A DNA stretch of 64,000 nucleotides from an uncultured Acidimicrobiales bacterium. Lineage in GTDB: Bacteria > Actinomycetota > Acidimicrobiia > Acidimicrobiales > SZUA-35. Below are positions 1 to 64,000 of the stretch, in pieces. The position numbers were made by a program, and so were the translations under genes. How positions within the stretch are numbered: the first letter of the stretch is position 1; each line of letters begins with the position of its first letter. The stretch spans positions 1 through 64,000 of the forward strand of contig CALIFY010000066.1 in the NCBI GenBank assembly GCA_938021675.1. The letters run 5' to 3'. The notes under the pieces were generated by a model, which worked only from the letters and a program-made list of their open reading frames with translations, was not told the DNA's origin and made no database searches.

Positions 1-603
1 CGGCCGGTAGATAAGAAACGGCCGCACGTCGGTGAGGGTGCCGCCTCGTGGGAAGCGGATACGGAGAGAAACCGCCGAGATCGATCGACCACCGCTTTCG
101 GTATCGGCCAGCGATAACGCGATTTGGGGGTTCCCGTAGTGGCGGAAGATCGATGGGGCGTCGGCGTCGGCGATCGGTTGGCTACCGCCACCATCGCCGC
201 TCTCGTCGTCGGGCGTGGTGTCATCGACCACAGTGGTATCGGTCTCTTCAGCCTCGGAATCGGCACGTTCGTCGATTCCGAGGGCTTGAATCTCAAGGGT
301 GGGCGGATCGAGATCGCCAGCGGCTTCTTCTGCCGGCTGCTCCTCGGTGCGCTCCACCGGCTTGCTCGTCTCGATGAACTGGCCGGTCCCGATCAGAAAT
401 ACCGGAGCGATGGCAACGAGGAAAGCGACCGCCAGAAAGGTGGCCAGCTTCGTACCCAACCGGCGCCCGGTCAGCCAAGGCTCTGATTCCAGTCCTGATT
501 CTGGTTCCTGATCCAGCTCTTTTCCAGGCTCCAGCTCTGACTCCGGCCCGAGGGCTGGCAGGTCCCGCTCTTCGATTTTGCTCATTGCCTTGGTGGGGCT
601 CAT
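1..603 (-). CDS. Membrane-anchored extracytoplasmic protein, 3' end beyond window
   Basis: An open minus-strand frame runs from an ATG at 603 to the left edge (201 codons, no stop), so the C-terminus is missing. The first ~45 residues are acidic and Pro/Glu-rich. One hydrophobic helix follows (about residues 52-72, LATFLAVAFLVAIAPVFLIG), then an acidic Glu/Asp/Thr-rich linker to about residue 135. A globular segment begins near IFRHYGNPQIAL. The layout is a type II membrane protein with a short cytoplasmic tail and an extracellular domain on a stalk. I do not recognise the domain. A second in-frame ATG (codon 7) is an alternative start. Confidence 0.7.
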   Translation of the reverse strand, partial: MSPTKAMSKIEERDLPALGPESELEPGKELDQEPESGLESEPWLTGRRLGTKLATFLAVAFLVAIAPVFLIGTGQFIETSKPVERTEEQPAEEAAGDLDPPTLEIQALGIDERADSEAEETDTTVVDDTTPDDESGDGGGSQPIADADAPSIFRHYGNPQIALSLADTESGGRSISAVSLRIRFPRGGTLTDVRPFLIYRP

Positions 604-798
604 CGCATCAAGCATCAGAATGCCGCGCGCTCCATGGTTGGCTGGAGCTCAGCCTAGCGACCATCGACTGAAATATGTCAGCATCATGTCATTTTTGAAG
701 CCGACCGTTGCGGTCAGCCGGGAACAGGGCCTCGGCGGCTGACCGACACGCCCGTGGCCGTTCACCGCGTCGAACAGGCACAGGGCTGACGAACTGAG

Positions 799-837
799 GT
801 CCCCGCCGGCCCGAAGTTCGACCGGGCCGGTGGGGAC
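799..837. repeat. Perfect-arm inverted repeat, 15-bp stem
   Basis: Arms 799-813 and 823-837 pair over 15 positions (GTCCCC, one G-T wobble, then CCGGCCCG against CGGGCCGG) around a 9-nt loop. No T-run follows on either strand, so it is not a classical intrinsic terminator. It lies 80 bp downstream of the secreted-protein gene and could still stabilise or end that transcript. Confidence 0.6.
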
Positions 838-856
838 GATCTCAAAAAGACACCTC

Positions 857-890
857 GACTACGAGGGTTCCGGGACTACGAGGGTTCCGG
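857..890. repeat. 17-bp tandem duplication
   Basis: The unit gactacgagggttccgg occurs twice head to tail (857-873 and 874-890) with no mismatch. It is non-coding and lies between the hairpin at 799-837 and the stop of the next minus-strand gene. Confidence 0.8.
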
Positions 891-917
891 CAGTTCTTCG
901 ACCGGCACCTCGCCCGG

Positions 918-1382
918 TTACGGTCCCAGTTGTCGTCGGTCAGGACCGATATCCGAATTCCCGGCACACGTGCCGAACTTCGGCTTGTATGAGCCATCGC
1001 CGTTCCGGCCGAGGCAGTCGTTGTCCGAACCTGCCGAGCCGAGGTCGGATTCCGTGATTACCTCGATGTCCAGATCGTTGCAAAGGTCCGAATGTGTTTC
1101 GCACGTCCCGGTATCGCCATCCACAGTGGTACGAGAATATTGTCCCCTGTTTTTGAAATCCGAACAATAAACGCTACGGCCATCGAAGTCTCTGAGGATC
1201 AGATACGACCAGGTGTCCTGGTCAACCGACCGATAACAAACAATGTCGCTGGCGTTCCGTGAAGCATCCGAAGCCGATGATGGCAGGATGGTAAATACGA
1301 GTGATGCAGCGACCCCCACCACCACCGCGACACAGAGACCCAGGGTCTGAATCCTCGAATTTCGTTGCTTTGAAGGTTTCAA
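918..1382 (-). CDS. Small secreted cysteine-containing protein
   Basis: The protein is about 154 residues with a clear Sec signal: basic n-region (KPSKQRNSR), hydrophobic core (LGLCVAVVVGVAASLVFTIL) and an SSAS-type cleavage site. The mature part is acidic with Cys residues in a pattern C..C..C..C..C..C and the stretch CSDFKN...CETHSDLCNDL. I chose the TTG at 1382 because GAGAG lies just upstream. The frame stays open to a possible start at 1454, which would put an unlikely 24-residue extension before the signal peptide. It shares spacing and residues (CSDF-N, L--AGS---C) with the broken copy at 1535-1852. Function unknown. Confidence 0.6.
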   Translation of the reverse strand: MKPSKQRNSRIQTLGLCVAVVVGVAASLVFTILPSSASDASRNASDIVCYRSVDQDTWSYLILRDFDGRSVYCSDFKNRGQYSRTTVDGDTGTCETHSDLCNDLDIEVITESDLGSAGSDNDCLGRNGDGSYKPKFGTCAGNSDIGPDRRQLGP

Positions 1383-1534
1383 GTATCTCTCATTTCTCTC
1401 GGGGACAGAACGCCACGGCCAGGCATGAACACCCAACCAAAGCGGACCTAACACCTAGGACTATCCCCAAAAGTCACCACCGGTAAACATCACTAAAAGA
1501 CCACGGGAGACCGAGTAAACCGACGCGTTAGACT

Positions 1535-1852
1535 TCAGCCGAGACACCCACGAATCAAATCCCCCACCGGACTCAAGCTCGACCAACGCATATCACGCGT
1601 GGCATCACGCTTCACGGCGACACATTCTGCACCTGAGCCGGCCGCCTCCAGTTCCTCATCCTGTATTACTCGAATACCTGTGCTCTCCAGGTGCGCACAC
1701 GTAGACCGAAATTCTCCACAGGTAACATCGCCGTTATTCCCCGAACAAGGAACAGGCTCGAAGGGTGAACCGTTCGTGAAATCCGAACAGGAGCACCCGA
1801 CTACACACCTTCGTACGAACAAAATCCCCCACCGATCCAGAGCACAACACAC
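1535..1852 (-). pseudogene. Degraded paralogue of the secreted cysteine protein
   Basis: The reading frame contains a stretch closely matching the mature part of the 918-1382 product: CSDFTN, then GDVTCGEF-STCAHL, then a long match ending in ELEAAGSGAEC (compare DLGSAGSDNDC). No signal peptide or ribosome-binding site precedes it in this frame, and related residues (GDFVRTKVC) appear in a neighbouring frame. This fits loss of the 5' end or a frameshift. It sits between two intact genes of similar type, so a tandem duplication with decay is likely. An unusual short live gene cannot be excluded. Confidence 0.45.
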
Positions 1853-1893
1853 GTTGAAACGTTGACGTCATACGTAGACCGGTGAGGGAGCAC

Positions 1894-2283
1894 TCATGAA
1901 GCCCTAACGCAATCACCATATACAACGAGGCCAGCGTGGTCGTAGAGGCAAGGGTCGTCAGCTGATGCCTTATGGATTGTATCTCCGCCCTCTTGCCCAA
2001 TCTGACCCTCTAAATTGTCGCAAATTCCTGCGGTTTTGTCGCTATCATTGCAGTTCTTCCACTTCGATAGCGTGACCCGCTTGTTCGATGTGACATACAC
2101 GTCAAGGTTGCCGCACCCGACTCCACCTTCGGCAAGAACAAGAACTTTAGAGCCGGAGTCTTCCCAGCCACATATATCGACATCGTAGCCGGATGCCGAG
2201 GATGGAGTAATTCCAAATGCGAGCGTGGACAGCGCGATAATTGCGCCCACTGCGGACAAGATTCTTACCAGACTTGACTTCAT
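1894..2283 (-). CDS. Small secreted cysteine-containing protein
   Basis: The start is the ATG at 2283, preceded by AAGGGG with 6-nt spacing. The longer open frame to 2376 would bury the signal peptide. The 129-residue product has a textbook signal sequence (MKSSLVRILSAVGAIIALSTLAFGITPSSAS) and a mature domain of about 98 residues with Cys in DICGWEDS, GCGN, KNCND, GICDN, DPCLYD and YGDCV. It resembles the 918-1382 protein in size, SSAS cleavage region and acidic Cys-rich character, so it is probably a divergent member of the same tandem family. The family is not recognised; extracellular disulfide-bonded function is inferred. Confidence 0.65.
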   Translation of the reverse strand: MKSSLVRILSAVGAIIALSTLAFGITPSSASGYDVDICGWEDSGSKVLVLAEGGVGCGNLDVYVTSNKRVTLSKWKNCNDSDKTAGICDNLEGQIGQEGGDTIHKASADDPCLYDHAGLVVYGDCVRAS

Positions 2284-2458
2284 TCGCAACCCCTTGTTGT
2301 TTGGCCTTCTATCTGCCCTATAACTCTTCCCAGAACATCCGCCGGGTAAACATCGCCGACACTCAGGCGTTGACACAACGAGCAGACAACCGGCACTGGT
2401 CGCCGGATTCGCTCACGACAAGAGCCCGCCCCGACGCATTCGCCCCGGGCGTCCCGGC

Positions 2459-2510
2459 CCTTGCGTAACCCCCGCCCAGCCCCAGTCCCAGTCCTTGCGT
2501 AGCCCCCGCC
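2459..2510. repeat. 18-bp direct repeat pair upstream of GT4 gene
   Basis: CCTTGCGTAACCCCCGCC at 2459-2476 recurs at 2493-2510 with one mismatch, centre-to-centre 34 bp. It is non-coding and lies 65 bp before the glycosyltransferase start. The role could be a regulator-binding pair or a simple duplication. Confidence 0.5.
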
Positions 2511-2574
2511 AACCAGGACTCCTAGGGTGAACCGTCAAGCGACCCGGAACATCGACGTGGCGGAGAGGGACAAG

Positions 2575-3894
2575 ATGAGCAACCAACACCCAGGGGACAC
2601 CGGTCGACGGGCACGGGAATCGGACCAGACCACCGAGGAACTCCGCCGTCGGCTCCAAGGCCGCCAGGTGACGATCATCCACTACGGCGAAGACATTCCT
2701 CTCGACGACGGGTACCGACCGATCCGCTACGGGCAACTGGCCCAATGGCTCACCTCTGCAGGCATCGACGTGACCCGGATCGCGCCAACGTTCTCTCATC
2801 TCTCACACGATCAGCGTCCGATGTCGTGGTCGGGAACGATGACCGACGAAGGACGAATCGAGCTGGTCAAAACAAGAAGCTACGACTCGAACCGGGGCGC
2901 AGCCCGACTCAAGTTCCTCGCCGAGTTTCGTGCCGGGGTGTCCGACCTGGTGGCCGGGCAACGACCATCCGATCTCTACCTGATCGGATATCCACCGCCC
3001 GGGCTGGTCCGCGCCGTTCGAGGCAAGGTCGGCGCCTGGCCGACCATCGTCGCCGACATTCGCGACCTGTGGCCCGACGCACAGATGCCGTCGGGCAACG
3101 AACGGCTGACCCAGGCGGCGGCGCTGGCCGGGCGGGCGCTGGCCAGGGAACTGCGTTCGGCCAACGGCGTCGTCGCCATGTCCGACACCAATCTGGAACG
3201 CAGCCCCGCCGAACGCCGTCTTCGTACCATTCCCCTCAGCATCTCGGACCGCCTCATCGAGGCCGACCTCGCACCGGTCTCCGGCCCGATGAAGGCCATA
3301 TTCGTCGGCACGTTGACCAAGCTGTTCGACTTCGACTCGATGATCGAAGGCTGGCGACGATTCGTCCAGTCCTCGGCCGACACAGTGGCGATAGGAACCG
3401 ATACCGACCCATCGGTGGTCGGGCAACGACCAAGCCTGTCGATCGTCGGCAACGGCCCATTGGACGACCACGTGCGGCAACTGGCCGAACGGGTGCCGGG
3501 CATCGAACTTCCGGGCCGGGTCCCGTCGAACGACGTGCCGGGGCTACTTTGCCGGTCCGACGTCGGGGTCGTCCCCCTCCGCACCGGGCAGGGGACGACG
3601 ATGACCAACAAAGTGCTCGAATACTTGGGCACCGGCACCCACCTCCTGCACACCCTCGAACCGAGGCTGGCCGACGAGTTGGCCGAGTTCGGGCAGCGGG
3701 TCGACGCCGAACCATCGAGCTGGGAAGCCGGGTTCGCCGAAGCGAACCACAGCCTCAACCGGTTGAGAGCATCGCGAATCGAACGCCGGCGGTCGGCCAC
3801 CAACCGCTACAGCGGACCGGCGATCGAGCGACAGTGGTTGTCGTTGTTCGTCGAGCTGCTCGACGGTGACACCCCGACCGTTCAGGCCCGCTGA
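2575..3894 (+). CDS. Glycosyltransferase family 4-like
   Basis: The 439-residue protein has a GT-B layout: an N-terminal Rossmann half (VTIIHYGEDIPL, DLYLIGYPPP, TIVADIRDLWPD) and a C-terminal donor-binding half (AIFVGTLTKLFDFDSMIEGWR, GNGPLDDHVR, PGIELPGRVP, DVGVVPLRTGQGTTMTNKVLEYLGTG). The last segment corresponds to the nucleotide-sugar binding E-x7-E region. It should act at the cytoplasmic membrane face, adding a sugar to a lipid-linked glycan. The ATG at 2575 has a GGAGAGGG ribosome-binding site 5 nt away; a GTG at 2527 is the alternative. Its end overlaps the convergent flippase gene by 13 bp. Sugar specificity cannot be read. Confidence 0.8.
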   Translation: MSNQHPGDTGRRARESDQTTEELRRRLQGRQVTIIHYGEDIPLDDGYRPIRYGQLAQWLTSAGIDVTRIAPTFSHLSHDQRPMSWSGTMTDEGRIELVKTRSYDSNRGAARLKFLAEFRAGVSDLVAGQRPSDLYLIGYPPPGLVRAVRGKVGAWPTIVADIRDLWPDAQMPSGNERLTQAAALAGRALARELRSANGVVAMSDTNLERSPAERRLRTIPLSISDRLIEADLAPVSGPMKAIFVGTLTKLFDFDSMIEGWRRFVQSSADTVAIGTDTDPSVVGQRPSLSIVGNGPLDDHVRQLAERVPGIELPGRVPSNDVPGLLCRSDVGVVPLRTGQGTTMTNKVLEYLGTGTHLLHTLEPRLADELAEFGQRVDAEPSSWEAGFAEANHSLNRLRASRIERRRSATNRYSGPAIERQWLSLFVELLDGDTPTVQAR

Positions 3895-5381
3895 AGGATC
3901 GGCTGCACCGTGGCCATGATCCGGCGACGGAACGGCACCACCAGCGCCACCGACAAATAGACGACCAGCAGGACAAACCGAACCACAGCCCCGCCTACGT
4001 CGACGCTGTCGATCCCGGCGGTCGTCAGGTGGACAAGCTCCAACCCGACCAACCCGATGCTCCATGGGGTGAGGACGGCGAGCAACACATCGACCCACGG
4101 CGCCCCGAGCCTGGACGCCAGTCGAAGCAGCGACGCCATGGTCACCAGAAAATGGCCGCACACCACGAAGATCACCAGCGTCTCCAACCCTCCGACCGCG
4201 GCCCCGATCACCGCTGACACCACCGTTACCGCACCGGCCAGGACCATATCGGAGGCGAACAAACTCCAATAGCCGCATCCCCTGGCAATCGACTGAGAGA
4301 TCGGATGAACCAGGCGAATCGGGGCATAGATGGCAAAGGCGAGGATGGCGAAGATCGACCCATCCCACTTGCCGCCCCACAACAGGTGGGTGATGGGGGC
4401 CACCGTCACCGCCGCCGTCACGAAGAACAGCGTTGAGAACACGCTCAACGTCTGAACGATCTCCACGAACGACGACCGGCGTTTCTCGAGGTCGTCGATC
4501 TTGACGAATGCTGGAACGAGCACGGTGTTGGCCGCGGTGTTCATCGGTTCAAACAATGCCCCAGTCAACTGATAGGCAAAGAAATAGAGGCCGACCACCT
4601 CGACGGTGAGGATGGCCGACGCACCGAGATAGTCGCCGCTGACGGCCAGGCTCAAGGCGATAGCGGTCGGCCAGATCCACCGACGGTCACCGGTCCGGTC
4701 TTTGAGCGAGAATCCGCTGAAGAACGTTGGCCGCATAAGACGGGGAAGCGAGCCGACGATCAGTCGGACCGACACGATCTCGGTCACCACCGCGGCCCCG
4801 ACGCCGAGCACGAAGCTATACGGCCCGAACCCCAGCAGTGCGGCGACGACGGTCACCGCGTGGCGCAGCACCGCAGCGCTGCCGACGATTCGACCGAACC
4901 GTTGGAACTGCAGCGCTTCGTTTATCCGGGCCATACCGACCACGGGCACGATCTGGAGCGGCACGAGGATCAGCAACGGAATCAACAACGGCGGAAGGTC
5001 GGGGTTGTCGAATACCGCCCCCAGCAACGGCGACGCCAACACTCCAACGGCGGCGAACGCCATCACCGCCCACATCGTGTTGCTGTAGAGCCGGTCTACA
5101 AGCTCAGGCGACTTTGCTGTGGCCTCGATAAGGGCAGTACGAAGCACGCTCCGCAGGGACGCACCGATAGCCACAAACCCCAGGGCGGCGGCAAACAGTC
5201 CGAAGTCGCCTTCGGACAAAATGCCCCCTAAGACCAACTGGGCCAAGAAACTGGATCCTCGCATGGCGATGCTGAGGCCGCTCATCAGCAGCCCGCCGCG
5301 AAGAATCTGAGCCCGGAGACCCCGCCGGCTCGGCGATGGGTTGCCTCCCTCGGTCGGCCCTGGCCGCTGCTCGGTGGTCAA
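3882..5381 (-). CDS. Polysaccharide flippase (Wzx/PST-like)
   Basis: This ~500-residue, very hydrophobic protein has 12-14 predicted membrane segments and the Wzx/MATE-superfamily start pattern (ILRGGLLMSGLSIAMRGSSFLAQLVLGG, then LSEGDFGLFAAAL). It should flip undecaprenyl-linked oligosaccharide across the cytoplasmic membrane. It directly follows a GT2 gene on the same strand. A TTG at 5381 overlaps that gene's stop (TTGA) and is my chosen start, but it lacks a good ribosome-binding site. The frame is open upstream and an internal ATG exists near 5288, so the N-terminus is uncertain. A second flippase lies at 54612-56078. Confidence 0.8.
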   Translation of the reverse strand: MTTEQRPGPTEGGNPSPSRRGLRAQILRGGLLMSGLSIAMRGSSFLAQLVLGGILSEGDFGLFAAALGFVAIGASLRSVLRTALIEATAKSPELVDRLYSNTMWAVMAFAAVGVLASPLLGAVFDNPDLPPLLIPLLILVPLQIVPVVGMARINEALQFQRFGRIVGSAAVLRHAVTVVAALLGFGPYSFVLGVGAAVVTEIVSVRLIVGSLPRLMRPTFFSGFSLKDRTGDRRWIWPTAIALSLAVSGDYLGASAILTVEVVGLYFFAYQLTGALFEPMNTAANTVLVPAFVKIDDLEKRRSSFVEIVQTLSVFSTLFFVTAAVTVAPITHLLWGGKWDGSIFAILAFAIYAPIRLVHPISQSIARGCGYWSLFASDMVLAGAVTVVSAVIGAAVGGLETLVIFVVCGHFLVTMASLLRLASRLGAPWVDVLLAVLTPWSIGLVGLELVHLTTAGIDSVDVGGAVVRFVLLVVYLSVALVVPFRRRIMATVQPILQRA

Positions 5382-6373
5382 GGCGACTTTGCGCCGCTCA
5401 ACCGTGCCACTTTCCCAGCCCGCTTCGCCCCCGCCACCAACAACCGGTGGAGCTGGACATCTCTGCCCGTCGCCCGACTCACCCAATGAGAGGTAAACCG
5501 GAGCGACATGATCAGCTGGGTCTTCACCGTCAGCCAGGCAAAGGTGGTAAAGATCACCCGATGGCAACGGAGCGCATCACCTATCGACAGGTCGGAACGA
5601 TGAACGAGGCCGGCCAGACGGTAGATCCGTTCCACCCCGATCGGTCGATACCACTGCGGTGAGAATCCGCTGTAGCTGGTGAACTTCCGTCGGTTGCTGA
5701 ACTCGGCGTGGGAGTACGATGACGGGTGGGTGCGACGGACGAACAGCTCTTCTGGCACCTGGAGGATCGGGCCGAGCATGGCCAGGTGACCGGCCAGGGT
5801 TCGGTCGCTGCCGACATAGGGCGCCAACTGGTCGGTCCGGCGGAGAGTTTCGGTGTGATACACACCGAAGAATGACAACGCAGGCTCGGCGGTGATCGCT
5901 TCTCGAAGGCGGACCGCAGGATTGGCGTCGATCCGGTGCTCGGGATGAGGCCCGTCGACGAAACTGCCGGTCTGAGCACCGTCTTGATCGATCTCGGAAG
6001 CTTCGGTGTAAACCCCGATCAATTCACGTTGCTGACCGAGCCGTTCGAGGCATCGCTCAAGGTAGGTCGGATGCAGCAAATCGTCGTCGCTGAGCCACAT
6101 GTAGAACGCGGTGTCGGCCTCGGTGAACGCCCGTCGAAAGTTGTAGACCAACCCCCGGTTCGTGTCACTGGTGACAACCGAGACCCGAGGGTCCGATTCG
6201 TAACGCTTCACCACCTCTACCGTGTCATCGGTGGAGCCGTTGTCGCAGATGACGAGGCGCCAGTCGGTGACCGTCTGGGCGAAGACCGAGTCGATCGCCT
6301 CGGTCACATAACGCGATGCGTTATACACCGGCATTCCGATCGTCACCTGGCCCAACTGTGCCGCCTCACTCAC
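5378..6373 (-). CDS. Glycosyltransferase family 2
   Basis: This is a 331-residue GT-A enzyme with the family-2 signature in order: TIGMPVYNASRYVTEAIDSVFAQT, then ICDNGSTDDT, the central acidic motif WLSDDDLL (Mn/nucleotide-sugar site) and a C-terminal half with PILQVPEELFVRRTH. It transfers a sugar from a nucleotide donor, probably in repeat-unit assembly. The ATG at 6373 fits the canonical N-terminus. It is the first gene of a two-gene minus-strand unit with the flippase and is divergent from the Wzy-like gene at 6561. Confidence 0.88.
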   Translation of the reverse strand: MSEAAQLGQVTIGMPVYNASRYVTEAIDSVFAQTVTDWRLVICDNGSTDDTVEVVKRYESDPRVSVVTSDTNRGLVYNFRRAFTEADTAFYMWLSDDDLLHPTYLERCLERLGQQRELIGVYTEASEIDQDGAQTGSFVDGPHPEHRIDANPAVRLREAITAEPALSFFGVYHTETLRRTDQLAPYVGSDRTLAGHLAMLGPILQVPEELFVRRTHPSSYSHAEFSNRRKFTSYSGFSPQWYRPIGVERIYRLAGLVHRSDLSIGDALRCHRVIFTTFAWLTVKTQLIMSLRFTSHWVSRATGRDVQLHRLLVAGAKRAGKVARLSGAKSP

Positions 6374-6560
6374 GCAATCCCTCCTAAATCCGAGCCGATC
6401 GTGGCACCCTTAGATGCCGTGTCGACCCGACATGGCCGCTATCGAGCGCAGGCTACCAGCTGCTCCGCAACCCGGTTACCGCGCCCCGGGTAGGTGATGG
6501 TGCACGTCCCGAGCGGTCATCGAGGCCGGCGGGATCTAGCATGGATGTTGGAATGGATAC

Positions 6561-7955
6561 ATGACCATGGCTACCGCGGTAGTTCCGACAGCCTTCGAAC
6601 CAACACAGGCCACAGAGTCGACCCGAGTCGACCCGCAGACCGACAGGCGCGGCCGTCTCCTGCGACTCGGTGGCATCGGCGCACTCGGCGCCTTCACCTG
6701 GGCCGGCCAGCTCAAACAAGTGGCGCCTTTTAACTCGTTCCCCATCGATTTCACCCTGGCGTCGGCGGCCCTTAGCTTAATCTTCGCCGTCGGCCTGATC
6801 ATTCGCAACCGCCGGCTGGGGTTGAACCGCAACGCCATAAAGGTGTGGACCCTACTCCTCATCATCGGATTGTCCGGCTCCTTCTTCCGGCTCACTACCG
6901 AGTACGGAACAACCAAGGAGGTAGCGCTCTACCAGCTGACCCTGCCACTTGCCCTCGCGGCCGGCGTTGTCGTCTCCAACCGAGACGACTTCATCGCGCT
7001 GATGATCTCAGCATCCAGCTGGGGTGTCTTCCTGTCGCTATCGGTGCTGCTGACCGGTGTCCAAGACCAAACCGGTCGACTCAATGCCGCCACCGGAGCC
7101 ACGATCTCGTTCTCCCGGGCGGCAGCGGTGGTTCTCACCGCCGCGCTGGCCTGGGCCCTGACCGAACGCGGCCGCCGCATGTTTTGGCTCATGCCGGTGG
7201 TGTTGGCGGTCTCCCTCATGGAGGTGTTCGTCATCATCTCCATCGGATCCCGAGGCCCGATCCAAGCCATCCTCATCGCCTTACTCATGATGCTCGCCCT
7301 TCAGGCGGTACGCCTGCAGGTAAAGGTCAGCCTTCGCATGGGAGTTGTGCTCGGTATCGGTGCGGTCGGCATGGCCACCCTGTGGTCGCGAACCCCCGAA
7401 TTTTCACGACGGCGCATCCTCGGCATATTTACCGGCGATGCCAACGCCCGAAGCGGAGGCGGTAGGGATCGGTTTTACCAGTGGACATTCGAGAACCTCC
7501 CATACACACCGTTCGGTCGGGGCTGGGGCGCCTGGCCCGACGAGTCGGGGTTCATCGGCTACAACTACCCCCACAACATTCTGCTTGAGCTGTGGTACGA
7601 AGCCGGGATCGTCGCATTCATCGCCTTCTTATTTGTCATCTACTGGGTCACCCGAGACCAGTTCCGACGAGTTCGTACCGACCGATTCGGTGCAACCCTG
7701 GCCATCGGTATGATCTACTCCTGGCTCGGGGCGGCCATGGTAAGCGGCGATTTCAACGACAACCGCTCGCTCTACCTCACCCTCATGGCTATCGCCGCCG
7801 TTCCGTTAGACAAAACACCCCAACCAACCATCACCGCTTCAGACGACAAAACGAACGACGTCACCCCGCCAGCCGACGAGATCGCGGCACCACCGCTCCT
7901 CGTCCGTGCTCCCGACTGGAACGACCTGTGGGAACAGCCGAAAGCACCGGGCTGA
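6561..7955 (+). CDS. O-antigen polymerase/ligase family membrane protein (Wzy-like)
   Basis: The product is 464 residues with about 10-12 membrane helices and a large loop carrying FGRGWGAWPDESG and YPHNILLELWYEAGIV. The latter is the hallmark of the Wzy_C/O-antigen ligase family (N-P-H-N and E-x-G-I positions). It should polymerise flipped repeat units on the outer face of the membrane. The start lies in an ATGACCATGG context, and a second ATG two codons later is equally possible. The next gene begins within its last 28 bp, indicating an operon. Confidence 0.82.
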   Translation: MTMATAVVPTAFEPTQATESTRVDPQTDRRGRLLRLGGIGALGAFTWAGQLKQVAPFNSFPIDFTLASAALSLIFAVGLIIRNRRLGLNRNAIKVWTLLLIIGLSGSFFRLTTEYGTTKEVALYQLTLPLALAAGVVVSNRDDFIALMISASSWGVFLSLSVLLTGVQDQTGRLNAATGATISFSRAAAVVLTAALAWALTERGRRMFWLMPVVLAVSLMEVFVIISIGSRGPIQAILIALLMMLALQAVRLQVKVSLRMGVVLGIGAVGMATLWSRTPEFSRRRILGIFTGDANARSGGGRDRFYQWTFENLPYTPFGRGWGAWPDESGFIGYNYPHNILLELWYEAGIVAFIAFLFVIYWVTRDQFRRVRTDRFGATLAIGMIYSWLGAAMVSGDFNDNRSLYLTLMAIAAVPLDKTPQPTITASDDKTNDVTPPADEIAAPPLLVRAPDWNDLWEQPKAPG

Positions 7956-8551
7956 CCGAGCACAGCCAACCAAATCCAGACCGTCCCGTCGGCCGGAACC
8001 GGCTCGCCATCGGTAACTGGACCTGGCCGTTTCGGGCGCTCGTCGTCGCCGCAGTCCTCGTTGCTGTGGGTGCCGTGCTGTCGTTCTACTGGTTCATCTC
8101 TCCGTCCGACACCGTTCCCGAACGGTCCGATGCAGTCATCGTGCTGCTCGGCGGCGACGGCGAACGGTTAGAACGAGCCATCGATCTCATGGACGCCGAC
8201 GCGGCGCCAACACTGGTGCTGAGCATCGACGATTGGCCGTGGCGGGAATGGCGGGCCGTCATGCCCTATTGCCTTGAGGCGCAGGAGTTCGAAGTGATCT
8301 GCGTTACCCCAGACCCGCTCGACACCAGGGGCGAAGCCCAGACGATATCGAACCTGGCCAACGAACAAGGTTGGGACAGGCTCGTTGTCGTGACCTCCGA
8401 CTATCACGTCCACCGGGCCGAGATCCACTTCGATCGCTGCACCGATGCCACGGTGACCATGGCCCCCGCCGATACGCAATTTTCGGTTCGACGGTTGGCT
8501 CAGGAGTGGGCGGCAACGATCGGCGCGGAGCTGCCGAGCCGGTCGTGCTAA
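7928..8551 (+). CDS. DUF218 (YdcF/SanA-like) membrane-anchored protein
   Basis: The start is a GTG at 7928, inside the end of the Wzy-like gene. The 207-residue product has one N-terminal membrane helix (FRALVVAAVLVAVGAVLSFYWF) and then the DUF218 fold: SDAVIVLLGGDGERLERAIDLM near the start and RLVVVTSDYHVHRAEIHF near the end. Family members such as ElyC, SanA and YdcF are linked to envelope and lipid-carrier homeostasis. Placement after a polymerase fits a role in envelope polysaccharide maturation. The biochemical reaction is not established for the family. It ends 9 bp before a convergent gene. Confidence 0.78.
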   Translation: MGTAESTGLTEHSQPNPDRPVGRNRLAIGNWTWPFRALVVAAVLVAVGAVLSFYWFISPSDTVPERSDAVIVLLGGDGERLERAIDLMDADAAPTLVLSIDDWPWREWRAVMPYCLEAQEFEVICVTPDPLDTRGEAQTISNLANEQGWDRLVVVTSDYHVHRAEIHFDRCTDATVTMAPADTQFSVRRLAQEWAATIGAELPSRSC

Positions 8552-8560
8552 CCCGTTGAT

Positions 8561-9754
8561 CTACAGTGCCGAGGCACTATCGGCGAGGCTCCGGGTCAGC
8601 GCATCGATGACCCGTTCCACGTCGGCGTCGATCAGGCCACTCCCGGAAGGAAGACAGATCCCCTTGGCGAATAGGTGGTCGCTGACCGCCCCGCCAAACA
8701 TCTCAGCCGACGCAAAGATCGGCTGGCGATGCATCGGTTTCCACGCTGGTCGAGCTTCGATGTTCTCGGCGTCAAGGGCTTGACAGATCGTGGCCGGCTC
8801 TATTCCCTCCGGCAACATCGCCACGGTCAGCCAGTGGTTCGGACGCTCGGTCGCTCCGTTGGGACACCACTCCAACTGGGCCAATGCAGAACTCGACCGG
8901 TAGAGGTCATTGATCGCCGCCCGGCGAGCGACCCGACGTTCCAGCGTCGACAATTGGGCGCGGCCGAGCGCGGCCAACAAGTTGGACATCCGGTAGTTGA
9001 ACCCGATGGCCTCGTGCTCGTAGTGAAGCACCGGTGAGCGGGCCTGCGTCGCAAGATAGCGAGCACGGTCAACGGTTTCGGCTGAGCCGAGCAGCGCACC
9101 CCCGCCGCTGGTGGTGATGATCTTGTTCCCGTTGAAACTGAGAATGGCCGACCGACCGAACGAGCCGGCCATGCGTCCACAACTGCGTGACCCGAGACCC
9201 TCGGCCGCGTCCTCGACCAGTGGCACGTCATAGCGGTCACAGACCGACATCAAGGCCTCGTAATCGGCACAGCTGCCGTAGAGGTCGACGGCGACGACGG
9301 CTCGGGGCACCTGACCCCTCGCCGCTTTACGGTCGAGCAAGTCGGCCAAGACCGAGGGTGAGAGGGCCCACGTCTCGGCATCGACATCGCAGAACACCGG
9401 GGTGGCTCCAGCGTGGACGACAGCGAACGCGGTGGCGGCAAACGTCGCCGATTGAACCACGACCTCATCACCGGGCCCCACCCCGACATCGAGCAGCGCC
9501 AGATGGAGGGCCGCGGTCCCCGACGACAACGCCACCCCAGCTTCCACGCCGACGTACTCGCACAGCTCCTGTTCAAAGGCCACCAGGTCTGGTCCGACCG
9601 GGGCGATCCACCCGTCGTCGAAACTACGGACCAGGGCGTCCCGTTCGGCCGGACCGACGTCGGGACCCGACAACAGGATGCGTGAAGGCTCTGTCGTCAC
9701 CGGGGAGGTCTGATCGTCCGATGCACCGATCGTTGCCTCCTCAGAGATGCTCAA
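8561..9754 (-). CDS. DegT/DnrJ/EryC1-family PLP-dependent sugar aminotransferase
   Basis: The ~397-residue protein matches DegT/StrS transaminases: SSGTAALHLALLDVGVGPGDEV, the PLP-contacting LVEDAAEGLGS and the lysine in FNGNKIITTSGGG, which forms the Schiff base. It would aminate a 4- or 3-keto nucleotide sugar made by the neighbouring dehydratase/dehydrogenase. It overlaps the dehydrogenase stop. The start is unclear: a TTG at 9754 is listed, a GTG at 9700 is possible, and a strong GAGGAGG near 9740 is followed by an in-frame ATC, not a normal start. Confidence 0.85.
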   Translation of the reverse strand: MSISEEATIGASDDQTSPVTTEPSRILLSGPDVGPAERDALVRSFDDGWIAPVGPDLVAFEQELCEYVGVEAGVALSSGTAALHLALLDVGVGPGDEVVVQSATFAATAFAVVHAGATPVFCDVDAETWALSPSVLADLLDRKAARGQVPRAVVAVDLYGSCADYEALMSVCDRYDVPLVEDAAEGLGSRSCGRMAGSFGRSAILSFNGNKIITTSGGGALLGSAETVDRARYLATQARSPVLHYEHEAIGFNYRMSNLLAALGRAQLSTLERRVARRAAINDLYRSSSALAQLEWCPNGATERPNHWLTVAMLPEGIEPATICQALDAENIEARPAWKPMHRQPIFASAEMFGGAVSDHLFAKGICLPSGSGLIDADVERVIDALTRSLADSASAL

Positions 9755-11051
9755 CCGATGGTCCCGCTGTGAGGCTCCGACGAGTATCGAATACGTACTC
9801 GGCTCGTTCGACCACCCGTCCGTAGTCGAGATCATCATGGTTGGTCACCACGACCACCGCGTCTGAAGCGTCGAGCACGTCGTCGTCGAGGGTTGCCAGT
9901 CGCTCGGTCTTGTCGTCGAGCTCGTATGGGCCGACGTGCTCATCGAACACCTTGACGTCGGCTCCTAAGGCCAGGAGGCGCAGTATCAATTCGGTCGCCG
10001 GTGTCTCTCTCGCATCGTTTGAGTTCTTCTTGTACGCCACGCCGAGCACGATGATCGATGACCCTTTGACCGCCTTCAACCGATCGTTCAATCCAGCCTG
10101 CACCCGTCCGGCCACGTAGGCCGGCATGCCATTGTTTACATCGTTGGCGATCTTGACGAACCTCGACACCGACCCGAGACGACGCTCGAATTGCCACGAG
10201 AGGTACGACGGGTCGACCGGCAGACAATGGCCACCAACACCGGGGCCGGGATAGAACGGCATGAACCCGAACGGCTTGGTGTTTGCCGCATCGATAACGT
10301 CCCAAATGTCGATATCGAGTGAGCGAGCGTGCATGGCCAACTCGTTGACGAGTGCGATGTTGACGTGGCGGAACGTGTTTTCGAGAAGCTTGGTCAGCTC
10401 CGCCTCCCGGGTTCCCCCGACGGGGACCGTGGTGTCGACGATGCCATCGTAGAAGGCTTTGACCTCCCGCATCGATGCCTCGTCAACACCCGATACCACC
10501 TTGGGTGTCTTCTTGAAATCCCATACCTGATTCCCGGGGTCGATGCGTTCCGGGGAGTAGCCGAGAAAGAAGTCTTTCCCGGCCTGAAGTCCCGAGCCGG
10601 ATTCGAGCAGCGGAGCAACGACGTCTTCGGTCGTCCCCGGGTAGGTGGTCGATTCGAGGATGACCATCGCACCGGCCTGGAGATGGGTGGCCAGCGTGAC
10701 CACGGCCGACTCGATGAAGGAAATGTCGGGGGCGCCCTCGGTCAGGGGGGTGGGGACGGTGATGACCGCCACGTCGAAGCCAGCCAGTTGGTCACTGGAG
10801 TCGGTTGGCAGGTAGCGACCGGTATCGAGCGCTGCTCGCAACCCGGCATCATCGATGTCATCGATGTATGACTCGCCGGCGGCCAGCGCCGACACCTTTC
10901 GCTTGTCGAGATCGAAACCGATGACGCGGTGCCCGGTTTCGATGGCCCGCATGGCCAATGGCAGGCCGACGTAGCCCTGTCCGACGACCACGACGCGACG
11001 TCCGGTACCAGAAGGGGTTGGGGCGGGCGCTTCGCCCGACTCGGTTGTCAT
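9741..11051 (-). CDS. UDP-N-acetylhexosamine 6-dehydrogenase (WbpA/WecC family)
   Basis: This 436-residue NAD-dependent enzyme has an N-terminal Rossmann motif (VVVVGQGYVGLPLA), the hinge KLLENTFRHVNIALVNEL and the catalytic cysteine region PGPGVGGHCLPVDPSYL. The C-terminal domain begins VLGVAYKKNSNDARETP. It oxidises C6 of a UDP-HexNAc in two steps to the uronate. WbpA-like (UDP-GlcNAc) and WecC-like (UDP-ManNAc) substrates cannot be separated by eye. Its ATG overlaps the stop of the upstream 4,6-dehydratase gene (ATGA), and its stop lies inside the aminotransferase start, so the three sugar-nucleotide genes are coupled. Confidence 0.88.
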   Translation of the reverse strand: MTTESGEAPAPTPSGTGRRVVVVGQGYVGLPLAMRAIETGHRVIGFDLDKRKVSALAAGESYIDDIDDAGLRAALDTGRYLPTDSSDQLAGFDVAVITVPTPLTEGAPDISFIESAVVTLATHLQAGAMVILESTTYPGTTEDVVAPLLESGSGLQAGKDFFLGYSPERIDPGNQVWDFKKTPKVVSGVDEASMREVKAFYDGIVDTTVPVGGTREAELTKLLENTFRHVNIALVNELAMHARSLDIDIWDVIDAANTKPFGFMPFYPGPGVGGHCLPVDPSYLSWQFERRLGSVSRFVKIANDVNNGMPAYVAGRVQAGLNDRLKAVKGSSIIVLGVAYKKNSNDARETPATELILRLLALGADVKVFDEHVGPYELDDKTERLATLDDDVLDASDAVVVVTNHDDLDYGRVVERAEYVFDTRRSLTAGPSVEHL

Positions 11052-13003
11052 GACACACTCGATTCGGTTGTGAGGTCTATGAGCGACAACGGATCGTCGC
11101 CGCTTATGAGAGTTCTGGCCTGTTCGACAGTCTCGGCGCCCATGATCTCAAGGGCCTTTGCCGGGTCTCCTGCGTCGGCCGACGCATGCATGATCCGCGG
11201 GTGAACCTTGACCGCCGCTCGTTCCTTGTCGGCGATCAGTACCTCGTCGAGTTTTTCACCAGGTCGCAGACCGGTGAATTCGATTTTGGCCCCCGGCCGC
11301 AGCATCTCGATCAACTGGTTCGCCAGATCCACGATCTTGACCGGCTCGCCCATGTCGAGGATCAGGACCTCCCCTGGGTCGCCGATGGCACCGGCTTGGA
11401 CCACAAGGCGGGCAGCTTCGGGGATCGTCATAAAGTAGCGGGTGACATCGGGGTGGGTCACCGTGATCGGGTTGCCGTCCTCAAGCTGACGAATGAAGGT
11501 CGGCAGGACCGAACCGCGCGATCCGAGCACGTTGCCGAAGCGAACAGAAAGGTACGGCGCCGACGTCGTGCCAGCAGCTCGAGCGGTAAGGCGCTCAGCA
11601 GCCAACTTCGTCGCTCCGAGAACGGAGGTCGGGTCGGCTGCCTTGTCGGTGCTGACGTTGACGAATCGACTGACCTGATGGGCCATCGCCGCGTCCAACA
11701 GGTTTTTCGTGCCGAGCACGTTTGTCTTGATGCCTTCGGCCGGATGGTTCTCAAGCAACGTCAGATGCTTGAGCGCGGCGGCATGGAACACCACCTCGGG
11801 CTTGGTCTCGGCGAATATCTCGAAGATCCGCTCCCTGTCACGTATGTCGGCCACGACGAGCTCGTCGGTATCGAGCAATGCTCGACCTTCCATCGAAAGT
11901 TGGAGGCCGTGCAGTGCGGTCTCGTCGCGGTCGAGAAGGTAGAGCCGTCCCGGATCGAATCCTCGAACCTGACGGGACAACTCCGACCCGATGGAGCCGC
12001 CGGCACCGGTGATGAGAATCCGCCGCCCCCGGAGGTAGTCGGCGACCGACGCCAGATCGATCTCGACCGGGGCACGACCCAGGATGTCCTCGACCGTCGG
12101 TTGACGAACATCGGCCACCGACATCTTGCCGACCAGCTCGTTTGTCGCTGGAAGCACCCGTACTTCGAGCCCAGCCCGAACAGCAAGATCCGATAGCTCC
12201 TTGATGAGCTGCGAGTCGGCGCTCGGAAGCGCGATCAACAGCACGGTGGCGCCATGGCGGTTGGCCACCTCGATAAGATCGTCGCGAGTTCCTTCGACGC
12301 TGACCCCATCGAGCTGTCGCTCGGCCAGGATCTCGGCGTCGTCGAGCAAGGCCACCGGGTAGTACTCGGAGTTCGGGTCGGACAGCATGGCCCGAACGAC
12401 AAGGGCGCCGCCCTCTCCGGCACCGAACACCACGGTCCGTCTTGACCGGGTGACATCTGGACGTCTGTGATACTCCCACCAACGGCGCCAAAAGACTCTG
12501 GCACCGACCATCAGGCCCATGGCGGCAAGGGTCCCGGTGATAACCGCAGACGTTGGAAGATCCGATGGTGTCGGTCGCAGCAAAAAGTTGCCGATCATGA
12601 TTCCGGCGGCAACCGTCAGCCAAGTGATGCCGAGGGCCAACACTTCCTCGAATGAGCTGATCCGCCAGCGGTAGCGGTACATCCCAACCGTTCGACCGAT
12701 CAGAGCCTGGGCGACGACGGCCACGCTCGCCAGGATGAGAAGTTCACGGCCCGCTACCGCTACCGAGTCGGTCAGCTTCAGGATCGCCCCGATCGTGAGG
12801 CCGATGACCCATGCCGAACTGTCGACCATCAACGGCACGAACTTCGGCCGCTGATAGGTTAGCCGCAGTATCGGCGTGCTTTTCTCTACCAACCGCCACC
12901 CGACCCGCCGTGGCAGCGAGCCAGGCCACCACCCAGCCGTCATCGATTGCCGAACGCCGGGTTCCCGATCCGCCTCGCGCATGCGCTGTGCCCTCCGAAT
13001 CAC
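11048..13003 (-). CDS. Membrane-bound nucleotide-sugar 4,6-dehydratase/epimerase (WbpM/CapD-like)
   Basis: The product is 651 residues. An N-terminal block has about four membrane helices (residues 55-170), then a first Rossmann-like region (TVVFGAGEGGALVV) and a C-terminal SDR domain with ILITGAGGSIGSELSRQV, HAAALKHLTLLE and NVSTDKAADPTSVLGATK. The long FlaA1/WbpM class replaces the usual SDR Tyr by Met; here the position is Leu (LGATK). It should convert UDP-GlcNAc to a 4-keto-6-deoxy sugar that the DegT enzyme can aminate. The GTG at 13003 has AGGTGG upstream; internal ATGs at codons 8 and 21 are alternatives. Confidence 0.85.
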   Translation of the reverse strand: MIRRAQRMREADREPGVRQSMTAGWWPGSLPRRVGWRLVEKSTPILRLTYQRPKFVPLMVDSSAWVIGLTIGAILKLTDSVAVAGRELLILASVAVVAQALIGRTVGMYRYRWRISSFEEVLALGITWLTVAAGIMIGNFLLRPTPSDLPTSAVITGTLAAMGLMVGARVFWRRWWEYHRRPDVTRSRRTVVFGAGEGGALVVRAMLSDPNSEYYPVALLDDAEILAERQLDGVSVEGTRDDLIEVANRHGATVLLIALPSADSQLIKELSDLAVRAGLEVRVLPATNELVGKMSVADVRQPTVEDILGRAPVEIDLASVADYLRGRRILITGAGGSIGSELSRQVRGFDPGRLYLLDRDETALHGLQLSMEGRALLDTDELVVADIRDRERIFEIFAETKPEVVFHAAALKHLTLLENHPAEGIKTNVLGTKNLLDAAMAHQVSRFVNVSTDKAADPTSVLGATKLAAERLTARAAGTTSAPYLSVRFGNVLGSRGSVLPTFIRQLEDGNPITVTHPDVTRYFMTIPEAARLVVQAGAIGDPGEVLILDMGEPVKIVDLANQLIEMLRPGAKIEFTGLRPGEKLDEVLIADKERAAVKVHPRIMHASADAGDPAKALEIMGAETVEQARTLISGDDPLSLIDLTTESSVS

Positions 13004-13151
13004 CGCCCACCTGGCCGCATGGTATTGAGCCAGGCGGTTAACGGTCCTAGGCCGATCAACCTAACACCGCTCTCGGAGACCAAATGTTCGCGCTCTGACA
13101 CTCCGAGAACTTATTTTCCCATTCTCGCCTTTACTAACAAACTATGCCACC

Positions 13152-15431
13152 TCAAGGGCTCGGCGGGGTGGCGGCGGACCCCGTCCCAGGGGCCACGGAC
13201 GTGTCAGGATCGGGAACAGGTTCCGGATCAGGATCGGGCGCAGGCGGCTCGGGCTCCGGATCAGGCGCAGGCGGCTCGGGCTCCGGATCGGGATCAGGCG
13301 CAGGCGGCTCGGGCTCGGGCTCGGGCTCCGGATCGGGATCAGGCGGCTCGGGCTCCGGATCGGGATCGGGATCGGGATCGGGCACAGGCGGAACGGGGAC
13401 AGGTTCCGGATCGGGCACCGGCGGAACGGGATCATCAACGGGCAGATCGGGTTCCGGATCGGGTTCTTCGGCCTCCACTTCGGTCGGTTGTGGCGCCTGA
13501 ACCGTTCTGAGCGGCTGCGGTCGGCTGTTGGCCGACTCATCGACATCGTCTTCGGTCTCGTCCCGGTTCCTCGACACGACGATCCGGACCTCGGCACCCT
13601 CGTCGACGCGCTCGCCAGCGATCGGTTCTTGGCGGATCACTTCCCCGTCTCCGGTGTCGACGCTCAACTCATAGGTGACGACAACCTCGAAACCATCGAT
13701 GGCCAAGCGGCTGGTGGCCTCGGACTCGACTTTGCCCTCGATGTCTGGCACCTGCACCCGGACCTGCGATCCCGCCTCCTGCTCCAATTCGGGCGACAAC
13801 GGCTCGCCGGCCGCCACACCACTCGCAGAATCGGAACCTCCGCCGCCGAGCAGGATGACCAACCAACCGAGCACAGCCAGACCGAGCAGTATCGCAACCA
13901 CGATGGTGAGGACACGGATAGCACCGCCCCCGACGCTCGGGCGACCATAGACCCGGCCGTGGTGGCCCGATCCCAACGTCCGGAGCTCCGACGACGACCC
14001 AAACAAGCCGGCCTCGCTACCACCGGCCAGTGGTTGCCGTTCGAGACCGGGCACGTCGGCCGATTCCGTCGGGGGAGGGACGACCATGTGGGTGGCCGTC
14101 TGCTGGCTCACCTCGTCATACGGGCTCGTGTCGTCGGTCTTTTGAGGAGCCGGGTTTTTGTTCGCCGCAGGTGGCCGGTCGTCGATCTCGACGATGCCAA
14201 CCCCGTCCCGGTCACCGTTCGAGTCGAAACCAGCGGCGACGTCGACCCCCTCGTTTGCCGTACCTGACTTGAACGCCACCGTGTTGTCGTCCGATTGACC
14301 GGCTGTACCCGCTCCGACCGGTCGAGTGGCCACATCGGCACCGGACCGACCACCGGAGCCACCATCGGCTCCAGCAACGTCGTCATCGTCGCCGACACCC
14401 GAGTCGATTTCCCCCTGATCGGTCTTGGCATCTGGCAGCAACGTCGGGGTCAGGTGCGAGTGACGATCCCCGGGGTCGAACCGAACCGCTCCAGGACTGC
14501 TGTCGGTCGAGGACGTACCACCGGTCGTCTCGATGGGGGCCGGGAGGGCGTCGACCACAATCGTGGCGTCGGCATCGACCGACCGATCGGCTTCCAGCTC
14601 GGCCACGATCACCGTGTCCTGCTCGGCCACGACCGGCACCGACGTCGCCGTCTCCGCACCGGCGTCGGCCGACACTTCAACTTTGGCTAACGAAGCCATC
14701 GGCGCGTCGAGCGACGCCGGGTTGAGGACGGCGGCACCAAGCCGCCCGGCCAAGGCCTGAGCGGTAGGGCGACGAGCGAGGTCGGGGTCACCGCAGAGCT
14801 CTATCAATTCGCAAATCGCTTCCGGCGCACCGGATCCCCGCAGTTCGGCAAAGGCCTGGGGAGGGTACGGGAGCGGAACACCGTCGGGCCCAGAAAACGC
14901 ATCACCGGAAAAACGTCGCCCGGTTAGTACCTCGAGCAGCAGTAACCCGAGGGCTCGAACGTCCTCGCTCGCGGTGGCACCGTCTATGCCAGGAGCTTCA
15001 TCGAAACGGACGCTCAAGCCGCCGTCTTGTCCGACGACCACCCGATCGGGAGCGATCCGACCGTGAACGAGGCCAGCATCGTGAGCGGTAGCGACCGCGC
15101 CAGCGACCACGGCCACGGTGTCACAGGCCCACTCGAACGGCAGCGCACCATCCTCGGCAAGCACCTCAGCCAACGTCGAATGACCGAGGTCGAACAAGAC
15201 ATACTGGTTCCCGGTCGGGGACTTTCCGCTGCCCCTCAGGGTCACGAACCGTTGGTCATCAGCTAACCGCTGCATCGCGACCACATACCGCTCAAATCGC
15301 TCGGGGAACCCGTCGTCTTCGGTGGTGAAGACGCTCAGCGCTAACGGCTCACCATGCGCTGGATGCCGGGCTCGATACCGCGCCACAGACGGAGACGCGG
15401 CCAATGGTACGACATCGACCAGTCCTTCCAT
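13152..15431 (-). CDS. PASTA-domain receptor-like pseudokinase with Pro/Asp/Glu repeat tail
   Basis: The product is about 759 residues. Residues 1-230 show a Hanks-kinase fold outline, but every catalytic motif is altered: the VAIK Lys region reads LALSV, the HRDxKxxN loop reads HGRIAPDR and no DFG is present. A long acidic Thr/Asp/Gly linker follows, then one membrane helix (VLTIVVAILLGLAVLGWLVILL). A single extracellular PASTA-like domain (QVPDIEGKVESEATSRLAIDG) and a ~110-residue PDPEPEP-type tail end the protein. PknB-like relatives sense wall fragments; this one probably acts as a scaffold or sensor. The ATG at 15431 is preceded by GGAG; a GTG at 15446 also fits. Confidence 0.8.
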   Translation of the reverse strand: MEGLVDVVPLAASPSVARYRARHPAHGEPLALSVFTTEDDGFPERFERYVVAMQRLADDQRFVTLRGSGKSPTGNQYVLFDLGHSTLAEVLAEDGALPFEWACDTVAVVAGAVATAHDAGLVHGRIAPDRVVVGQDGGLSVRFDEAPGIDGATASEDVRALGLLLLEVLTGRRFSGDAFSGPDGVPLPYPPQAFAELRGSGAPEAICELIELCGDPDLARRPTAQALAGRLGAAVLNPASLDAPMASLAKVEVSADAGAETATSVPVVAEQDTVIVAELEADRSVDADATIVVDALPAPIETTGGTSSTDSSPGAVRFDPGDRHSHLTPTLLPDAKTDQGEIDSGVGDDDDVAGADGGSGGRSGADVATRPVGAGTAGQSDDNTVAFKSGTANEGVDVAAGFDSNGDRDGVGIVEIDDRPPAANKNPAPQKTDDTSPYDEVSQQTATHMVVPPPTESADVPGLERQPLAGGSEAGLFGSSSELRTLGSGHHGRVYGRPSVGGGAIRVLTIVVAILLGLAVLGWLVILLGGGGSDSASGVAAGEPLSPELEQEAGSQVRVQVPDIEGKVESEATSRLAIDGFEVVVTYELSVDTGDGEVIRQEPIAGERVDEGAEVRIVVSRNRDETEDDVDESANSRPQPLRTVQAPQPTEVEAEEPDPEPDLPVDDPVPPVPDPEPVPVPPVPDPDPDPDPEPEPPDPDPEPEPEPEPPAPDPDPEPEPPAPDPEPEPPAPDPDPEPVPDPDTSVAPGTGSAATPPSP
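13203..13480. repeat. Imperfect short tandem repeats encoding a (D/E)P-rich tail
   Basis: Units of gg(c/a)tc(c/g)gg(c/a) type recur almost without interruption. On the minus strand they encode alternating Pro with Asp or Glu, including repeats of EPEPPAPDPDP. This forms the extended extracellular tail of the pseudokinase. Such tracts commonly vary in copy number through slippage. Confidence 0.85.
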
Positions 15432-15551
15432 CCGAAGCTCCACCACACCAGCTTAGTGGCCGCTGGCCTGGCGAATGCGACGAAGCGCACAGACAGGTCA
15501 CCAATCCCCACCGGTATCGAGTTTGCGTGCCGCGGTGGTGACCGTCGGCGC

Positions 15552-17315
15552 CTAGGAATCGCCCGCTGGATTTCGGACCGGAATCTCGCCCGTCGCGGCC
15601 ACCTGTTCGGCGAACGCACCCTGGTCTTGGGCGGCCACCGGCGCCGCAGAAGCGACCGGAGCATTCGCTCCACCGGCGGTTCCCGGGGTGCCAACCAAGC
15701 CGGCCGTCAGCTCACGCCGAGCCCGGATCGGGGCATCGCGTTCGTAGCTGTACTTGCTCGCCCCACCTTTGACGCCGACCAAGACCACCCCGAGCACATC
15801 GGCACCGACGCCTCGGAGGCTTTGGATGGCCGTCGAAAGCTGCGCCTTTGACGTCTCTCCGGCCATTGCGACGACGATGACCGCATCGACGTGCCTGGCG
15901 ATTGAAAGTGCATCCGGAACCGGAAGCACCGGGGTCGAGTCGAGAATCACTAAATCCGACTCGTCCTCCAGGTTGTTGAGCAGACCGGAGAAGGCACGAG
16001 AGGCGACGAAGTCACCCGGGCTTGACGGCACCGGTCCACTCGGGATGATGACCAGATTGCCGCGCTTGTCTTCAACTCTGAGCGCCAGCTTGTTGATCTC
16101 GGTGCCCTGCAGCAGGTTGTCGGACAGGCCCGGCTCGATCGGACAACCGAAAATCTTGTGAATACGGGGCCGGCGGAAGTCGACGTCGACGAGCACCACC
16201 CGATGGTCGATCGCGCTCATGGCCCACGCCAGGTTGGCCGAACTCGTCGACTTGCCTTCGCCCTGGGATGGGCTGGTGATCAAAATCGATTTGACCTTGC
16301 GTCCGAGCAAGGCGAACTCAAGGGCGGTCCTGACCTTCTGATACCCCTCGGCGACCGCGCTCTCCGGGCTGTTCATCGCGGCCAGTGCCAGGTCCTGGCG
16401 CAGCTCGGACCGCACGGCCCGGGGGATGGCGCCGAGCACCGGCGCGCCGACCACGTCGTCCGGTGTCTTCAGCGACCGGTCGAGATTGTCGGCCAACAGC
16501 GCAAGCACCGCTCCGACGATCAGGCCGGCAAAGGACCCGAGCACCAAGTTTCGTGACAGCGGGGCATTGGCCGGGCCCGGAGGCTCGGCCGCGGTCTGGG
16601 TGAGTCGGGCGGTACCGGTACGGGCGAGTTCGCTCCCCAGCTGCAACTGGGTGATCGTCCCGGCAACGCTTTGAATGTCGACATCGATCAGGTCGAGTTC
16701 AACTTGGAGTTCGGCTTGCTTACGGTCGACCCTGGCCTGAGCGGCGGACCGCTCGACGTCGGTGTCGGCGTTCGCCAAGTCTTGCTCCAGTTCATCGAGC
16801 GGCACGCGGATATCGGCTCGGCTGTCGCGCAGGGTCGATAGTCGGGTACGAAGGCTCTCCACCGCGCCGCTGATGCTGTCGGCCGCTTCTTGCTGCTTTA
16901 CATCGACATAGACCGAGGCCCACGTGTTGGCGTAGAGCGCAGCGTCGGCCGCTGTCGGTCCACAGCCTTCGAAGCTCAAAAAGTCTGACTCGGCATCGCC
17001 TTGGATATCCACCTTCGGCTCAAGCCCGAGCTGATTAACAACCTCGGCCCGTATGGTGTCGCTGACCGCGAGATTGAGTTCGTTTGCCAAATCTCGGTTC
17101 GATGAGGCGACGTTGGCATCGCCCAGAATGGCCACCTGAGCCGCAGAGTCCGCCAGCAACACCTGAGCCGTCGAACAGTAACGCGGCGCCTGCTGGACAG
17201 TGAACGCGGTGGCGGCAACGACGATAAAGAGGTAGCCGGCGAGCACCCACGGCCACCTGCGTCGCAAGATGCGCAGGTAGTCGGAAAGCTCCGGGTCGTC
17301 GCGTTCGTCTCGCAT
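15552..17315 (-). CDS. Wzz-BY-kinase fusion (polysaccharide copolymerase and autokinase)
   Basis: The 587-residue product begins at ATG 17315. The N-terminal Wzz half has DDPELSDYLRILRRRWPWVLAG and a first membrane helix, then a periplasmic coiled-coil region (residues ~130-260, Gln/Glu/Ala-rich). A second helix (LVLGSFAGLIVGAVLALLA) leads to a cytosolic CpsD-type kinase with Walker A SPSQGEGKST, Walker A' VLVDVDFRRP and Walker B LVILDSTPV. It controls polymer length by phosphorylation-dependent interaction with the export machine. The usual C-terminal Tyr cluster is weak: only SKYSYERD is seen. The longer open frame to 18101 is antisense to the divergent gene. Confidence 0.87.
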   Translation of the reverse strand: MRDERDDPELSDYLRILRRRWPWVLAGYLFIVVAATAFTVQQAPRYCSTAQVLLADSAAQVAILGDANVASSNRDLANELNLAVSDTIRAEVVNQLGLEPKVDIQGDAESDFLSFEGCGPTAADAALYANTWASVYVDVKQQEAADSISGAVESLRTRLSTLRDSRADIRVPLDELEQDLANADTDVERSAAQARVDRKQAELQVELDLIDVDIQSVAGTITQLQLGSELARTGTARLTQTAAEPPGPANAPLSRNLVLGSFAGLIVGAVLALLADNLDRSLKTPDDVVGAPVLGAIPRAVRSELRQDLALAAMNSPESAVAEGYQKVRTALEFALLGRKVKSILITSPSQGEGKSTSSANLAWAMSAIDHRVVLVDVDFRRPRIHKIFGCPIEPGLSDNLLQGTEINKLALRVEDKRGNLVIIPSGPVPSSPGDFVASRAFSGLLNNLEDESDLVILDSTPVLPVPDALSIARHVDAVIVVAMAGETSKAQLSTAIQSLRGVGADVLGVVLVGVKGGASKYSYERDAPIRARRELTAGLVGTPGTAGGANAPVASAAPVAAQDQGAFAEQVAATGEIPVRNPAGDS

Positions 17316-17411
17316 CCCCAACAATCCTACAGATGGATCGTGCTCCAATGCCCGCAGGAGACATGAGTCCATGTCCGCATAGGCAGCAAAACCGGCAGTA
17401 CGCTCACCGTC

Positions 17412-18110
17412 GTGACAAGGCTCGGCGACTTGGCGCCCGAAGGAGTTGTGGTCGTCGAGGCGACGGCCGACGATTGGCACGCACCGTTGGCCCCTACCGA
17501 AGAAGCGGCCGTAGAACGGGCGGTTGAGCGCCGCCGTTCCGAATTCCGGGCCGGCCGGGCCTGTGCCAAGCGGGCCCTCCGAGCACTGGGTCGGCCGACG
17601 GCGGCGATTCCAAGCGGATCGGACCGGGCCCCGATTTGGCCGGAACACACCGTGGGTGCAATAACCCACTGCGATGGGTATTGCGCCGCCGCTGTCGCCG
17701 ATTTCGGTGAAGGCCGACGGCAACTGCTCGGACTCGGGATCGACGCCGAAGTCATCCAGCGCCTGCAGTCCGACGTCATGTCTCTCATCGCATCGGAACG
17801 GGAACAGCTGATGCTGGCCGGCCTGCCCACTCCCGGCGACGGCCGATGGGCGGCAGCATTGTTTAGCGTCAAAGAATCGATACACAAAGCGATCTACCCC
17901 TCTACCGGGGTCCGACTCGACTTTCTCGACGTCGAACTCACGATCGATCCGGCGGGGACAGCCGAACTCGGCTTCCTGTCCCCGACCGCGGAGTCGGCGT
18001 TCGGGAACGCCACATTCTCCTCTCGGTTCGCCGTCGATGGCCCGCTGGTTTTCTCCGCAGCCTGGCTGTCGCCGGACCGAACTAGGTCCGACGACAGCCA
18101 CCTCGGGTAG
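17412..18110 (+). CDS. 4'-phosphopantetheinyl transferase (EntD/Sfp superfamily)
   Basis: The 232-residue protein carries the family motifs GAITHCDGYCAAAV, LGLGIDAEVI (Mg-binding Asp and acidic partner) and FSVKESIHKAIYP (the W/FxxKExxxK signature). It transfers the phosphopantetheine arm from CoA to the conserved Ser of T/ACP domains, converting apo to holo carriers. It is the obvious activator of the assembly lines at 19493-35992 and 45649-49692. The start is a GTG at 17412. It is divergent from the kinase gene across about 96 bp and is followed 73 bp later by galE. Confidence 0.9.
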   Translation: MTRLGDLAPEGVVVVEATADDWHAPLAPTEEAAVERAVERRRSEFRAGRACAKRALRALGRPTAAIPSGSDRAPIWPEHTVGAITHCDGYCAAAVADFGEGRRQLLGLGIDAEVIQRLQSDVMSLIASEREQLMLAGLPTPGDGRWAAALFSVKESIHKAIYPSTGVRLDFLDVELTIDPAGTAELGFLSPTAESAFGNATFSSRFAVDGPLVFSAAWLSPDRTRSDDSHLG

Positions 18111-18183
18111 CCCTTCTCATCGGCCACGACGTGGGTCGTCGGTACTATCGTCGATCACGTGGGCCAGAGAGGCGAAACCCATC

Positions 18184-19185
18184 ATGACCATCGTGTTGAC
18201 CGGAGGCTGCGGGTTCATCGGCAGCCACCAAGCCGTAGCGCTACTCGAAGCAGGCCACGACGTCGTACTTGTCGATGACCTTTCAAACGCCCGGGAATCC
18301 GTGGTCGATCGGATCGCCGAAATCGCCGGACGGCGACCAGAATTCCATGCCACCGACGTCCGGGATACGGAGGCGCTCACCAAGGTGTTGGCTGCCTCGG
18401 GCTGCGACTCAATCATTCACTTCGCCGGACTAAAGCACGTATCGGAATCGATGGAGCGCGCCATCGACTACCTGGACGTGAACCTGGCCGGATTGACATC
18501 GGTCCTAAAAGCGGCCGACACCACCGGGGTGCGCCGGCTTGTCTTCAGCTCCTCCGGTTCGATTTACGGGCCAGCGGAACGAGTCCCAATTCCTGAAACG
18601 GCGCCGGTGAACCCGACCAACCCGTACTCGCGGTCAAAGGCGCTGTGCGAACAGGTCTTGGCCCAGGTGTGCGCCGTCGATCCGAGCTGGTCGGTGATGT
18701 CGCTTCGGTACTTCAACCCGGCCGGCGCTCATCCATCGGGGTTGATCGGCGAAGACCCGACACACCTGATCAGCAACCTGGTGCCGGTGATCATGGAAAC
18801 GGTCAACGGAGCCTTCGATTCGGTTCCCATATTCGGCACCGATTTCGATACCGACGACGGCACCGCGGTACGGGACTACATCCACGTCATGGACGTGGTG
18901 GAGGCCCATGCCGCCGCACTCGACGTGGTCAAGACGACCACCGGATTCGAAGCGCTCAACATCGGCCGTGGTGAAGGGGTTTCGGTTCGGCAGCTGATCA
19001 CCGCGGCCGGCGATGTGTTAGATCGCCCCATTCCAACGGTCGAGCACCCCCGGCGAACCGGCGATGTGGCGGCGCTCGCCGCCGACACCACTCGAAGCAA
19101 GAAGCGGCTCGGCATTCACGACTACCGCGGCGTCGACACCATCTTCAGGGACGCGTGGCGATTTCGGGCCGGCCGAACGACATGA
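18184..19185 (+). CDS. galE: UDP-glucose 4-epimerase-like SDR
   Basis: The product is 333 residues: NAD-binding VLTGGCGFIGSHQAVALLEAGH, the family HFAGLKHVSESME, SSSGSIYG with catalytic Ser, YSRSKALCE (YxxxK) and RYFNPAGAHPSGLIGEDP. It ends with the DYIHVMDVVEAH and EALNIGRGEGVSV regions. All are typical of GalE, which interconverts UDP-Glc/UDP-Gal and often the N-acetyl forms. The ATG at 18184 follows GAGAGG; the longer frame to 18037 overlaps the PPTase and is unlikely. It supplies galactose-type precursors for the nearby polysaccharide genes. Confidence 0.9.
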   Translation: MTIVLTGGCGFIGSHQAVALLEAGHDVVLVDDLSNARESVVDRIAEIAGRRPEFHATDVRDTEALTKVLAASGCDSIIHFAGLKHVSESMERAIDYLDVNLAGLTSVLKAADTTGVRRLVFSSSGSIYGPAERVPIPETAPVNPTNPYSRSKALCEQVLAQVCAVDPSWSVMSLRYFNPAGAHPSGLIGEDPTHLISNLVPVIMETVNGAFDSVPIFGTDFDTDDGTAVRDYIHVMDVVEAHAAALDVVKTTTGFEALNIGRGEGVSVRQLITAAGDVLDRPIPTVEHPRRTGDVAALAADTTRSKKRLGIHDYRGVDTIFRDAWRFRAGRTT

Positions 19186-19288
19186 TCGCCATCGACCCCT
19201 AGGCCGCCCGACACTGAATCCGGTGGCTCCCCAACGGCGCCAAGCGAACTAATTACGCTGGGTTTTTCGCTCATTGGCCGGATTTGGG

Positions 19289-19309
19289 GCGATCTGTACG
19301 ATCGCTTTT
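19289..19309 (+). terminator. Possible intrinsic terminator after galE
   Basis: GCGATC and GATCGC form a 6-bp stem with a 5-nt loop, followed by TTTT at 19306-19309. It is about 100 bp downstream of the galE stop and would separate it from the NRPS operon. The T-tract is short. Confidence 0.4.
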
Positions 19310-19358
19310 ACACGCAGCGACAATCATCTTGAAGGATCGTCTCGCCTAGGAGGGCAGG

Positions 19359-19407
19359 GGGACCATCCGCAGTCGCGGTCGAGCGGCTGTCGTGGATGAA
19401 CTGTCCC
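19359..19407 (+). promoter_or_regulatory. Long structured leader hairpin upstream of the NRPS operon
   Basis: Three stacked helices fold the segment: 19359-19363 with 19403-19407 (GGGAC/GTCCC), 19364-19368 with 19394-19398 (CATCC/GGATG), and 19369-19376 with 19383-19390 (8 pairs, two G-U). The loop is GGTCGA, and all unpaired bulges (CGT, AACT) are on the 3' side. It ends 85 nt before the NRPS start. It may be a cis-regulatory RNA or a transcript-stabilising element. It matches no riboswitch class that I know. Confidence 0.45.
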
Positions 19408-19478
19408 GGAAATTCGAGACGGTTCGATCCCCTTCCCACCGGTGGGTAGCCGTTTCGGCATCACGTCAGGTGGGAGGG

Positions 19479-19496
19479 ATGAGCAGAAGTTTGTGA
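19479..19496 (+). promoter_or_regulatory. Six-codon leader ORF coupled to the NRPS start
   Basis: ATG at 19479 is preceded by GGTGGGAGGG, the best ribosome-binding site in the region. The frame ATG AGC AGA AGT TTG TGA ends at 19496, and its stop overlaps the GTG at 19493 (GTGA), which starts the NRPS frame. The arrangement suggests the NRPS is translated by re-initiation after this mini-ORF. The alternative is that the ribosome-binding site serves an unrecognised start. Confidence 0.45.
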
Positions 19497-22400
19497 CACC
19501 AAGCGACAACGCCGACGGCACCGACAGCAAGCCCGAGCACAAGAACCCCGAGCACAAGAACAAGACCGAAGGCCAAGCCACACACGGCCGCGATACCGGT
19601 GGTGGCCGGAACCGCATCCGAGCCGCCCTCCTCGGTGAGGAGTCACTTCTGGTGCAATGCGGCGAGATGCTCCGCCACAGCGGCATCGAGGTTTCGGTGG
19701 TGGCGTCCAACGACGACGAGATCGCCGCCTGGGGCGCATCAGCAGGCATTCCGGTCGTCGCCAACGATGAAGACCTCGGCCCATCGCTGGCCCGGTTCTC
19801 GTTTGACTACCTATTCAGCATCACCAACCTTCGGATCGTGCCAGACGACGTGTTGGCCATGGCCCAAAAGATGGCGATCAACTTTCACGACGGCCCGCTT
19901 CCGGCATACGCCGGTCTCCATGCCACGACCTGGGCGATTCTGCACAACGAGACACGCCATGGCGTGTCGTGGCATGTGATGGAATCCGGGGTGGATCGAG
20001 GCGACCTTCTGGCCACCGCATCGTTCCCGATCGCGCCGGATGACACGGCATACACGCTCAACGTCGCCTGCTACGAACACGCCATTTCGTCGTTCGATGC
20101 CCTCGTGAACCAACTGGCGAACGGCACCGAAACTCGGACGCCACAGGAACCCTCAGCTCGCTCTTATTTCGGTCGGTACGACCGGCCACCGGCGATGGCC
20201 ACCATCGATTGGGCATCGCCGACCGATCACATCTCGGCGCTGGTCCGTGGCCTCGACTTCGGCCACCACGCCAACCCGTTGGCCAGGGCTCGGGTGTTGG
20301 TCGGCGACCATCCGATCGTTGTGGCTACCGTGTCCCATTCCGATCGCGCCGTGGAGGACAAGAGCCCGGGCACGGTGGTGGCTATCGACGACGGCGTGGT
20401 ATTCGTCGCCGCCTCCGACGGAGTGGTCGGCCTGGCCACCGTCGTCAACCACGACGGCCGCCCGGTAGCCGCCGCCGATGCCCTCACCAGGGCTGGTGTC
20501 ACCGTCGGGGATCGACTGCCGCTCCTGTCGCCGGAGCAAGCCGATGCGCTGAGCGCGTTGAACGCCGAACTCTGCCGTCACGAACCGGCGTGGGTGTCCG
20601 AGCTCGACGGCGTAGCGCCGCTCGACTTGCCGTACCCCCGAGCGCTTGGTGAGGCGGCCGCAACGATCGTCACCACCGACCTACCCCTGTCCACCCCGGC
20701 CCGAAACGCCCTTGACCGCCGGGGCGACGCCACCGACAAAACGGCGGTCGTCGCCGCGGCGTTCGCCTGCTATCTGGCCAAGCTCACCGGCGCCGGCCCG
20801 TTCCATCTCAGTGTCGGCGGCACTTCGGACGTCGATCCATCGCTCGCACCCTGGATTTCCCCTCGTGTGCCCCTCCGCTCCCCGAGCCTTCCCGAAACAG
20901 CGACCATCGCCGATGCCATCGATGCTCAAGGCAACGCCCTAGCCAAGGCCGTTGACCGAAAAGGGTTCGCCTCCGACCTTGCGTTTCGCTATCCGCGCCT
21001 ACGGTCTCATACCGCCGAGACCGGACTTCTGCCGTCGATCGGAATCGACATCGGCGATGGTCCGGTCGACGAGACGTTGGATCTGAGCCTGGTCATCGAC
21101 TCGGCCAACGACCGGCTCCGGTGGCGGCGGAACACGGCGTCGTACTCCACCGATGTGTTCGACCGGATGGAAACGCAGTTTCTGGCCGTCCTGGATCAGT
21201 TTTTGTCCGACGGCTCGTCCCCGTTGGCCGAGCTGAACCTACTGACCGAAAACGAGCGCCGACAGATCGTTGTCGACTGGAACGACACTGCGGTCCCGGT
21301 AGACGGCGACCCCACCATCGCCGCCGCCTTTGCCGCTTGTGCGGCCCGCAATGGTCAAGCGACGGCGCTGGTTCATGGGTCGGTATCGCTAACCTACGCC
21401 GACCTCGACGCTCGATCTACCCAGGTGGCCAACCGCCTGAGTCAACTCGGTGCGGGTCGAGGCGCATTCGTCGGCATCTTCACCGACCGCGGCGTCGACA
21501 TGGTGGTGGCGTTGCTGGCCACGCTGAAGGTCGGAGCGGCCTATGTACCGCTCGATCCGACGTATCCGGCGGACCGAATCGCCTTCATGATCGCCGATGC
21601 TGATCTGTCGGTCATCGTTTCGCAGTCGACCGTGGTCGACCAACTACCGGACTACGACGGTCCCATCCTGTCGCTCGACGATGAGGTCGACCGCATCGCC
21701 GCTCTATCTACAAGCATGCCTACAAGCATGACCGAGGATAGGTCGGGCGGCGCCGACCTGGCGTACCTCATATATACGTCCGGTTCTACCGGCACGCCGA
21801 AAGGCGTCAAGGTCACAAACGCCAACGTGATCAACTTCTTGGCCGGCATGGATGATCACATCGAGCACCGATCGGGCGATGCGTGGCTCACCGTCACCAG
21901 CTTGTCGTTCGATATTTCGGTGCTGGAAATTTTCTGGTCGTTGACGCGAGGGCTCAAGCTGGTGGTCTACGCCGGCGAACCCAGCCGATCGATCGAGCAC
22001 GGACGGGTAGACGAAACCCATCGGGCATCGCCGGTTGGGGCCACGAACCGACCCCTCGGGTTCAGCCTGTTCTATTTCGCGTCGGACGACGGCCAGTCCG
22101 ATGGAGGCGACAAGTACGAACTCTTACTCGAAGGTGCTCGCTTCGCCGACCAACACGGCTTCGAAGCGGTCTGGACGCCGGAACGTCACTTCCATGCCTT
22201 TGGTGGGCTCTACCCCAACCCCTCGGTGACGAGTGCGGCCATCGCCACCATCACCGAACGAGTCAAGATCCGGGCCGGCAGCTGTGTCGTGCCATTGCAT
22301 CATCCGGTTCGCGTCGCCGAAGAGTGGGCGGTGGTCGACAATCTGTCGAAGGGCAGGGTCGGCATAGCGTTTGCCGCCGGCTGGCAGCCCGTCGACTTCG

Positions 22401-24379
22401 TGCTCAAACCGGAGAACTTCGGAGATCGAAAGGCGGCGGTGGCCCGCGATGTCGACATCGTCAAACGACTATGGCGAGGCGAGACGGTAACCATGGACGG
22501 ACCGAACGGTCCGACCGACGTCTCCACCCTGCCCCGTCCCGTCCAGGCCGAACTCCCCACCTGGTTGACCGTGGCCGGCAACCCGGACACCTTCGCCGCT
22601 GCCGGTACCGGCGGTCACAACGTGTTAACCCATCTGCTGGGCCAAACGGTCGATGAGCTTGCCGAAAAGATCGGCGTCTATCGAGCGGCCAGGAAAGCGG
22701 CCGGCCACGCCGGCGATGGCCACGTCACCCTCATGGTTCATACCTTGATCGGCGACGACGTCGACGAGGTTCGAGAACTGGTCCGGCCCCCGATGACCGA
22801 CTATCTACGATCCTCCCTCGCCCTGATAAAGGAGGCGGCCTGGAGTTTCCCTACCTTCAAACAGCGAGCGGCGGACAGCGGGCGAAGTCCGCTCGACATC
22901 TTCGACGACCAGGATCTGAACGAGCAAGAGATGGAGGCGCTGCTCGAACACGCCTTCAACCGGTACTTCGATGGAAGCGCCCTGTTCGGCACCCCCGAAA
23001 GCTGCCGGGAGATGGTCGACCACCTCCGCCGAGTCGGGGTTGATGAAGTCGCCTGCCAGGTCGACTTCGGATTACCGGCCGAGGTCGTTCTCAGCCGGCT
23101 TCCCCACCTCGACTCTTTGAAGACCTACGCCACGCCGCCCGAGGCCGACCGGGTCGAACCATCGAGCCCGCAGGATCACCCCGACGACCGGACGATCCCC
23201 GCCCTAATCGAACGCCACGCCATCACCCACTTCCAATGCACGCCATCGATGGGCAGCATGCTGATCGCCGACGACCGGTTCCGCCGGGTCGCACCCCGGT
23301 TGAAGATGTGTTTGATGGGCGGCGAAACCTTCCCTCAAACACTGGCGAAAGAGATTACCGACATCGTCGACGGCACGGTCCTCAACGTGTACGGGCCAAC
23401 CGAGACAACCATCTGGTCATCGGTTCAACGGGTAGACAACGGCGACCGACCGGTATCGATCGGGCGACCGCTGGCCAACCAACAGATGTACGTCGTCGAC
23501 CGCGATCTACAACCGGTTCCGCTCGGCGTGCCCGGCGAGCTACTGATCGGTGGCGACGGCGTGACCGACGGTTACCTCGACCGACCCGAACTCACCGCCC
23601 AACGATTCGTGTCAGACCACTTCCGAACCGATCGACCAGACGCACGTCTGTATCGAACCGGTGACCTCGTCCGGTACGAGGCAAACGGCGCCATCGAGTT
23701 CCTCGGTCGAATGGACTTCCAGGTCAAGGTTCGCGGACACCGCATCGAGCTCGGTGAAATCGAGACGAGGCTAAACGACTATCCAACCATTCGGGAAGCG
23801 GTGGTCGTGGCCCGAGAAGATACACCCGGCGACCAACGGTTGGTGGCCTATGTCATCCCCAGCCCTGGGGTGGCGGTCGATGGCGGTATCGACCCCGACG
23901 CCCTTCGAGACCACCTCGGCCAACACCTTCCCGAGTTCATGGTCCCAGCCCACTACGTGACGCTCACCCGATTTCCGCTCACGCCAAATAAGAAAACCGA
24001 CCGAAACGCCCTTCCTCCTCCCCACACGCCACCGGTTTCCTCGGGAGCGAACTATGTTGCGCCGACGGCCGGGGTCCAACACGACCTGGTCGACATCTGG
24101 CAGGACCTGCTGGGCGTGGCCAAGGTCGGGGTCGATGACAACTTCTTCGACCTCGGCGGCCACTCGCTGCTGGCGGTGCAGCTCCACCGCCACATCACGT
24201 CGACTCTCGGTTCGGAGCTGTCGATCACCGACGTCTTCCGTTTCCCGACGATCGCCTCGCTGACCGACCATCTCGATCATCGCGGCAAGGCCACCGAGGT
24301 CGCGGCGGCCAAGGCCAGCGACCGAGCCGATTCCCGACGCCAAGCTATGAAGGCCCGTCGCACCCGGAGGCGCACATGA
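19493..24379 (+). CDS. NRPS: formyltransferase - partial C - A with inserted LLM monooxygenase - T
   Basis: The 1628-residue synthetase starts at GTG 19493. Residues ~45-330 form a methionyl-tRNA-formyltransferase-like domain with INFHDGPLP (N130, H132) and the D in MESGVDRGDLL. Residues ~370-600 are only the C-terminal lobe of a condensation domain, without HHxxxDG. The A domain begins near 615 (LIYTSGSTGTPKG; LSFDIS). Between core motifs A4 and A5, residues ~855-1212 form a luciferase-like FMN monooxygenase of the MupA/Atu3671 type (GFSLFYFASDD...WTPERHFHAFGGLYPNP). Motifs A5-A10 resume at NVYGPTETT; the T domain has LGGHSLL. The pocket code reads DILQLGVIWK, close to glycine codes. It couples to the PKS by ATGA. 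Confidence 0.9.
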   Translation: MTPSDNADGTDSKPEHKNPEHKNKTEGQATHGRDTGGGRNRIRAALLGEESLLVQCGEMLRHSGIEVSVVASNDDEIAAWGASAGIPVVANDEDLGPSLARFSFDYLFSITNLRIVPDDVLAMAQKMAINFHDGPLPAYAGLHATTWAILHNETRHGVSWHVMESGVDRGDLLATASFPIAPDDTAYTLNVACYEHAISSFDALVNQLANGTETRTPQEPSARSYFGRYDRPPAMATIDWASPTDHISALVRGLDFGHHANPLARARVLVGDHPIVVATVSHSDRAVEDKSPGTVVAIDDGVVFVAASDGVVGLATVVNHDGRPVAAADALTRAGVTVGDRLPLLSPEQADALSALNAELCRHEPAWVSELDGVAPLDLPYPRALGEAAATIVTTDLPLSTPARNALDRRGDATDKTAVVAAAFACYLAKLTGAGPFHLSVGGTSDVDPSLAPWISPRVPLRSPSLPETATIADAIDAQGNALAKAVDRKGFASDLAFRYPRLRSHTAETGLLPSIGIDIGDGPVDETLDLSLVIDSANDRLRWRRNTASYSTDVFDRMETQFLAVLDQFLSDGSSPLAELNLLTENERRQIVVDWNDTAVPVDGDPTIAAAFAACAARNGQATALVHGSVSLTYADLDARSTQVANRLSQLGAGRGAFVGIFTDRGVDMVVALLATLKVGAAYVPLDPTYPADRIAFMIADADLSVIVSQSTVVDQLPDYDGPILSLDDEVDRIAALSTSMPTSMTEDRSGGADLAYLIYTSGSTGTPKGVKVTNANVINFLAGMDDHIEHRSGDAWLTVTSLSFDISVLEIFWSLTRGLKLVVYAGEPSRSIEHGRVDETHRASPVGATNRPLGFSLFYFASDDGQSDGGDKYELLLEGARFADQHGFEAVWTPERHFHAFGGLYPNPSVTSAAIATITERVKIRAGSCVVPLHHPVRVAEEWAVVDNLSKGRVGIAFAAGWQPVDFVLKPENFGDRKAAVARDVDIVKRLWRGETVTMDGPNGPTDVSTLPRPVQAELPTWLTVAGNPDTFAAAGTGGHNVLTHLLGQTVDELAEKIGVYRAARKAAGHAGDGHVTLMVHTLIGDDVDEVRELVRPPMTDYLRSSLALIKEAAWSFPTFKQRAADSGRSPLDIFDDQDLNEQEMEALLEHAFNRYFDGSALFGTPESCREMVDHLRRVGVDEVACQVDFGLPAEVVLSRLPHLDSLKTYATPPEADRVEPSSPQDHPDDRTIPALIERHAITHFQCTPSMGSMLIADDRFRRVAPRLKMCLMGGETFPQTLAKEITDIVDGTVLNVYGPTETTIWSSVQRVDNGDRPVSIGRPLANQQMYVVDRDLQPVPLGVPGELLIGGDGVTDGYLDRPELTAQRFVSDHFRTDRPDARLYRTGDLVRYEANGAIEFLGRMDFQVKVRGHRIELGEIETRLNDYPTIREAVVVAREDTPGDQRLVAYVIPSPGVAVDGGIDPDALRDHLGQHLPEFMVPAHYVTLTRFPLTPNKKTDRNALPPPHTPPVSSGANYVAPTAGVQHDLVDIWQDLLGVAKVGVDDNFFDLGGHSLLAVQLHRHITSTLGSELSITDVFRFPTIASLTDHLDHRGKATEVAAAKASDRADSRRQAMKARRTRRRT

Positions 24380-27300
24380 CCGACACCGACGACCACCAAT
24401 TCTCCGACGCCGACATCGCCATCGTCGGGATGGCCCTGCGGGTCCCGGGAGCAAACGACGTAGACCAGTATTGGGCCAACCTTCGAGATGGGGTCGAGTC
24501 GGTCCGTCCGTTGAGCGACGATGAGTTGCGGGATGCTGGGGTCTCCGACCGTGAACGGTCGAACCCTCGCTACGTGGCCATGGGCGCACCGATGGACGAC
24601 GTCAAAGGGTTCGATGCAGCCCTGTTCGGGTTCAGCCCCCGAGACGCAGCGATCATGGACCCCCAGCATCGCCACTTCATCGAAGTGTCGTGGGAGGCCC
24701 TGGAACACGCCGGCTACGACCCGGCCGGCTACGACGGCTCCATCGGTGTGTTCGGCGGCTCCGGCCACAACGCCTACATGGCCTACAACCTGTTGACCAA
24801 CCCCGACCTGATGGAGTCGGTCGGGTTCTTCCTCGTTCGCCACACCAGCAACGACAAAGACTTTCTCGTCACCAGGGCCTCCTATTTGTTCGACTTGACC
24901 GGACCAGCGGTCAATGTGCAAACGGCATGTTCGACCTCGTTGGTCGCCGTTCACATGGGCGCCCAAAGCCTGTTGAACGGCGAGTCCGACATGGTGTTAG
25001 CCGGAGGGGTCACCATAGATATGCCCCTCGATCGTGGATACGTTCACGAGCCGGGCGAGATCCTCTCCGCCGACGGTCACTGCCGAGCCTTCGACGCCCG
25101 TTCCAGCGGCACCGTGTTCGGGAGCGGTGCCGGTGTGGTCGTCCTCAAACGCCTCGACGACGCCATGGCCGACGGCGACACGATCCATGCCGTGATTCGA
25201 AGCACCGCCATCAACAACGACGGCTCCAACAAGGTCGGGTATCTCGCTCCATCGGTCGACGGTCAAGCGGCCGCCGTCAGCGAAGCCATCGCCCTGGCCG
25301 ACATCGACCCGGAGACGATTGGCTATGTCGAGTGCCACGGCACCGGTACCGAGATCGGCGACCCGATCGAAGTCGCTGCGCTTACCGAAGCGTTCAGAGC
25401 TCACACCGACCGGTCCGGCTACTGCGCAATCGGCTCGGTCAAAACCAATATCGGTCACCTCGATACGGCGGCCGGAGTGGCCAGCTTGATCAAGGCAACC
25501 CTGGCGCTTTCCCACGAGGCGATTCCCCCGACCGTCCATTTCGAGGCCCCGAACCCGCGAATCGATATGGAGTCAAGCCCGTTTTTCGTAAACGCCGAGC
25601 TGCGACCGTGGCCGGCAGGAGACTCGCCCCGCCGGGCCGGAGTGAGTTCGCTCGGGGTAGGTGGCACGAACGCCCACATAATTCTTGAAGAGGCCCCGGC
25701 GGTCCCACCACCGGCCGACTCTCGGCCGTTGCAACTGCTGACGCTGTCGGCCAAAGGGCCGACGGCTCTCGACGCGGCGACCGCCAACCTCGCCGACCAC
25801 TTGACCGACTCACCGCACCTCGACGTGGCCGATGTGGCCCATACCCTCCGCACCGGCCGACGCCAGCTCGAAAAACGCCGATTCGCTGTCGTTGCCGATA
25901 CAGCCGACGCCGCCGCCGTGCTCACAGGGTCAGAGCCGACCCGACTGGTCAACGGTACGGTCGAGCCGAGCGACCGATCGGTCGTCTTCCTCTTCCCTGG
26001 CCAGGGGGCCCAATACGCCGGGATGGGTCAAGGCCTCTACCGCTCGGAGACGGTTTTTCGCGACTGCGTCGACGAATGCGCCAACCTGCTCCAGCCCACC
26101 CTCGGGCTCGATCTTCGAACCGTTCTGTTCCCCGACGGCGGCACCGATACAGCGCTGACTGCGTGGGCCGACGATCAGCTGAAGCAGACGGCGATTACAC
26201 AACCGGCGCTGTTCACCATCGAGTACGCCATGGCCCAGCTCTGGATGAGTTGGGGTGTCACACCGACGGCGTTGATCGGGCACAGTATCGGTGAGTACAC
26301 CGCAGCGTGTGTGGCCGGGGTGCTGTCGCGTTCGGATGCCCTCGATCTCGTCGCGGCCAGAGGCCGGCTCATGCAAGAGTTGCCTGCGGGGTCGATGTTG
26401 GCCATTCCACTCTCCGCCGATCGCGTCGCCGAGTACCTAGGCGACGGTCTGAGCCTGGCGGCCAAGAACGGTCCGGACTTCTGTGTCGTTGCCGGGCCGG
26501 ACGACACCGTCGACGTACTGCAAGCCAAACTGGAAGGCGAGGACCTGGCGGTCCGCCGCCTCCACACCAGTCACGCGTTCCACAGCGCCATGATGGACCC
26601 GATACTCGCCCCCTTTGCCGAGGTGGTGGCGTCGACGAAACGTTCGGATCCCGACATCGCCTACGTCTCAAACGTGTCCGGCACGTGGATCACCAACGAA
26701 CAGATCGCCGACCCCCACTACTGGTCGAGTCATATTCGGTCGACCGTGGACTTTGTTGGCGGTCTGGACACCATCCTTGCTACCGACCCCGAGGCTGTGC
26801 TTTTGGAGGTTGGTCCTGGCCGGGCCTTGAGCACGTTCGCCAAACAACTCGAAGGCCCGCACGGCAAGATGGTGGCCACATCGATGCGACCACCGAAATC
26901 GAACGGCGCTGCCGACAGCGATGATCTGGCGGTTGCCCTTCGAACCCTCGGCGAGTTGTGGACCACCGGCGCTCTTGCCGATTGGGCCCCGTTCACCGGC
27001 GACGAGACACGACGGCGCATTCCACTACCGACGTATCCATTCCAGCACCAGGACTATTGGGTCGAACCCGGTCAACAAATACAAACCACCGCAGATCGCA
27101 CCGGTGGGCTCGACAAACTGACCGACGTCGATGACTGGTTCTGGGAGCCGGCCTGGACGCAGACCCCGGGACCTACCCCCCGGACGTCCGATGATGGGCC
27201 CGACCGCTGGCTGGTCTTCTCCAGCGACGGCCCGCTCGGCCACTCGGTAGTCGAACGCCTCAGTCAAACGAGCGACGTCACGGTGGTGTCCAAGGGAGCG

Positions 27301-30060
27301 GACTACCGCTCCGGCGACAGCCGGTTCGTTATCGACCCGGCAGACCCGGATCACTATCTGCAGTTGATACGACAACTCGCAGAGTCGGGCCAGACGCCCG
27401 ATGCCATCGCCTACCTCTGGCCCCTCGATGCCTCAGCCACACTCGATCCCGCCGAGGCGGAGTTCGTTTCGGCTCACGTCGATACGTTCTATGGGCCGCT
27501 TAGCTTGGTGAAAGCGTTGGCCGCCGAAGGAGGCGATGAGCGGATCGAGTGGTGGACGGTCACCGCCCGCCAACACGCCATCGGCGGCGACCCGACGGTC
27601 GACCCGACCCAAGCCCTGACCCTTGGCCCCACGCTCGTAGTCGGACGGGAACAGCCGACGATGGCCGCCGGCTCGCTGGACGTCGGGGAGCTGGCCACGC
27701 TCGAACGGGAGGCGAACGTCGATGCGGCGGCGCTGATGATCGTCGCCGAGTTTCGGGCCGGGGTCAACGACGCCATCGTTGCCCACCGGGGCCGAAGCCG
27801 ATGGGTCCGCCGTCATATGCCCGCCCCGCTCCCGACCGAGGAAGCAACGGGTACGCCGATCACCGAACACGGTGTCTATCTCATCACCGGCGGGCTGGGC
27901 GGCATCGGCCTCGCCCTCGCCGAGCACCTCGCTACCACGGCCAAGGCCCGACCGGTTCTCGTATCGCGCACCGCCCTCCCCGAACGCAGCCGGTGGGAAC
28001 ACATCATCGGTTCGGGTGACGACACCAGGTTGGCCCGGATCCTCAGCCGAATCGTCGCCATGGAGTCATCTGGTACCGACGTCATGATCGCCACCGCCGA
28101 TGTCAGCGATCGTGTAGCGATGGCCGCCGTCGTAGAAGAAGTCCTCGACCGGTTCGGAACCATCGACGGCGCCTTCCACGCCGCGGGGCAACTGGCCGAC
28201 GGCCTGATGGCCACCAAAGAGCCAGCGGACGCCGGACCGGTACTGGCGGCGAAGGTGTCGGGCGCGCTAGTACTCGAAGCGGCCCTGGCCGAGGTCGACA
28301 TCGATTTCATCGCGTTGTTCTCGTCGACCAGCGCCGTTGTCGGCAACGCCGGCCAGGCCGACTATGCGGCCGCCAACGCCTTCCTGAACGCGTTGGCCAA
28401 CCGGCGTACCCTCGATAGCGGTCGCCGAACGATCGCCGTCGGTTGGGGACCATGGTCCGAGGTCGGAATGACCGCTCGCACCGCGGTGGAGCGCGGCCTG
28501 CTCGATGACGTAGAGCGCCTCACCCCGGTCGATCACCCATTGCTCGATCGGTGGTTTCGAGGGGAAGGGGCCACCGGCGACGTGTTCGAGACCGACCTCG
28601 CTCCCGACCGTCATTGGCTGCTCGACGAGCACCGCACTCGGCAAGGCACCGCGTTACTTCCCGGCACCGGCTACCTCGATTTGGTTCGGGCCGCACTCAG
28701 CAGTCGACACCCCGACCGAAACGCTGCGGGGAACACCGTCGAGATGACCGACGTGATGTTTCTCGCCCCGTTCATGGCTACCGGTGACGACGACGGCCAG
28801 CGGACATCGATCCGAGTGAGTTTCGAGCCTGATTCCGGGAGCTTTGTCGTCTCCAGTGGGACAACCGGCGCCGAGCAGGAACACGCCAGAGGCCACATCG
28901 AGTACCGGTTGTCGGCCGGAGACCCAGGGCGTATCGACATCGAACCCATCCGAGTCAGGTGCGATAAACGAACAACCGAATTCGTCGATCGATACGAACA
29001 CGAGCAGCTGGCATGGGGACCGCGTTGGAACAATCTTCGCCGAGTCGACTATGGCGACAATGAAGCGCTTGCCACGCTGGCCCTTCCCGAACAGTTCGCT
29101 ACCGACCTGGCCGACCACCCGCTCCATCCGGCCGTGCTCGACCTCGCCACCGCCGGCGCCCAAGACCTGATCGTCGGATTCTCCGCCGACCTGGACTTCT
29201 TCGTGCCGTTCTCCTACGGCCGGTTGACCCACTACCGGCCGATGACCGAGCAGGTCTACAGCCATATTCGATATCGCACACCGACCGATCAAGACACCGC
29301 GGTGTTCGACATCACCATCGTCGACCCCGACGGAGCCATTCTGATCGAAATCGATGGGTTCACCATGCGGCGGGCCGCCGGCGAAATTGCCGCCGCCACC
29401 GGCGGAGCTGACGTCGATGTTCCCATCGACCCCTTGCTCGACAGCGTGACCAACGGCATCGGCACCGACGAGGGCATGGTCGCGCTCCGACGGGTGCTCG
29501 CCGCTCCGTCGGCGGTCGAGGTCGTCGTGACCGCCCAAGATCTCAAGGCACTGATTCGCCGGGCCGATGAGGAAGCGACGAACGAACCCGATGGCGGCGG
29601 CACCGGCATCTCCCATGAAAGACCAGACCTCTCGACGGCCTACGTCGAACCGACAACCGAACGCCAGCACGCCATCGCGGCGATCTGGGAGGACATGCTC
29701 GGTATCAGCGGTGTCGGCGTCCACGACGATTTCTACGAGCTTGGTGGACACTCGCTGCTCGTCACCCAATTGGGGGCCAGGGTTCGAAAGTTGTCTTCGG
29801 CTGCCGTGCCGCTTATGGCCTTGTTCGAAGCCTCGACCATCACCCAGCTCGGGGCGGCCATCGATGCCGCCGAAGAGGCGGCGTCCGCCAGTGGCGAAAC
29901 GAACACACCGAAACTGGCCGCCGTGTCGAGAGACGGCTACCGGATCCGTCGGGGCGTCCTCGGCGGTGCCCCGTCGACAGAGAATCCCTCGGTAGAGAAT
30001 CCCTCGGTAGAGAATCCCTCGGTAAAGAATCCCTCGGTAAAGAACAAGGAAGACGCATGA
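24376..30060 (+). CDS. Type I PKS module KS-AT-KR-DH-ACP
   Basis: The 1894-residue module has, in order: KS with TACSTS (C185), ECHGTGTE (H321) and NIGH (H361); AT with GHSIGEY (S637) and HAFHS, the malonyl-CoA signature; KR with GGLGGIG (~1171), FSSTSAVVG and QADYAAANAF; a DH-like hot-dog domain after the KR with DEHRTRQGTALLPGT (H~1419) and HPAVLDLAT; and ACP with LGGHSLL (S~1792). It would extend the starter by one malonyl unit, reduce the beta-keto group and possibly dehydrate it. The DH follows rather than precedes KR, and its HxxxGxxxxP motif has one extra residue. The C-terminus is a repeated NPSVE/KN tail. ATGA overlaps occur at both ends. Confidence 0.92.
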   Translation: MTDTDDHQFSDADIAIVGMALRVPGANDVDQYWANLRDGVESVRPLSDDELRDAGVSDRERSNPRYVAMGAPMDDVKGFDAALFGFSPRDAAIMDPQHRHFIEVSWEALEHAGYDPAGYDGSIGVFGGSGHNAYMAYNLLTNPDLMESVGFFLVRHTSNDKDFLVTRASYLFDLTGPAVNVQTACSTSLVAVHMGAQSLLNGESDMVLAGGVTIDMPLDRGYVHEPGEILSADGHCRAFDARSSGTVFGSGAGVVVLKRLDDAMADGDTIHAVIRSTAINNDGSNKVGYLAPSVDGQAAAVSEAIALADIDPETIGYVECHGTGTEIGDPIEVAALTEAFRAHTDRSGYCAIGSVKTNIGHLDTAAGVASLIKATLALSHEAIPPTVHFEAPNPRIDMESSPFFVNAELRPWPAGDSPRRAGVSSLGVGGTNAHIILEEAPAVPPPADSRPLQLLTLSAKGPTALDAATANLADHLTDSPHLDVADVAHTLRTGRRQLEKRRFAVVADTADAAAVLTGSEPTRLVNGTVEPSDRSVVFLFPGQGAQYAGMGQGLYRSETVFRDCVDECANLLQPTLGLDLRTVLFPDGGTDTALTAWADDQLKQTAITQPALFTIEYAMAQLWMSWGVTPTALIGHSIGEYTAACVAGVLSRSDALDLVAARGRLMQELPAGSMLAIPLSADRVAEYLGDGLSLAAKNGPDFCVVAGPDDTVDVLQAKLEGEDLAVRRLHTSHAFHSAMMDPILAPFAEVVASTKRSDPDIAYVSNVSGTWITNEQIADPHYWSSHIRSTVDFVGGLDTILATDPEAVLLEVGPGRALSTFAKQLEGPHGKMVATSMRPPKSNGAADSDDLAVALRTLGELWTTGALADWAPFTGDETRRRIPLPTYPFQHQDYWVEPGQQIQTTADRTGGLDKLTDVDDWFWEPAWTQTPGPTPRTSDDGPDRWLVFSSDGPLGHSVVERLSQTSDVTVVSKGADYRSGDSRFVIDPADPDHYLQLIRQLAESGQTPDAIAYLWPLDASATLDPAEAEFVSAHVDTFYGPLSLVKALAAEGGDERIEWWTVTARQHAIGGDPTVDPTQALTLGPTLVVGREQPTMAAGSLDVGELATLEREANVDAAALMIVAEFRAGVNDAIVAHRGRSRWVRRHMPAPLPTEEATGTPITEHGVYLITGGLGGIGLALAEHLATTAKARPVLVSRTALPERSRWEHIIGSGDDTRLARILSRIVAMESSGTDVMIATADVSDRVAMAAVVEEVLDRFGTIDGAFHAAGQLADGLMATKEPADAGPVLAAKVSGALVLEAALAEVDIDFIALFSSTSAVVGNAGQADYAAANAFLNALANRRTLDSGRRTIAVGWGPWSEVGMTARTAVERGLLDDVERLTPVDHPLLDRWFRGEGATGDVFETDLAPDRHWLLDEHRTRQGTALLPGTGYLDLVRAALSSRHPDRNAAGNTVEMTDVMFLAPFMATGDDDGQRTSIRVSFEPDSGSFVVSSGTTGAEQEHARGHIEYRLSAGDPGRIDIEPIRVRCDKRTTEFVDRYEHEQLAWGPRWNNLRRVDYGDNEALATLALPEQFATDLADHPLHPAVLDLATAGAQDLIVGFSADLDFFVPFSYGRLTHYRPMTEQVYSHIRYRTPTDQDTAVFDITIVDPDGAILIEIDGFTMRRAAGEIAAATGGADVDVPIDPLLDSVTNGIGTDEGMVALRRVLAAPSAVEVVVTAQDLKALIRRADEEATNEPDGGGTGISHERPDLSTAYVEPTTERQHAIAAIWEDMLGISGVGVHDDFYELGGHSLLVTQLGARVRKLSSAAVPLMALFEASTITQLGAAIDAAEEAASASGETNTPKLAAVSRDGYRIRRGVLGGAPSTENPSVENPSVENPSVKNPSVKNKEDA
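29979..30038 (+). repeat. 15-bp minisatellite, four copies, in PKS C-terminus
   Basis: The unit agagaatccctcggt is present three times, then aaagaatccctcggt once, in perfect head-to-tail order. A partial fifth copy follows. It is in frame, so each unit adds five residues (ENPSV or KNPSV) to the tail just before the next synthetase. Copy-number change would alter linker length without a frameshift. Confidence 0.9.
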
Positions 30061-33000
30061 CCGACGAACGCGAAACCCACCAGAGTGCTGACGAAGAAGT
30101 GCTGGCCTTCCCCGCTTCGTTCGCCCAACAGCGGTTGTGGTTCGTCGACCGGTTGGAACCCGGCACCGCGGTGTACAACATCCCGTACCACCACCAGACT
30201 CGACTCCGCGGTCCCCTCGATATCGAAGCGCTTCAGGCCGCGGTGTCGCAACTGATCGACCGGCATGAGACCCTGCGAACCACCTTCGCTACCGTCGACG
30301 GTGAACCGGTACAGGTCATCAGCGACCCCGGGATGGCCAACGGTCAGCAACAGATGGTCGTGATCGATCTCCGTCACCTTCCTGCCGCGGAGCGGGAGTC
30401 GGAGATGCGCCGCATCGTCGAGGCCGAATCTCGCCACTCGTTCGACCTCACCACCGGACCGCTTTTCTATACCAAACTCATCGTGCTCGACGACCACGAT
30501 CACGTCTTTGTCCAAATGATGAGCCACATCGTGGTCGATGGGCTTTCTGTCGAATTCGTCATCGACGAACTCGAAGAGTTCTATCGGGCAGCCGTCGCCG
30601 GTCGGGCTCCGGCCATCGACGATCTACCGCTACAGTACGCCGATTTCGTGATCTGGCATCGGCAATGGATGGAGTCGGCCGAGCCAGCCGGTCAGCTCGA
30701 CTACTGGAGGGACCAGCTGGCGGGTCGGCTCCCGGTGATGGCCCTGCCAACCGATCGGCCACGGCCGGCGATTCAACGGAACCGCGGCTCGTGGGAAGCG
30801 GTCGACTTCCCGCCCGACGTCATCGAACAACTCAAGGAGCTTTCGAAGGCCGAAGGCGTCTCGCTGTACATGACGATGCTGGCTGCCTTCAACGTGCTCC
30901 TCCATCGCTATACCGGCCAAGACGATCTGCTGGTCGGAACGCCCACCGGAAGCCGAAACCAGCCCGAACTCGAGCGGTTGATCGCCTTTTTCGTCAATCC
31001 GGTGGTGCTCAGATCCGACCTCTCCGGCACCCCCAGTTTCACCGATCTGCTCCACGAGGTTCGGGCCACCACCATGGGGGCGCTCGGCAACCAAGATGTG
31101 CCGTTCGAACGGCTGGTGGAAGAGCTGCGACCGGAACGAGATCTCAGCCACAATCCGCTGTTCCAGGTCAGCTTCACGTTACAGATGGCGCCACCGCTGT
31201 TGCGGTTGGACGGCACCACCGTCGAAGCGGTCGAGTTCGACAATGGGACGTCAAAGTTCGACCTGCTCGCCGAACTCTGGGAGGACGCCGGCGGTGTCAA
31301 GGGCCGGTTCGAATACGACACCGATCTGTTCGACCGTTCCACGGTGCAGCGGATGATCACCAACTACGAGGTGCTCCTCCGCTCGATCGCCGCCAATCCA
31401 ACGTCGACGGTCCGCGACCTCGACCTGGTAGCGGATGCCGAGCGGGCCCAGACCGCGACCTGGAACGACACCGGGACGGACTACGACAACACGGCGACCG
31501 TCCACGGGCTGATCGAGGCAGCGGCCGCCACCTTCGGTGACCACGTGGCCGTTATCGCCGACGACCGCCGACTGACGTACCGGCAGCTCGATACCGAAGC
31601 CAACCGATTCGCTCGGTATCTCGTCGACCGAGGTGTCACCCCGAGGGCAACGGTCGGCCTGAGCGTGCGCCGATCGGCCGACATGATGGTGGCCTTGCTC
31701 GGAATCCTTAAGGCCGGGGCCGTCTACCTACCGCTCGATCCCGACTATCCGACCGAGCGGTTGGCGTTCATCCTGTCCGATGGCGACGCGGTGATGCTGA
31801 TCACTCAAGATGACCTCGTCGACCGCTTCGAGGCCTACGACGGCCCCGTGGTGTCGGTGGACGGCGACCGATCGATCATCGACGAGCTGGCCGGATCTTC
31901 GCCGCTGGTCCCCATCGGCGCCGACGACCTGGCGTACGTCATCCATACCTCCGGTTCGACCGGACTCCCGAAGGGGGTCAACGTCCGGCACCGAAACGTG
32001 GTGAACTTCCTCACCTCGATGGCCGATACCCCCGGGCTCGACAGCGGTGATGTCCTTCTGGCCGTCACAACGCTGTCGTTCGACATCGCCGTGCTCGAGT
32101 TGTATCTCCCGCTGATTCGAGGGGCGACGGTGGTCGTCGCCGGACCCGAAGTTCAGACGTCGGGCGAGGCGTTGGCTCGAACACTTTCGTCGGAACAGGT
32201 CACCGTGATGCAGGCCACTCCGGCATCGTGGAAACTCCTTCTCGGGAGCGGCTGGGCCGGCAAGTCGGACCTCCGAGTCCTGTGCGGTGGCGAGCTGCTC
32301 CCCCGCGACCTCGCCGAGGAACTTCTCCCTCGATGCTCCGAGCTATGGAACATGTACGGTCCGACCGAGACCACCGTGTGGTCGGCGGCCCGGCGGGTCA
32401 CCTCCGGCGACGGGCCGGTTCCCATCGGCGGCCCGATCGCCAACACACAACTCCACGTGCTCGACGCCAACCTTCAGCCGGTACCGATCGGTGTTGCCGG
32501 CGAACTCTGCATCGGCGGCGACGGCGTGGCCGCCGGATACCACGACCGTGACGAGCTGACGGCCGACCGGTTCGTCAGCAACCCGCTCGTCGACCGCAAC
32601 GATGACAAGGGCAACAACGACACCCTGTATCGCACCGGCGATTCCTGCCGGTACCGCCTCGACGGCACTATCGAATTTCTCGGCCGTATAGATCTGCAGG
32701 TCAAGGTTCGGGGATTCCGGATCGAGCTTGGCGAAGTCGAGAGCGTGCTCGACCGCCATGACGGGGTGAAGGAGGCGGTCGTGACCGCCCAGCCCGATCC
32801 GAGCGGAGACAACCGACTCGTGGCCTACGTGATCCCGACCACCGACGAAGGACCCGACGCCGCGACGCTCCGCCACCACCTGGCGTCATCGTTGCCGGCA
32901 TACATGGTGCCAACGCTGTTCGTGCCGATGAGTGAGTGGCCGCTCACGAACAACGGCAAGATCGACCGGCGCGCCCTACCAGATCCCGACCTCACCGAGT

Positions 33001-33308
33001 TAGCGGGACGCACCGACCGGACCCTTCCCCGCACCGACACCGAACGAGGTATCGCTGAGATCTGGTCACAGCTCCTGGGCATCAGCGAGATCGGGGTCGA
33101 AGATAACTTCTTCGAGCTTGGCGGCCATTCGCTTCTCGCCGCTCAGATCATGACCAAGGTCAACGACGTCTTCGGGGTGGCCGTTCCCCTCCCAGAACTG
33201 TTCGCCGACCCAACGGTGGCCCACCTGGCCGACCGGGTCGGCACCGCCGGGCTACTCGTCGATCTCGACATCGGTGGCGAAGACGACCGCGAGGAGTTCG
33301 TACTGTGA
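30057..33308 (+). CDS. NRPS module C-A-T, glycine-like specificity code
   Basis: The 1083-residue module starts with a condensation domain (FAQQRLWFVDRL; active-site MSHIVVDG, where the first His is Ser but the catalytic second His and the Asp are kept). The A domain has VIHTSGSTGLPKG, LSFDIAVLE, NMYGPTETTVW and LTNNGKIDRRAL. The T domain has ELGGHSLLAAQ. Pocket residues by alignment with GrsA read DILQLGMVWK, again a glycine-type code. It should join glycine to the PKS-extended chain. The C-terminal tail is acidic (DLDIGGEDDREEFVL) and probably serves as the docking motif for the TubC-type domain of the next protein. GTGA overlap with the next gene. Confidence 0.92.
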   Translation: MTDERETHQSADEEVLAFPASFAQQRLWFVDRLEPGTAVYNIPYHHQTRLRGPLDIEALQAAVSQLIDRHETLRTTFATVDGEPVQVISDPGMANGQQQMVVIDLRHLPAAERESEMRRIVEAESRHSFDLTTGPLFYTKLIVLDDHDHVFVQMMSHIVVDGLSVEFVIDELEEFYRAAVAGRAPAIDDLPLQYADFVIWHRQWMESAEPAGQLDYWRDQLAGRLPVMALPTDRPRPAIQRNRGSWEAVDFPPDVIEQLKELSKAEGVSLYMTMLAAFNVLLHRYTGQDDLLVGTPTGSRNQPELERLIAFFVNPVVLRSDLSGTPSFTDLLHEVRATTMGALGNQDVPFERLVEELRPERDLSHNPLFQVSFTLQMAPPLLRLDGTTVEAVEFDNGTSKFDLLAELWEDAGGVKGRFEYDTDLFDRSTVQRMITNYEVLLRSIAANPTSTVRDLDLVADAERAQTATWNDTGTDYDNTATVHGLIEAAAATFGDHVAVIADDRRLTYRQLDTEANRFARYLVDRGVTPRATVGLSVRRSADMMVALLGILKAGAVYLPLDPDYPTERLAFILSDGDAVMLITQDDLVDRFEAYDGPVVSVDGDRSIIDELAGSSPLVPIGADDLAYVIHTSGSTGLPKGVNVRHRNVVNFLTSMADTPGLDSGDVLLAVTTLSFDIAVLELYLPLIRGATVVVAGPEVQTSGEALARTLSSEQVTVMQATPASWKLLLGSGWAGKSDLRVLCGGELLPRDLAEELLPRCSELWNMYGPTETTVWSAARRVTSGDGPVPIGGPIANTQLHVLDANLQPVPIGVAGELCIGGDGVAAGYHDRDELTADRFVSNPLVDRNDDKGNNDTLYRTGDSCRYRLDGTIEFLGRIDLQVKVRGFRIELGEVESVLDRHDGVKEAVVTAQPDPSGDNRLVAYVIPTTDEGPDAATLRHHLASSLPAYMVPTLFVPMSEWPLTNNGKIDRRALPDPDLTELAGRTDRTLPRTDTERGIAEIWSQLLGISEIGVEDNFFELGGHSLLAAQIMTKVNDVFGVAVPLPELFADPTVAHLADRVGTAGLLVDLDIGGEDDREEFVL

Positions 33309-35992
33309 GCGACACGCTCGAATATCTCACCGAGCTTCGGGAACGCGGGTTCGTTATCGCCCTTACCGACGATGGCGAAAACTTGAAGATCAACGCGCCG
33401 AAGAATCATCTCGACCCGGCAACCCGATCCGAACTCGGAAACCGGAAGAGCGAGATCATCGCCTTCCTGCACCAGGCGACGGCGGTAGCCGAACAGTCGA
33501 TCCCCCCGATCGAGCCACGCCATCCCGATGCGCCGCTGCAGTTGTCGGCCGCACAGGAACGGATCTGGAAGCTCTACCGTCTCGACCGGGACGGGACCGG
33601 ATTGAACATCGCGGTGCCGTGGCGGCTTCGGGGCAGCTTGAATATCGACGTACTCGAAGCTGCGCTGGCCGATGTGGTGAGTCGACACGAAACGCTGCGC
33701 TGCCGGTTTGGTGGTGGCAACGAACCCGACGCCAGCCCGATCTCGATGACCGACGATGCCGCCATCACCGTCGAACGGTATGACACGACGTCCGAACCAT
33801 CGACCGACGAGCCGGTGACCGTCGCTCAGCGCATGGCCGACGCCTTCGCCAACCGGCCGTTCGACCTCACCGCCGAGGTGGCTCGGGCGGCGGTGATCGA
33901 GATCGGTCCCGACGACCACCTTCTACTTCTGGTGTTCCATCAGATCGTGTTCGATTGGGGTGCAGCCCTCCCGCTCATCGACGATCTGGCCACCAGCTAC
34001 CAACGTCGGCTCGACGGTGATGAGGGGCGCGCTGAACCACCGGCCATCGGCTACCTAGACTTTGCCGCCTGGCAACAGACCTGGTTGACCGGTGATGGCC
34101 CGGAACCCCACAAGGCGTATTGGTCGGATCAGCTCGATCGGCCATACCGGTCGCTTCTCTTGCCGGGGTCTTCGATCTCCGTCACACCGGACGCGTCCAC
34201 CGCCACTCCCCTTCCATTCCACCTCGACTTCGAAACGGGCCAGGGACTGGCCCAACTGAGCCGATCGGCCGGCGCCACCCTCTATATGACGTTGCTCGGA
34301 GCGTGGCAGTCGCTCCTTGCCGCCTATGGCCAGGGCGATGAGGCCATCGTCTATTCGCTTCTGAATCTGAATCGACCGGAGCTGAAGGAGCTGATCGGGT
34401 TGTTCGCCAACCCGCTCCCGGTCCGCGTTGACCTCGATGGCGACCTCACCGCGACGGGCGTCATCGAGCGGGTCAGCGCTGCCGCCCTTGGTGCCTACAG
34501 CCACCAAGACCTCCCGCTTGAGGAGGTCATGGCCCACTTCACCGCCGACCCCGAGAGCACATCCGGTCCGTTCCAAGCCTTGTTCATTTTCCAACACCAG
34601 CCGACGCCGACGCTTCGGCTCGGTGACGCGGTCGGCGAGTTGCTAACCGTCGGCGCCCACGCCGCCGGGTTCGATCTCCGCTTGTTTGCCGAAGAAGCCG
34701 ACGACGGAATTCGAGGGTGGCTTGAGTTCGACAGCGGACGGTGCGACCCGCTGGCCGCCGAACGGCTGCTCGATCAGTACACCGGTCTCCTGTCGGCTAT
34801 GGCGAAACGACCAGGTGCTCCCATGGCTTCGCTGATGCCGGTGACGGACGCAGATCGGGCCGCCGCCGCGGCGGAGGAGACGGCACCGCGGACCGCCGAC
34901 GCTTCTTTCGTCGAACCTCGAAACGATCGAGAACGTGAGCTTGCAGCGCTGTGGTCCGAACTCTTCAAGCGTGAGGTGGGTATCGACGACAACTTTTTCT
35001 CCCTCGGTGGCTATTCGTTGCAGGCGGTGAAGATGATGGCCGATATCGAGGCATCGACGGGCCGGGCGTTGCCGCTGGCAACCCTGTTTCAAGCCCCGAC
35101 AATCCGCGCCCTGGCCGACATCATCGACCGAGACGGGTACAAGTTGTCGTGGACGTCGCTCGTCCCGATAAAGGAGTCGGGGGCAAAGCCGCCCATCTTC
35201 TGTGTCGCCGCGCTCGGTGATGAGATCATTCAGTTCGGGGAACTCGCCGACCTGCTCGACGACGATCAGCCGTTCTACGCTCTCCAGCAGGGCCTCGAAC
35301 GAACCGACGAGATTCGGACGTCCATCCCAGCGATGGCATCCCACTACTTGTCGGAGATCCGAACGGTGCAACCCGTCGGCCCCTACCTCATCACCGGGTA
35401 TTGCTTTGGCGCTCTCGTGGCTTACGAGATGGCACAACAACTCGACGCCTCAGGAGAGACATACTCGCTGATCTCGATCGAGGGCGAGGCCCCGGGCGGG
35501 ATCTACACCGACAAGCGATCGAACACCGAGCGCCTGACCACGATGGCGGCCGTGCTCATCAAAGGCGGCCCGGGCAATGCCTTACGCTACGCAAAGAAGC
35601 GGATCGCTCGACTGTGGCAATTCGGACCGTGGACCCGGCTCCGACACATCCTCCACCGCGGATTCGAACGAACCGGTCTTCCCGTACCGGAGACGCTTAA
35701 GGACGTACTCCAGATCAATGCCCAGGCCGCAAACGAGTACGCCAATATCATCCCTCGTCGAGACGGCGACTTACTGCTCCTACGGGCAGAAACGACCACT
35801 CCAGGCTTCGTCTATCAAGAACAGCTTGGGTGGGACCGCTACGTCGATGGCGACATCCACACCCATTGGATCCCTGGCGACCACGAAGGCATCTGGAAGT
35901 CACCGAACGTTCAAGTATTTGCCAAGAAACTTGAACAGGTGATCGATGAAAGCCGGAGCGGATTGGGGGCCGGACCAGATGCACACAGTTAG
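33305..35992 (+). CDS. Terminal NRPS: docking - C (altered) - T - thioesterase, no A domain
   Basis: The 895-residue protein begins with a TubC-like N-terminal docking domain (residues ~1-55: LTELRERGFVIALTDDGENLKI...LGNRKSEIIAFL). The condensation domain follows, but its active site reads FHQIVFDW, so the catalytic second His is Gln and the Gly is Trp. There is no adenylation domain. The T domain has SLGGYSLQAV (Ser near 571). The thioesterase has GYCFGA with Cys 700 at the nucleophile position and GDHEGIW for the His. Release of the chain by hydrolysis, cyclisation or transfer is expected. The C domain may be inactive, may only gate transfer, or may be loaded in trans. Confidence 0.9.
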   Translation: MSDTLEYLTELRERGFVIALTDDGENLKINAPKNHLDPATRSELGNRKSEIIAFLHQATAVAEQSIPPIEPRHPDAPLQLSAAQERIWKLYRLDRDGTGLNIAVPWRLRGSLNIDVLEAALADVVSRHETLRCRFGGGNEPDASPISMTDDAAITVERYDTTSEPSTDEPVTVAQRMADAFANRPFDLTAEVARAAVIEIGPDDHLLLLVFHQIVFDWGAALPLIDDLATSYQRRLDGDEGRAEPPAIGYLDFAAWQQTWLTGDGPEPHKAYWSDQLDRPYRSLLLPGSSISVTPDASTATPLPFHLDFETGQGLAQLSRSAGATLYMTLLGAWQSLLAAYGQGDEAIVYSLLNLNRPELKELIGLFANPLPVRVDLDGDLTATGVIERVSAAALGAYSHQDLPLEEVMAHFTADPESTSGPFQALFIFQHQPTPTLRLGDAVGELLTVGAHAAGFDLRLFAEEADDGIRGWLEFDSGRCDPLAAERLLDQYTGLLSAMAKRPGAPMASLMPVTDADRAAAAAEETAPRTADASFVEPRNDRERELAALWSELFKREVGIDDNFFSLGGYSLQAVKMMADIEASTGRALPLATLFQAPTIRALADIIDRDGYKLSWTSLVPIKESGAKPPIFCVAALGDEIIQFGELADLLDDDQPFYALQQGLERTDEIRTSIPAMASHYLSEIRTVQPVGPYLITGYCFGALVAYEMAQQLDASGETYSLISIEGEAPGGIYTDKRSNTERLTTMAAVLIKGGPGNALRYAKKRIARLWQFGPWTRLRHILHRGFERTGLPVPETLKDVLQINAQAANEYANIIPRRDGDLLLLRAETTTPGFVYQEQLGWDRYVDGDIHTHWIPGDHEGIWKSPNVQVFAKKLEQVIDESRSGLGAGPDAHS

Positions 35993-36788
35993 AGGACGCA
36001 GGTTCAAACGACTTCCCATCGGCCTGGTAAACCAGACCCGGATGAGCGCCTTTCGACTGTACGGCATGCCGGGTGACCGGTCGTCGCTTCGAACGGCGTT
36101 TCTCCTCGGGCATATGCGTTCTGGCTCTTCGCTACTGACAAAACTCTTGTCTACGACACCAGAAGTACTCGAATTCGGCGAGCTCCACCTGAACTACCGT
36201 TCCAAATCCGACTTCACGGCGATGACCGGACGGCTGCTCTGGAAACGCCGCCAGGTACGGGTCGGCGATCACCAACGCATCGCTCTCGACAAACTGTTAC
36301 ACAACTATCAGTTACCGATTGAACGCTGCGAACTGCTTGTGACACACCAGGCACTTCCCATGATCCTCCTCAGGGAACCGGCACCGACCATCAGCAGCAT
36401 CGTTCGAACGTTTCGCAACTTTTCGAAAGATCGAGCTGTCGACTATTACATCGAACGAGTGAACATGCTCACCGAGTACGCTCGCACTTTAGGCCCAGAA
36501 ATAGACGTGCTGGGCATCGAATACGGCGACATTGTAGACCGAACAGATGCTCTCTTCGATAGCCTCACGAAACATCTTGGACTAGAGGAGAAACTCCGCC
36601 ATCAATATAGTCATACGGGCCCATACGGGCGAGCCGACCCATCCAAGAATCTTGCCACCGGACGCATCCTCACATCGGCGGAACGTTCATCTTCTCCGGG
36701 CAACACCTTCGACGTCGGCAGGGAAGCAGAACTGGCCCATCAAGAGTGCCGCTATGCCATGCGAACCCACTGCATTGCCGTCGGATAG
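35946..36788 (+). CDS. PAPS-dependent sulfotransferase
   Basis: This is a 280-residue (or 269 from ATG 35979) sulfotransferase. The phosphosulfate-binding loop is FLLGHMRSGSSLLTKLL and the 3'-phosphate-binding segment is MILLREPAPTISSIVRTF. It transfers sulfate from PAPS to a hydroxyl or amine. The reading frame starts 47 bp inside the final NRPS gene, with AGGTGA just before ATG 35946, so it belongs to the assembly-line operon. The released peptide/ketide is a reasonable acceptor; an envelope glycan is the alternative. Its codons look less GC-biased than those of the synthetase. Confidence 0.85.
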   Translation: MKAGADWGPDQMHTVRGRRFKRLPIGLVNQTRMSAFRLYGMPGDRSSLRTAFLLGHMRSGSSLLTKLLSTTPEVLEFGELHLNYRSKSDFTAMTGRLLWKRRQVRVGDHQRIALDKLLHNYQLPIERCELLVTHQALPMILLREPAPTISSIVRTFRNFSKDRAVDYYIERVNMLTEYARTLGPEIDVLGIEYGDIVDRTDALFDSLTKHLGLEEKLRHQYSHTGPYGRADPSKNLATGRILTSAERSSSPGNTFDVGREAELAHQECRYAMRTHCIAVG

Positions 36789-36842
36789 CCACGGCCGAGC
36801 TACCGATCGGCCAATCGACGAGGCAGTCCGACGAGGTGGCCG

Positions 36843-38822
36843 ATGAGTTGGCCGATGGAGCGGCCGATGAGTCGCCCTGATCGATCCAGCCGGTACCCGG
36901 CCTGGCGATGGACGCTCATCGCCAGCCTCACGTTGCTCCCGCTGGTGGCCGCTGCCTGTTCGGACGATCTCGACGACATCACGCTGTCCGAAGTCTCCCC
37001 CACCACGTCAAGCCTCGGCGATGGTGGTGCGGCCACGACCGACGAAACTCCAGCAGCCGAACCCGAGACGGCGAACACGACCGAACTCGGACTGATACGA
37101 ATCGACCAATTCGGCTACCGTCCGAACGACACTAAAGTGGCCGTCGCCGCCGACCCGGAGTTCGGCCTCGATGCTGAAGTGGAGTATCGACCGGGCTCTC
37201 GATTCGAGGTCAGGCGATGGACCGATGACCGGGTGGTCTTCGAGGGCGAACCCGAGTCGTGGTCGGCGGGAGCAACCGATGAACAATCGGGCGACCGAGG
37301 CTGGTGGTTCGACTTCTCCACCGTGGACCAGCCTGGCTCGTACTACATCGCCGACCCTGAAACCGGAGAAGAGACCGGCCGGTTCGAGATCGCCGATGAT
37401 GTCTACGACGACGTGCTGGATGCCGCCCTCCGAATGTTCTGGTTCAACCGGGCCAACACCGCCCACCCCGAAGAGATCGCCGGGCCCTGGGCCGATGAGG
37501 CGGCGTACGTCGGCCCCGACCAGGACACCGAAGCTCGGTCGGTTGACGATCAGACCGACCCATCGACCGCCCTCGACCTGAGCGGAGGATGGTTCGACGC
37601 TGGAGACACCAACAAGTACGTGACCTTCGCCAGCGAAGCGGTCCACCTTCTCCTTACCGCCTATCGACAACACCCCACCGTGTTCGATGATGCGGTCGGT
37701 ATCCCCGAGTCTGGAAACGGCATCCCCGATGTCGTGGATGAGGTTCGCTGGGAGGTGGATTGGCTGAAACGCATGCAGCTCGATGATGGCGGGGTGCTGA
37801 CGAAGGTCGGACTCATCGACAACGAGGGGTTCGAGCTGCCCAGCCGGGTCGACCTCCCCCGCTACTACGAGGAGGTCTGCTCCTCGTCGACCATCGCCGC
37901 CGCAGGGATGATGGCTCACGCCGCGGTCGTCTTTGCCACAATCCCCGAGCTGGCCGACGAAGCCGACGAGCTTGAGACACGCGCCGAGCGAGCGTGGCGC
38001 TGGTACCAGACCAACCAGATCCGGGACGACTGCGATCCGCAACTTGTGAGGGCCGGCGATGCCGATCTCTCGGTGGAAGCGCAACGCGATCTTGAAGTCG
38101 TCGCTGCCGTCTACCTTTTTGCCCTCACCGAGGACCCGGCATACGGCGACGCGGTGTCGAGTCGATACGACGAGACGCTGCCGTTCACCGGTGACGGGTT
38201 TGGCAACTACGGCCCCGACCGGACCAGCGCGTTGCTGTTTTACCGAGACCTCCCATCGGCCGACCCGGCGGTTATCGCTGGCATCGATGACCGCCTCGAT
38301 CAGATGCGAACCGGATCGCCTCTCTTCGGGTTCGACCCAGACGCCGACCTGTACCGGTCGTTCATGCCCAACAACTCATACCATTGGGGAAGCAACATGG
38401 TGAAGGCCAACGTCGGCAGCGCCAACCTTGCCATCGGTGACGTGCCAGGGGGCGAAGAGCGAGCCCTCGCCCACTTGAACTATTTCCACGGAATCAACCC
38501 GCTCGGCGTGGTCTACCTCTCGAACATGAACGCCCTCGGCGCCGAGCGGTCCGTGCAATCCATCTTTCATTTCTGGTTTGGCGAACAGACCATATATGAC
38601 GTGTCGACCGGTTCCGATACCGGCGTGCCACCGGGATATCTCGTCGGCGGTCCGAACCAGTTCTACTCGGGCGCCGACTCCCCGCCAGCCGAGCAACCGC
38701 CGCTCAAGAGTTATCGAGACTGGTCGGCGTCGGGATCCGAGCCATCGTGGGAGATCACCGAGCCCGCCATTTACTATCAAGCCGCATACGTCCATCTCTT
38801 GGCCGCAGTGTTATCGAGCTAG
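36843..38822 (+). CDS. GH9 family glycoside hydrolase, lipoprotein
   Basis: The 659-residue protein has a lipoprotein signal (LIASLTLLPLVAAACSDD, lipobox AAAC), an acidic Thr/Ser linker, and a CelD-type Ig-like domain (IRIDQFGYRPNDTKVAVAA...GSYYIADPETG). A GH9 (alpha/alpha)6 catalytic domain follows: GGWFDAGDTNKYVTF supplies the catalytic base pair DAGD, HGINPLGVVYLSNMN is the His-region and SWEITEPAIYYQAAYVHLLA has the catalytic Glu. It cleaves beta-1,4-glucans or similar polysaccharides at the cell surface. ATGs at 36843, 36855 and 36867 each lie in short repeats of gccgatg. It begins 54 bp after the sulfotransferase. Confidence 0.87.
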   Translation: MSWPMERPMSRPDRSSRYPAWRWTLIASLTLLPLVAAACSDDLDDITLSEVSPTTSSLGDGGAATTDETPAAEPETANTTELGLIRIDQFGYRPNDTKVAVAADPEFGLDAEVEYRPGSRFEVRRWTDDRVVFEGEPESWSAGATDEQSGDRGWWFDFSTVDQPGSYYIADPETGEETGRFEIADDVYDDVLDAALRMFWFNRANTAHPEEIAGPWADEAAYVGPDQDTEARSVDDQTDPSTALDLSGGWFDAGDTNKYVTFASEAVHLLLTAYRQHPTVFDDAVGIPESGNGIPDVVDEVRWEVDWLKRMQLDDGGVLTKVGLIDNEGFELPSRVDLPRYYEEVCSSSTIAAAGMMAHAAVVFATIPELADEADELETRAERAWRWYQTNQIRDDCDPQLVRAGDADLSVEAQRDLEVVAAVYLFALTEDPAYGDAVSSRYDETLPFTGDGFGNYGPDRTSALLFYRDLPSADPAVIAGIDDRLDQMRTGSPLFGFDPDADLYRSFMPNNSYHWGSNMVKANVGSANLAIGDVPGGEERALAHLNYFHGINPLGVVYLSNMNALGAERSVQSIFHFWFGEQTIYDVSTGSDTGVPPGYLVGGPNQFYSGADSPPAEQPPLKSYRDWSASGSEPSWEITEPAIYYQAAYVHLLAAVLSS

Positions 38823-38830
38823 GAGGAACC

Positions 38831-39850
38831 GTGACGATAGCAATGCCCCAATCGGGCCATCACAGATCGAGGGGTTTCGTCAACGTGAGAGCGCAGCGCA
38901 TGTTATTGATCGGTGCCGTCCTCTGGCTCGTGCTGGTGGTGGCGGCGTGCGGAGGATCTGAGAACCTCGCTCGGTCAAACCCCGACGACTCCACCGGCAC
39001 CACTCCTGGATCGGTTCAACCCGAGCCATCAACCAGCCGAGGTCCAGACAACGGTGAGCCGGCAAACGGTGAACCGGCAGACAGTGAATCGGCAGCAGGT
39101 CAGGACCCGACGTCAACTCTTACCGGGATCGATTGGTGGGGGTGCTGGCAGGCAGCCGACGCACGAAACGCCAGCGGGGGAATCGCCGGCGACGGGGAGC
39201 AGGTCGAGTCCCTACCGAATTGTGCTGCCGGTCCGAGCAGCGTGGGCCAGGTTGGCGACATGTCGCATCCTTCATCCCCGCCGACGTTCCGAGCGGCCGG
39301 GGCCGACGGTCACCCGTCGATCGAGTTCACGTTCAAGGGCGACACGCTCCTGCAGACAAACGGCGGCCAACCGTGGAGCGGTGATGCCGTCCTCCCAGCG
39401 GCTGGCCAAGGTGTCACGATGGCCTGGATCGGCATGACGATGGACATCGACTCGCACCGCTTCAAGTTCCTGGTATCGGGCCTCAGCGACCGTCACGAAT
39501 ACCCCATGCTGCGGGCGGAAGGCGAAGGGGCTCGGCGTTTCGCCGGCTACGGCGGAGGCGCGACAGACGCTGTCTCGAGCGAAGGCACCATCACCGACTT
39601 CGCACTCCATGGGGTGATAGTCCATCTCGGCCCCGACGGTTCGACCGCCAGCGTCGAAGTCGATGGTGCCGACATCCGCTCGGACCAGAGATCTGACATA
39701 CGGGCCGACGTGTCTGGCCTGACGCTGGGCAACAGCTACCGACGCAACTTCTCGACCACCGACCATCAGTTCGTGTTCCTCGGTCTTCGTGAGGGTGAGA
39801 TGAGCCCAGCCGACAAAGACGCGTTCTGGGCCTACCTCGACAGTTTGTAG
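38831..39850 (+). CDS. LamG/concanavalin-like surface lipoprotein
   Basis: GTG at 38831 has a perfect AGGAGG 4 nt upstream, only 8 bp after the GH9 stop, so the two are co-transcribed. The 339-residue product has a lipoprotein signal (IGAVLWLVLVVAACGG), a low-complexity linker with NGEPANGEPAD repeats, and a jelly-roll-like domain (DGHPSIEFTFKGDTLLQTN, HGVIVHLGPDGSTASVEVDG). The end FLGLREGEMSPADKDAFWAYL resembles the closing strand and helix of LamG-like lectin domains. Probable carbohydrate binding next to the GH9 enzyme; the family assignment is from pattern only. Confidence 0.6.
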   Translation: MTIAMPQSGHHRSRGFVNVRAQRMLLIGAVLWLVLVVAACGGSENLARSNPDDSTGTTPGSVQPEPSTSRGPDNGEPANGEPADSESAAGQDPTSTLTGIDWWGCWQAADARNASGGIAGDGEQVESLPNCAAGPSSVGQVGDMSHPSSPPTFRAAGADGHPSIEFTFKGDTLLQTNGGQPWSGDAVLPAAGQGVTMAWIGMTMDIDSHRFKFLVSGLSDRHEYPMLRAEGEGARRFAGYGGGATDAVSSEGTITDFALHGVIVHLGPDGSTASVEVDGADIRSDQRSDIRADVSGLTLGNSYRRNFSTTDHQFVFLGLREGEMSPADKDAFWAYLDSL

Positions 39851-39882
39851 GACACGGCCCGACCCACGTTTTCGACATTGGG

Positions 39883-40647
39883 TCAACCGTCGGGAGGATC
39901 GAACCGGTAGTCGAACAGTTCGATGTCTCGACGGTAGACGTCGGCAACGATTCGTCGGGTCTCATCGGTGTAGAACGACCGATAGTCGGTGGCCGACGGG
40001 CCATCGGTTCGATTGTGGTGAGCGATGGTGCGTTCTATCCCAAGCCGTTCGGCGATGTGGCAGAAATCCTGCTCAAGTGTTTCGAACCGACCGACGTAGT
40101 CGATCTGCAGACGACCAGCGGGGTCGAGAAGGAACCGGTGCTGAGGTTTGAAGTGCTGCCAGGACGCCACGTTCTTCGCGGTGACCCACCGTCTCACGAA
40201 GTCGTCAAAAGTGTCGTACGGTGCCAGTTGGGTGTTGGCCCACGCTCGGTCCTTGTCGGTCATCCCACCCCGTTTGAGAAACCGAAAGGCAGAGAACAGG
40301 CGGTCCCACGGGTTTCGCACGAAGGTGAACTTGAAGTAGCTCTCAAACTCCTGCTTCGAGTAGATCAATTGGAACGACTTGACGGCCAGGTGTGTCGCGA
40401 CCATGTCGCCGAACAGACTGCGACTGACCGACACCCCAGCACACTTCGGTACATGGATGAAAATGCACCGCCGTCGATCGAATTCGGCAAGTCCGGGGTC
40501 GGTTCCGTCGCCGGTCCGGATCCCTTGGAGATCGCGATACATGTCGGGGCGTAACCGGCGGAACGCGACCCGCCTGGCCTCATGGGGAAGACGCCACGCT
40601 AGGCCGAGTAGTGAATCCTGGGTCAAAGCGACCGAAGACGAGGGCAT
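39883..40647 (-). CDS. Sulfotransferase family 2-like
   Basis: The 254-residue protein shows the carbohydrate-sulfotransferase (Sulfotransfer_2) pattern: FIHVPKCAGVSVSRSLFG as the 5'-phosphosulfate loop and FTFVRNPWDRLFSAFRFL as the 3'-phosphate motif. Acceptors in this family are typically sugars, so sulfation of a polysaccharide or glycolipid is likely. It lies 6 bp after the SGNH-hydrolase gene on the same strand and ends 32 bp from the convergent LamG-like gene. The ATG at 40647 is the longest start; its ribosome-binding site is weak. Confidence 0.85.
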   Translation of the reverse strand: MPSSSVALTQDSLLGLAWRLPHEARRVAFRRLRPDMYRDLQGIRTGDGTDPGLAEFDRRRCIFIHVPKCAGVSVSRSLFGDMVATHLAVKSFQLIYSKQEFESYFKFTFVRNPWDRLFSAFRFLKRGGMTDKDRAWANTQLAPYDTFDDFVRRWVTAKNVASWQHFKPQHRFLLDPAGRLQIDYVGRFETLEQDFCHIAERLGIERTIAHHNRTDGPSATDYRSFYTDETRRIVADVYRRDIELFDYRFDPPDG

Positions 40648-40653
40648 GGTCGG

Positions 40654-41316
40654 TCAGCTCGCCTGCGACCGGTCGGACTCGCCGGGTCGCGGGCTGTAGT
40701 TGGTCTCATCCACATGTGTCCGTAACACCTCTGCCCACTTCTCGTACCCGACATCGGTGAGATGAATTCCGTCTGTCGTCTCTGCGGGGCGGAGGCCTCC
40801 GTTCCCGTCGTCGAAGATGGGGTGAAGATCGAGTAGCGGCAGGTTACGTGACGCGGCCAAGGCGACGATCGTGTCATTGAGCCGAGTTACCTCGTCGACC
40901 GCGTCGGATCGAGGGAACACCGTTTGGACCACGACCGTTGTCTCTGGGGCAGCCTGCCGGAAGTGATCGAGAATACGCTCCAGGTGCCGCTCGCTCCACT
41001 CCGGTGAACGACCGTCTCGGATGTCGTTGGTACCGGCCAAAAGGTACACGACCGCTGGCTTCGATCGAGCCACGTCTTGGGAGACGGCGACCAATTGGGC
41101 GGTGGTAAAGCCGGAGTAGCCCCGGTTCGCTACCTCCTGTTCGGGGAGGAGATGAGACCAATCGCCCCCCTCGGTGATGCTGTCACCGAGAACCACGACG
41201 GTCGACCGGTCGATCGGGCGTCGCGGTATCTCGTCGTCCCTTGTCATTCTCCAGGTGACCGACAAGGCGCCGACCGCGGCGAGTGCCAACCCAGCGAAAA
41301 TCTTTCCTCGGGTCAT
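40654..41316 (-). CDS. Membrane-anchored SGNH/GDSL hydrolase
   Basis: From ATG 41316 (GGTGG upstream) the product is 220 residues: an N-terminal helix (KIFAGLALAAVGALSVTW), then block I VVVLGDSITEGGDW (catalytic Ser), block III LAGTNDIRDG (Asn oxyanion residue) and block V DGIHLTDVGY (Asp and His). It is a lipase/acetyl-esterase-fold enzyme facing outside the membrane, probably removing or moving acyl groups on a glycan. It forms a pair with the downstream sulfotransferase. Longer starts at 41355 and 41403 are possible. Confidence 0.82.
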   Translation of the reverse strand: MTRGKIFAGLALAAVGALSVTWRMTRDDEIPRRPIDRSTVVVLGDSITEGGDWSHLLPEQEVANRGYSGFTTAQLVAVSQDVARSKPAVVYLLAGTNDIRDGRSPEWSERHLERILDHFRQAAPETTVVVQTVFPRSDAVDEVTRLNDTIVALAASRNLPLLDLHPIFDDGNGGLRPAETTDGIHLTDVGYEKWAEVLRTHVDETNYSPRPGESDRSQAS

Positions 41317-41431
41317 CGGGCCACCGCCTCGATCGTGTTTCGATCGACCGAACATCGCCGTTCCGGGGTCGAACGACCCAATCTCCGCCCGGCTGTTGAG
41401 CACGGTGGCCGCTGGTCATACTCTGGGATTA

Positions 41432-41477
41432 CCCACCGCTCCACGGTGGGAGTCGAGATGCCGGGTTTCGCGAAACC
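41432..41477. repeat. Two palindromes in a divergent promoter region
   Basis: CCCACCG and CGGTGGG form a 7-bp stem (41432-41450, loop CTCCA). A perfect 14-bp palindrome GGTTTCGCGAAACC follows at 41464-41477. Both are between the divergent SGNH and GT9 genes, where operators are expected. They could also fold in the GT9 mRNA leader. Confidence 0.5.
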
Positions 41478-41504
41478 GGGTACCAAAACATCGAGTACCA
41501 ATAC

Positions 41505-42641
41505 ATGATGAGGGCGCTGGTGAGCACACCGGAAAGCAACCGACCTATCGATCTCGCCGAACTTGGCGACTCGCCTCGAATCGCCGTCGTCGTCCGCGAT
41601 CATATGAGCGGCGTGCTGTACAGCGTGCCGTCGCTTCGGGCCATCCGTCGGCGCTGGCCACAGGCGAATATCACCCTTCTGACGAGCAGCTATTCGGCAC
41701 CGATCCTGTCCGGTGGCTGCCCATACATCGATCGCATCTTGCCCCTCTACACGTTCGCCGATGAGCCGAGGCGACGAGACCGAGGGCGCGACCTGGCCAG
41801 CAAAGCCGCCACCTGGCTTCGTCTCGTCGGCAGGGTCGACCTCGTTATCCATCTCCGAGGTGTCGGCGGTGGAACCTTGGCCTTCGCCGCCATGCTCGGC
41901 CTCCCGACCCAGGTTGGTTACACCCAAGGCCGGTTTGATCGGCTGCTCACCGTCGACCTTGGCTGGCAAGACGTGGAACTCGGTTCCCGTCAACGCAACC
42001 GATTCATCCTCGATCACATCGGTATCGAACCGGACGGCGACCACCTTGAGATGTGGGTGGCCGAAACCGATCGCCGGTGGGCTGAGGCATGGTTGCACGA
42101 CAGAGGCCACGATGCGGGGACTCATCTCACCGTCATTCATCCCGGCTCGCATTGGGGTTGCAACCAGTGGCTGCCCGAACGGTGGTCCGAGGCGGTTGAG
42201 CGCGTGCTGGACGAACGGGGCGGCTCGGTCGTGATCACCGGTGTCCGACGCGAACTTCCGTTGGCCCGCCGGATCGCGGCAAACGTCGACAGTAGCTCGG
42301 TTCTCATCGCCGCTGGCGAGACCTCGCTCGGCCAATTCGCGGCCATGATCGACGCCTCCGACTTGGTGTTGGCCATCGATGCGTCGCCAACCCAGATATG
42401 CCAAGCCCTCGACAAGCCGGCCGTGATTATGATGGGCGCTGGCAATCCCGCGTGGAATGGACCGGTTCCCGGTGAGCCGATGGTCATGCTCCAAGAATGG
42501 GACAATGACGATCCTCGGCCCGAGGTGTGCGAGTGGGCCAAGGGGGCGTGCAATGGCCCCCTCTGCTCCAGTCGCCTGGAGGACATCACCGTCTCGCAGG
42601 TACTCAATTCTGTTGATCAGCTGCTGCCGGCAAACTCGTAA
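41505..42641 (+). CDS. Glycosyltransferase family 9 (heptosyltransferase-like)
   Basis: The 378-residue GT-B protein has the GT9 profile: RIAVVVRDHMSGVLYSVPSLRAIRRRWP near the N-terminus, VDLVIHLRG, a domain boundary near residue 205 with VIHPGSHWGCNQWLPERWSEAV, and a C-terminal ASDLVLAIDASPTQICQALDKPAV with the nucleotide-sugar site. GT9 enzymes in LPS-lacking actinobacteria are thought to act on other surface glycans. The gene is monocistronic in appearance and overlaps the convergent double glycosyltransferase by 38 bp. ATGs at 41505 and 41508 are adjacent. Confidence 0.82.
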   Translation: MMRALVSTPESNRPIDLAELGDSPRIAVVVRDHMSGVLYSVPSLRAIRRRWPQANITLLTSSYSAPILSGGCPYIDRILPLYTFADEPRRRDRGRDLASKAATWLRLVGRVDLVIHLRGVGGGTLAFAAMLGLPTQVGYTQGRFDRLLTVDLGWQDVELGSRQRNRFILDHIGIEPDGDHLEMWVAETDRRWAEAWLHDRGHDAGTHLTVIHPGSHWGCNQWLPERWSEAVERVLDERGGSVVITGVRRELPLARRIAANVDSSSVLIAAGETSLGQFAAMIDASDLVLAIDASPTQICQALDKPAVIMMGAGNPAWNGPVPGEPMVMLQEWDNDDPRPEVCEWAKGACNGPLCSSRLEDITVSQVLNSVDQLLPANS

Positions 42642-44946
42642 TTCGCCCCGGTCTCACCGGCCGCCGTCGGGCGCTTGGATCGAGCCAGGTCACGCCATCG
42701 AGCGCTCGATCGAACTCACCGGGTCGATCGGAGTCACCGGGTCGACCAGTATCGCTGTGTCGGGAAACGATGTCGGCGAACAGCTCGGCGTAGAGCCGAA
42801 CGTCGGCTCGCTTCTCGGCCAACCGGCGACCACGTCGACCCATGCCAATCGCCAATTTCGGATCGTCGACGATGCCCCGAATAGCATCTCGGAGTGCGCC
42901 TACGTCGCCCGGCGGAACGTAACGGCCGGTTCGGCCATCCTCGATCACATCGGTTTGTCCTGTCGTGGCCGTACAGATGACCGGTCGTTCCATGGCCATC
43001 GCTTCGAGGATGGTCGTAATCCCGGCCTGGAAGTCGGACTCCAATAACGGCATGATCAAGATGTCGGCATCGTCTAGCTGGTCTCGCAGTTCTCGCTGCG
43101 TCAAGGCCGTCACCACCACGTTGGCTGGAAGCTCGACGTCTCGGCTGTTGTCGGACCGTTTTGACCATGGGCTCGCGCTGGCGATAACCACGTCGACGTC
43201 AAGGTCTCGAACCGCTTCGATCAACGTCGGGTAGTCCCGAAACTCTCGGCCGGCCGTACACAGCAGTGGCCGCCTGCCGTCATCATCGAGAACGAGCTCT
43301 CGGGTGGGGGTGAAGAACGTCGTGTCGACCATGAAGTCGATCAATCGAACCCTTTTGCCTGGCCCGCCGAAATAGCGCTCGGCCACCTCTCGTTGGCTCG
43401 ATGAATAGACGAGCACCTCATCGATCCCACCCGAGAGGCCAAGGGCTCGGATCGGAACGGTCTTCTTGGCCGGCGATAGCCGATGACCAATCATTACGTG
43501 TCGCATCGTCCGCTGCCGGGGCAACCGCAACATGGCGGCCAGGGGTAACCCCACCTGTTCGCCGTCGGAAATGATGACGTCGAGAGCTTTTCGACGACGG
43601 AACACGTAGTAGGCCATCGCCAAGTTGTGTCCCCCAACTCGACGAATCATGTTGGTCAGAACTCCCCCTTCACGGCGAAGATGAGACCAGTCGATCAGGT
43701 CAGCCCCTACCGCGTCGGAAATCGCGCGGTAGTCGGCGAGGGGGCGCACCCCAGCGGCAATCTGCGCATCAAGATCGGGGGCCACGTTGCCCGACACGGT
43801 CAAGGCCACCCGGGTCGCCGATGGTTGAACACGGGAACTCGAAATGAGGCCGTCGAGTACACGGCGGGCGTTCTGTTCAGAGTCCATCGTCAACGCAGCG
43901 TGGGCAGCAGCGTTGGAGCCGAGTTCTAGTCGATGTTCGGCGTCGAGCACCAAGAGCCGCAAACTGGCGGTCAACGACTCAACGTCGGTGCCGACCAGGT
44001 GACCGGTCACACCGTCGACAACCGACTCGGCGGTAGCGCCCACGTCGGACACCACGGCTGGCAGACCAGCGGTCGCCGCTTCGGCCAGCACCAGCGGGGT
44101 ACAGTCGCCGCGGGTCGGGAGCGAGAAGATGTCGCACGAGTGGAACAGCGCCACCAACTCCTGACTGTTTGGCGTCAAGTCGTGGTGAACGAAGATCCCC
44201 GGTTCGCTTGGCACCTCAGCCGAGGTGACGAGGTGAAGCTCGACCTCGATACCGTTGCTCACCACCTCCGCATCTCGTCGGAGCCGGCGAACGGCGTCGA
44301 CGAGTTGCTGACCGCCCTTGCGTTGAAAGTCTCCGCCGACGAAGAGGATCTTTACCCGGTCGTTCGACAGGACTCGCCTCTCCGGACGGCGCCATAACGA
44401 TGGAACCACTCCGGGGGGAATGATCTCGATCTTGTCCCGCTCCACGCCGTAGTCGACGACCAGACTGTCGGCGGCCCACTTCGACCATGAGATAAGCGAG
44501 GAGGCACGATGGAAGCAGTTGGCATGCATCTGCCACTTCGCCCGCTCGACCACATCGCCCCGAACCCGATGCTTATACGAAGCCCCCAGGTCATCGATCT
44601 GTTTCGGTGTGGCGTCTATCGACACCACGGTCGGAATTCGAGCCATCGCCGATCCAAGCAACGTGGCCGGCACATGAGTATGAACGAACAACCCGTCGAG
44701 CGGTCGGCGATGCTCCAAGGCCCGAACCGCGGCCCGTGCGGCGAAGCTCGACCGAAGGGTCCAGTTCGATCGGGGCGGGAGCTGATCGAGTAGTCGGACC
44801 GGCTCGTACGGGAGCTCGCGGCACAAGACACGGGCATCTTCGGACTCGGTAAGCGTCCGTCGAAGATTTCGACCATGGCTTACGTGCCCCAACGTCTGTT
44901 CGAGCAAAACACCAATGTTCGGTCTGCTTGCCGTTTCCCCCTGCAT
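42604..44946 (-). CDS. Double-domain glycosyltransferase (two GT4-like modules)
   Basis: The 780-residue product contains two GT-B units. The first (residues ~10-375) has VKILFVGGDFQRKGGQQLVDAV and DIFSLPTRGDCTPLVLAEAATAGLPAVV. The second (~375-760) has VIISDGEQVGLPLAAML, LLCTAGREFRDYPTLIEAVRD and ADILIMPLLESDFQAGITTILEAMAMERPVI. Both retain the E-x7-E donor-binding region. It could add two consecutive sugars. The start at ATG 44946 is favoured since the frame upstream overlaps the acyltransferase; about 178 bp separate the two genes. It is the last gene of the large minus-strand polysaccharide operon. Confidence 0.8.
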   Translation of the reverse strand: MQGETASRPNIGVLLEQTLGHVSHGRNLRRTLTESEDARVLCRELPYEPVRLLDQLPPRSNWTLRSSFAARAAVRALEHRRPLDGLFVHTHVPATLLGSAMARIPTVVSIDATPKQIDDLGASYKHRVRGDVVERAKWQMHANCFHRASSLISWSKWAADSLVVDYGVERDKIEIIPPGVVPSLWRRPERRVLSNDRVKILFVGGDFQRKGGQQLVDAVRRLRRDAEVVSNGIEVELHLVTSAEVPSEPGIFVHHDLTPNSQELVALFHSCDIFSLPTRGDCTPLVLAEAATAGLPAVVSDVGATAESVVDGVTGHLVGTDVESLTASLRLLVLDAEHRLELGSNAAAHAALTMDSEQNARRVLDGLISSSRVQPSATRVALTVSGNVAPDLDAQIAAGVRPLADYRAISDAVGADLIDWSHLRREGGVLTNMIRRVGGHNLAMAYYVFRRRKALDVIISDGEQVGLPLAAMLRLPRQRTMRHVMIGHRLSPAKKTVPIRALGLSGGIDEVLVYSSSQREVAERYFGGPGKRVRLIDFMVDTTFFTPTRELVLDDDGRRPLLCTAGREFRDYPTLIEAVRDLDVDVVIASASPWSKRSDNSRDVELPANVVVTALTQRELRDQLDDADILIMPLLESDFQAGITTILEAMAMERPVICTATTGQTDVIEDGRTGRYVPPGDVGALRDAIRGIVDDPKLAIGMGRRGRRLAEKRADVRLYAELFADIVSRHSDTGRPGDSDRPGEFDRALDGVTWLDPSARRRPVRPGRITSLPAAADQQN

Positions 44947-45124
44947 TGCGCGAACCGTCCCGTTTTTGTGACAGGCTCCCTCGTTGCCCGTCGCCCCACC
45001 ATACCGGGCAGGATTCTGTAGGGCCATGGTTGTTGAAGGAGCTAACCCACCTAAGTTCATGACCGTGCGACTAGGTCTTTTGGGTGATTTCCCACGAAGG
45101 CTGAAGCGGGAAACATCGGTTCGA

Positions 45125-45649
45125 TCACCGAACCGGCTTGGCGGGGATACCGACAACCGAGACCCCGTTCGAGACATCGTTCAGGACGACCGCATTTGCA
45201 CCGACCTTGGAATCGTCACCGAGATTGAGCCCGCCGAGCACCCTGGCTCCGGCTCCGAGGAAGACCCGATCCCCGATGGTCGGAAACGCATGCTCGGTAC
45301 GCATTCCGACGGTGACCGCCGCTATCACACTGCAGTTCTCGCCCATGCGAGCGGGCGCCAAGGTTGTGCCGATCGGATGAGCCACATATAGGCCACCACC
45401 AACCTTTGCCCCAATAACAATGTCTAGCCCGTATCGACGGTATATAAGACGCTGAATGAAACCTGGAGCAAATGGGACACCAACCCCCTTGAACCACTGG
45501 CCAATACGGAATGCAAGAACGGCGCGCAAGCCCATATGCCGGTAGATGAGCAGGGCTGCTCGACCCCAACTAACCTCCGCAGGTTCGGCGAAACGGCCTG
45601 GCCGCAACCAACGGGCTACGTCCATCCTGAATAGCTCGACCACGCCCAT
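45125..45649 (-). CDS. Hexapeptide-repeat acetyltransferase (CysE-like)
   Basis: ATG at 45649 overlaps the NRPS stop (ATGA) and has GGAGAGGTG upstream, giving 174 residues. The C-terminal left-handed beta-helix shows the serine-acetyltransferase pattern: GADIVIG-like repeats, AHPIGTTLAPARMGENC with the catalytic His, TIGDRVFLGAGARVLGG and VGANAVVLNDVSNGVSVVGIPAKPV. It transfers an acetyl or other acyl group from CoA. In this operon O- or N-acylation of a sugar, or of the aminoacyl group made by the NRPS, is more likely than cysteine synthesis. The longer frame to 45787 overlaps the NRPS. Confidence 0.85.
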   Translation of the reverse strand: MGVVELFRMDVARWLRPGRFAEPAEVSWGRAALLIYRHMGLRAVLAFRIGQWFKGVGVPFAPGFIQRLIYRRYGLDIVIGAKVGGGLYVAHPIGTTLAPARMGENCSVIAAVTVGMRTEHAFPTIGDRVFLGAGARVLGGLNLGDDSKVGANAVVLNDVSNGVSVVGIPAKPVR

Positions 45650-48600
45650 CACCTCTCCCCCAACACCGAGCTGATTCGAAGGTTCAAACGGTTGGCGAGC
45701 TCGATCACATGCGGCTCCCGGTACATGCTGCGATGGCCACCCGGCACCCGGTCGACGGTGAGGTCGCCACCGATCAAGGTCTCCCAACCGTTTGCCGAAC
45801 CAAGATCGAGTGTCTCCGACGCCTTGAACAGCGTGACGTCCCCATCGTAAAGCTGCCCCGAATAGCCGTCGGCGGCGATCGTGTTGGCCTCTTCAACGTC
45901 GCGAAGCCAAGACGGCAGCGGGCGATCGAACCGCCGATACATCTCATGGAAGGAGCCCCAAGCGGCGCGCCAGATCCGGCGCCGCGTTTTTCGGGCGATG
46001 CGGTTTGGTCCGTACCGGAGTCTCGGTACCGGGCTGGTCGGCGTCGGCCGAGTGACACCTGCACCCACCAGCTCAAGCTCCGATATCGGAGTCGACGCAT
46101 CGACCGCACCGGGGGCGAAGCTGTCGATCATGACCGTCAACGCCACCTCGTCACCATCGGCGGTCAGGCGGCGGGCCATCTCCAGCGCCACGACCCCACC
46201 GAAACACAAACCGGCCAACAGGTACGGGCCGCGGGGCTGGACCGAACGAAGCCCCTCGATGCAGTGGTCGACGATGTCCTCGACAGAGGTGAGGAAATGG
46301 TCGGCATCGAGGTCTTGTTCAACCAATGCGTAGAGCGGTTGTTCCGCTGGCAGATGGTCGGCCAGTTGACGGAGGATCGAGGCCCCACCCAGATGGAACA
46401 GCGGAGGTCGATCACCGTCGGCCTTCACCGGGAACACCCACGATCGCCGTCGGTCGCCGGCCGGGTCGGGGGTCGCCGCCCCCACCGACGAGGACGACTC
46501 CTCGGCGAGGGTGCTGGCCAGTTGAGCGATGGTCGGAGCGGAGAACAGTTCGGGAAGCAAGAGCCTTCGGCCCGTCACCGATCGCAACGAAGAAAAGAAC
46601 CGAATAGCGGTAAGCGAATTGCCACCAAGATCGAAGAAGTTGTCGTCGACCCCCACGTCCTCGACATCGAGAATGTCCCGCCACATGACGGCGAGCCGTC
46701 GCTCCATCTCGGTTCGCGGTTCGACCTTGGGCTCGGTGCTATCGCCGGTCGAATTGCCTCGTTCGATATCGGGCAAGCTGGCCCGGTCGATTTTTCCACT
46801 CGGGGTCTGCGGGAGTTCTGTTGTCACCGCGACGGCCACCGGCACCATATACGGGGGAATGCGACGGCTCAGTTCGGCCCGCAACTCAGCAGCGTCGATA
46901 CTCGCGGCCTGTGCCTCGGCGACGACATGACCGTAGAGCTGGTCGGTGCCGGCCCGATCTCGGCGTACTACCACCGCAGCGTTGGCGATTCCGGGCAGGT
47001 CGCTGAGCGCCGCCTCAATCTCTCCAAGCTCGACCCGAAAGCCTCGGATTTTGACCTGGTCATCGATCCGACCGAGAAATTCAAGGTTGCCGTCGGGCAA
47101 CCACCGCCCGGTATCACCGGTCCGGTACAGGCGGCCTCCTGGCCGCTTGGAGAGGTGGTCGTCGATGAACGCTTCGGCCGTCAACTCCGGCCGGTCGTGA
47201 TAACCGATAGCTACCCCAGCTCCCCCGATTAGCAGCTCGCCGGGAACTCCGATCGGAGTCGGTCGGCCGCGTTCGTCGACCACGTGGAGCGACACGTTGG
47301 CCATCGGTCGCCCGATCGGCATGGCTGTTCCGGGAGGATTGTCAGCTCCGTCGGGATCGAACATCGAGGCGCTGATCGTGGCCTCGGTCGGTCCGTAGGC
47401 ATTGAGCCATCGCACCGAATCGCCCACTACGGTCAACCACCGTCGGTACCAGGGTGTCGGCACCCGTTCGCTACCGGTTACCACCAATCGGATCGTCGAC
47501 GGGATTTGAGTATTCCGGTCTTCGTCAAGGTGGTCGACCCAGGCCATCCAGAATGCGGCCGGCAAGTTCAGCACCGTCAGCCCATGCTCGTCGACGAACC
47601 GATGGAGGTGGTCAAACCCCGCGCTCACCTCGGCCGACCGGAGCACCACGACGCCACCGGCCAGCCACGTCGGATAGAGCTCTTCGGCCGCCACATCGAA
47701 CCCGAGTGCAGCAAACTGCAGTACCCGATCGGTAGCCGTAAGGCCGAACGCCTCGATGGCACCGTCGGCGTGGTTGACCAATGACCCGTGCGATACCACG
47801 ACGCCCTTTGGCTCACCCGTCGAACCCGACGTATAGATCATGTACGCCGGCGATGCCGCGTCGACGGCGGGGAGCGGGACCGGTGATGGCGAGTCGATCT
47901 CATCGATGGCGATGGGCATCAGCCCATCGAGGCGCGTGGTCAGGACGGCCATTTCGTCCGATCCAAGCCTGACCCGATCGGTCACAACACTCACGACACC
48001 GGAGTCGGCGAGCATGTACTCCAGCCGACCGATGGGGTAGCTAGGATCGAGCGGAAGGTAGGCGGCGCCGGCCTTCAGTACGCCGAGCATGGCCACGACC
48101 GCCCCGATGGAGCGATCGAGGAAGATGCCAACGACGCTTCCTGTCACCACGCCATCGGCCAGCAACCGCCGAGCAAGGTCGTCGCTTCGGCCGTCGAGTT
48201 CGGCATAGGTTAGAGACGCGTCCTGGCCGACCACAGCAACCGCATCCGGAGTGGTCGCCACCCGTTTCCGCCAACGGACCACCATGTCGGTCGGAGCCGC
48301 ATCGGTAGACACCGCATCGGTAGACACCGGATTCCACCCTTGCGTCAACAGCTGACGTTCCTCATGACCGACACACGTCAGATCGCCGACCGAGGCGATC
48401 GACCGGTCGGTCAACCGGCGAAGCAGCGTTACCAGGTGACCGCTCATCCGTTCGGCAACCGCCGGGTCGAACATCGAGCGGTCGTACTCCAGGCGGAGCT
48501 CAAGACCCTCGCCGCCGTAGGCACTCAACAGCATCGGGAAGTTGGTCTGCTCGATCAGTTCGAAGTCAACCCGATCGCCGGTACCCGCTCGCTCCCGGAG

Positions 48601-49692
48601 GGTCGGATCGGTTTGGTGTTTCTCGAACACCAAGATGGAGTCGAACAGGCGCTGCCCGGGCCGAAGCTCGCTCACCGCCTGGACGTCGACCAGCGGCGTA
48701 TGTTCGAAGTCCCGCATCGCCAGATGGTGGGACCGCACGTCGGCAAGCCACGACTCGATCGACAATTCTGATGGGACCGCAACTCGCATCGGCAAGGTAT
48801 TGATGAAGAGCCCGACGATGGAAGGGGCATCGGCGATCGTTCCAAACCTCCCGGAACGGGTGGCACCAAAGACGACATCGGAGGTACCGCTATAGATCGA
48901 AAGCAGCCGGGCCCACGCCGCTTGGAGCATCGTGTTAAGCGTCACGTCGAGTTCTGCCGCTCTGGCCTCCAGCGCTCGGGTCGCCGCCGGATCGAGCACG
49001 CTGGCGACCTCACCAAAGCCCGAGTCGTCGTCGGAAACCCCTCCGATCCGATCGACGGTCAACGGCGTCGGGGAAGTAAAACCGGCCAACGTTTTGCGCC
49101 AGAACGTCAATCCTGGTTCGGGGTCGATCGATTCGAGGTGTTCGATGAATTCTCGATAGGGCGTCGATCGTTCGACCGTCACCGGGTCGCCGGCCCGAAG
49201 CGCGTCGTATGCGGCGAAGAAGTCGGACACGACGATGGGGAGCGACCGGCCATCGAGGATGATGTGGTGAAAGGTCCACACCAGCACCGACGGAGTCCCC
49301 GTTCGCCGAAACAGTGCCAGTCGCGACATCGGGCCGTGCTCGAGATCAACGCCGCGCCGGCGGTCGGCTGCCAGGAACTCTGCCAGTCGCGCTTCGGCTT
49401 GCGTCTCGGTGTAGGCCGACTGGTCGACGTCGACGAGTGGCATGGTGGCCCGAGCCCGAACCGTCTGCGTCGGCTCTGAGTCACCGTTGGCCAGGAATAC
49501 GGTGCGAAGCGCCTCATGGCGTTCGGCCACCATGCTCCATGCCTCAACGCAACAGTCCCGGTCGACCGGTTCGTGAAACCTCATGACCATCTGCTCGATG
49601 TCGGACCCCGAACCGGGCTCCAGTAGTTGGTGAAAGAGCATCCCTTTCTGCATCGGCGACAGAGGGAAGGGAGCGGTGGAGTGATCAGTCAA
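45649..49692 (-). CDS. NRPS C-A-T-TE embedded in the polysaccharide operon
   Basis: The 1347-residue single-module synthetase has a condensation domain (FPLSPMQKGMLFHQL; intact HHIILDG near residue 142), an A domain (MIYTSGSTGEPKG, LGFDVAAEELY, NAYGPTEATIS, TPSGKIDRASL), a T domain (DLGGNSLTAIRF) and a thioesterase with AGLCFGG, where Cys (~1162) replaces the usual Ser, plus VPGGHRSMY for His. The pocket residues read DVENVTAISK, which I cannot assign. TTG at 49692 has AAAGGTG 6 nt upstream and overlaps the GT2 stop; ATGA couples it to the acyltransferase. It may attach an amino acid to a lipid- or glycan-linked acceptor. Confidence 0.9.
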   Translation of the reverse strand: MTDHSTAPFPLSPMQKGMLFHQLLEPGSGSDIEQMVMRFHEPVDRDCCVEAWSMVAERHEALRTVFLANGDSEPTQTVRARATMPLVDVDQSAYTETQAEARLAEFLAADRRRGVDLEHGPMSRLALFRRTGTPSVLVWTFHHIILDGRSLPIVVSDFFAAYDALRAGDPVTVERSTPYREFIEHLESIDPEPGLTFWRKTLAGFTSPTPLTVDRIGGVSDDDSGFGEVASVLDPAATRALEARAAELDVTLNTMLQAAWARLLSIYSGTSDVVFGATRSGRFGTIADAPSIVGLFINTLPMRVAVPSELSIESWLADVRSHHLAMRDFEHTPLVDVQAVSELRPGQRLFDSILVFEKHQTDPTLRERAGTGDRVDFELIEQTNFPMLLSAYGGEGLELRLEYDRSMFDPAVAERMSGHLVTLLRRLTDRSIASVGDLTCVGHEERQLLTQGWNPVSTDAVSTDAAPTDMVVRWRKRVATTPDAVAVVGQDASLTYAELDGRSDDLARRLLADGVVTGSVVGIFLDRSIGAVVAMLGVLKAGAAYLPLDPSYPIGRLEYMLADSGVVSVVTDRVRLGSDEMAVLTTRLDGLMPIAIDEIDSPSPVPLPAVDAASPAYMIYTSGSTGEPKGVVVSHGSLVNHADGAIEAFGLTATDRVLQFAALGFDVAAEELYPTWLAGGVVVLRSAEVSAGFDHLHRFVDEHGLTVLNLPAAFWMAWVDHLDEDRNTQIPSTIRLVVTGSERVPTPWYRRWLTVVGDSVRWLNAYGPTEATISASMFDPDGADNPPGTAMPIGRPMANVSLHVVDERGRPTPIGVPGELLIGGAGVAIGYHDRPELTAEAFIDDHLSKRPGGRLYRTGDTGRWLPDGNLEFLGRIDDQVKIRGFRVELGEIEAALSDLPGIANAAVVVRRDRAGTDQLYGHVVAEAQAASIDAAELRAELSRRIPPYMVPVAVAVTTELPQTPSGKIDRASLPDIERGNSTGDSTEPKVEPRTEMERRLAVMWRDILDVEDVGVDDNFFDLGGNSLTAIRFFSSLRSVTGRRLLLPELFSAPTIAQLASTLAEESSSSVGAATPDPAGDRRRSWVFPVKADGDRPPLFHLGGASILRQLADHLPAEQPLYALVEQDLDADHFLTSVEDIVDHCIEGLRSVQPRGPYLLAGLCFGGVVALEMARRLTADGDEVALTVMIDSFAPGAVDASTPISELELVGAGVTRPTPTSPVPRLRYGPNRIARKTRRRIWRAAWGSFHEMYRRFDRPLPSWLRDVEEANTIAADGYSGQLYDGDVTLFKASETLDLGSANGWETLIGGDLTVDRVPGGHRSMYREPHVIELANRLNLRISSVLGER

Positions 49693-50704
49693 GGGCTGCA
49701 CCTTTGAACATGTCCAGGCCGGCGACCTCGGACGGCGCAATGGCTCGGAGTGCTTCACGCCCACCCAGTTCATCAACCAGACCTTGGTAATAGGACAGGT
49801 TGTAGACCGCGCTCAAAACCCGTTGTCCTACCGACGAGAGGCCAATTCGTTCGCTCGACAACACGACCCGTTCGGCCAGCCGGTCACCGAGACGGCCGAG
49901 GCTTGGGAACCGGAGTCCGGCAGTGGTGTATGCCTTTGTCAACGGATTCCGTCGCCCGAACTCCGCTCGAACGGTCGGGAGGAGCCAGTCCTGGTTACCG
50001 TCTCGCCACATCATGACGTCGTTTCGTCCATAGGCCGATGCGTTCGACTGCCATGACCGATACGTCCGCTCTGCGTGGTGGAAGGCTCGGGCGTCGAAAG
50101 CGAAGGCAAACGCCACCCCGGCGGTATGGAGCCGATAGGCCAGCTCGACGTCCTCGCCCCGGCGGAAGGCGGGGTTGAAACCACCTGACCGGGCGAAGAC
50201 CTCCCGTTCGAGGGAGGCGTTTCCGGTGTAGAACTGACGGGCCGTCGGCGCCCAATCCCCTCGGGCCATGGCGTCGTACTGCTTGTAGAGCATTCGCTGT
50301 TCCCACGCCACCCATGGGGTGAGGGGGAGGCGTTCGGGCGTGAGGAGTGGGCCGATGACCACGGTGGATTCGTTGGCTCGTTCATGGGCTGAAAGGTGGG
50401 CGGCCACACATTCCGGCTCGGCCACAACGTCATCATCGATGAACAGAATGAGCTCACCGGAAGCTACTGCCGCCCCCGTGTTGCGAGCTGCGGCCGGGCC
50501 GTTGTTCTCTTGGGAAACAAAGACCACCGGCCGTTTGGATCGTCCCGCCCGGAGATGATCGTCGGTTCCGTCGGATGAGCCATCGGAGACGACGACAACC
50601 TCGAACTCTTCGGCGGGGACCGTCTGGGCCGCTAACCCGTCAAGCACCGCGGTTAGCTGCCCCCAACGATTGTAGGTCGGCACCACGATGCTGAGAGCCG
50701 GCAT
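49685..50704 (-). CDS. Glycosyltransferase family 2
   Basis: The start is the ATG at 50704, which overlaps the polymerase stop (ATGA). The longer frame has no homology signal. The 339-residue enzyme has LSIVVPTYNRWGQLTAVLDGL, VVVVSDGSSDGTDDHL, GPAAARNTGAAVASGELILFIDDDV (the DxD-type acidic motif) and FRRGEDVELAYRL (the ED motif). It has no membrane helix of its own. It is translationally coupled to the polymerase before it and overlaps the NRPS gene after it. Confidence 0.9.
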   Translation of the reverse strand: MPALSIVVPTYNRWGQLTAVLDGLAAQTVPAEEFEVVVVSDGSSDGTDDHLRAGRSKRPVVFVSQENNGPAAARNTGAAVASGELILFIDDDVVAEPECVAAHLSAHERANESTVVIGPLLTPERLPLTPWVAWEQRMLYKQYDAMARGDWAPTARQFYTGNASLEREVFARSGGFNPAFRRGEDVELAYRLHTAGVAFAFAFDARAFHHAERTYRSWQSNASAYGRNDVMMWRDGNQDWLLPTVRAEFGRRNPLTKAYTTAGLRFPSLGRLGDRLAERVVLSSERIGLSSVGQRVLSAVYNLSYYQGLVDELGGREALRAIAPSEVAGLDMFKGAALD

Positions 50705-52242
50705 CAGTTGGCCGCCATTTCCGGTCGGCGGGATTCGGAGGGGTCGGTTTCGGGGTCGATCGAATCTTCGTCGGTCGACAATGTCGCGGCCGCCGTCGTC
50801 GACGCTAAGGCAACGCCGAGCAACACCGTGGTACTGGCGTCGAACGTAATTTCTACGAAAGCCAAGACCAGGGTCATCGGCAGGTAGGCGGCCATAACGG
50901 CGATCATCGCCGCGTTGTCGGGATCCCGCTCGCGGATCGCAGCTCGAACCCCGGCCGCGGTGCCGACGGCGATCGAATACAGAAAGCTCACAAACCCGAT
51001 GAAGCCGACCTTGGTCCAGATCCACAGCACCGAGTTGTGGGGGATGTAGGGGGCGAACTCAAAGAAGCTGATGTCGGGAAGCCGGATCGGTTGGAGAAAC
51101 GGCCGGCCAAATCCGATTCCCAGCACCGGGTTCGACCGAACGGTGACGTTCAGATTGAAGTTCTCGATCTCACGGTAGAGGTCAGAACTGGCGTCTTTTT
51201 CGGTTGAGGCATCGGGTTGAAGAACCGTCTTGATCGCCTGGGCGGGGAAACCGGCCGCGCCCTCAGAGTTCCAGAAGGCGGCGACGTACACAGCGGTGAC
51301 GACGAGAATGGCCGGCACCAACAGGTAGAACAACCGACGGTTGCGGGTGAATAGGACCACGGTCAACAGCAGGCCGCCGATGATCATCGCCACCACTCCA
51401 GCCCGGCGCTGTGCGTCGATAAATAAGACCGTCGTAGGAATGGCCACGAGGAACAGCACGACCCATTTCGCCGGGTGCTTGCTCCCGAACCACACGGTGG
51501 CCACCAACAACAGGAGGAGAATATTCATGTGCAACACCGCGGTGTGTTCGACCGGGCTCGCATCGGCCGGGATATTTTCTCGAATCGATGACAAGACGAA
51601 CAGGCCATGAATGGCCTCGATCGACAGCGCGGCGACGATTCCGGCCAGCAGTCGCTGGTAGTGACCGATGGTGGTGAACAGGTTCGTGGCGACGAGGTAG
51701 ATCAGCGGGATATAGGCCAGCGGAGTGATCTCGAACACCGCCACCCGAAGATCACCCCCGTTGGCCAGCCCCCATCCCATGCCGACAACCATGGCGACCG
51801 AAAACACGAGCAACGGCCGCCACAGCGCCCCATAGACGATCGGAGGTGCGCCCGGCGTAAGCCTTCGATTGATAAGCCACACGAGAGCCACCGCGAGGAG
51901 GAGCAGCTCGACCGGTTTCACCGTCAGCGGATCTGCGGTGTAGAGAATCGACTCGCTGGCCGACAGGTTCTTGGCCACCGGCCACCACGGCATGGCGACA
52001 GCATCGCCGACGATGGTGAGCGCGATGGCCGCTCCCAGGGCCACGGCGGGCCGATAGAAGGCGAGCGCCAACACCAGGAGAAGAACCATGACCGCCGCCC
52101 CGTAGGCCGGTGGGAACAGGCGCATGAGCTGCATGACGAAAAGGAAGAAGCCGACGAGCAACCCATACCCGGCAAGAAACGAACGTCGCTGCCGTTGAGA
52201 CTGGCCAGAGACCGTTGGCTTAGAGCTGACGGCTAGCACCAT
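50704..52242 (-). CDS. O-antigen polymerase/ligase family membrane protein (second Wzy-like)
   Basis: The ~512-residue protein has about 12 hydrophobic segments. A large loop contains DASSDLYREIENFNLNVTVR, then NPVLGIGFGRPF and IPHNSVLWIWTKVGFIGF, matching the Wzy_C/WaaL loop motif (PHN). Starting at ATG 52242 puts it 4 bp after the stop of the 47-residue membrane protein. The frame is open upstream to 52275. It should polymerise or transfer the polysaccharide of this operon, independently of the Wzy-like protein at 6561-7955. Confidence 0.82.
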   Translation of the reverse strand: MVLAVSSKPTVSGQSQRQRRSFLAGYGLLVGFFLFVMQLMRLFPPAYGAAVMVLLLVLALAFYRPAVALGAAIALTIVGDAVAMPWWPVAKNLSASESILYTADPLTVKPVELLLLAVALVWLINRRLTPGAPPIVYGALWRPLLVFSVAMVVGMGWGLANGGDLRVAVFEITPLAYIPLIYLVATNLFTTIGHYQRLLAGIVAALSIEAIHGLFVLSSIRENIPADASPVEHTAVLHMNILLLLLVATVWFGSKHPAKWVVLFLVAIPTTVLFIDAQRRAGVVAMIIGGLLLTVVLFTRNRRLFYLLVPAILVVTAVYVAAFWNSEGAAGFPAQAIKTVLQPDASTEKDASSDLYREIENFNLNVTVRSNPVLGIGFGRPFLQPIRLPDISFFEFAPYIPHNSVLWIWTKVGFIGFVSFLYSIAVGTAAGVRAAIRERDPDNAAMIAVMAAYLPMTLVLAFVEITFDASTTVLLGVALASTTAAATLSTDEDSIDPETDPSESRRPEMAAN

Positions 52243-52246
52243 CGGG

Positions 52247-52390
52247 CTAGACCACCCGACGGCTGTACAGCGCAAACGCCAAGATCACGCTCAGAGCGAA
52301 CAGAAGGCCCTTCGGGATCCGCGAGGATTCCTTGTGACCCCACGATCCGAGTACGGCCGCTGCGGCAAGAAAGAGGAGTACTGCTTGCAT
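52247..52390 (-). CDS. 47-residue membrane protein
   Basis: ATG 52390 overlaps the stop of the upstream kinase-like gene (ATGA), and the TAG at 52249-52247 is followed 4 bp later by the polymerase ATG. The product has two hydrophobic segments, AVLLFLAAAAVLGSWG and GLLFALSVILAFALYS, separated by a basic HKESSRIPK turn, and ends YSRRVV. Coupling on both sides and the membrane pattern argue that it is translated. It could be an accessory of the Wzy/Wzz complex. No family is recognised. Confidence 0.65.
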   Translation of the reverse strand: MQAVLLFLAAAAVLGSWGHKESSRIPKGLLFALSVILAFALYSRRVV

Positions 52391-53088
52391 CAGTTATCGA
52401 GGAGTCGTCGCTGCAAGAATTTGGGCATGTAGATGCGATTACCGTTCAACACCACACCGAGCAGTCGGGTGTGTCGTAGGTCAGCGACGGCCCGCTCAAC
52501 CTGATCGACGGCGGTCACCCGCTGGCGGACCACCAGAAGCGACGCGTCGGTTGCCGCCGCGAAGCTGAGCGCGGTGGCCGAGGTCGAAATGGCCGGAAGG
52601 TCGACGATGACATAGTCGAACCGCTCACGCAGTCGATCGAGTACCGCGGAAACAGCGTCGGTGTCGGCCATGACGGCCTGGCCCGCCACCGAAGACTCGC
52701 CGCAAGGAAGAATCGAGAGACCGGGATGATCGGTGGAGATGAGGACCTCGTCGACGGTGTTGTTGCCGAGCAACACTCCGGCCAAACCTGGACTCTGATC
52801 GAGCAGCGGAACCCCTTGGCCCCACCAGTTCGCCTCGACAAGACAGGTCCTCCCGAGACGGGCGAGCACTGCAGCCACGGCACGAGCGGTAAACGAAACG
52901 CCCTCACCGCTCAACTGAGAGGTGACCCCGATGCTATGAGGGACATCGCCGTCGTGAACCTGGACTCGGGTCCACAAGTAGCGGACCTGCTGTCGAATCG
53001 TGGGAGGCACGCGGGCCAGCGCCAGGCCGTCCTCGGTACGGATCACCAGCTCGCTCGGAACGTCTTTGGTCTTTCGGAAGTTACGCAT
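52390..53088 (-). CDS. CpsD-like P-loop protein with degenerate Walker A
   Basis: ATG 53088 overlaps the Wzz-like stop by 8 bp (ATGCGTAA) and has GGAG upstream, giving 232 residues. The fold follows BY-kinase/ParA ATPases: VPHSIGVTSQLSGEGVSFTARAVAAVL where GEGKST is expected, a Walker B-like FDYVIVDLPAI, and VVRQRVTAVDQVERAVADL with LLGVVLNG. The Lys and Thr of Walker A are Val and Phe, so ATP hydrolysis is doubtful and there is no Tyr cluster. A structural partner of the Wzz protein is likely. The intact kinase at 15552-17315 could phosphorylate in trans. Confidence 0.8.
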   Translation of the reverse strand: MRNFRKTKDVPSELVIRTEDGLALARVPPTIRQQVRYLWTRVQVHDGDVPHSIGVTSQLSGEGVSFTARAVAAVLARLGRTCLVEANWWGQGVPLLDQSPGLAGVLLGNNTVDEVLISTDHPGLSILPCGESSVAGQAVMADTDAVSAVLDRLRERFDYVIVDLPAISTSATALSFAAATDASLLVVRQRVTAVDQVERAVADLRHTRLLGVVLNGNRIYMPKFLQRRLLDN

Positions 53089-54589
53089 GGCTCTGCTCCA
53101 CCGGTTCGGCTTCGGCGTCATCACTCGATGGGCCAGAGGTTGCGGTTTCGTTCGATGTCTCGATCGGTCTTCCGCTGATGGTGAACACCGGCTTGCCGGC
53201 GAGCCCATCGGCCTCGTTTCGATCACCGGAATCGGTACCGGCTGGATCACCGCTCGGGTTGTCGATCGTGTTTCTGACGACGCCATCGACGCCTTCATCG
53301 GACCCGGCAAACTCGATGTCGGCAACCGACGGCAAGTCGTCGTCGACCTTCGGCAAGTCGTCGTCGACCTTCGGCAACATCGCCGCCACTTCCGATGTCT
53401 TGGCCGCCGCCTCTTCCACCGAGATCGGCGGGCTCTCGTCGGCACCCTTTGCGACGTCGCCCGACGCACTGGTGCCGTCATCGTCGGCTGGTCGGCCGGC
53501 ATCGACAGGACCGAACGTGACCGTCTGGTGCCCGAGTTCAGCCGCACCACCCGATGACTCTGCGCCGTTCGGTAACAGGCCTTGCTGGTCGATCCTGATG
53601 GCTTTCCGTCGTGCCTTCGGGAACACCGCGATGACCGGCGCGATCGCTTCCAGGTCGTCGGGGAAGACCGCCACCCGCGTGAGCAGGGCGGACAACGTCG
53701 GACCGAGCAGCGCCAACACCAGTCCGACAACCGCGAAGATCGCGATGGCCGTCACTCTGTCGACTAGGTTGCCGGCGGCCTGGGTTGGGGTCTGTGGCGG
53801 GTCGAACACCGAATAGCTCTGACGAACGTCGGTCTCGGTTTGCAGGGTGACGAGCCGAGAGGCTTCGACGTTCTCGACCGCCGTTCGGAACCGCTCCTCG
53901 GCTTGCACCTCGGCCTCTTGGATTCGATCCAGCTCTCGGGTTTGCTCCGGCGTCAATTCCGTGAGGTCGGTAACTCCCTGCAACGCGGTATCGACCTCGC
54001 GACGAGCGTCGACCAGGTCCTGCTGATATCCCGCGACCAACTCGGAGAAAAACTCTTCCGACGCACCACTTTCAGCGATGTCGACGCTGATCTGGAACTG
54101 GACGAATTCGTCTATTACCGCCATCGCCAATCGGGAGGAAAGCTCTGGTTCCGACGTCGTCACAACAATTCGGACGAGGTTCTCGCTGGAGGCGCCGGTC
54201 GAGATAGTGGAACGAAGTTGATCGACCTGTTTCGTACGTTGGTCGAAATCACCGGCCAGTTCCACACCGGCACTGGTCAGCACCGATTCCATGAACACCT
54301 CGGTGTTGACCAGCCCGTTCAGTTCCTGGCTGGTGAACTGTGCCGGAGTCAGATAGCTGAAGAACCCTCCGTCACCCACCCCGGACTGATCGGCTACCAG
54401 GCTGTTTCCGTCAACGAAAATCGATCCGGTCGACGTGTAATCTTCGACCTGTCGGGACGCGTTCACGAACCCGAGCACCAGAGCGGCGACGAACAACAAC
54501 ACGTAGAACGGCCAACGTCGAAAGAAGGCCTCCAAAATTCGACGAATCGCCCCGCTGCTCATAGTCCGGCGTCTCTCACTCGGCGACAA
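53081..54589 (-). CDS. Wzz-type chain-length regulator with long cytoplasmic tail
   Basis: The ~502-residue protein has a first membrane helix (FYVLLFVAALVLGFVNAS), a periplasmic domain of about 270 residues with coiled-coil character (VAGYQQDLVDARREVDTAL...EEQTRELDRIQEAEVQ), the Wzz-type proline motif YSVFDPPQTPTQAA and a second helix (AIAIFAVVGLVLALLGP). About 180 acidic, Ser/Asp-rich residues follow in the cytosol, including LPKVDDD twice. A TTG at 54589 has GGAGGG 3 nt upstream; ATG 54562 is the alternative. It regulates polymer length and recruits the kinase-like protein encoded next. Confidence 0.82.
   Translation of the reverse strand: MSPSERRRTMSSGAIRRILEAFFRRWPFYVLLFVAALVLGFVNASRQVEDYTSTGSIFVDGNSLVADQSGVGDGGFFSYLTPAQFTSQELNGLVNTEVFMESVLTSAGVELAGDFDQRTKQVDQLRSTISTGASSENLVRIVVTTSEPELSSRLAMAVIDEFVQFQISVDIAESGASEEFFSELVAGYQQDLVDARREVDTALQGVTDLTELTPEQTRELDRIQEAEVQAEERFRTAVENVEASRLVTLQTETDVRQSYSVFDPPQTPTQAAGNLVDRVTAIAIFAVVGLVLALLGPTLSALLTRVAVFPDDLEAIAPVIAVFPKARRKAIRIDQQGLLPNGAESSGGAAELGHQTVTFGPVDAGRPADDDGTSASGDVAKGADESPPISVEEAAAKTSEVAAMLPKVDDDLPKVDDDLPSVADIEFAGSDEGVDGVVRNTIDNPSGDPAGTDSGDRNEADGLAGKPVFTISGRPIETSNETATSGPSSDDAEAEPVEQSHA
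53336..53377. repeat. 21-bp tandem duplication in the Wzz cytoplasmic tail
   Basis: Two identical 21-bp units (53336-53356 and 53357-53377) encode KVDDDLP twice on the minus strand. The duplication is in frame and lengthens the acidic tail. Confidence 0.85.
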
Positions 54590-54611
54590 CGGCCCTCCGG
54601 CAAAAAATGAC

Positions 54612-56078
54612 TCACTGTTCGCTCCGAACCTTCCGCCTCGATAAGACCGGTACGTTGTCCGAAACCAGCCTCCGGTCCTCTTGGTCAATCAACCCGAGCA
54701 CCAGAACCATCAACACATAAATTACAGCACCTACAGCAATGGGAAGAGCGAGGTTAAGTTCCCTAATGGGGTAGATCGCAGCGACCATAACCAGCCCGGC
54801 AGCGGTAACTCGAATGGCGTACCAAAGGCTGGATGGCCCTAGCGCACCGCGAGGAAGGAGGTATATGGCGCCCATGAGGATGACCGACTCGGTAATCACA
54901 TAGGTGACCGCACCGCCGATGGCACCGTTGTCGAAGTTCGCTTCAAAGTAGGGAACCAATAGCAGGTCGAGTGGAATGGTCAGCGCCACGCCGAGCGCGA
55001 TGAACCGGGTCCACTGGCGCTGGCGGTCCATCGAGATGAGGAACATCCCGAGCACCGTCGTGAGGTAGGTGAGAGAGGTAACGATGCCACCGACCGCCAG
55101 GACCGGAGCCGCATTGGTGAAGTCGGAGCCGTACAGCAACTCGATCAACGGCCGAGCGATGGTGGCGATACCGAACCCTGCCGGCACGCTGATCAGCAGC
55201 AGAATACGAAAGCTCTTTTGCGTCAGACGGTTGTGTTTTTCTGGTCCGTTAGCCCCACCGGCATCATCGTACAAACGGGTCAACGTCGGATACACCGCGG
55301 TCATGAACACGGTTGGCACGAAGAGCAGCGTGCCGCCGAGCCGGTCGTAGACGCTGTACCAACCCAACACCTCGTCGCGCTCTACCACCAGAGAAATAAT
55401 GATCGTGTCGATCTGGAGGTAGGCGACGATGAAGACCGTTATCCAGAAATACGGGAGGCTTTCGGTGAGTAAACTCCGGATAGATGTGAGGTCGACCGAA
55501 AGAGAACTCGTATCACCGAGTTCCCGGCGCACCGATTGCAGGGCGCGGAGTTGGAGCACGACAGTGGTCAGGAAACCGATGCCACCGATGGCGGCCACCA
55601 CGTAGATGCTGTAACCCAGCATCAGGAACGCGACCGCCCCCACGACAAACAAGAACCGGCCGACGATGTTGGCGAGCGACATGGCGCCCACGCGATCGAG
55701 GCCCTTGAGTATCGAGGTCACGCTGCTGATCACGGCCTGCACGGCCGCCCCAAGCCCGACGATGGCCAACAGTACGAGCAACTCGTTTGAATAGTCGGCC
55801 ACCAGTGCGTAGCCGAAAATGGCGATCGTTACCGGAATGTAGATACCGAGGCGGGCGGCGATGCTCGTCGCCAGCAGGGGTCCAATCCTGGTCTGGTCGC
55901 GCGCAACCGCCTTGACCAGCGCCAGGTTCATCCCGAACGCCGTCACGACGAGACCGAGGGCCCACAGCGAGTTCGCCAGGTGGAGCCGGCCAACGAGTTC
56001 GGCGCCAAGGTATCGAGGGATCACGACCGCGGCGACCACGGACAACGTCCACGTGGTCAGCTGTGAGGTCATCAACAC
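54612..56078 (-). CDS. Polysaccharide flippase (second Wzx-like)
   Basis: The ~488-residue, 12-14-helix PST-family flippase has LMTSQLTTWTLSVVAAVVIPRYLGAELVGRL, then SLPYFWITVFIVAYLQIDTIIISLVV and YSVYDRLGGTLLFVPTVF. It should export the lipid-linked repeat unit of this operon. The conserved family N-terminus appears to extend upstream (GRVIARNFG), but the only upstream starts in frame are a CTG at 56141 overlapping the preceding stop, so the annotated GTG at 56078 may cut the protein short by about 20 residues. Confidence 0.85.
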   Translation of the reverse strand: MLMTSQLTTWTLSVVAAVVIPRYLGAELVGRLHLANSLWALGLVVTAFGMNLALVKAVARDQTRIGPLLATSIAARLGIYIPVTIAIFGYALVADYSNELLVLLAIVGLGAAVQAVISSVTSILKGLDRVGAMSLANIVGRFLFVVGAVAFLMLGYSIYVVAAIGGIGFLTTVVLQLRALQSVRRELGDTSSLSVDLTSIRSLLTESLPYFWITVFIVAYLQIDTIIISLVVERDEVLGWYSVYDRLGGTLLFVPTVFMTAVYPTLTRLYDDAGGANGPEKHNRLTQKSFRILLLISVPAGFGIATIARPLIELLYGSDFTNAAPVLAVGGIVTSLTYLTTVLGMFLISMDRQRQWTRFIALGVALTIPLDLLLVPYFEANFDNGAIGGAVTYVITESVILMGAIYLLPRGALGPSSLWYAIRVTAAGLVMVAAIYPIRELNLALPIAVGAVIYVLMVLVLGLIDQEDRRLVSDNVPVLSRRKVRSEQ

Positions 56079-56137
56079 GCCAAAGTTGCGTGCGATGACT
56101 CGCCCCGGCGGGCGACGATCGGTTTCGGCGAGAGCGT

Positions 56138-57388
56138 TCAGGACGGCACCTCATCTGCGAACACGGCGATGTTGTCCCAGTGCCAGGTGAACGTGGTCTC
56201 CGGCAATAGCGTGGCCGGAGACTTCAACGGCGTGTAGTTGTGATCCTTGAATACCACTTTGACCCGGCCAGGCGGGAACGACCCCGGCACCGTGAAGTCG
56301 TGGAACGAACCGTCGTCAAGCTCGAAACCCCAGGTCAGGGTGCCGTCGCCATTGTCTCGGAAGTAGTTCTTTCGGCGGATCGCCACCGACGTCAAAGCCG
56401 GGTCACCCTCGCCGTACGCCTCGCCAAACCGCAAGCCGGGCGCATACGGGCAGTCTTTGCAGCGATACCCCAGATCGCCACCGGCCTGTCCATACCCCGA
56501 GGGTTCATCGGGCGTGACAATTCTCCTGCTTCGCTTTCCGGCCCAGTGGGTGCCAACCGATCCGGTCTCCGCATGGGTGACCGTGTCACACGGCAGGCCG
56601 GTGAGGCAGGGCAGCTCCTGAAAGTCGAACCGATCGACCGGGATCAACACCACCTCGGTCCATTGGCGGTCACCGAGGTCGGTCTGGTTTACATCCCACC
56701 GAACCTCCCGAACGTCGGAGAACTCGCGGACAGGGGCAAACCCTCCGATGGAGTACCCGGACGTGTGCCCGATCGACGTCATCACGTGAGCTTTGGCTAG
56801 GTCACCTCCGGGCACACATCGATAAATCCACTCGTCGTTGAACCCGCTGTCGCGTTCGCCGCGCTGCACCACCCGGGTCTCCGTCGGCGGGCCACAAACA
56901 TCGTCCGGTCCGGCCATCGGGTGATCGGCCGGCCACTCGGTGTGCCTCATGAGGACGTCATCGCGGTGGTAGATGCCGAAATCGAATTTCGACATCGCGT
57001 CACCATCTTCAAAGTCTTCGACGAACGCAGCATCGGCCAAGTCACCCAAGACGTCACCGTCGGCCGTTCCAGCTGCGCTCTCGTCGCCGCTCTCACCAGC
57101 GGTGTCTTCGCCGCTCGTACCCGCGGTGTCTTCGCCGCTCTCGTCGGCTGCGTCGCCGGCGCCGCCGGTCTCGCCCCCCTCAGTGGCAGACGTGTCGGTT
57201 ACGTCGCCTTCGGAGTTGGCGCCTTCGGAGTTGGCGCGTTCATCGGCGGTGACTTTTGCTCCGGCGAGCGAGCCGTCATCGGAGTCGCGGTCGCCATCTG
57301 CCGCACCGGTACCAGACGAGCAACTTGCCGCCAGCAGTCCACCAGCCACCAAAAAGACAGCTACCCGAAAGTGTGAAACACGAATCAC
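56138..57388 (-). CDS. Secreted lipoprotein with low-complexity linker
   Basis: GTG 57388 begins a 416-residue lipoprotein: signal VAVFLVAGGLLAASCSS with the lipobox, then ~90 residues of Gly/Glu/Asp/Ser/Ala repeats (ESGEDTAGTSGEDTAGESG). A globular domain with three Cys pairs (DVCGPP, YRCVPG, LPCLTGLPC, YRCKDCPY) ends in FTVPGSFPPGRVKVVFKDHNY and TWHWDNIAVF. The last segment resembles the jelly-roll folds of GH16-like or polysaccharide-binding proteins. I do not assign a family. It is the first gene of the minus-strand polysaccharide operon and may bind or trim the exported glycan. Confidence 0.65.
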   Translation of the reverse strand: MIRVSHFRVAVFLVAGGLLAASCSSGTGAADGDRDSDDGSLAGAKVTADERANSEGANSEGDVTDTSATEGGETGGAGDAADESGEDTAGTSGEDTAGESGDESAAGTADGDVLGDLADAAFVEDFEDGDAMSKFDFGIYHRDDVLMRHTEWPADHPMAGPDDVCGPPTETRVVQRGERDSGFNDEWIYRCVPGGDLAKAHVMTSIGHTSGYSIGGFAPVREFSDVREVRWDVNQTDLGDRQWTEVVLIPVDRFDFQELPCLTGLPCDTVTHAETGSVGTHWAGKRSRRIVTPDEPSGYGQAGGDLGYRCKDCPYAPGLRFGEAYGEGDPALTSVAIRRKNYFRDNGDGTLTWGFELDDGSFHDFTVPGSFPPGRVKVVFKDHNYTPLKSPATLLPETTFTWHWDNIAVFADEVPS

Positions 57389-57537
57389 GTTGAATCGTCC
57401 CCCTCCTACAACAAGGAGGGTAGCAACCGCTGTTTGCCTGATTGGAGGGCTCTGGGTTAGTTCTCCTAGGCATATCCAACCACGCGAGACCGATGGCCCA
57501 TAGTTACTATTCGATCAAATCATCGACAATATTCAAC

Positions 57538-58353
57538 ATGAGTGGACCTATGAGAGATTCGCGGCTTCTGCGCTACTACGCCCATCAACGGGCCCAGGAC
57601 AACGGACCGCTGATCGCCACGGTCAACCTTCCGGTCAACTTGAGTCGATACGTCTCGCGGTTGCAATCCAAGACCGGCAGCGAGATCGACGGGTATCGCC
57701 GGTATGAGGTTCCGCTGCTCGCCTCCTACTCTCGAAGCGGCACCAATTGGCTTCGGTACACGATCGAATGGATCTCCGGCCAGCCAACCCCTGGCCAAGT
57801 TCGGTTGATGTACGGCAGCGACTACGTGGTCGATCGAGCCCATCACGCCTCGGTAGTGATGGACAGGTACTCGAAGGTGATCCTCGTCGTACGCGACTAT
57901 CGAGAATGCCTGATCCGACACCACACCGCGTTATGGCGCGACACCTTGGACGTGGCCAGCTTCCTCGAAGCCACCGACGTCTACCAGCCTCCGAGCTGGT
58001 ACATCGAGAACATCGCCGCCTTCGACGCCTTCGACGGACCAAAACTGTTGGTCTACTACGAGGATCTCGTCGGCGAACCCGAAAAACCCATTCGGGAGCT
58101 GTCGCAATTCATCGGTTTCGACCGCGGCCGCACCGAGGAGTTCATCACGACACTCGAAGAACGCAAGGCGGCCTCGCTCGTTGCCTATCAACGCCGAGAT
58201 CACACTTCGGAAACCAACGGCAGCGCCGACTTCGGCCACCACGCAAAGAAGAACCTCTCCTCGGTTCAAGCGGCCGAGTTCGACGAGTACTACCGGATCA
58301 GCTACCCCGAACTCTTCGCCTTGTACCTAGAGCGCTACGCCCTTACCAAGTGA
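57538..58353 (+). CDS. PAPS-dependent sulfotransferase
   Basis: The ~271-residue protein has the sulfotransferase signatures YSRSGTNWLRYTIEW (5'-phosphosulfate loop), KVILVVRDYRECLIRHH (3'-phosphate segment) and a distal FGHHAKKNLSSVQAAEFD stretch. It resembles Sulfotransfer_1/3 enzymes. It is divergent from the polysaccharide operon and probably sulfates its glycan. The start is uncertain: ATG 57538 lacks a clear ribosome-binding site, ATG 57493 and 57550 are possible, and the frame is open to 57442. Confidence 0.83.
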   Translation: MSGPMRDSRLLRYYAHQRAQDNGPLIATVNLPVNLSRYVSRLQSKTGSEIDGYRRYEVPLLASYSRSGTNWLRYTIEWISGQPTPGQVRLMYGSDYVVDRAHHASVVMDRYSKVILVVRDYRECLIRHHTALWRDTLDVASFLEATDVYQPPSWYIENIAAFDAFDGPKLLVYYEDLVGEPEKPIRELSQFIGFDRGRTEEFITTLEERKAASLVAYQRRDHTSETNGSADFGHHAKKNLSSVQAAEFDEYYRISYPELFALYLERYALTK

Positions 58354-58410
58354 CATCGGACGGCCAGGGGTGAAGCGACCAGCCCCGACCAGGCGAATCC
58401 AACCGGGCGT

Positions 58411-59379
58411 TCAGATGTGGTGACGCCCAGCAGGCCCAACAAAATCGCCCCGGTGTTCCGACAGCGTGACCAGTTCTCGTAGGTAGTCGCCGTATCCGCT
58501 CTTGGCCAATGGTTCGGCCAAACGCAAGAGCGCGTCGTCGTCGACAAGGCCGAGCCGCCATGCCACCTCTTCGGGACTTCCGATCTTTTGTTGCTGGCGT
58601 TGCTCGATGACGCGGACGAATTCGCCGGCCTCGACCAACGACCCGAACGTCCCGGTGTCGAGCCAGGCAAAGCCGCGATCGAGCTTGGATACGGTCAGCT
58701 CGCCGCGGTCGAGATACGCCTGGTTCACCGCGGTGATCTCCAACTCACCCCGCTTCGACGGTTCGACCGAACCGGCGACGGACACCACATCGCCATCGTA
58801 GAAATAGAGGCCGGTCACCGCCCACGACGACGTCGGTTTCTCCGGCTTCTCCTCGATGCTCACCACTCGGCCATCGTCGTCGAAGGCAACGACACCGTAC
58901 CGTTCGGGGTCTTTGACCTGTTGGGCGAAGACGCATGCCCCACCGGCGGTAGCCGACACCGCCTGCAACTGTTGACTGAACCCACTGCCATAGAACAGGT
59001 TGTCGCCCAGGATGAGGCACGCCGGTGCCCCGGAAAGAAACTCCTCCCCGATGAGGAACGCTTCGGCCAGACCATTCGGCGCCGCCTGCGTTGCGTAGGA
59101 CAGCTGTGCACCCCACTGCGAACCATCGCCGAGTAAACGTTCAAACGACGACCGATCTTCGGGAGTGGTGATGATCAGGATGTCGGTAAGGCCAGCCAAC
59201 ATTAGCGTCGAGATCGGGTAGTAGATCATCGGCTTGTCGTAGACCGGCAGCAGCTGCTTCGATACGGCAAGGGTGACCGGATGGAGCCGGCTGCCGGCAC
59301 CACCGGCCAGCACAATACCTCGACGCCCGAGGGGGTTGAGGTTGGCGGCGGGCGTGCGGTCGTTGGTGGGGATGGTCAT
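58411..59379 (-). CDS. rmlA: Glucose-1-phosphate thymidylyltransferase
   Basis: The 322-residue enzyme has the nucleotidyltransferase signature GIVLAGGAGSRLHPVTLAVSKQLLPVYDKPMIYYP, the substrate-binding ATQAAPNGLAEAFLIGEEFL, LGDNLFYG and SIEEKPEKPTSSWAVTGLYFYD. It makes dTDP-glucose from Glc-1-P and dTTP, the first step of dTDP-L-rhamnose synthesis. It is about 30 residues longer than typical RmlA through an N-terminal extension and a C-terminal tail ending GRHHI. It overlaps rmlD (ATGA) and is last in the operon. Confidence 0.95.
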   Translation of the reverse strand: MTIPTNDRTPAANLNPLGRRGIVLAGGAGSRLHPVTLAVSKQLLPVYDKPMIYYPISTLMLAGLTDILIITTPEDRSSFERLLGDGSQWGAQLSYATQAAPNGLAEAFLIGEEFLSGAPACLILGDNLFYGSGFSQQLQAVSATAGGACVFAQQVKDPERYGVVAFDDDGRVVSIEEKPEKPTSSWAVTGLYFYDGDVVSVAGSVEPSKRGELEITAVNQAYLDRGELTVSKLDRGFAWLDTGTFGSLVEAGEFVRVIEQRQQQKIGSPEEVAWRLGLVDDDALLRLAEPLAKSGYGDYLRELVTLSEHRGDFVGPAGRHHI

Positions 59380-60323
59380 CTCATCTCTACCTCCACTCGG
59401 TCCGCCGATCGATTCACGGGCTGTTCGGCGCCCGCCTCCCGTTCAAGCTCGGTTACCACGAACGGCAACGACGATCGCCAAGAAGGCAACCGGATGCCAA
59501 GTTCCTCAGCGAGTCGAGAGCTATCGAGCCGGCTGTCGGCCGGTCGAGCCGCCCGCGCCCGGTACTCCGCCGTCGTCAACAGCCGACACCGACCATCGAA
59601 TCCGGCGGCCGATGCGTCGAAAATCGCCAGGGCAAACTCGTGCCAGCTGGCGGCATCGGGCGAGGCGGCGTGATAGTACCGGCTGGGTAGGTGGTCGGCG
59701 CCGCCGTCGCTGGCCGCCACCAATCCGACGATGGCCTCAGCCACGTCGCCGGCCGCCGTCGGGCAAACCAACTGGTCGCCGACAACTCCAATGTCCCGTC
59801 CGGCCGCAGCGAGACGCAGCATGGTGTTGACAAAGTTTCGACCGTGAGCGGCATACAGCCCAGAGGACCGGACAACGACCGCCTTATCAGCCACCACGGC
59901 GGCCTGTTCGCCGGCCAATTTGGTACGCCCGTACGCGCTGCAAGGGACTGGCTCATCGTCCTCGACGTACCAGCCGCGTTCACCGCCGTCAGGCGAACGT
60001 CCGGCGAACACATAGTCGGTAGAAACTTGGACGAGCATGGCCCCGACCCGGTCGGCGGCATCGGCCAACCACTCAACCGCGGTCGCGTTGACCGCCATCG
60101 CCCGATCTTCGTCGTCCTCGGCACCATCCACATCGGTGTAGGCCGCGGCGTTGATGATGACCGTCGGCTCAACCTTCTTTACCGTCGCCAGCACCGCATC
60201 CCTCTCGGTGATATCGAGACTGGCCGAATCGGCGGCGTGTACCTTATAGGAGGCAGGCCACGCCCGGTTGGTGAGTTCCCGTCCCAGTTGACCCCCGGCG
60301 CCGGTGATGAGGATCGTGGTCAT
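59376..60323 (-). CDS. rmlD: dTDP-4-dehydrorhamnose reductase
   Basis: From ATG 60323 (GAGG upstream, longer frame unlikely) the 315-residue SDR has ILITGAGGQLGREL (NADPH site), NAAAYTDVDGAEDD, VSTDYVFAG, and the catalytic YGRTKLAGEQ (YxxxK). It reduces dTDP-6-deoxy-L-lyxo-4-hexulose to dTDP-L-rhamnose, the last step of the pathway. It ends 4 nt into rmlA and lies just after rmlB. Confidence 0.94.
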   Translation of the reverse strand: MTTILITGAGGQLGRELTNRAWPASYKVHAADSASLDITERDAVLATVKKVEPTVIINAAAYTDVDGAEDDEDRAMAVNATAVEWLADAADRVGAMLVQVSTDYVFAGRSPDGGERGWYVEDDEPVPCSAYGRTKLAGEQAAVVADKAVVVRSSGLYAAHGRNFVNTMLRLAAAGRDIGVVGDQLVCPTAAGDVAEAIVGLVAASDGGADHLPSRYYHAASPDAASWHEFALAIFDASAAGFDGRCRLLTTAEYRARAARPADSRLDSSRLAEELGIRLPSWRSSLPFVVTELEREAGAEQPVNRSADRVEVEMR

Positions 60324-60333
60324 CGTTGCAACC

Positions 60334-61398
60334 TCACGTGGTGACGCTGTGGCCGAGACGTCGACCGTCGTAGCGGCCGTCGGAAAGCGGCTGCCACCAC
60401 CACTCATTGTCGATATACCACCGAACGGTGCGGGCTAACCCTTCAGCGAAATCGACCGATGGTTGCCAACCGAGTTCAGCCGCTGCGGTTGAGGCGTCGA
60501 CGGCGTACCTCAGATCGTGGCCCGGCCTATCGGCAACGAAGGTGATCAGAGATCGGCGGCCGCCATCGACTCCAGGGATGGGGCCAACCTCGGCGTCGAC
60601 CAAGTCGCAGATGGTTGACACCACATCAAGGTTGGTTCGTTCGGCGTTGCCACCCACCGTGTAGGTTCGCCCCGGCCGACCCTGATCCAGGGCGGAGACG
60701 ATTGCCCGGGCGTGGTCTTCGACGTAAAGCCAATCCCGAATGTGGGTTCCCGTTCCGTAAACCGGGAGTGTCTCACCGGCCAGCGCCTTGACGATTATCA
60801 GCGGAATCAGCTTCTCCGGGAAGTGAAACGGACCATAGTTGTTCGAGCAATTGGTGATGATCGTTGGCAGCCCATAGGTGTGATGCCAGGCCCTCACCAG
60901 GTGGTCCGATGCAGCCTTTGAGGCCGAGTACGGTGAGCGTGGGTCATAGGGGGTCGTCTCGTCGAACGGCGGGTCGTTCGGACCGAGCGACCCGAATACT
61001 TCGTCGGTCGACACATGGACGAACCGGAACCGATCCAGGACCCCTCGACGTTCGGCGTTCGATCGGGACACTTCAAGTAGTTCGCTGGTGCCGACCACGT
61101 TTGTTTGCACGAACGCTCCGGGGCCGTCGATGGAGCGATCGACATGGGACTCGGCAGCAAGGTGTATCACCGCGTCGGGGCAGACGTCATCGAAGAGTCG
61201 CCCGATGGACGATCCGTCGGCGATATCGAGCGCAACATGGCGGTACCGGGGCGAGTCGGCGACCGCCGATACCGAGCCCTTGGTCGCGGCGTACGTCTCG
61301 ATGTCGATATTGCAGACCTCGTGGTCGGTCTGTTCGATAAGGCGGCGAACGACGGCCGAGCCAATGAATCCCAGACCTCCGGTGACGACGATCCTCAT
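60334..61398 (-). CDS. rmlB: dTDP-glucose 4,6-dehydratase
   Basis: ATG 61398 overlaps the rmlC stop (ATGA) and follows GGGAGGG; the 354-residue SDR has IVVTGGLGFIGSAVV, HLAAESHVDRSIDGP, VSTDEVFGS, the YSASKAASDHLV active site and NCSNNYGPFHFPEKLIPL with RDWLYVEDHARAI. These are diagnostic of RmlB, which makes dTDP-4-keto-6-deoxyglucose. The upstream frame to 61650 is antisense shadow of rmlC. Confidence 0.95.
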   Translation of the reverse strand: MRIVVTGGLGFIGSAVVRRLIEQTDHEVCNIDIETYAATKGSVSAVADSPRYRHVALDIADGSSIGRLFDDVCPDAVIHLAAESHVDRSIDGPGAFVQTNVVGTSELLEVSRSNAERRGVLDRFRFVHVSTDEVFGSLGPNDPPFDETTPYDPRSPYSASKAASDHLVRAWHHTYGLPTIITNCSNNYGPFHFPEKLIPLIIVKALAGETLPVYGTGTHIRDWLYVEDHARAIVSALDQGRPGRTYTVGGNAERTNLDVVSTICDLVDAEVGPIPGVDGGRRSLITFVADRPGHDLRYAVDASTAAAELGWQPSVDFAEGLARTVRWYIDNEWWWQPLSDGRYDGRRLGHSVTT

Positions 61399-61982
61399 GA
61401 CGCCCTCCCGGCCTGGACCACGGACGCTGCTTCGATCGCCGCCACGGTCTCGGCCAATGAGGCGCCACCCAGATCCTTCTCGGACAGCACCGCCTCGGAT
61501 CGCTCGACCGGCCAATCGAGATCGAGGGTTGGGTCGTCCCATGCCAACGACCACTCGGCATGTGGGGCGTACGGCGCATCGACCTTGTAGCACACCTCGG
61601 TGTGTGGCTCGACGGTGCAGAACCCGTGGGCGAATCCACCGGGAATCCATAGTTGTTCGCCGTCGTCAGCGCTCAACTCGAATCGTTCGTGCTGTCCGTG
61701 GGTCGGTGACTGTGGACGGAGGTCGACGACGATGTCGACGACCTTCCCTTTGGCCACGCGAACCAGCTTTCCCTGCTGGTGAGGTGGCAGCTGCAGATGG
61801 AGCCCTCTGATGGTGCCAGCGTCAACCGAGATCGATTGGTTGTCTTGAACGAAGATGGTCGGCAGCCCGGCGGCGGCGGCGGCCCGCTCTTCGTATACCA
61901 CGGTGAACGAGCCTCGCTGGTCGTCGAAGCGAGGCATCGACAGCAGAAGCACATCATCAAAAACCCGACCAATTGGTCGCAC
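61395..61982 (-). CDS. rmlC: dTDP-4-dehydrorhamnose 3,5-epimerase
   Basis: The 195-residue cupin shows the RmlC pattern: MPRFDDQRGSFTVVYEE, SISVDAGTIRGLHLQLPPHQQGKLVRVAKG with the active His, VDLRPQSPTHGQ, LWIPGGFAHGFCTVEPHTEVCYKVDAPYAP and LAWDDPTLDLDWP. It epimerises C3 and C5 of the RmlB product. It is the first gene of the rmlC-B-D-A unit, 77 bp after the TetR gene on the same strand, so the regulator may be co-transcribed. Confidence 0.94.
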   Translation of the reverse strand: MRPIGRVFDDVLLLSMPRFDDQRGSFTVVYEERAAAAAGLPTIFVQDNQSISVDAGTIRGLHLQLPPHQQGKLVRVAKGKVVDIVVDLRPQSPTHGQHERFELSADDGEQLWIPGGFAHGFCTVEPHTEVCYKVDAPYAPHAEWSLAWDDPTLDLDWPVERSEAVLSEKDLGGASLAETVAAIEAASVVQAGRAS

Positions 61983-62059
61983 GGCGGATCACCCGAACTC
62001 TCGGTTTGTACAACTGGAATTCCGCCGGCATCGCCAGTGTACGGGGAGACGCTCGATCG

Positions 62060-62623
62060 TTACTCCATGGCCCGAATACCGGCGCACAAAAGCTGAATCA
62101 GGTGGTCGAATGACTCATCGAGATTCTGTTTATGGGGGTGCCCGTCGCCAGATTCGAGATGACTGAACCCATGGAACGCACTACGGAGCGACCGCGCCGC
62201 GTGGACCCGGAGATCGACACCGAGATCGAACGCGCTCAGAGCCAAGCTCAGCGTGTCGACGATTCGATCGACGGCAGCTTCGAGCTCAGCGTCTCCGGCA
62301 CACGGGTACCGGTCGGTTGCGGCGTAGAGCCCGGAGTGCTCGACCACCACGCCCCTCCATGCCAGACCCATGGCCCGTACAGCATCATCACCCGACACAC
62401 CGACCGCCGAGTCGGCCAACCGGGCGGCCAAGATCTCCCGACCGCGCAAGCCGAGGGCCCGAATCAAATCGTCATAGCCGTCGATGTGTCGATAGAGGGC
62501 GGGCTGGCTCGTCCCCAGCTCTCGGGCGATCCGGGTCAGGGTGACGGTATCGAGGCCCTCGGTGTCGGCGATACGCCCTGCGGTTTCCAATACCACTTCG
62601 GAACTGAGTTGCGCTCGCGCCAT
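62060..62623 (-). CDS. TetR-family transcriptional regulator
   Basis: The 187-residue protein has a TetR helix-turn-helix (residues ~8-50: VVLETAGRIADTEGLDTVTLTRIARELGTSQPALYRHIDGYDDL) and a C-terminal WHG/TetR_C-like ligand domain (WRGVVVEHSGLYAAT, AARSLRSAFHGFSHLESG). It should bind a palindrome near its own promoter and may regulate the rml genes downstream. The palindrome at 62677-62690 (AGGCCctgtGGCCT) is a candidate operator. Ligand unknown. Confidence 0.9.
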   Translation of the reverse strand: MARAQLSSEVVLETAGRIADTEGLDTVTLTRIARELGTSQPALYRHIDGYDDLIRALGLRGREILAARLADSAVGVSGDDAVRAMGLAWRGVVVEHSGLYAATDRYPCAGDAELEAAVDRIVDTLSLALSAFDLGVDLRVHAARSLRSAFHGFSHLESGDGHPHKQNLDESFDHLIQLLCAGIRAME

Positions 62624-62960
62624 ACCCGTCGATCAAGCCCCTTCGCTACCTAGAGTCGTCCGATCGTCAAAAGCCTAGGCCCTGTGGCCTGAAGGTTAGA
62701 TCTGGCACCTGTTCGACATGGATGCCGGCCCCGCTGCTGACCGCTCGTCAATCGGGTCTCATGTAGTTAATGTCCGGGTGCTCCCGCCGTGTTGCCACCG
62801 AAAATCGATTGGCTCATTTTTGTAATGAAAAAGTATCATAGAGAACCCTTGACAGCTAATTTATAGGGATTTGTGGGCAATTTTCCTTGTCGAAACCATG
62901 ACACTCCACTACGTTGCGCCTGGAGAAACAACAGTTAGAAACTGTCATGAGAGGACCGAA
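62624..62960. other. Intergenic region, 337 bp, with palindromes and an AT-rich stretch
   Basis: It separates the divergent TetR and cellulase genes. AGGCCctgtGGCCT (62677-62690) lies near the TetR start. The part 62815-62890 is distinctly AT-rich compared with the window and contains TTGACA at 62849, but no well-spaced -10 box follows. CATGACA (62897-62903) is inverted at 62943-62949. No coding frame was seen. Confidence 0.55.
62931..62945. promoter_or_regulatory. 15-bp palindrome just upstream of the cellulase start
   Basis: ACAGTT-AGA-AACTGT is a perfect 6-bp dyad with a 3-nt spacer ending 15 bp before the GH6 ATG. It could be a repressor operator over the start region or an mRNA hairpin. 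It does not match the known CebR palindrome. Confidence 0.4.
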
Positions 62961-64000
62961 ATGACCCCCGATTCATCCTCGACGCGACGCCCGTTACTGA
63001 GGCGCCCGTCGCGCAGTCGAAATATCATCGCGGCCATCGCCGCGGCCATCGTTGGCCTCCTCGGCGTCGTGGTTGGAGTGAGCAGCGCCACATCGGCGGA
63101 CTCCGGCCCATGCTCCGTTGTCTACGACGTGGTCCTTGACTGGACCGACAACGAGGGCCAGATGCCCCATGATTCCTTAGCCACGGTCGAGATCACCAAC
63201 ACCGGTGACGCAATCGATGAGTGGGACGTGCAGTTCGACATGCCCAGTGGCCAGGTAGTGACCACTGTGTTGAATGGCCGCTTCACACAGACTGGGGCCA
63301 CCGTCAACCTCTTCAACGAGACGTGGAACGGTTCACTCGCCGCAGGCGAAACCGTGAAGACGGCACTGACCCTCGGTCACGCCGGCGACAACGTCAGCCC
63401 GGAGTCGTTCACCGTGAACGGTGGGGCATGCGATGCCGAAACCCCGGACCCCGACCCATCAACCCCGGACCCGGACCCATCAACCCCGGACCCATCGACC
63501 CCGGACCCGGACCCATCGACCCCTGACCCATCAACCCCGGACCCAGACCCGGACACCACGACCACGACCACGGACTCATCGACATCGACCTCGGCACCGG
63601 ACACAACGCCTCCACCGGAATCTGGGGACCGGGTCGATAACCCATTCGTTGGTGCGGCGGGATACATCAATCCCGATTGGCAAGCGATGGTCAACGAGAC
63701 AGCAGACGCCGTCGGCGGCGAACTCGGTGACGACATGCGAACCGTTGGACAGTTCCCGACCGCGGTGTGGCTCGATCGCATTGCAGCCATCAGCCCAGGC
63801 GATGATCGTCTCGGTCTCCGCCAGCATCTAGACAATGCAGTCGAACAGGCGGCCGGCGAGCCGATGACCATCATGGTCGTCATCTACGATCTGCCGAACC
63901 GTGACTGCGCCGCCCTCGCATCGAACGGTGAGCTTCGGATCAGCGAAGGCGGGCTTGAGCGATACAAGACCGAGTACGTCGACGAGATCATCTCGATCAT
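62961..64000 (+). CDS. Secreted CBM2-GH6 cellulase, truncated by window edge
   Basis: ATG 62961 has GAGAGG 6 nt upstream. The open frame of 346 codons runs off the right edge. A long basic n-region plus helix (IIAAIAAAIVGLLGVVVGVSSATSA) forms the signal peptide. Residues ~52-155 are a CBM2 cellulose-binding domain (two Cys, ATVEITNTGDAIDEWDVQF, LFNETWNGSLAAGETV, ESFTVNGGAC). A PDPDPST repeat linker (~157-205) leads to a GH6 catalytic domain (NPFVGAAGYINPDW, TAVWLDRIAAI, MTIMVVIYDLPNRDCAALASNGEL). The GH6 catalytic Asp residues beyond this point lie outside or at the edge. It hydrolyses cellulose outside the cell. Confidence 0.9.
   Translation, partial: MTPDSSSTRRPLLRRPSRSRNIIAAIAAAIVGLLGVVVGVSSATSADSGPCSVVYDVVLDWTDNEGQMPHDSLATVEITNTGDAIDEWDVQFDMPSGQVVTTVLNGRFTQTGATVNLFNETWNGSLAAGETVKTALTLGHAGDNVSPESFTVNGGACDAETPDPDPSTPDPDPSTPDPSTPDPDPSTPDPSTPDPDPDTTTTTTDSSTSTSAPDTTPPPESGDRVDNPFVGAAGYINPDWQAMVNETADAVGGELGDDMRTVGQFPTAVWLDRIAAISPGDDRLGLRQHLDNAVEQAAGEPMTIMVVIYDLPNRDCAALASNGELRISEGGLERYKTEYVDEIISI
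63436..63560 (+). repeat. PDPST linker repeats in the cellulase
   Basis: About ten degenerate 12-18 bp units (cc(g/t)gacccatc(a/g)acccc(g/t)ga) encode alternating PDPD and PST blocks. They form the flexible linker between CBM2 and GH6. Comparable P-D-rich repeats close the pseudokinase at 13203-13480. Confidence 0.85.

Follow-up and report, generated by a model that had tools for sequence, protein, structure and literature searches.

Glycine-type modules with a flavin monooxygenase domain have been described in SolF (solanimycin), MtaG (myxothiazol) and the melithiazol system, where they elongate or terminate a chain; in MtaG, the monooxygenase is nested within the A domain. Formylating NRPS initiation modules are known from linear gramicidin (LgrA) and from oxazolomycin-type systems, and LgrA has a formyltransferase (FT) at its N terminus, in cis to A and T; it is not known to contain a luciferase-like monooxygenase (LLM) or a half condensation (C) domain. 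P0001, the first protein of the hybrid NRPS/PKS line analyzed here, resembles SolF, MtaG and the melithiazol modules in being, as its code suggests, putatively glycine-type and in having a flavin monooxygenase domain, which Pfam and NCBIfam profiles locate inside its A domain; unlike those modules, it starts the chain and has an N-terminal FT and half C. LgrA is its best overall PDB match and has the same cis arrangement of FT, A and T, but the P0001 FT has ArnA as its nearest solved relative (3e-20, against 4e-5 for LgrA). For solanimycin B, the presence of alpha-hydroxyglycine has been reported (PMC10204066). The NCBI name MupA/Atu3671 family is given to LLM proteins that match the same profile, TIGR04020, and is borne by six annotated plasmid relatives of P0001; the name covers the LLM domain alone, and a link to exopolysaccharide is no part of it. 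Searches of CC-licensed literature, at the level of titles and abstract openings, showed no characterized cluster with the same domain order and a known product.

Organization of the assembly line

The window is the whole stretch of DNA that was analyzed, 64,000 nucleotides from an uncultured Acidimicrobiales bacterium. Five plus-strand ORFs form the line: P0001 (FT-half-C-A[LLM]-T; 19493–24379, alternative start 19442), P0002 (KS-AT-pseudoKR-KR-DH-ACP; 24376–30060), P0003 (C-A-T; 30057–33308), P0004 (TubC_N docking, inactive C, T, TE; 33305–35992) and the sulfotransferase-like P0005 (35946–36788). Successive genes overlap by 4 bp (ATGA), 4 bp (ATGA), 4 bp (GTGA) and 47 bp, in agreement with an earlier note on this DNA, and all frames in the ORF list are intact across the 17 kb of the line. 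A GGAGG-like sequence upstream of the GTG at 19493 makes the start adopted in that note plausible. Pfam and NCBIfam profiles of P0001 to P0005, with an alignment of the half C, uphold its domain order (FT-C'-A/LLM-T, KS-AT-KR-DH-ACP, C-A-T, docking-C*-T-TE). The order had been called unfamiliar, yet its core, FT-half-C-A[LLM]-T with KS-AT-KR-DH-ACP, is found widely, and a plasmid of Aliiroseovarius sp. M344 has the extended order of the window in two genes, FT-half-C-A[LLM]-T followed by KS-AT-KR-DH-ACP-C-A-T-TE. Unlike the window, the M344 locus adjoins nos genes; the docking domain and dead C were not found there, and no sulfotransferase is annotated nearby.

P0001 matches Formyl_trans_N/C, AMP-binding split around TIGR04020, and PP-binding, and is 42–45% identical to the eight other FT-half-C-A[LLM]-T members with which it was aligned. 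Its FT domain (19616–20536, plus strand) has the motifs NFHDGPLP and WH..D.G, both invariant in nine aligned rows; in a set of 32 proteins selected for their similarity in FT and LLM, 31 keep the FT motif, the exception (L089) reading NFHDAPLP. The Asn/His/Asp residues of these motifs are catalytic, and in P0001 they lie in cis to A and T, as in a formylating starter. The C' of the earlier note is the C-terminal lobe of a condensation domain (20528–21301, plus strand; hhalign probability 98.2%, columns 186–464 of the C profile), without the HHxxxDG lobe; this half C is also present in relatives, where it is poorly conserved (19–27% identity). The LLM (22061–23122, plus strand), an FMN luciferase-like monooxygenase of the MupA/Atu3671 family, scores 490.8 bits against a TIGR04020 cut-off of 244. 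The script-derived A-domain code is DILQLGVIW, which we take to be glycine-type.

The AT of P0002 has the motif HAFH, which departs from the xAAH of relatives, and its DH has EHRT and HPAVLD. The KS falls within a family clade of 33 rows (support 100/98) that excludes the four KSs from the other cluster of its own genome; its placement beside an Anaerolineae row is weak (86/50). P0003 has a second glycine-type A-domain code, DILQLGMVW, read by eye. P0004 reads in sequence as a C-A-T-TE termination module minus its A domain. HHxxxDG is the expected C-domain motif, and at that position P0004 has HQIVFDW, so that the catalytic His is gone; its TE has Cys where all 25 aligned relatives have Ser. 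The family trait of an ACP fused straight to a Ser-type TE is absent here, with P0003 and most of P0004 intervening between ACP and TE.

P0005 exceeds the Pfam Sulfotransfer_3 cut-off (32 against 27 bits) over a best stretch of just 32 residues. It has no NCBIfam match, a PDB sequence search returned nothing related (best E 0.54), and the structure predicted from three rows was too poor to use (pLDDT 44.9). Homologues are rare in the order, occurring in six of 298 genomes including its own (three-row profile, 1e-8). When five homologue neighborhoods were compared with polysaccharide proteins, one had two matches adjoining, one had a GT4 and three had none. The earlier proposal that sulfation finishes the line is weakened by the absence of P0005 homologues from 20 related Rhodobacteraceae loci (blastp, 1e-4) and by two other sulfotransferases in the locus; by sequence comparison, the sulfotransferase is not conserved along with the assembly line.

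Surface-polysaccharide setting

Surface-polysaccharide genes of a Wzx/Wzy-type locus flank the line on both sides, a setting that the earlier note did not mention. Directly upstream of P0001 and on the same strand, in genes that the title of that note leaves out, are an Sfp/PptT-type PPTase (17412–18110; Pfam 4PPT_N 96 bits, with ACPS) and a GalE-like UDP-glucose 4-epimerase (18184–19185, ORF opening at 18037; TIGR01179 343.5 bits, cut-off 262.3). The PPTase opens the co-directional run and is the sole match above the 4PPT_N cut-off in its genome; it lies one gene away from P0001, upstream rather than downstream as in relatives. A family 9 glycoside hydrolase (GH9; 36843–38822, plus strand; Pfam Glyco_hydro_9) follows 55 bp past P0005, and a polysaccharide biosynthesis tyrosine autokinase (15552–17372, minus strand; TIGR01007 133.9 bits, cut-off 108) is divergent from the PPTase. 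One polysaccharide block (2527–13003) comprises GT (2527–3894) and Wzy (6561–7955) genes on the plus strand, with Wzx-like (3882–5567), GT2 (5378–6373), DegT (8561–9838), UDP-Glc dehydrogenase (9741–11051) and WbpM-like (11048–13003) genes on the minus strand. Another (39883–61650) contains a sulfotransferase, GDSL, GT9, GT4, a single-module NRPS, GT2, Wzy, a tyrosine-kinase-like gene that falls short of the NCBIfam cut-off, Wzx, a further sulfotransferase and RmlA/D/B. The earlier statement that no dedicated exporter is visible overlooked flippases, polymerases, a chain-length kinase and glycosyltransferases.

The GT2 that partners the synthases of relatives has no match in the window at 1e-12. 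Five congeners with homologues of the tyrosine kinase (57–67% identical) have no matching locus and no colinear part, with single matches only, to a glycosyltransferase or UDP-glucose dehydrogenase, and they gave no empty insertion site. The single-module NRPS, P0008, has matches in 706 plasmid records at 1e-80; of two such plasmids opened, that of Nostoc has an ordinary NRPS cluster and that of Phaeobacter a polysaccharide setting.

Distribution and setting of relatives

Within one Rhodobacteraceae family (that of G666), 110 of the 295 genomes sampled encode an FT-half-C-A[LLM]-T protein. All 20 loci opened there have a KS-AT-KR-DH-ACP-TE partner, the partner GT2 and a PPTase, and in every one the two synthase genes have a glycosyltransferase gene between them. 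Polysaccharide-assembly genes are present in 19 of the 20 loci and in none of 20 control regions, which were drawn from 17 of those genomes (Fisher test, p 3e-10). These loci come from a single bacterial family, were chosen by score and extent of contig, and were scored by means of label proteins taken from relatives; they hence count as a single conserved unit, not as 20 independent cases. Fourteen neighbor clusters recur in at least two of the 20 loci; the ten that were Pfam-scanned include no small-molecule exporter or regulator, three of them being without any Pfam match. One study mentions, in Phaeobacter inhibens, the PKS gene Inhi_1972 together with the NRPS gene Inhi_1974 (PMC4062626); the two may be this synthase pair.

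Beyond these loci, nine plasmid loci were opened. Six are annotated (two Ruegeria, Parasedimentitalea, Paracoccus, Shinella, Aminobacter) and have the synthase pair surrounded by genes for flippases, sugar transferases, export or kinases; GH9 is also annotated in Aminobacter, and the synthase genes of Shinella and Aminobacter do not enclose the partner GT2. In two unannotated loci (Neorhizobium, Rhizobium grahamii), a polysaccharide setting was matched by homology. Within the order of the window, one genome (G232) carries a pair of GT4 genes along with a WecB-like gene, some 10–13 kb upstream. No polysaccharide genes were found beside the ninth plasmid locus, that of M344, or beside relatives in Anaerolineae (L033) and in G170. 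Relatives in Planctomycetota and Sandaracinus have FT-A[LLM]-T on short contigs that yielded no KS; polysaccharide genes were likewise not seen in four Planctomycetota loci (six genes Pfam-scanned) or in the Sandaracinus locus (compared with window proteins only), and these loci neither back nor rule out a polysaccharide role.

Proposed product and alternative readings

The compact line, with its starter of the formyltransferase type and its pair of glycine-type A domains, points to a small formylated, possibly hydroxylated Gly-ketide-Gly chain. This part of the product proposed in the earlier note stands on domains and codes, while its sulfation step is weak; the line probably makes a formylated glycine-based chain. 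The PPTase would activate the carriers, the P0001 A domain would load glycine as its code suggests, and the FT would formylate it from 10-formyl-tetrahydrofolate, following family chemistry. By analogy with SolF, hydroxylation of the glycine alpha carbon may fall to the inserted LLM. P0002 would add one malonyl unit, reduced and dehydrated to give roughly a 4-formamido-(4-hydroxy)butenoyl chain, and P0003 would add glycine. With its C inactive and its A domain missing, P0004 would be a decayed termination module whose T and Cys-type TE serve solely for chain unloading. The acyl unit, released or transferred, could then become a non-sugar substituent on the polysaccharide that the surrounding Wzx/Wzy genes produce, as the conserved neighborhood suggests.

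Since relatives in many marine bacteria lie inside clusters for surface sugar polymers, the product may decorate a coat rather than be a free antibiotic. The best reading is an N-formylated (hydroxy)glycyl-ketide-glycine unit dedicated to exopolysaccharide, presumably by attachment to sugar. That the line is a divergent member of a widespread compact hybrid NRPS/PKS family belonging to exopolysaccharide loci, with a product that decorates the polysaccharide, seems to us an evenly balanced proposition. Domains and motifs, the setting in the window, the Rhodobacteraceae and plasmid loci, G232 and the KS clade support it at the level of sequence. Against it, neighborhood is not chemistry, the Rhodobacteraceae loci count as one unit, some relatives lie outside such loci, the partner GT2 is missing, the AT motif departs from that of relatives, and congeners offer neither a corresponding locus nor an empty site. 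The divergence of the window member lies in its added glycine module, in a termination module that has lost its A domain and ends in a Cys thioesterase, and in its lack of the partner glycosyltransferase.

Alternatively, the line could make a free secreted small molecule, such as a signal, a matrix-associated metabolite or a metallophore, and have only location or regulation in common with the polysaccharide genes, through a shared biofilm role. The TE could release a free acid, relatives exist outside polysaccharide loci, and mutanofactins are PKS/NRPS products that have been linked to S. mutans biofilm (PMC11782227); however, no small-molecule exporter or regulator occurs among the scanned recurring clusters, and the glycosyltransferase gene invariably placed between the synthase genes of the Rhodobacteraceae loci also makes this possibility rather unlikely. 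An ordinary stand-alone cluster might instead have landed by chance in a polysaccharide locus, with P0005 tailoring its free product, as the divergence of the window version, its extra modules, its own sulfotransferase and the unmatched partner GT2 would allow. We regard this as distinctly improbable: the KS and FT-A[LLM] fall in the family found in polysaccharide loci, the PPTase, galE and GH9 flank the line on the same strand, and P0005 homologues are rare in the order and were not found in the 20 related loci. A degenerate and inactive line, as the half C, the C* without catalytic His, the last module without an A domain and the Cys TE might suggest, is scarcely credible given intact frames throughout, recognizable motifs in the FT, LLM, A, KS, AT, KR, DH, ACP, P0003 C and TE, and a half C that occurs, poorly conserved, in relatives.

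Significance

Returning to the exopolysaccharide-dedicated unit, a broader and more tentative proposal, to which we give somewhat less than even confidence, is that a class of surface polysaccharides with polyketide-peptide substituents is common among marine roseobacters and extends to other phyla. In this view, the synthase pair, the PPTase and the partner glycosyltransferase would build and install an N-formyl glycyl-ketide group; collapse of the hydroxylated formylglycine, as in myxothiazol, might instead yield a reactive glyoxylyl-derived aldehyde that could cross-link the matrix, and the window would hold an elaborated version with an extra glycine. Searches of CC-licensed literature, at the level of titles and abstract openings, showed no product of the gene and no link to polysaccharide assembly, and the gene is present in about one-third of the Rhodobacteraceae genomes sampled. 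Should the product prove to be bound to the polymer, the roseobacter matrix has a group that sugar analysis would overlook, and genome miners count a coat-building enzyme as a secondary-metabolite cluster.

Domain architecture of the gene line

The five overlapping plus-strand genes of the line (P0001-P0005; 19493-36788) encode an enzyme of a known kind, a hybrid NRPS/PKS, in a setting that is both unusual and conserved. The positions that the earlier note gave for the four synthetase genes and the sulfotransferase-like fifth gene were borne out, as were the overlaps between them (4, 4, 4 and 47 bp). Domain searches agreed with its reading of a formyltransferase (FT), an A domain split around a luciferase-like monooxygenase (LLM) and a T domain in P0001, KS-AT-KR-DH-ACP in P0002, C-A-T in P0003 and docking-C-T-TE in P0004; FT and A in P0001 are separated by half of a condensation (C) domain, its C-terminal part. 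The C domain of P0003 retains a SHIVVDG motif, and the last C domain, in P0004, reads HQIVFDW and, judging from its sequence, is probably inactive. Against the best plasmid NRPS genes, the 2.6 kb P0004 query aligns in two pieces spanning ~4 kb, with an excess span of approximately one A domain length. The likeliest reading of P0004 is a termination module whose A domain was probably lost. Its TE has Cys (GYCFGA) at a position held by Ser in all 25 relatives aligned.

Polysaccharide setting of the window

Pfam and NCBIfam searches place the line within a surface-polysaccharide locus. Its left flank carries genes for a glycosyltransferase, Wzx-like protein, GT2, Wzy, DegT, UDP-glucose dehydrogenase, WbpM-like protein and tyrosine autokinase; its right flank begins with GH9, sulfotransferase, GDSL, GT9, GT4 and single-module NRPS genes and continues with GT2, Wzy, a kinase-like gene (below its cut-off), Wzx, a second sulfotransferase and RmlA/D/B. 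Genes for a phosphopantetheinyl transferase (PPTase) and GalE lie immediately upstream of P0001 on the same strand, with a GalE-to-P0001 gap of 256-307 bp. This PPTase is the sole 4PPT_N match above cut-off in its assembly, and at 1e-10 it has matches in none of four sampled congeners, compared to 10 of 26 other family members.

Other proteins of the locus include a PASTA-domain protein of 764 aa (13152-15446, minus strand), the GDSL protein (40654-41403) and the second NRPS (45649-49776, minus strand), a single C-A-T-TE module with a Cys thioesterase (GLCFG). The latter is colinear with a 1292-aa protein of Paracoccus marcusii (31% identity) that adjoins a WecB-type glycosyltransferase in that species' polysaccharide locus. 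A-domain motifs FDVAxEE and TGSERVP are common to both, and among the loci examined for it FDVAxEE was found only in the one from P. marcusii. Another NRPS within a polysaccharide locus, of 1455 aa, occurs on the 68-kb Phaeobacter gallaeciensis plasmid pP63_e (L157:14110-18477), where its neighbours are a polysaccharide pyruvyl transferase, GT4, a rhamnose operon and an export gene.

Distribution and conserved gene order of relatives

Strong FT-A relatives (E below 1e-50) occur in 4 of 297 other genomes of the order. Two first-look candidates were scored per genome in the wider scans, so their counts are lower bounds: full FT-to-LLM length was found only in the window's own genome and G232 in the phylum sample (396 genomes), and matches at E <= 1e-110 in at least 110 of 295 genomes in the family of Rhodobacteraceae bacterium HLUCCO07 (source of L035). 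Among the 115 matches listed for that family, 95, in 93 genomes, cover almost the entire model. One scan gave 19 loci, with FT-A[LLM] carried by L034, L035, L037, L038, L041 and L042. The FT-half-C-A[LLM]-T proteins of the Planctomycetota loci (L034, L038, L041, L042) are 43-45% identical to that of the window, and no KS was found on their contigs.

Around 20 Rhodobacteraceae hits, chosen for score or long contigs, 20 kb were fetched, together with 20 control regions starting 60 or 120 kb off on the same contigs (17 of the 20 genomes represented). All 20 loci have KS-AT-pseudoKR-KR-DH-ACP-TE; in each, the synthase genes are separated by a gene for a ~337-aa GT2, and FT-A[LLM]-T adjoins a PPTase gene. 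Scored by similarity to labelled proteins from annotated plasmid loci, 16 carry Wzx, 12 Wzy-like, 10 Wzz-like and 6 tyrosine kinase genes, the Wzy-like and Wzz-like labels being drawn from similarity, the appearance of the sequences and their predicted membrane spans rather than from Pfam. At least one assembly class is present in 19 of 20 loci compared to 0 of 20 controls (p = 3e-10, which gauges one conserved unit, not independent events, because the loci share ancestry). The twentieth locus has glycosyltransferases; a single nucleotide-sugar-type match occurs in one control. A recurrent ~300-aa protein with a GHSL-type start (L123-L128, L083-L102), near the pair of synthase genes in 9 of 20 loci, looks SGNH-like by eye and is possibly an acyl transferase or esterase; a related Aminobacter protein gave no Pfam match.

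Nine plasmid loci were examined among the plasmid hits listed. The pair lies amid flippase, sugar-transferase, export, ligase or kinase genes in Ruegeria sp. SCSIO 43209, R. conchae, Parasedimentitalea marina, Paracoccus marcusii, Shinella zoogloeoides and Aminobacter sp. MSH1, with an annotated PPTase in four of these six annotated loci. The synthase genes of Shinella and Aminobacter are divergently oriented, with GT2 located elsewhere than between them; a GH9 gene occurs in the Aminobacter locus as in the window, the resemblance of the two being confined to a short stretch. Unannotated Neorhizobium and Rhizobium grahamii plasmids have the same gene set by homology. Counting against this association, polysaccharide-type neighbours were not seen in the Aliiroseovarius sp. 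M344 plasmid locus, the non-plasmid Anaerolineae locus L033 or genome G170. In genome G089, one flank carries GT4, GT2 and a WecB-like gene, the other enolase.

KS phylogeny and predicted chemistry

A tree of 47 KS domains puts the window KS with these relatives in a 33-row clade (100/98) that also takes in those from outside polysaccharide loci. Four further KSs of its own genome fall outside this clade. The window KS shares 57-69% identity with clade members and 50-52% with the other KSs of its genome. A large additional hybrid NRPS/PKS cluster, which includes a further LLM-bearing module, is present in the genome (G000:C5:30000-89999; L029-L031).

FT motifs are retained in 31 of 32 proteins selected by FT and LLM similarity; the lone exception reads NFHDAPLP. 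Full A codes were obtained from 19 of 31 rows, including P0001, and all 19 start with DILQ, as do six more with two positions unread; the remaining six, P0003 included, were unparsed. We take DILQ to be a glycine pattern. KR and DH motifs are retained in the window, and its AT reads HAFH, a malonyl-type motif, whereas the 25 relatives have xAAH, which makes their extender unit less sure. The best analogies for the window LLM are the FMO-bearing glycine module of SolF, held to yield alpha-hydroxyglycine, and the hydroxylation leading to cleavage in myxothiazol/melithiazol (PMC10204066); by analogy, either outcome could apply to the window LLM.

Implications

No report of a link between this family and exopolysaccharide was found in searches of an incomplete collection of CC-licensed papers. 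The strongest claim that the evidence bears is that the FT-A[LLM]-T/KS family is a stable part of Rhodobacteraceae exopolysaccharide loci, that it recurs in such loci in the four Hyphomicrobiales records examined, and that the window holds a divergent member in another lineage. From this setting, we infer that the product may be fixed to the polymer.
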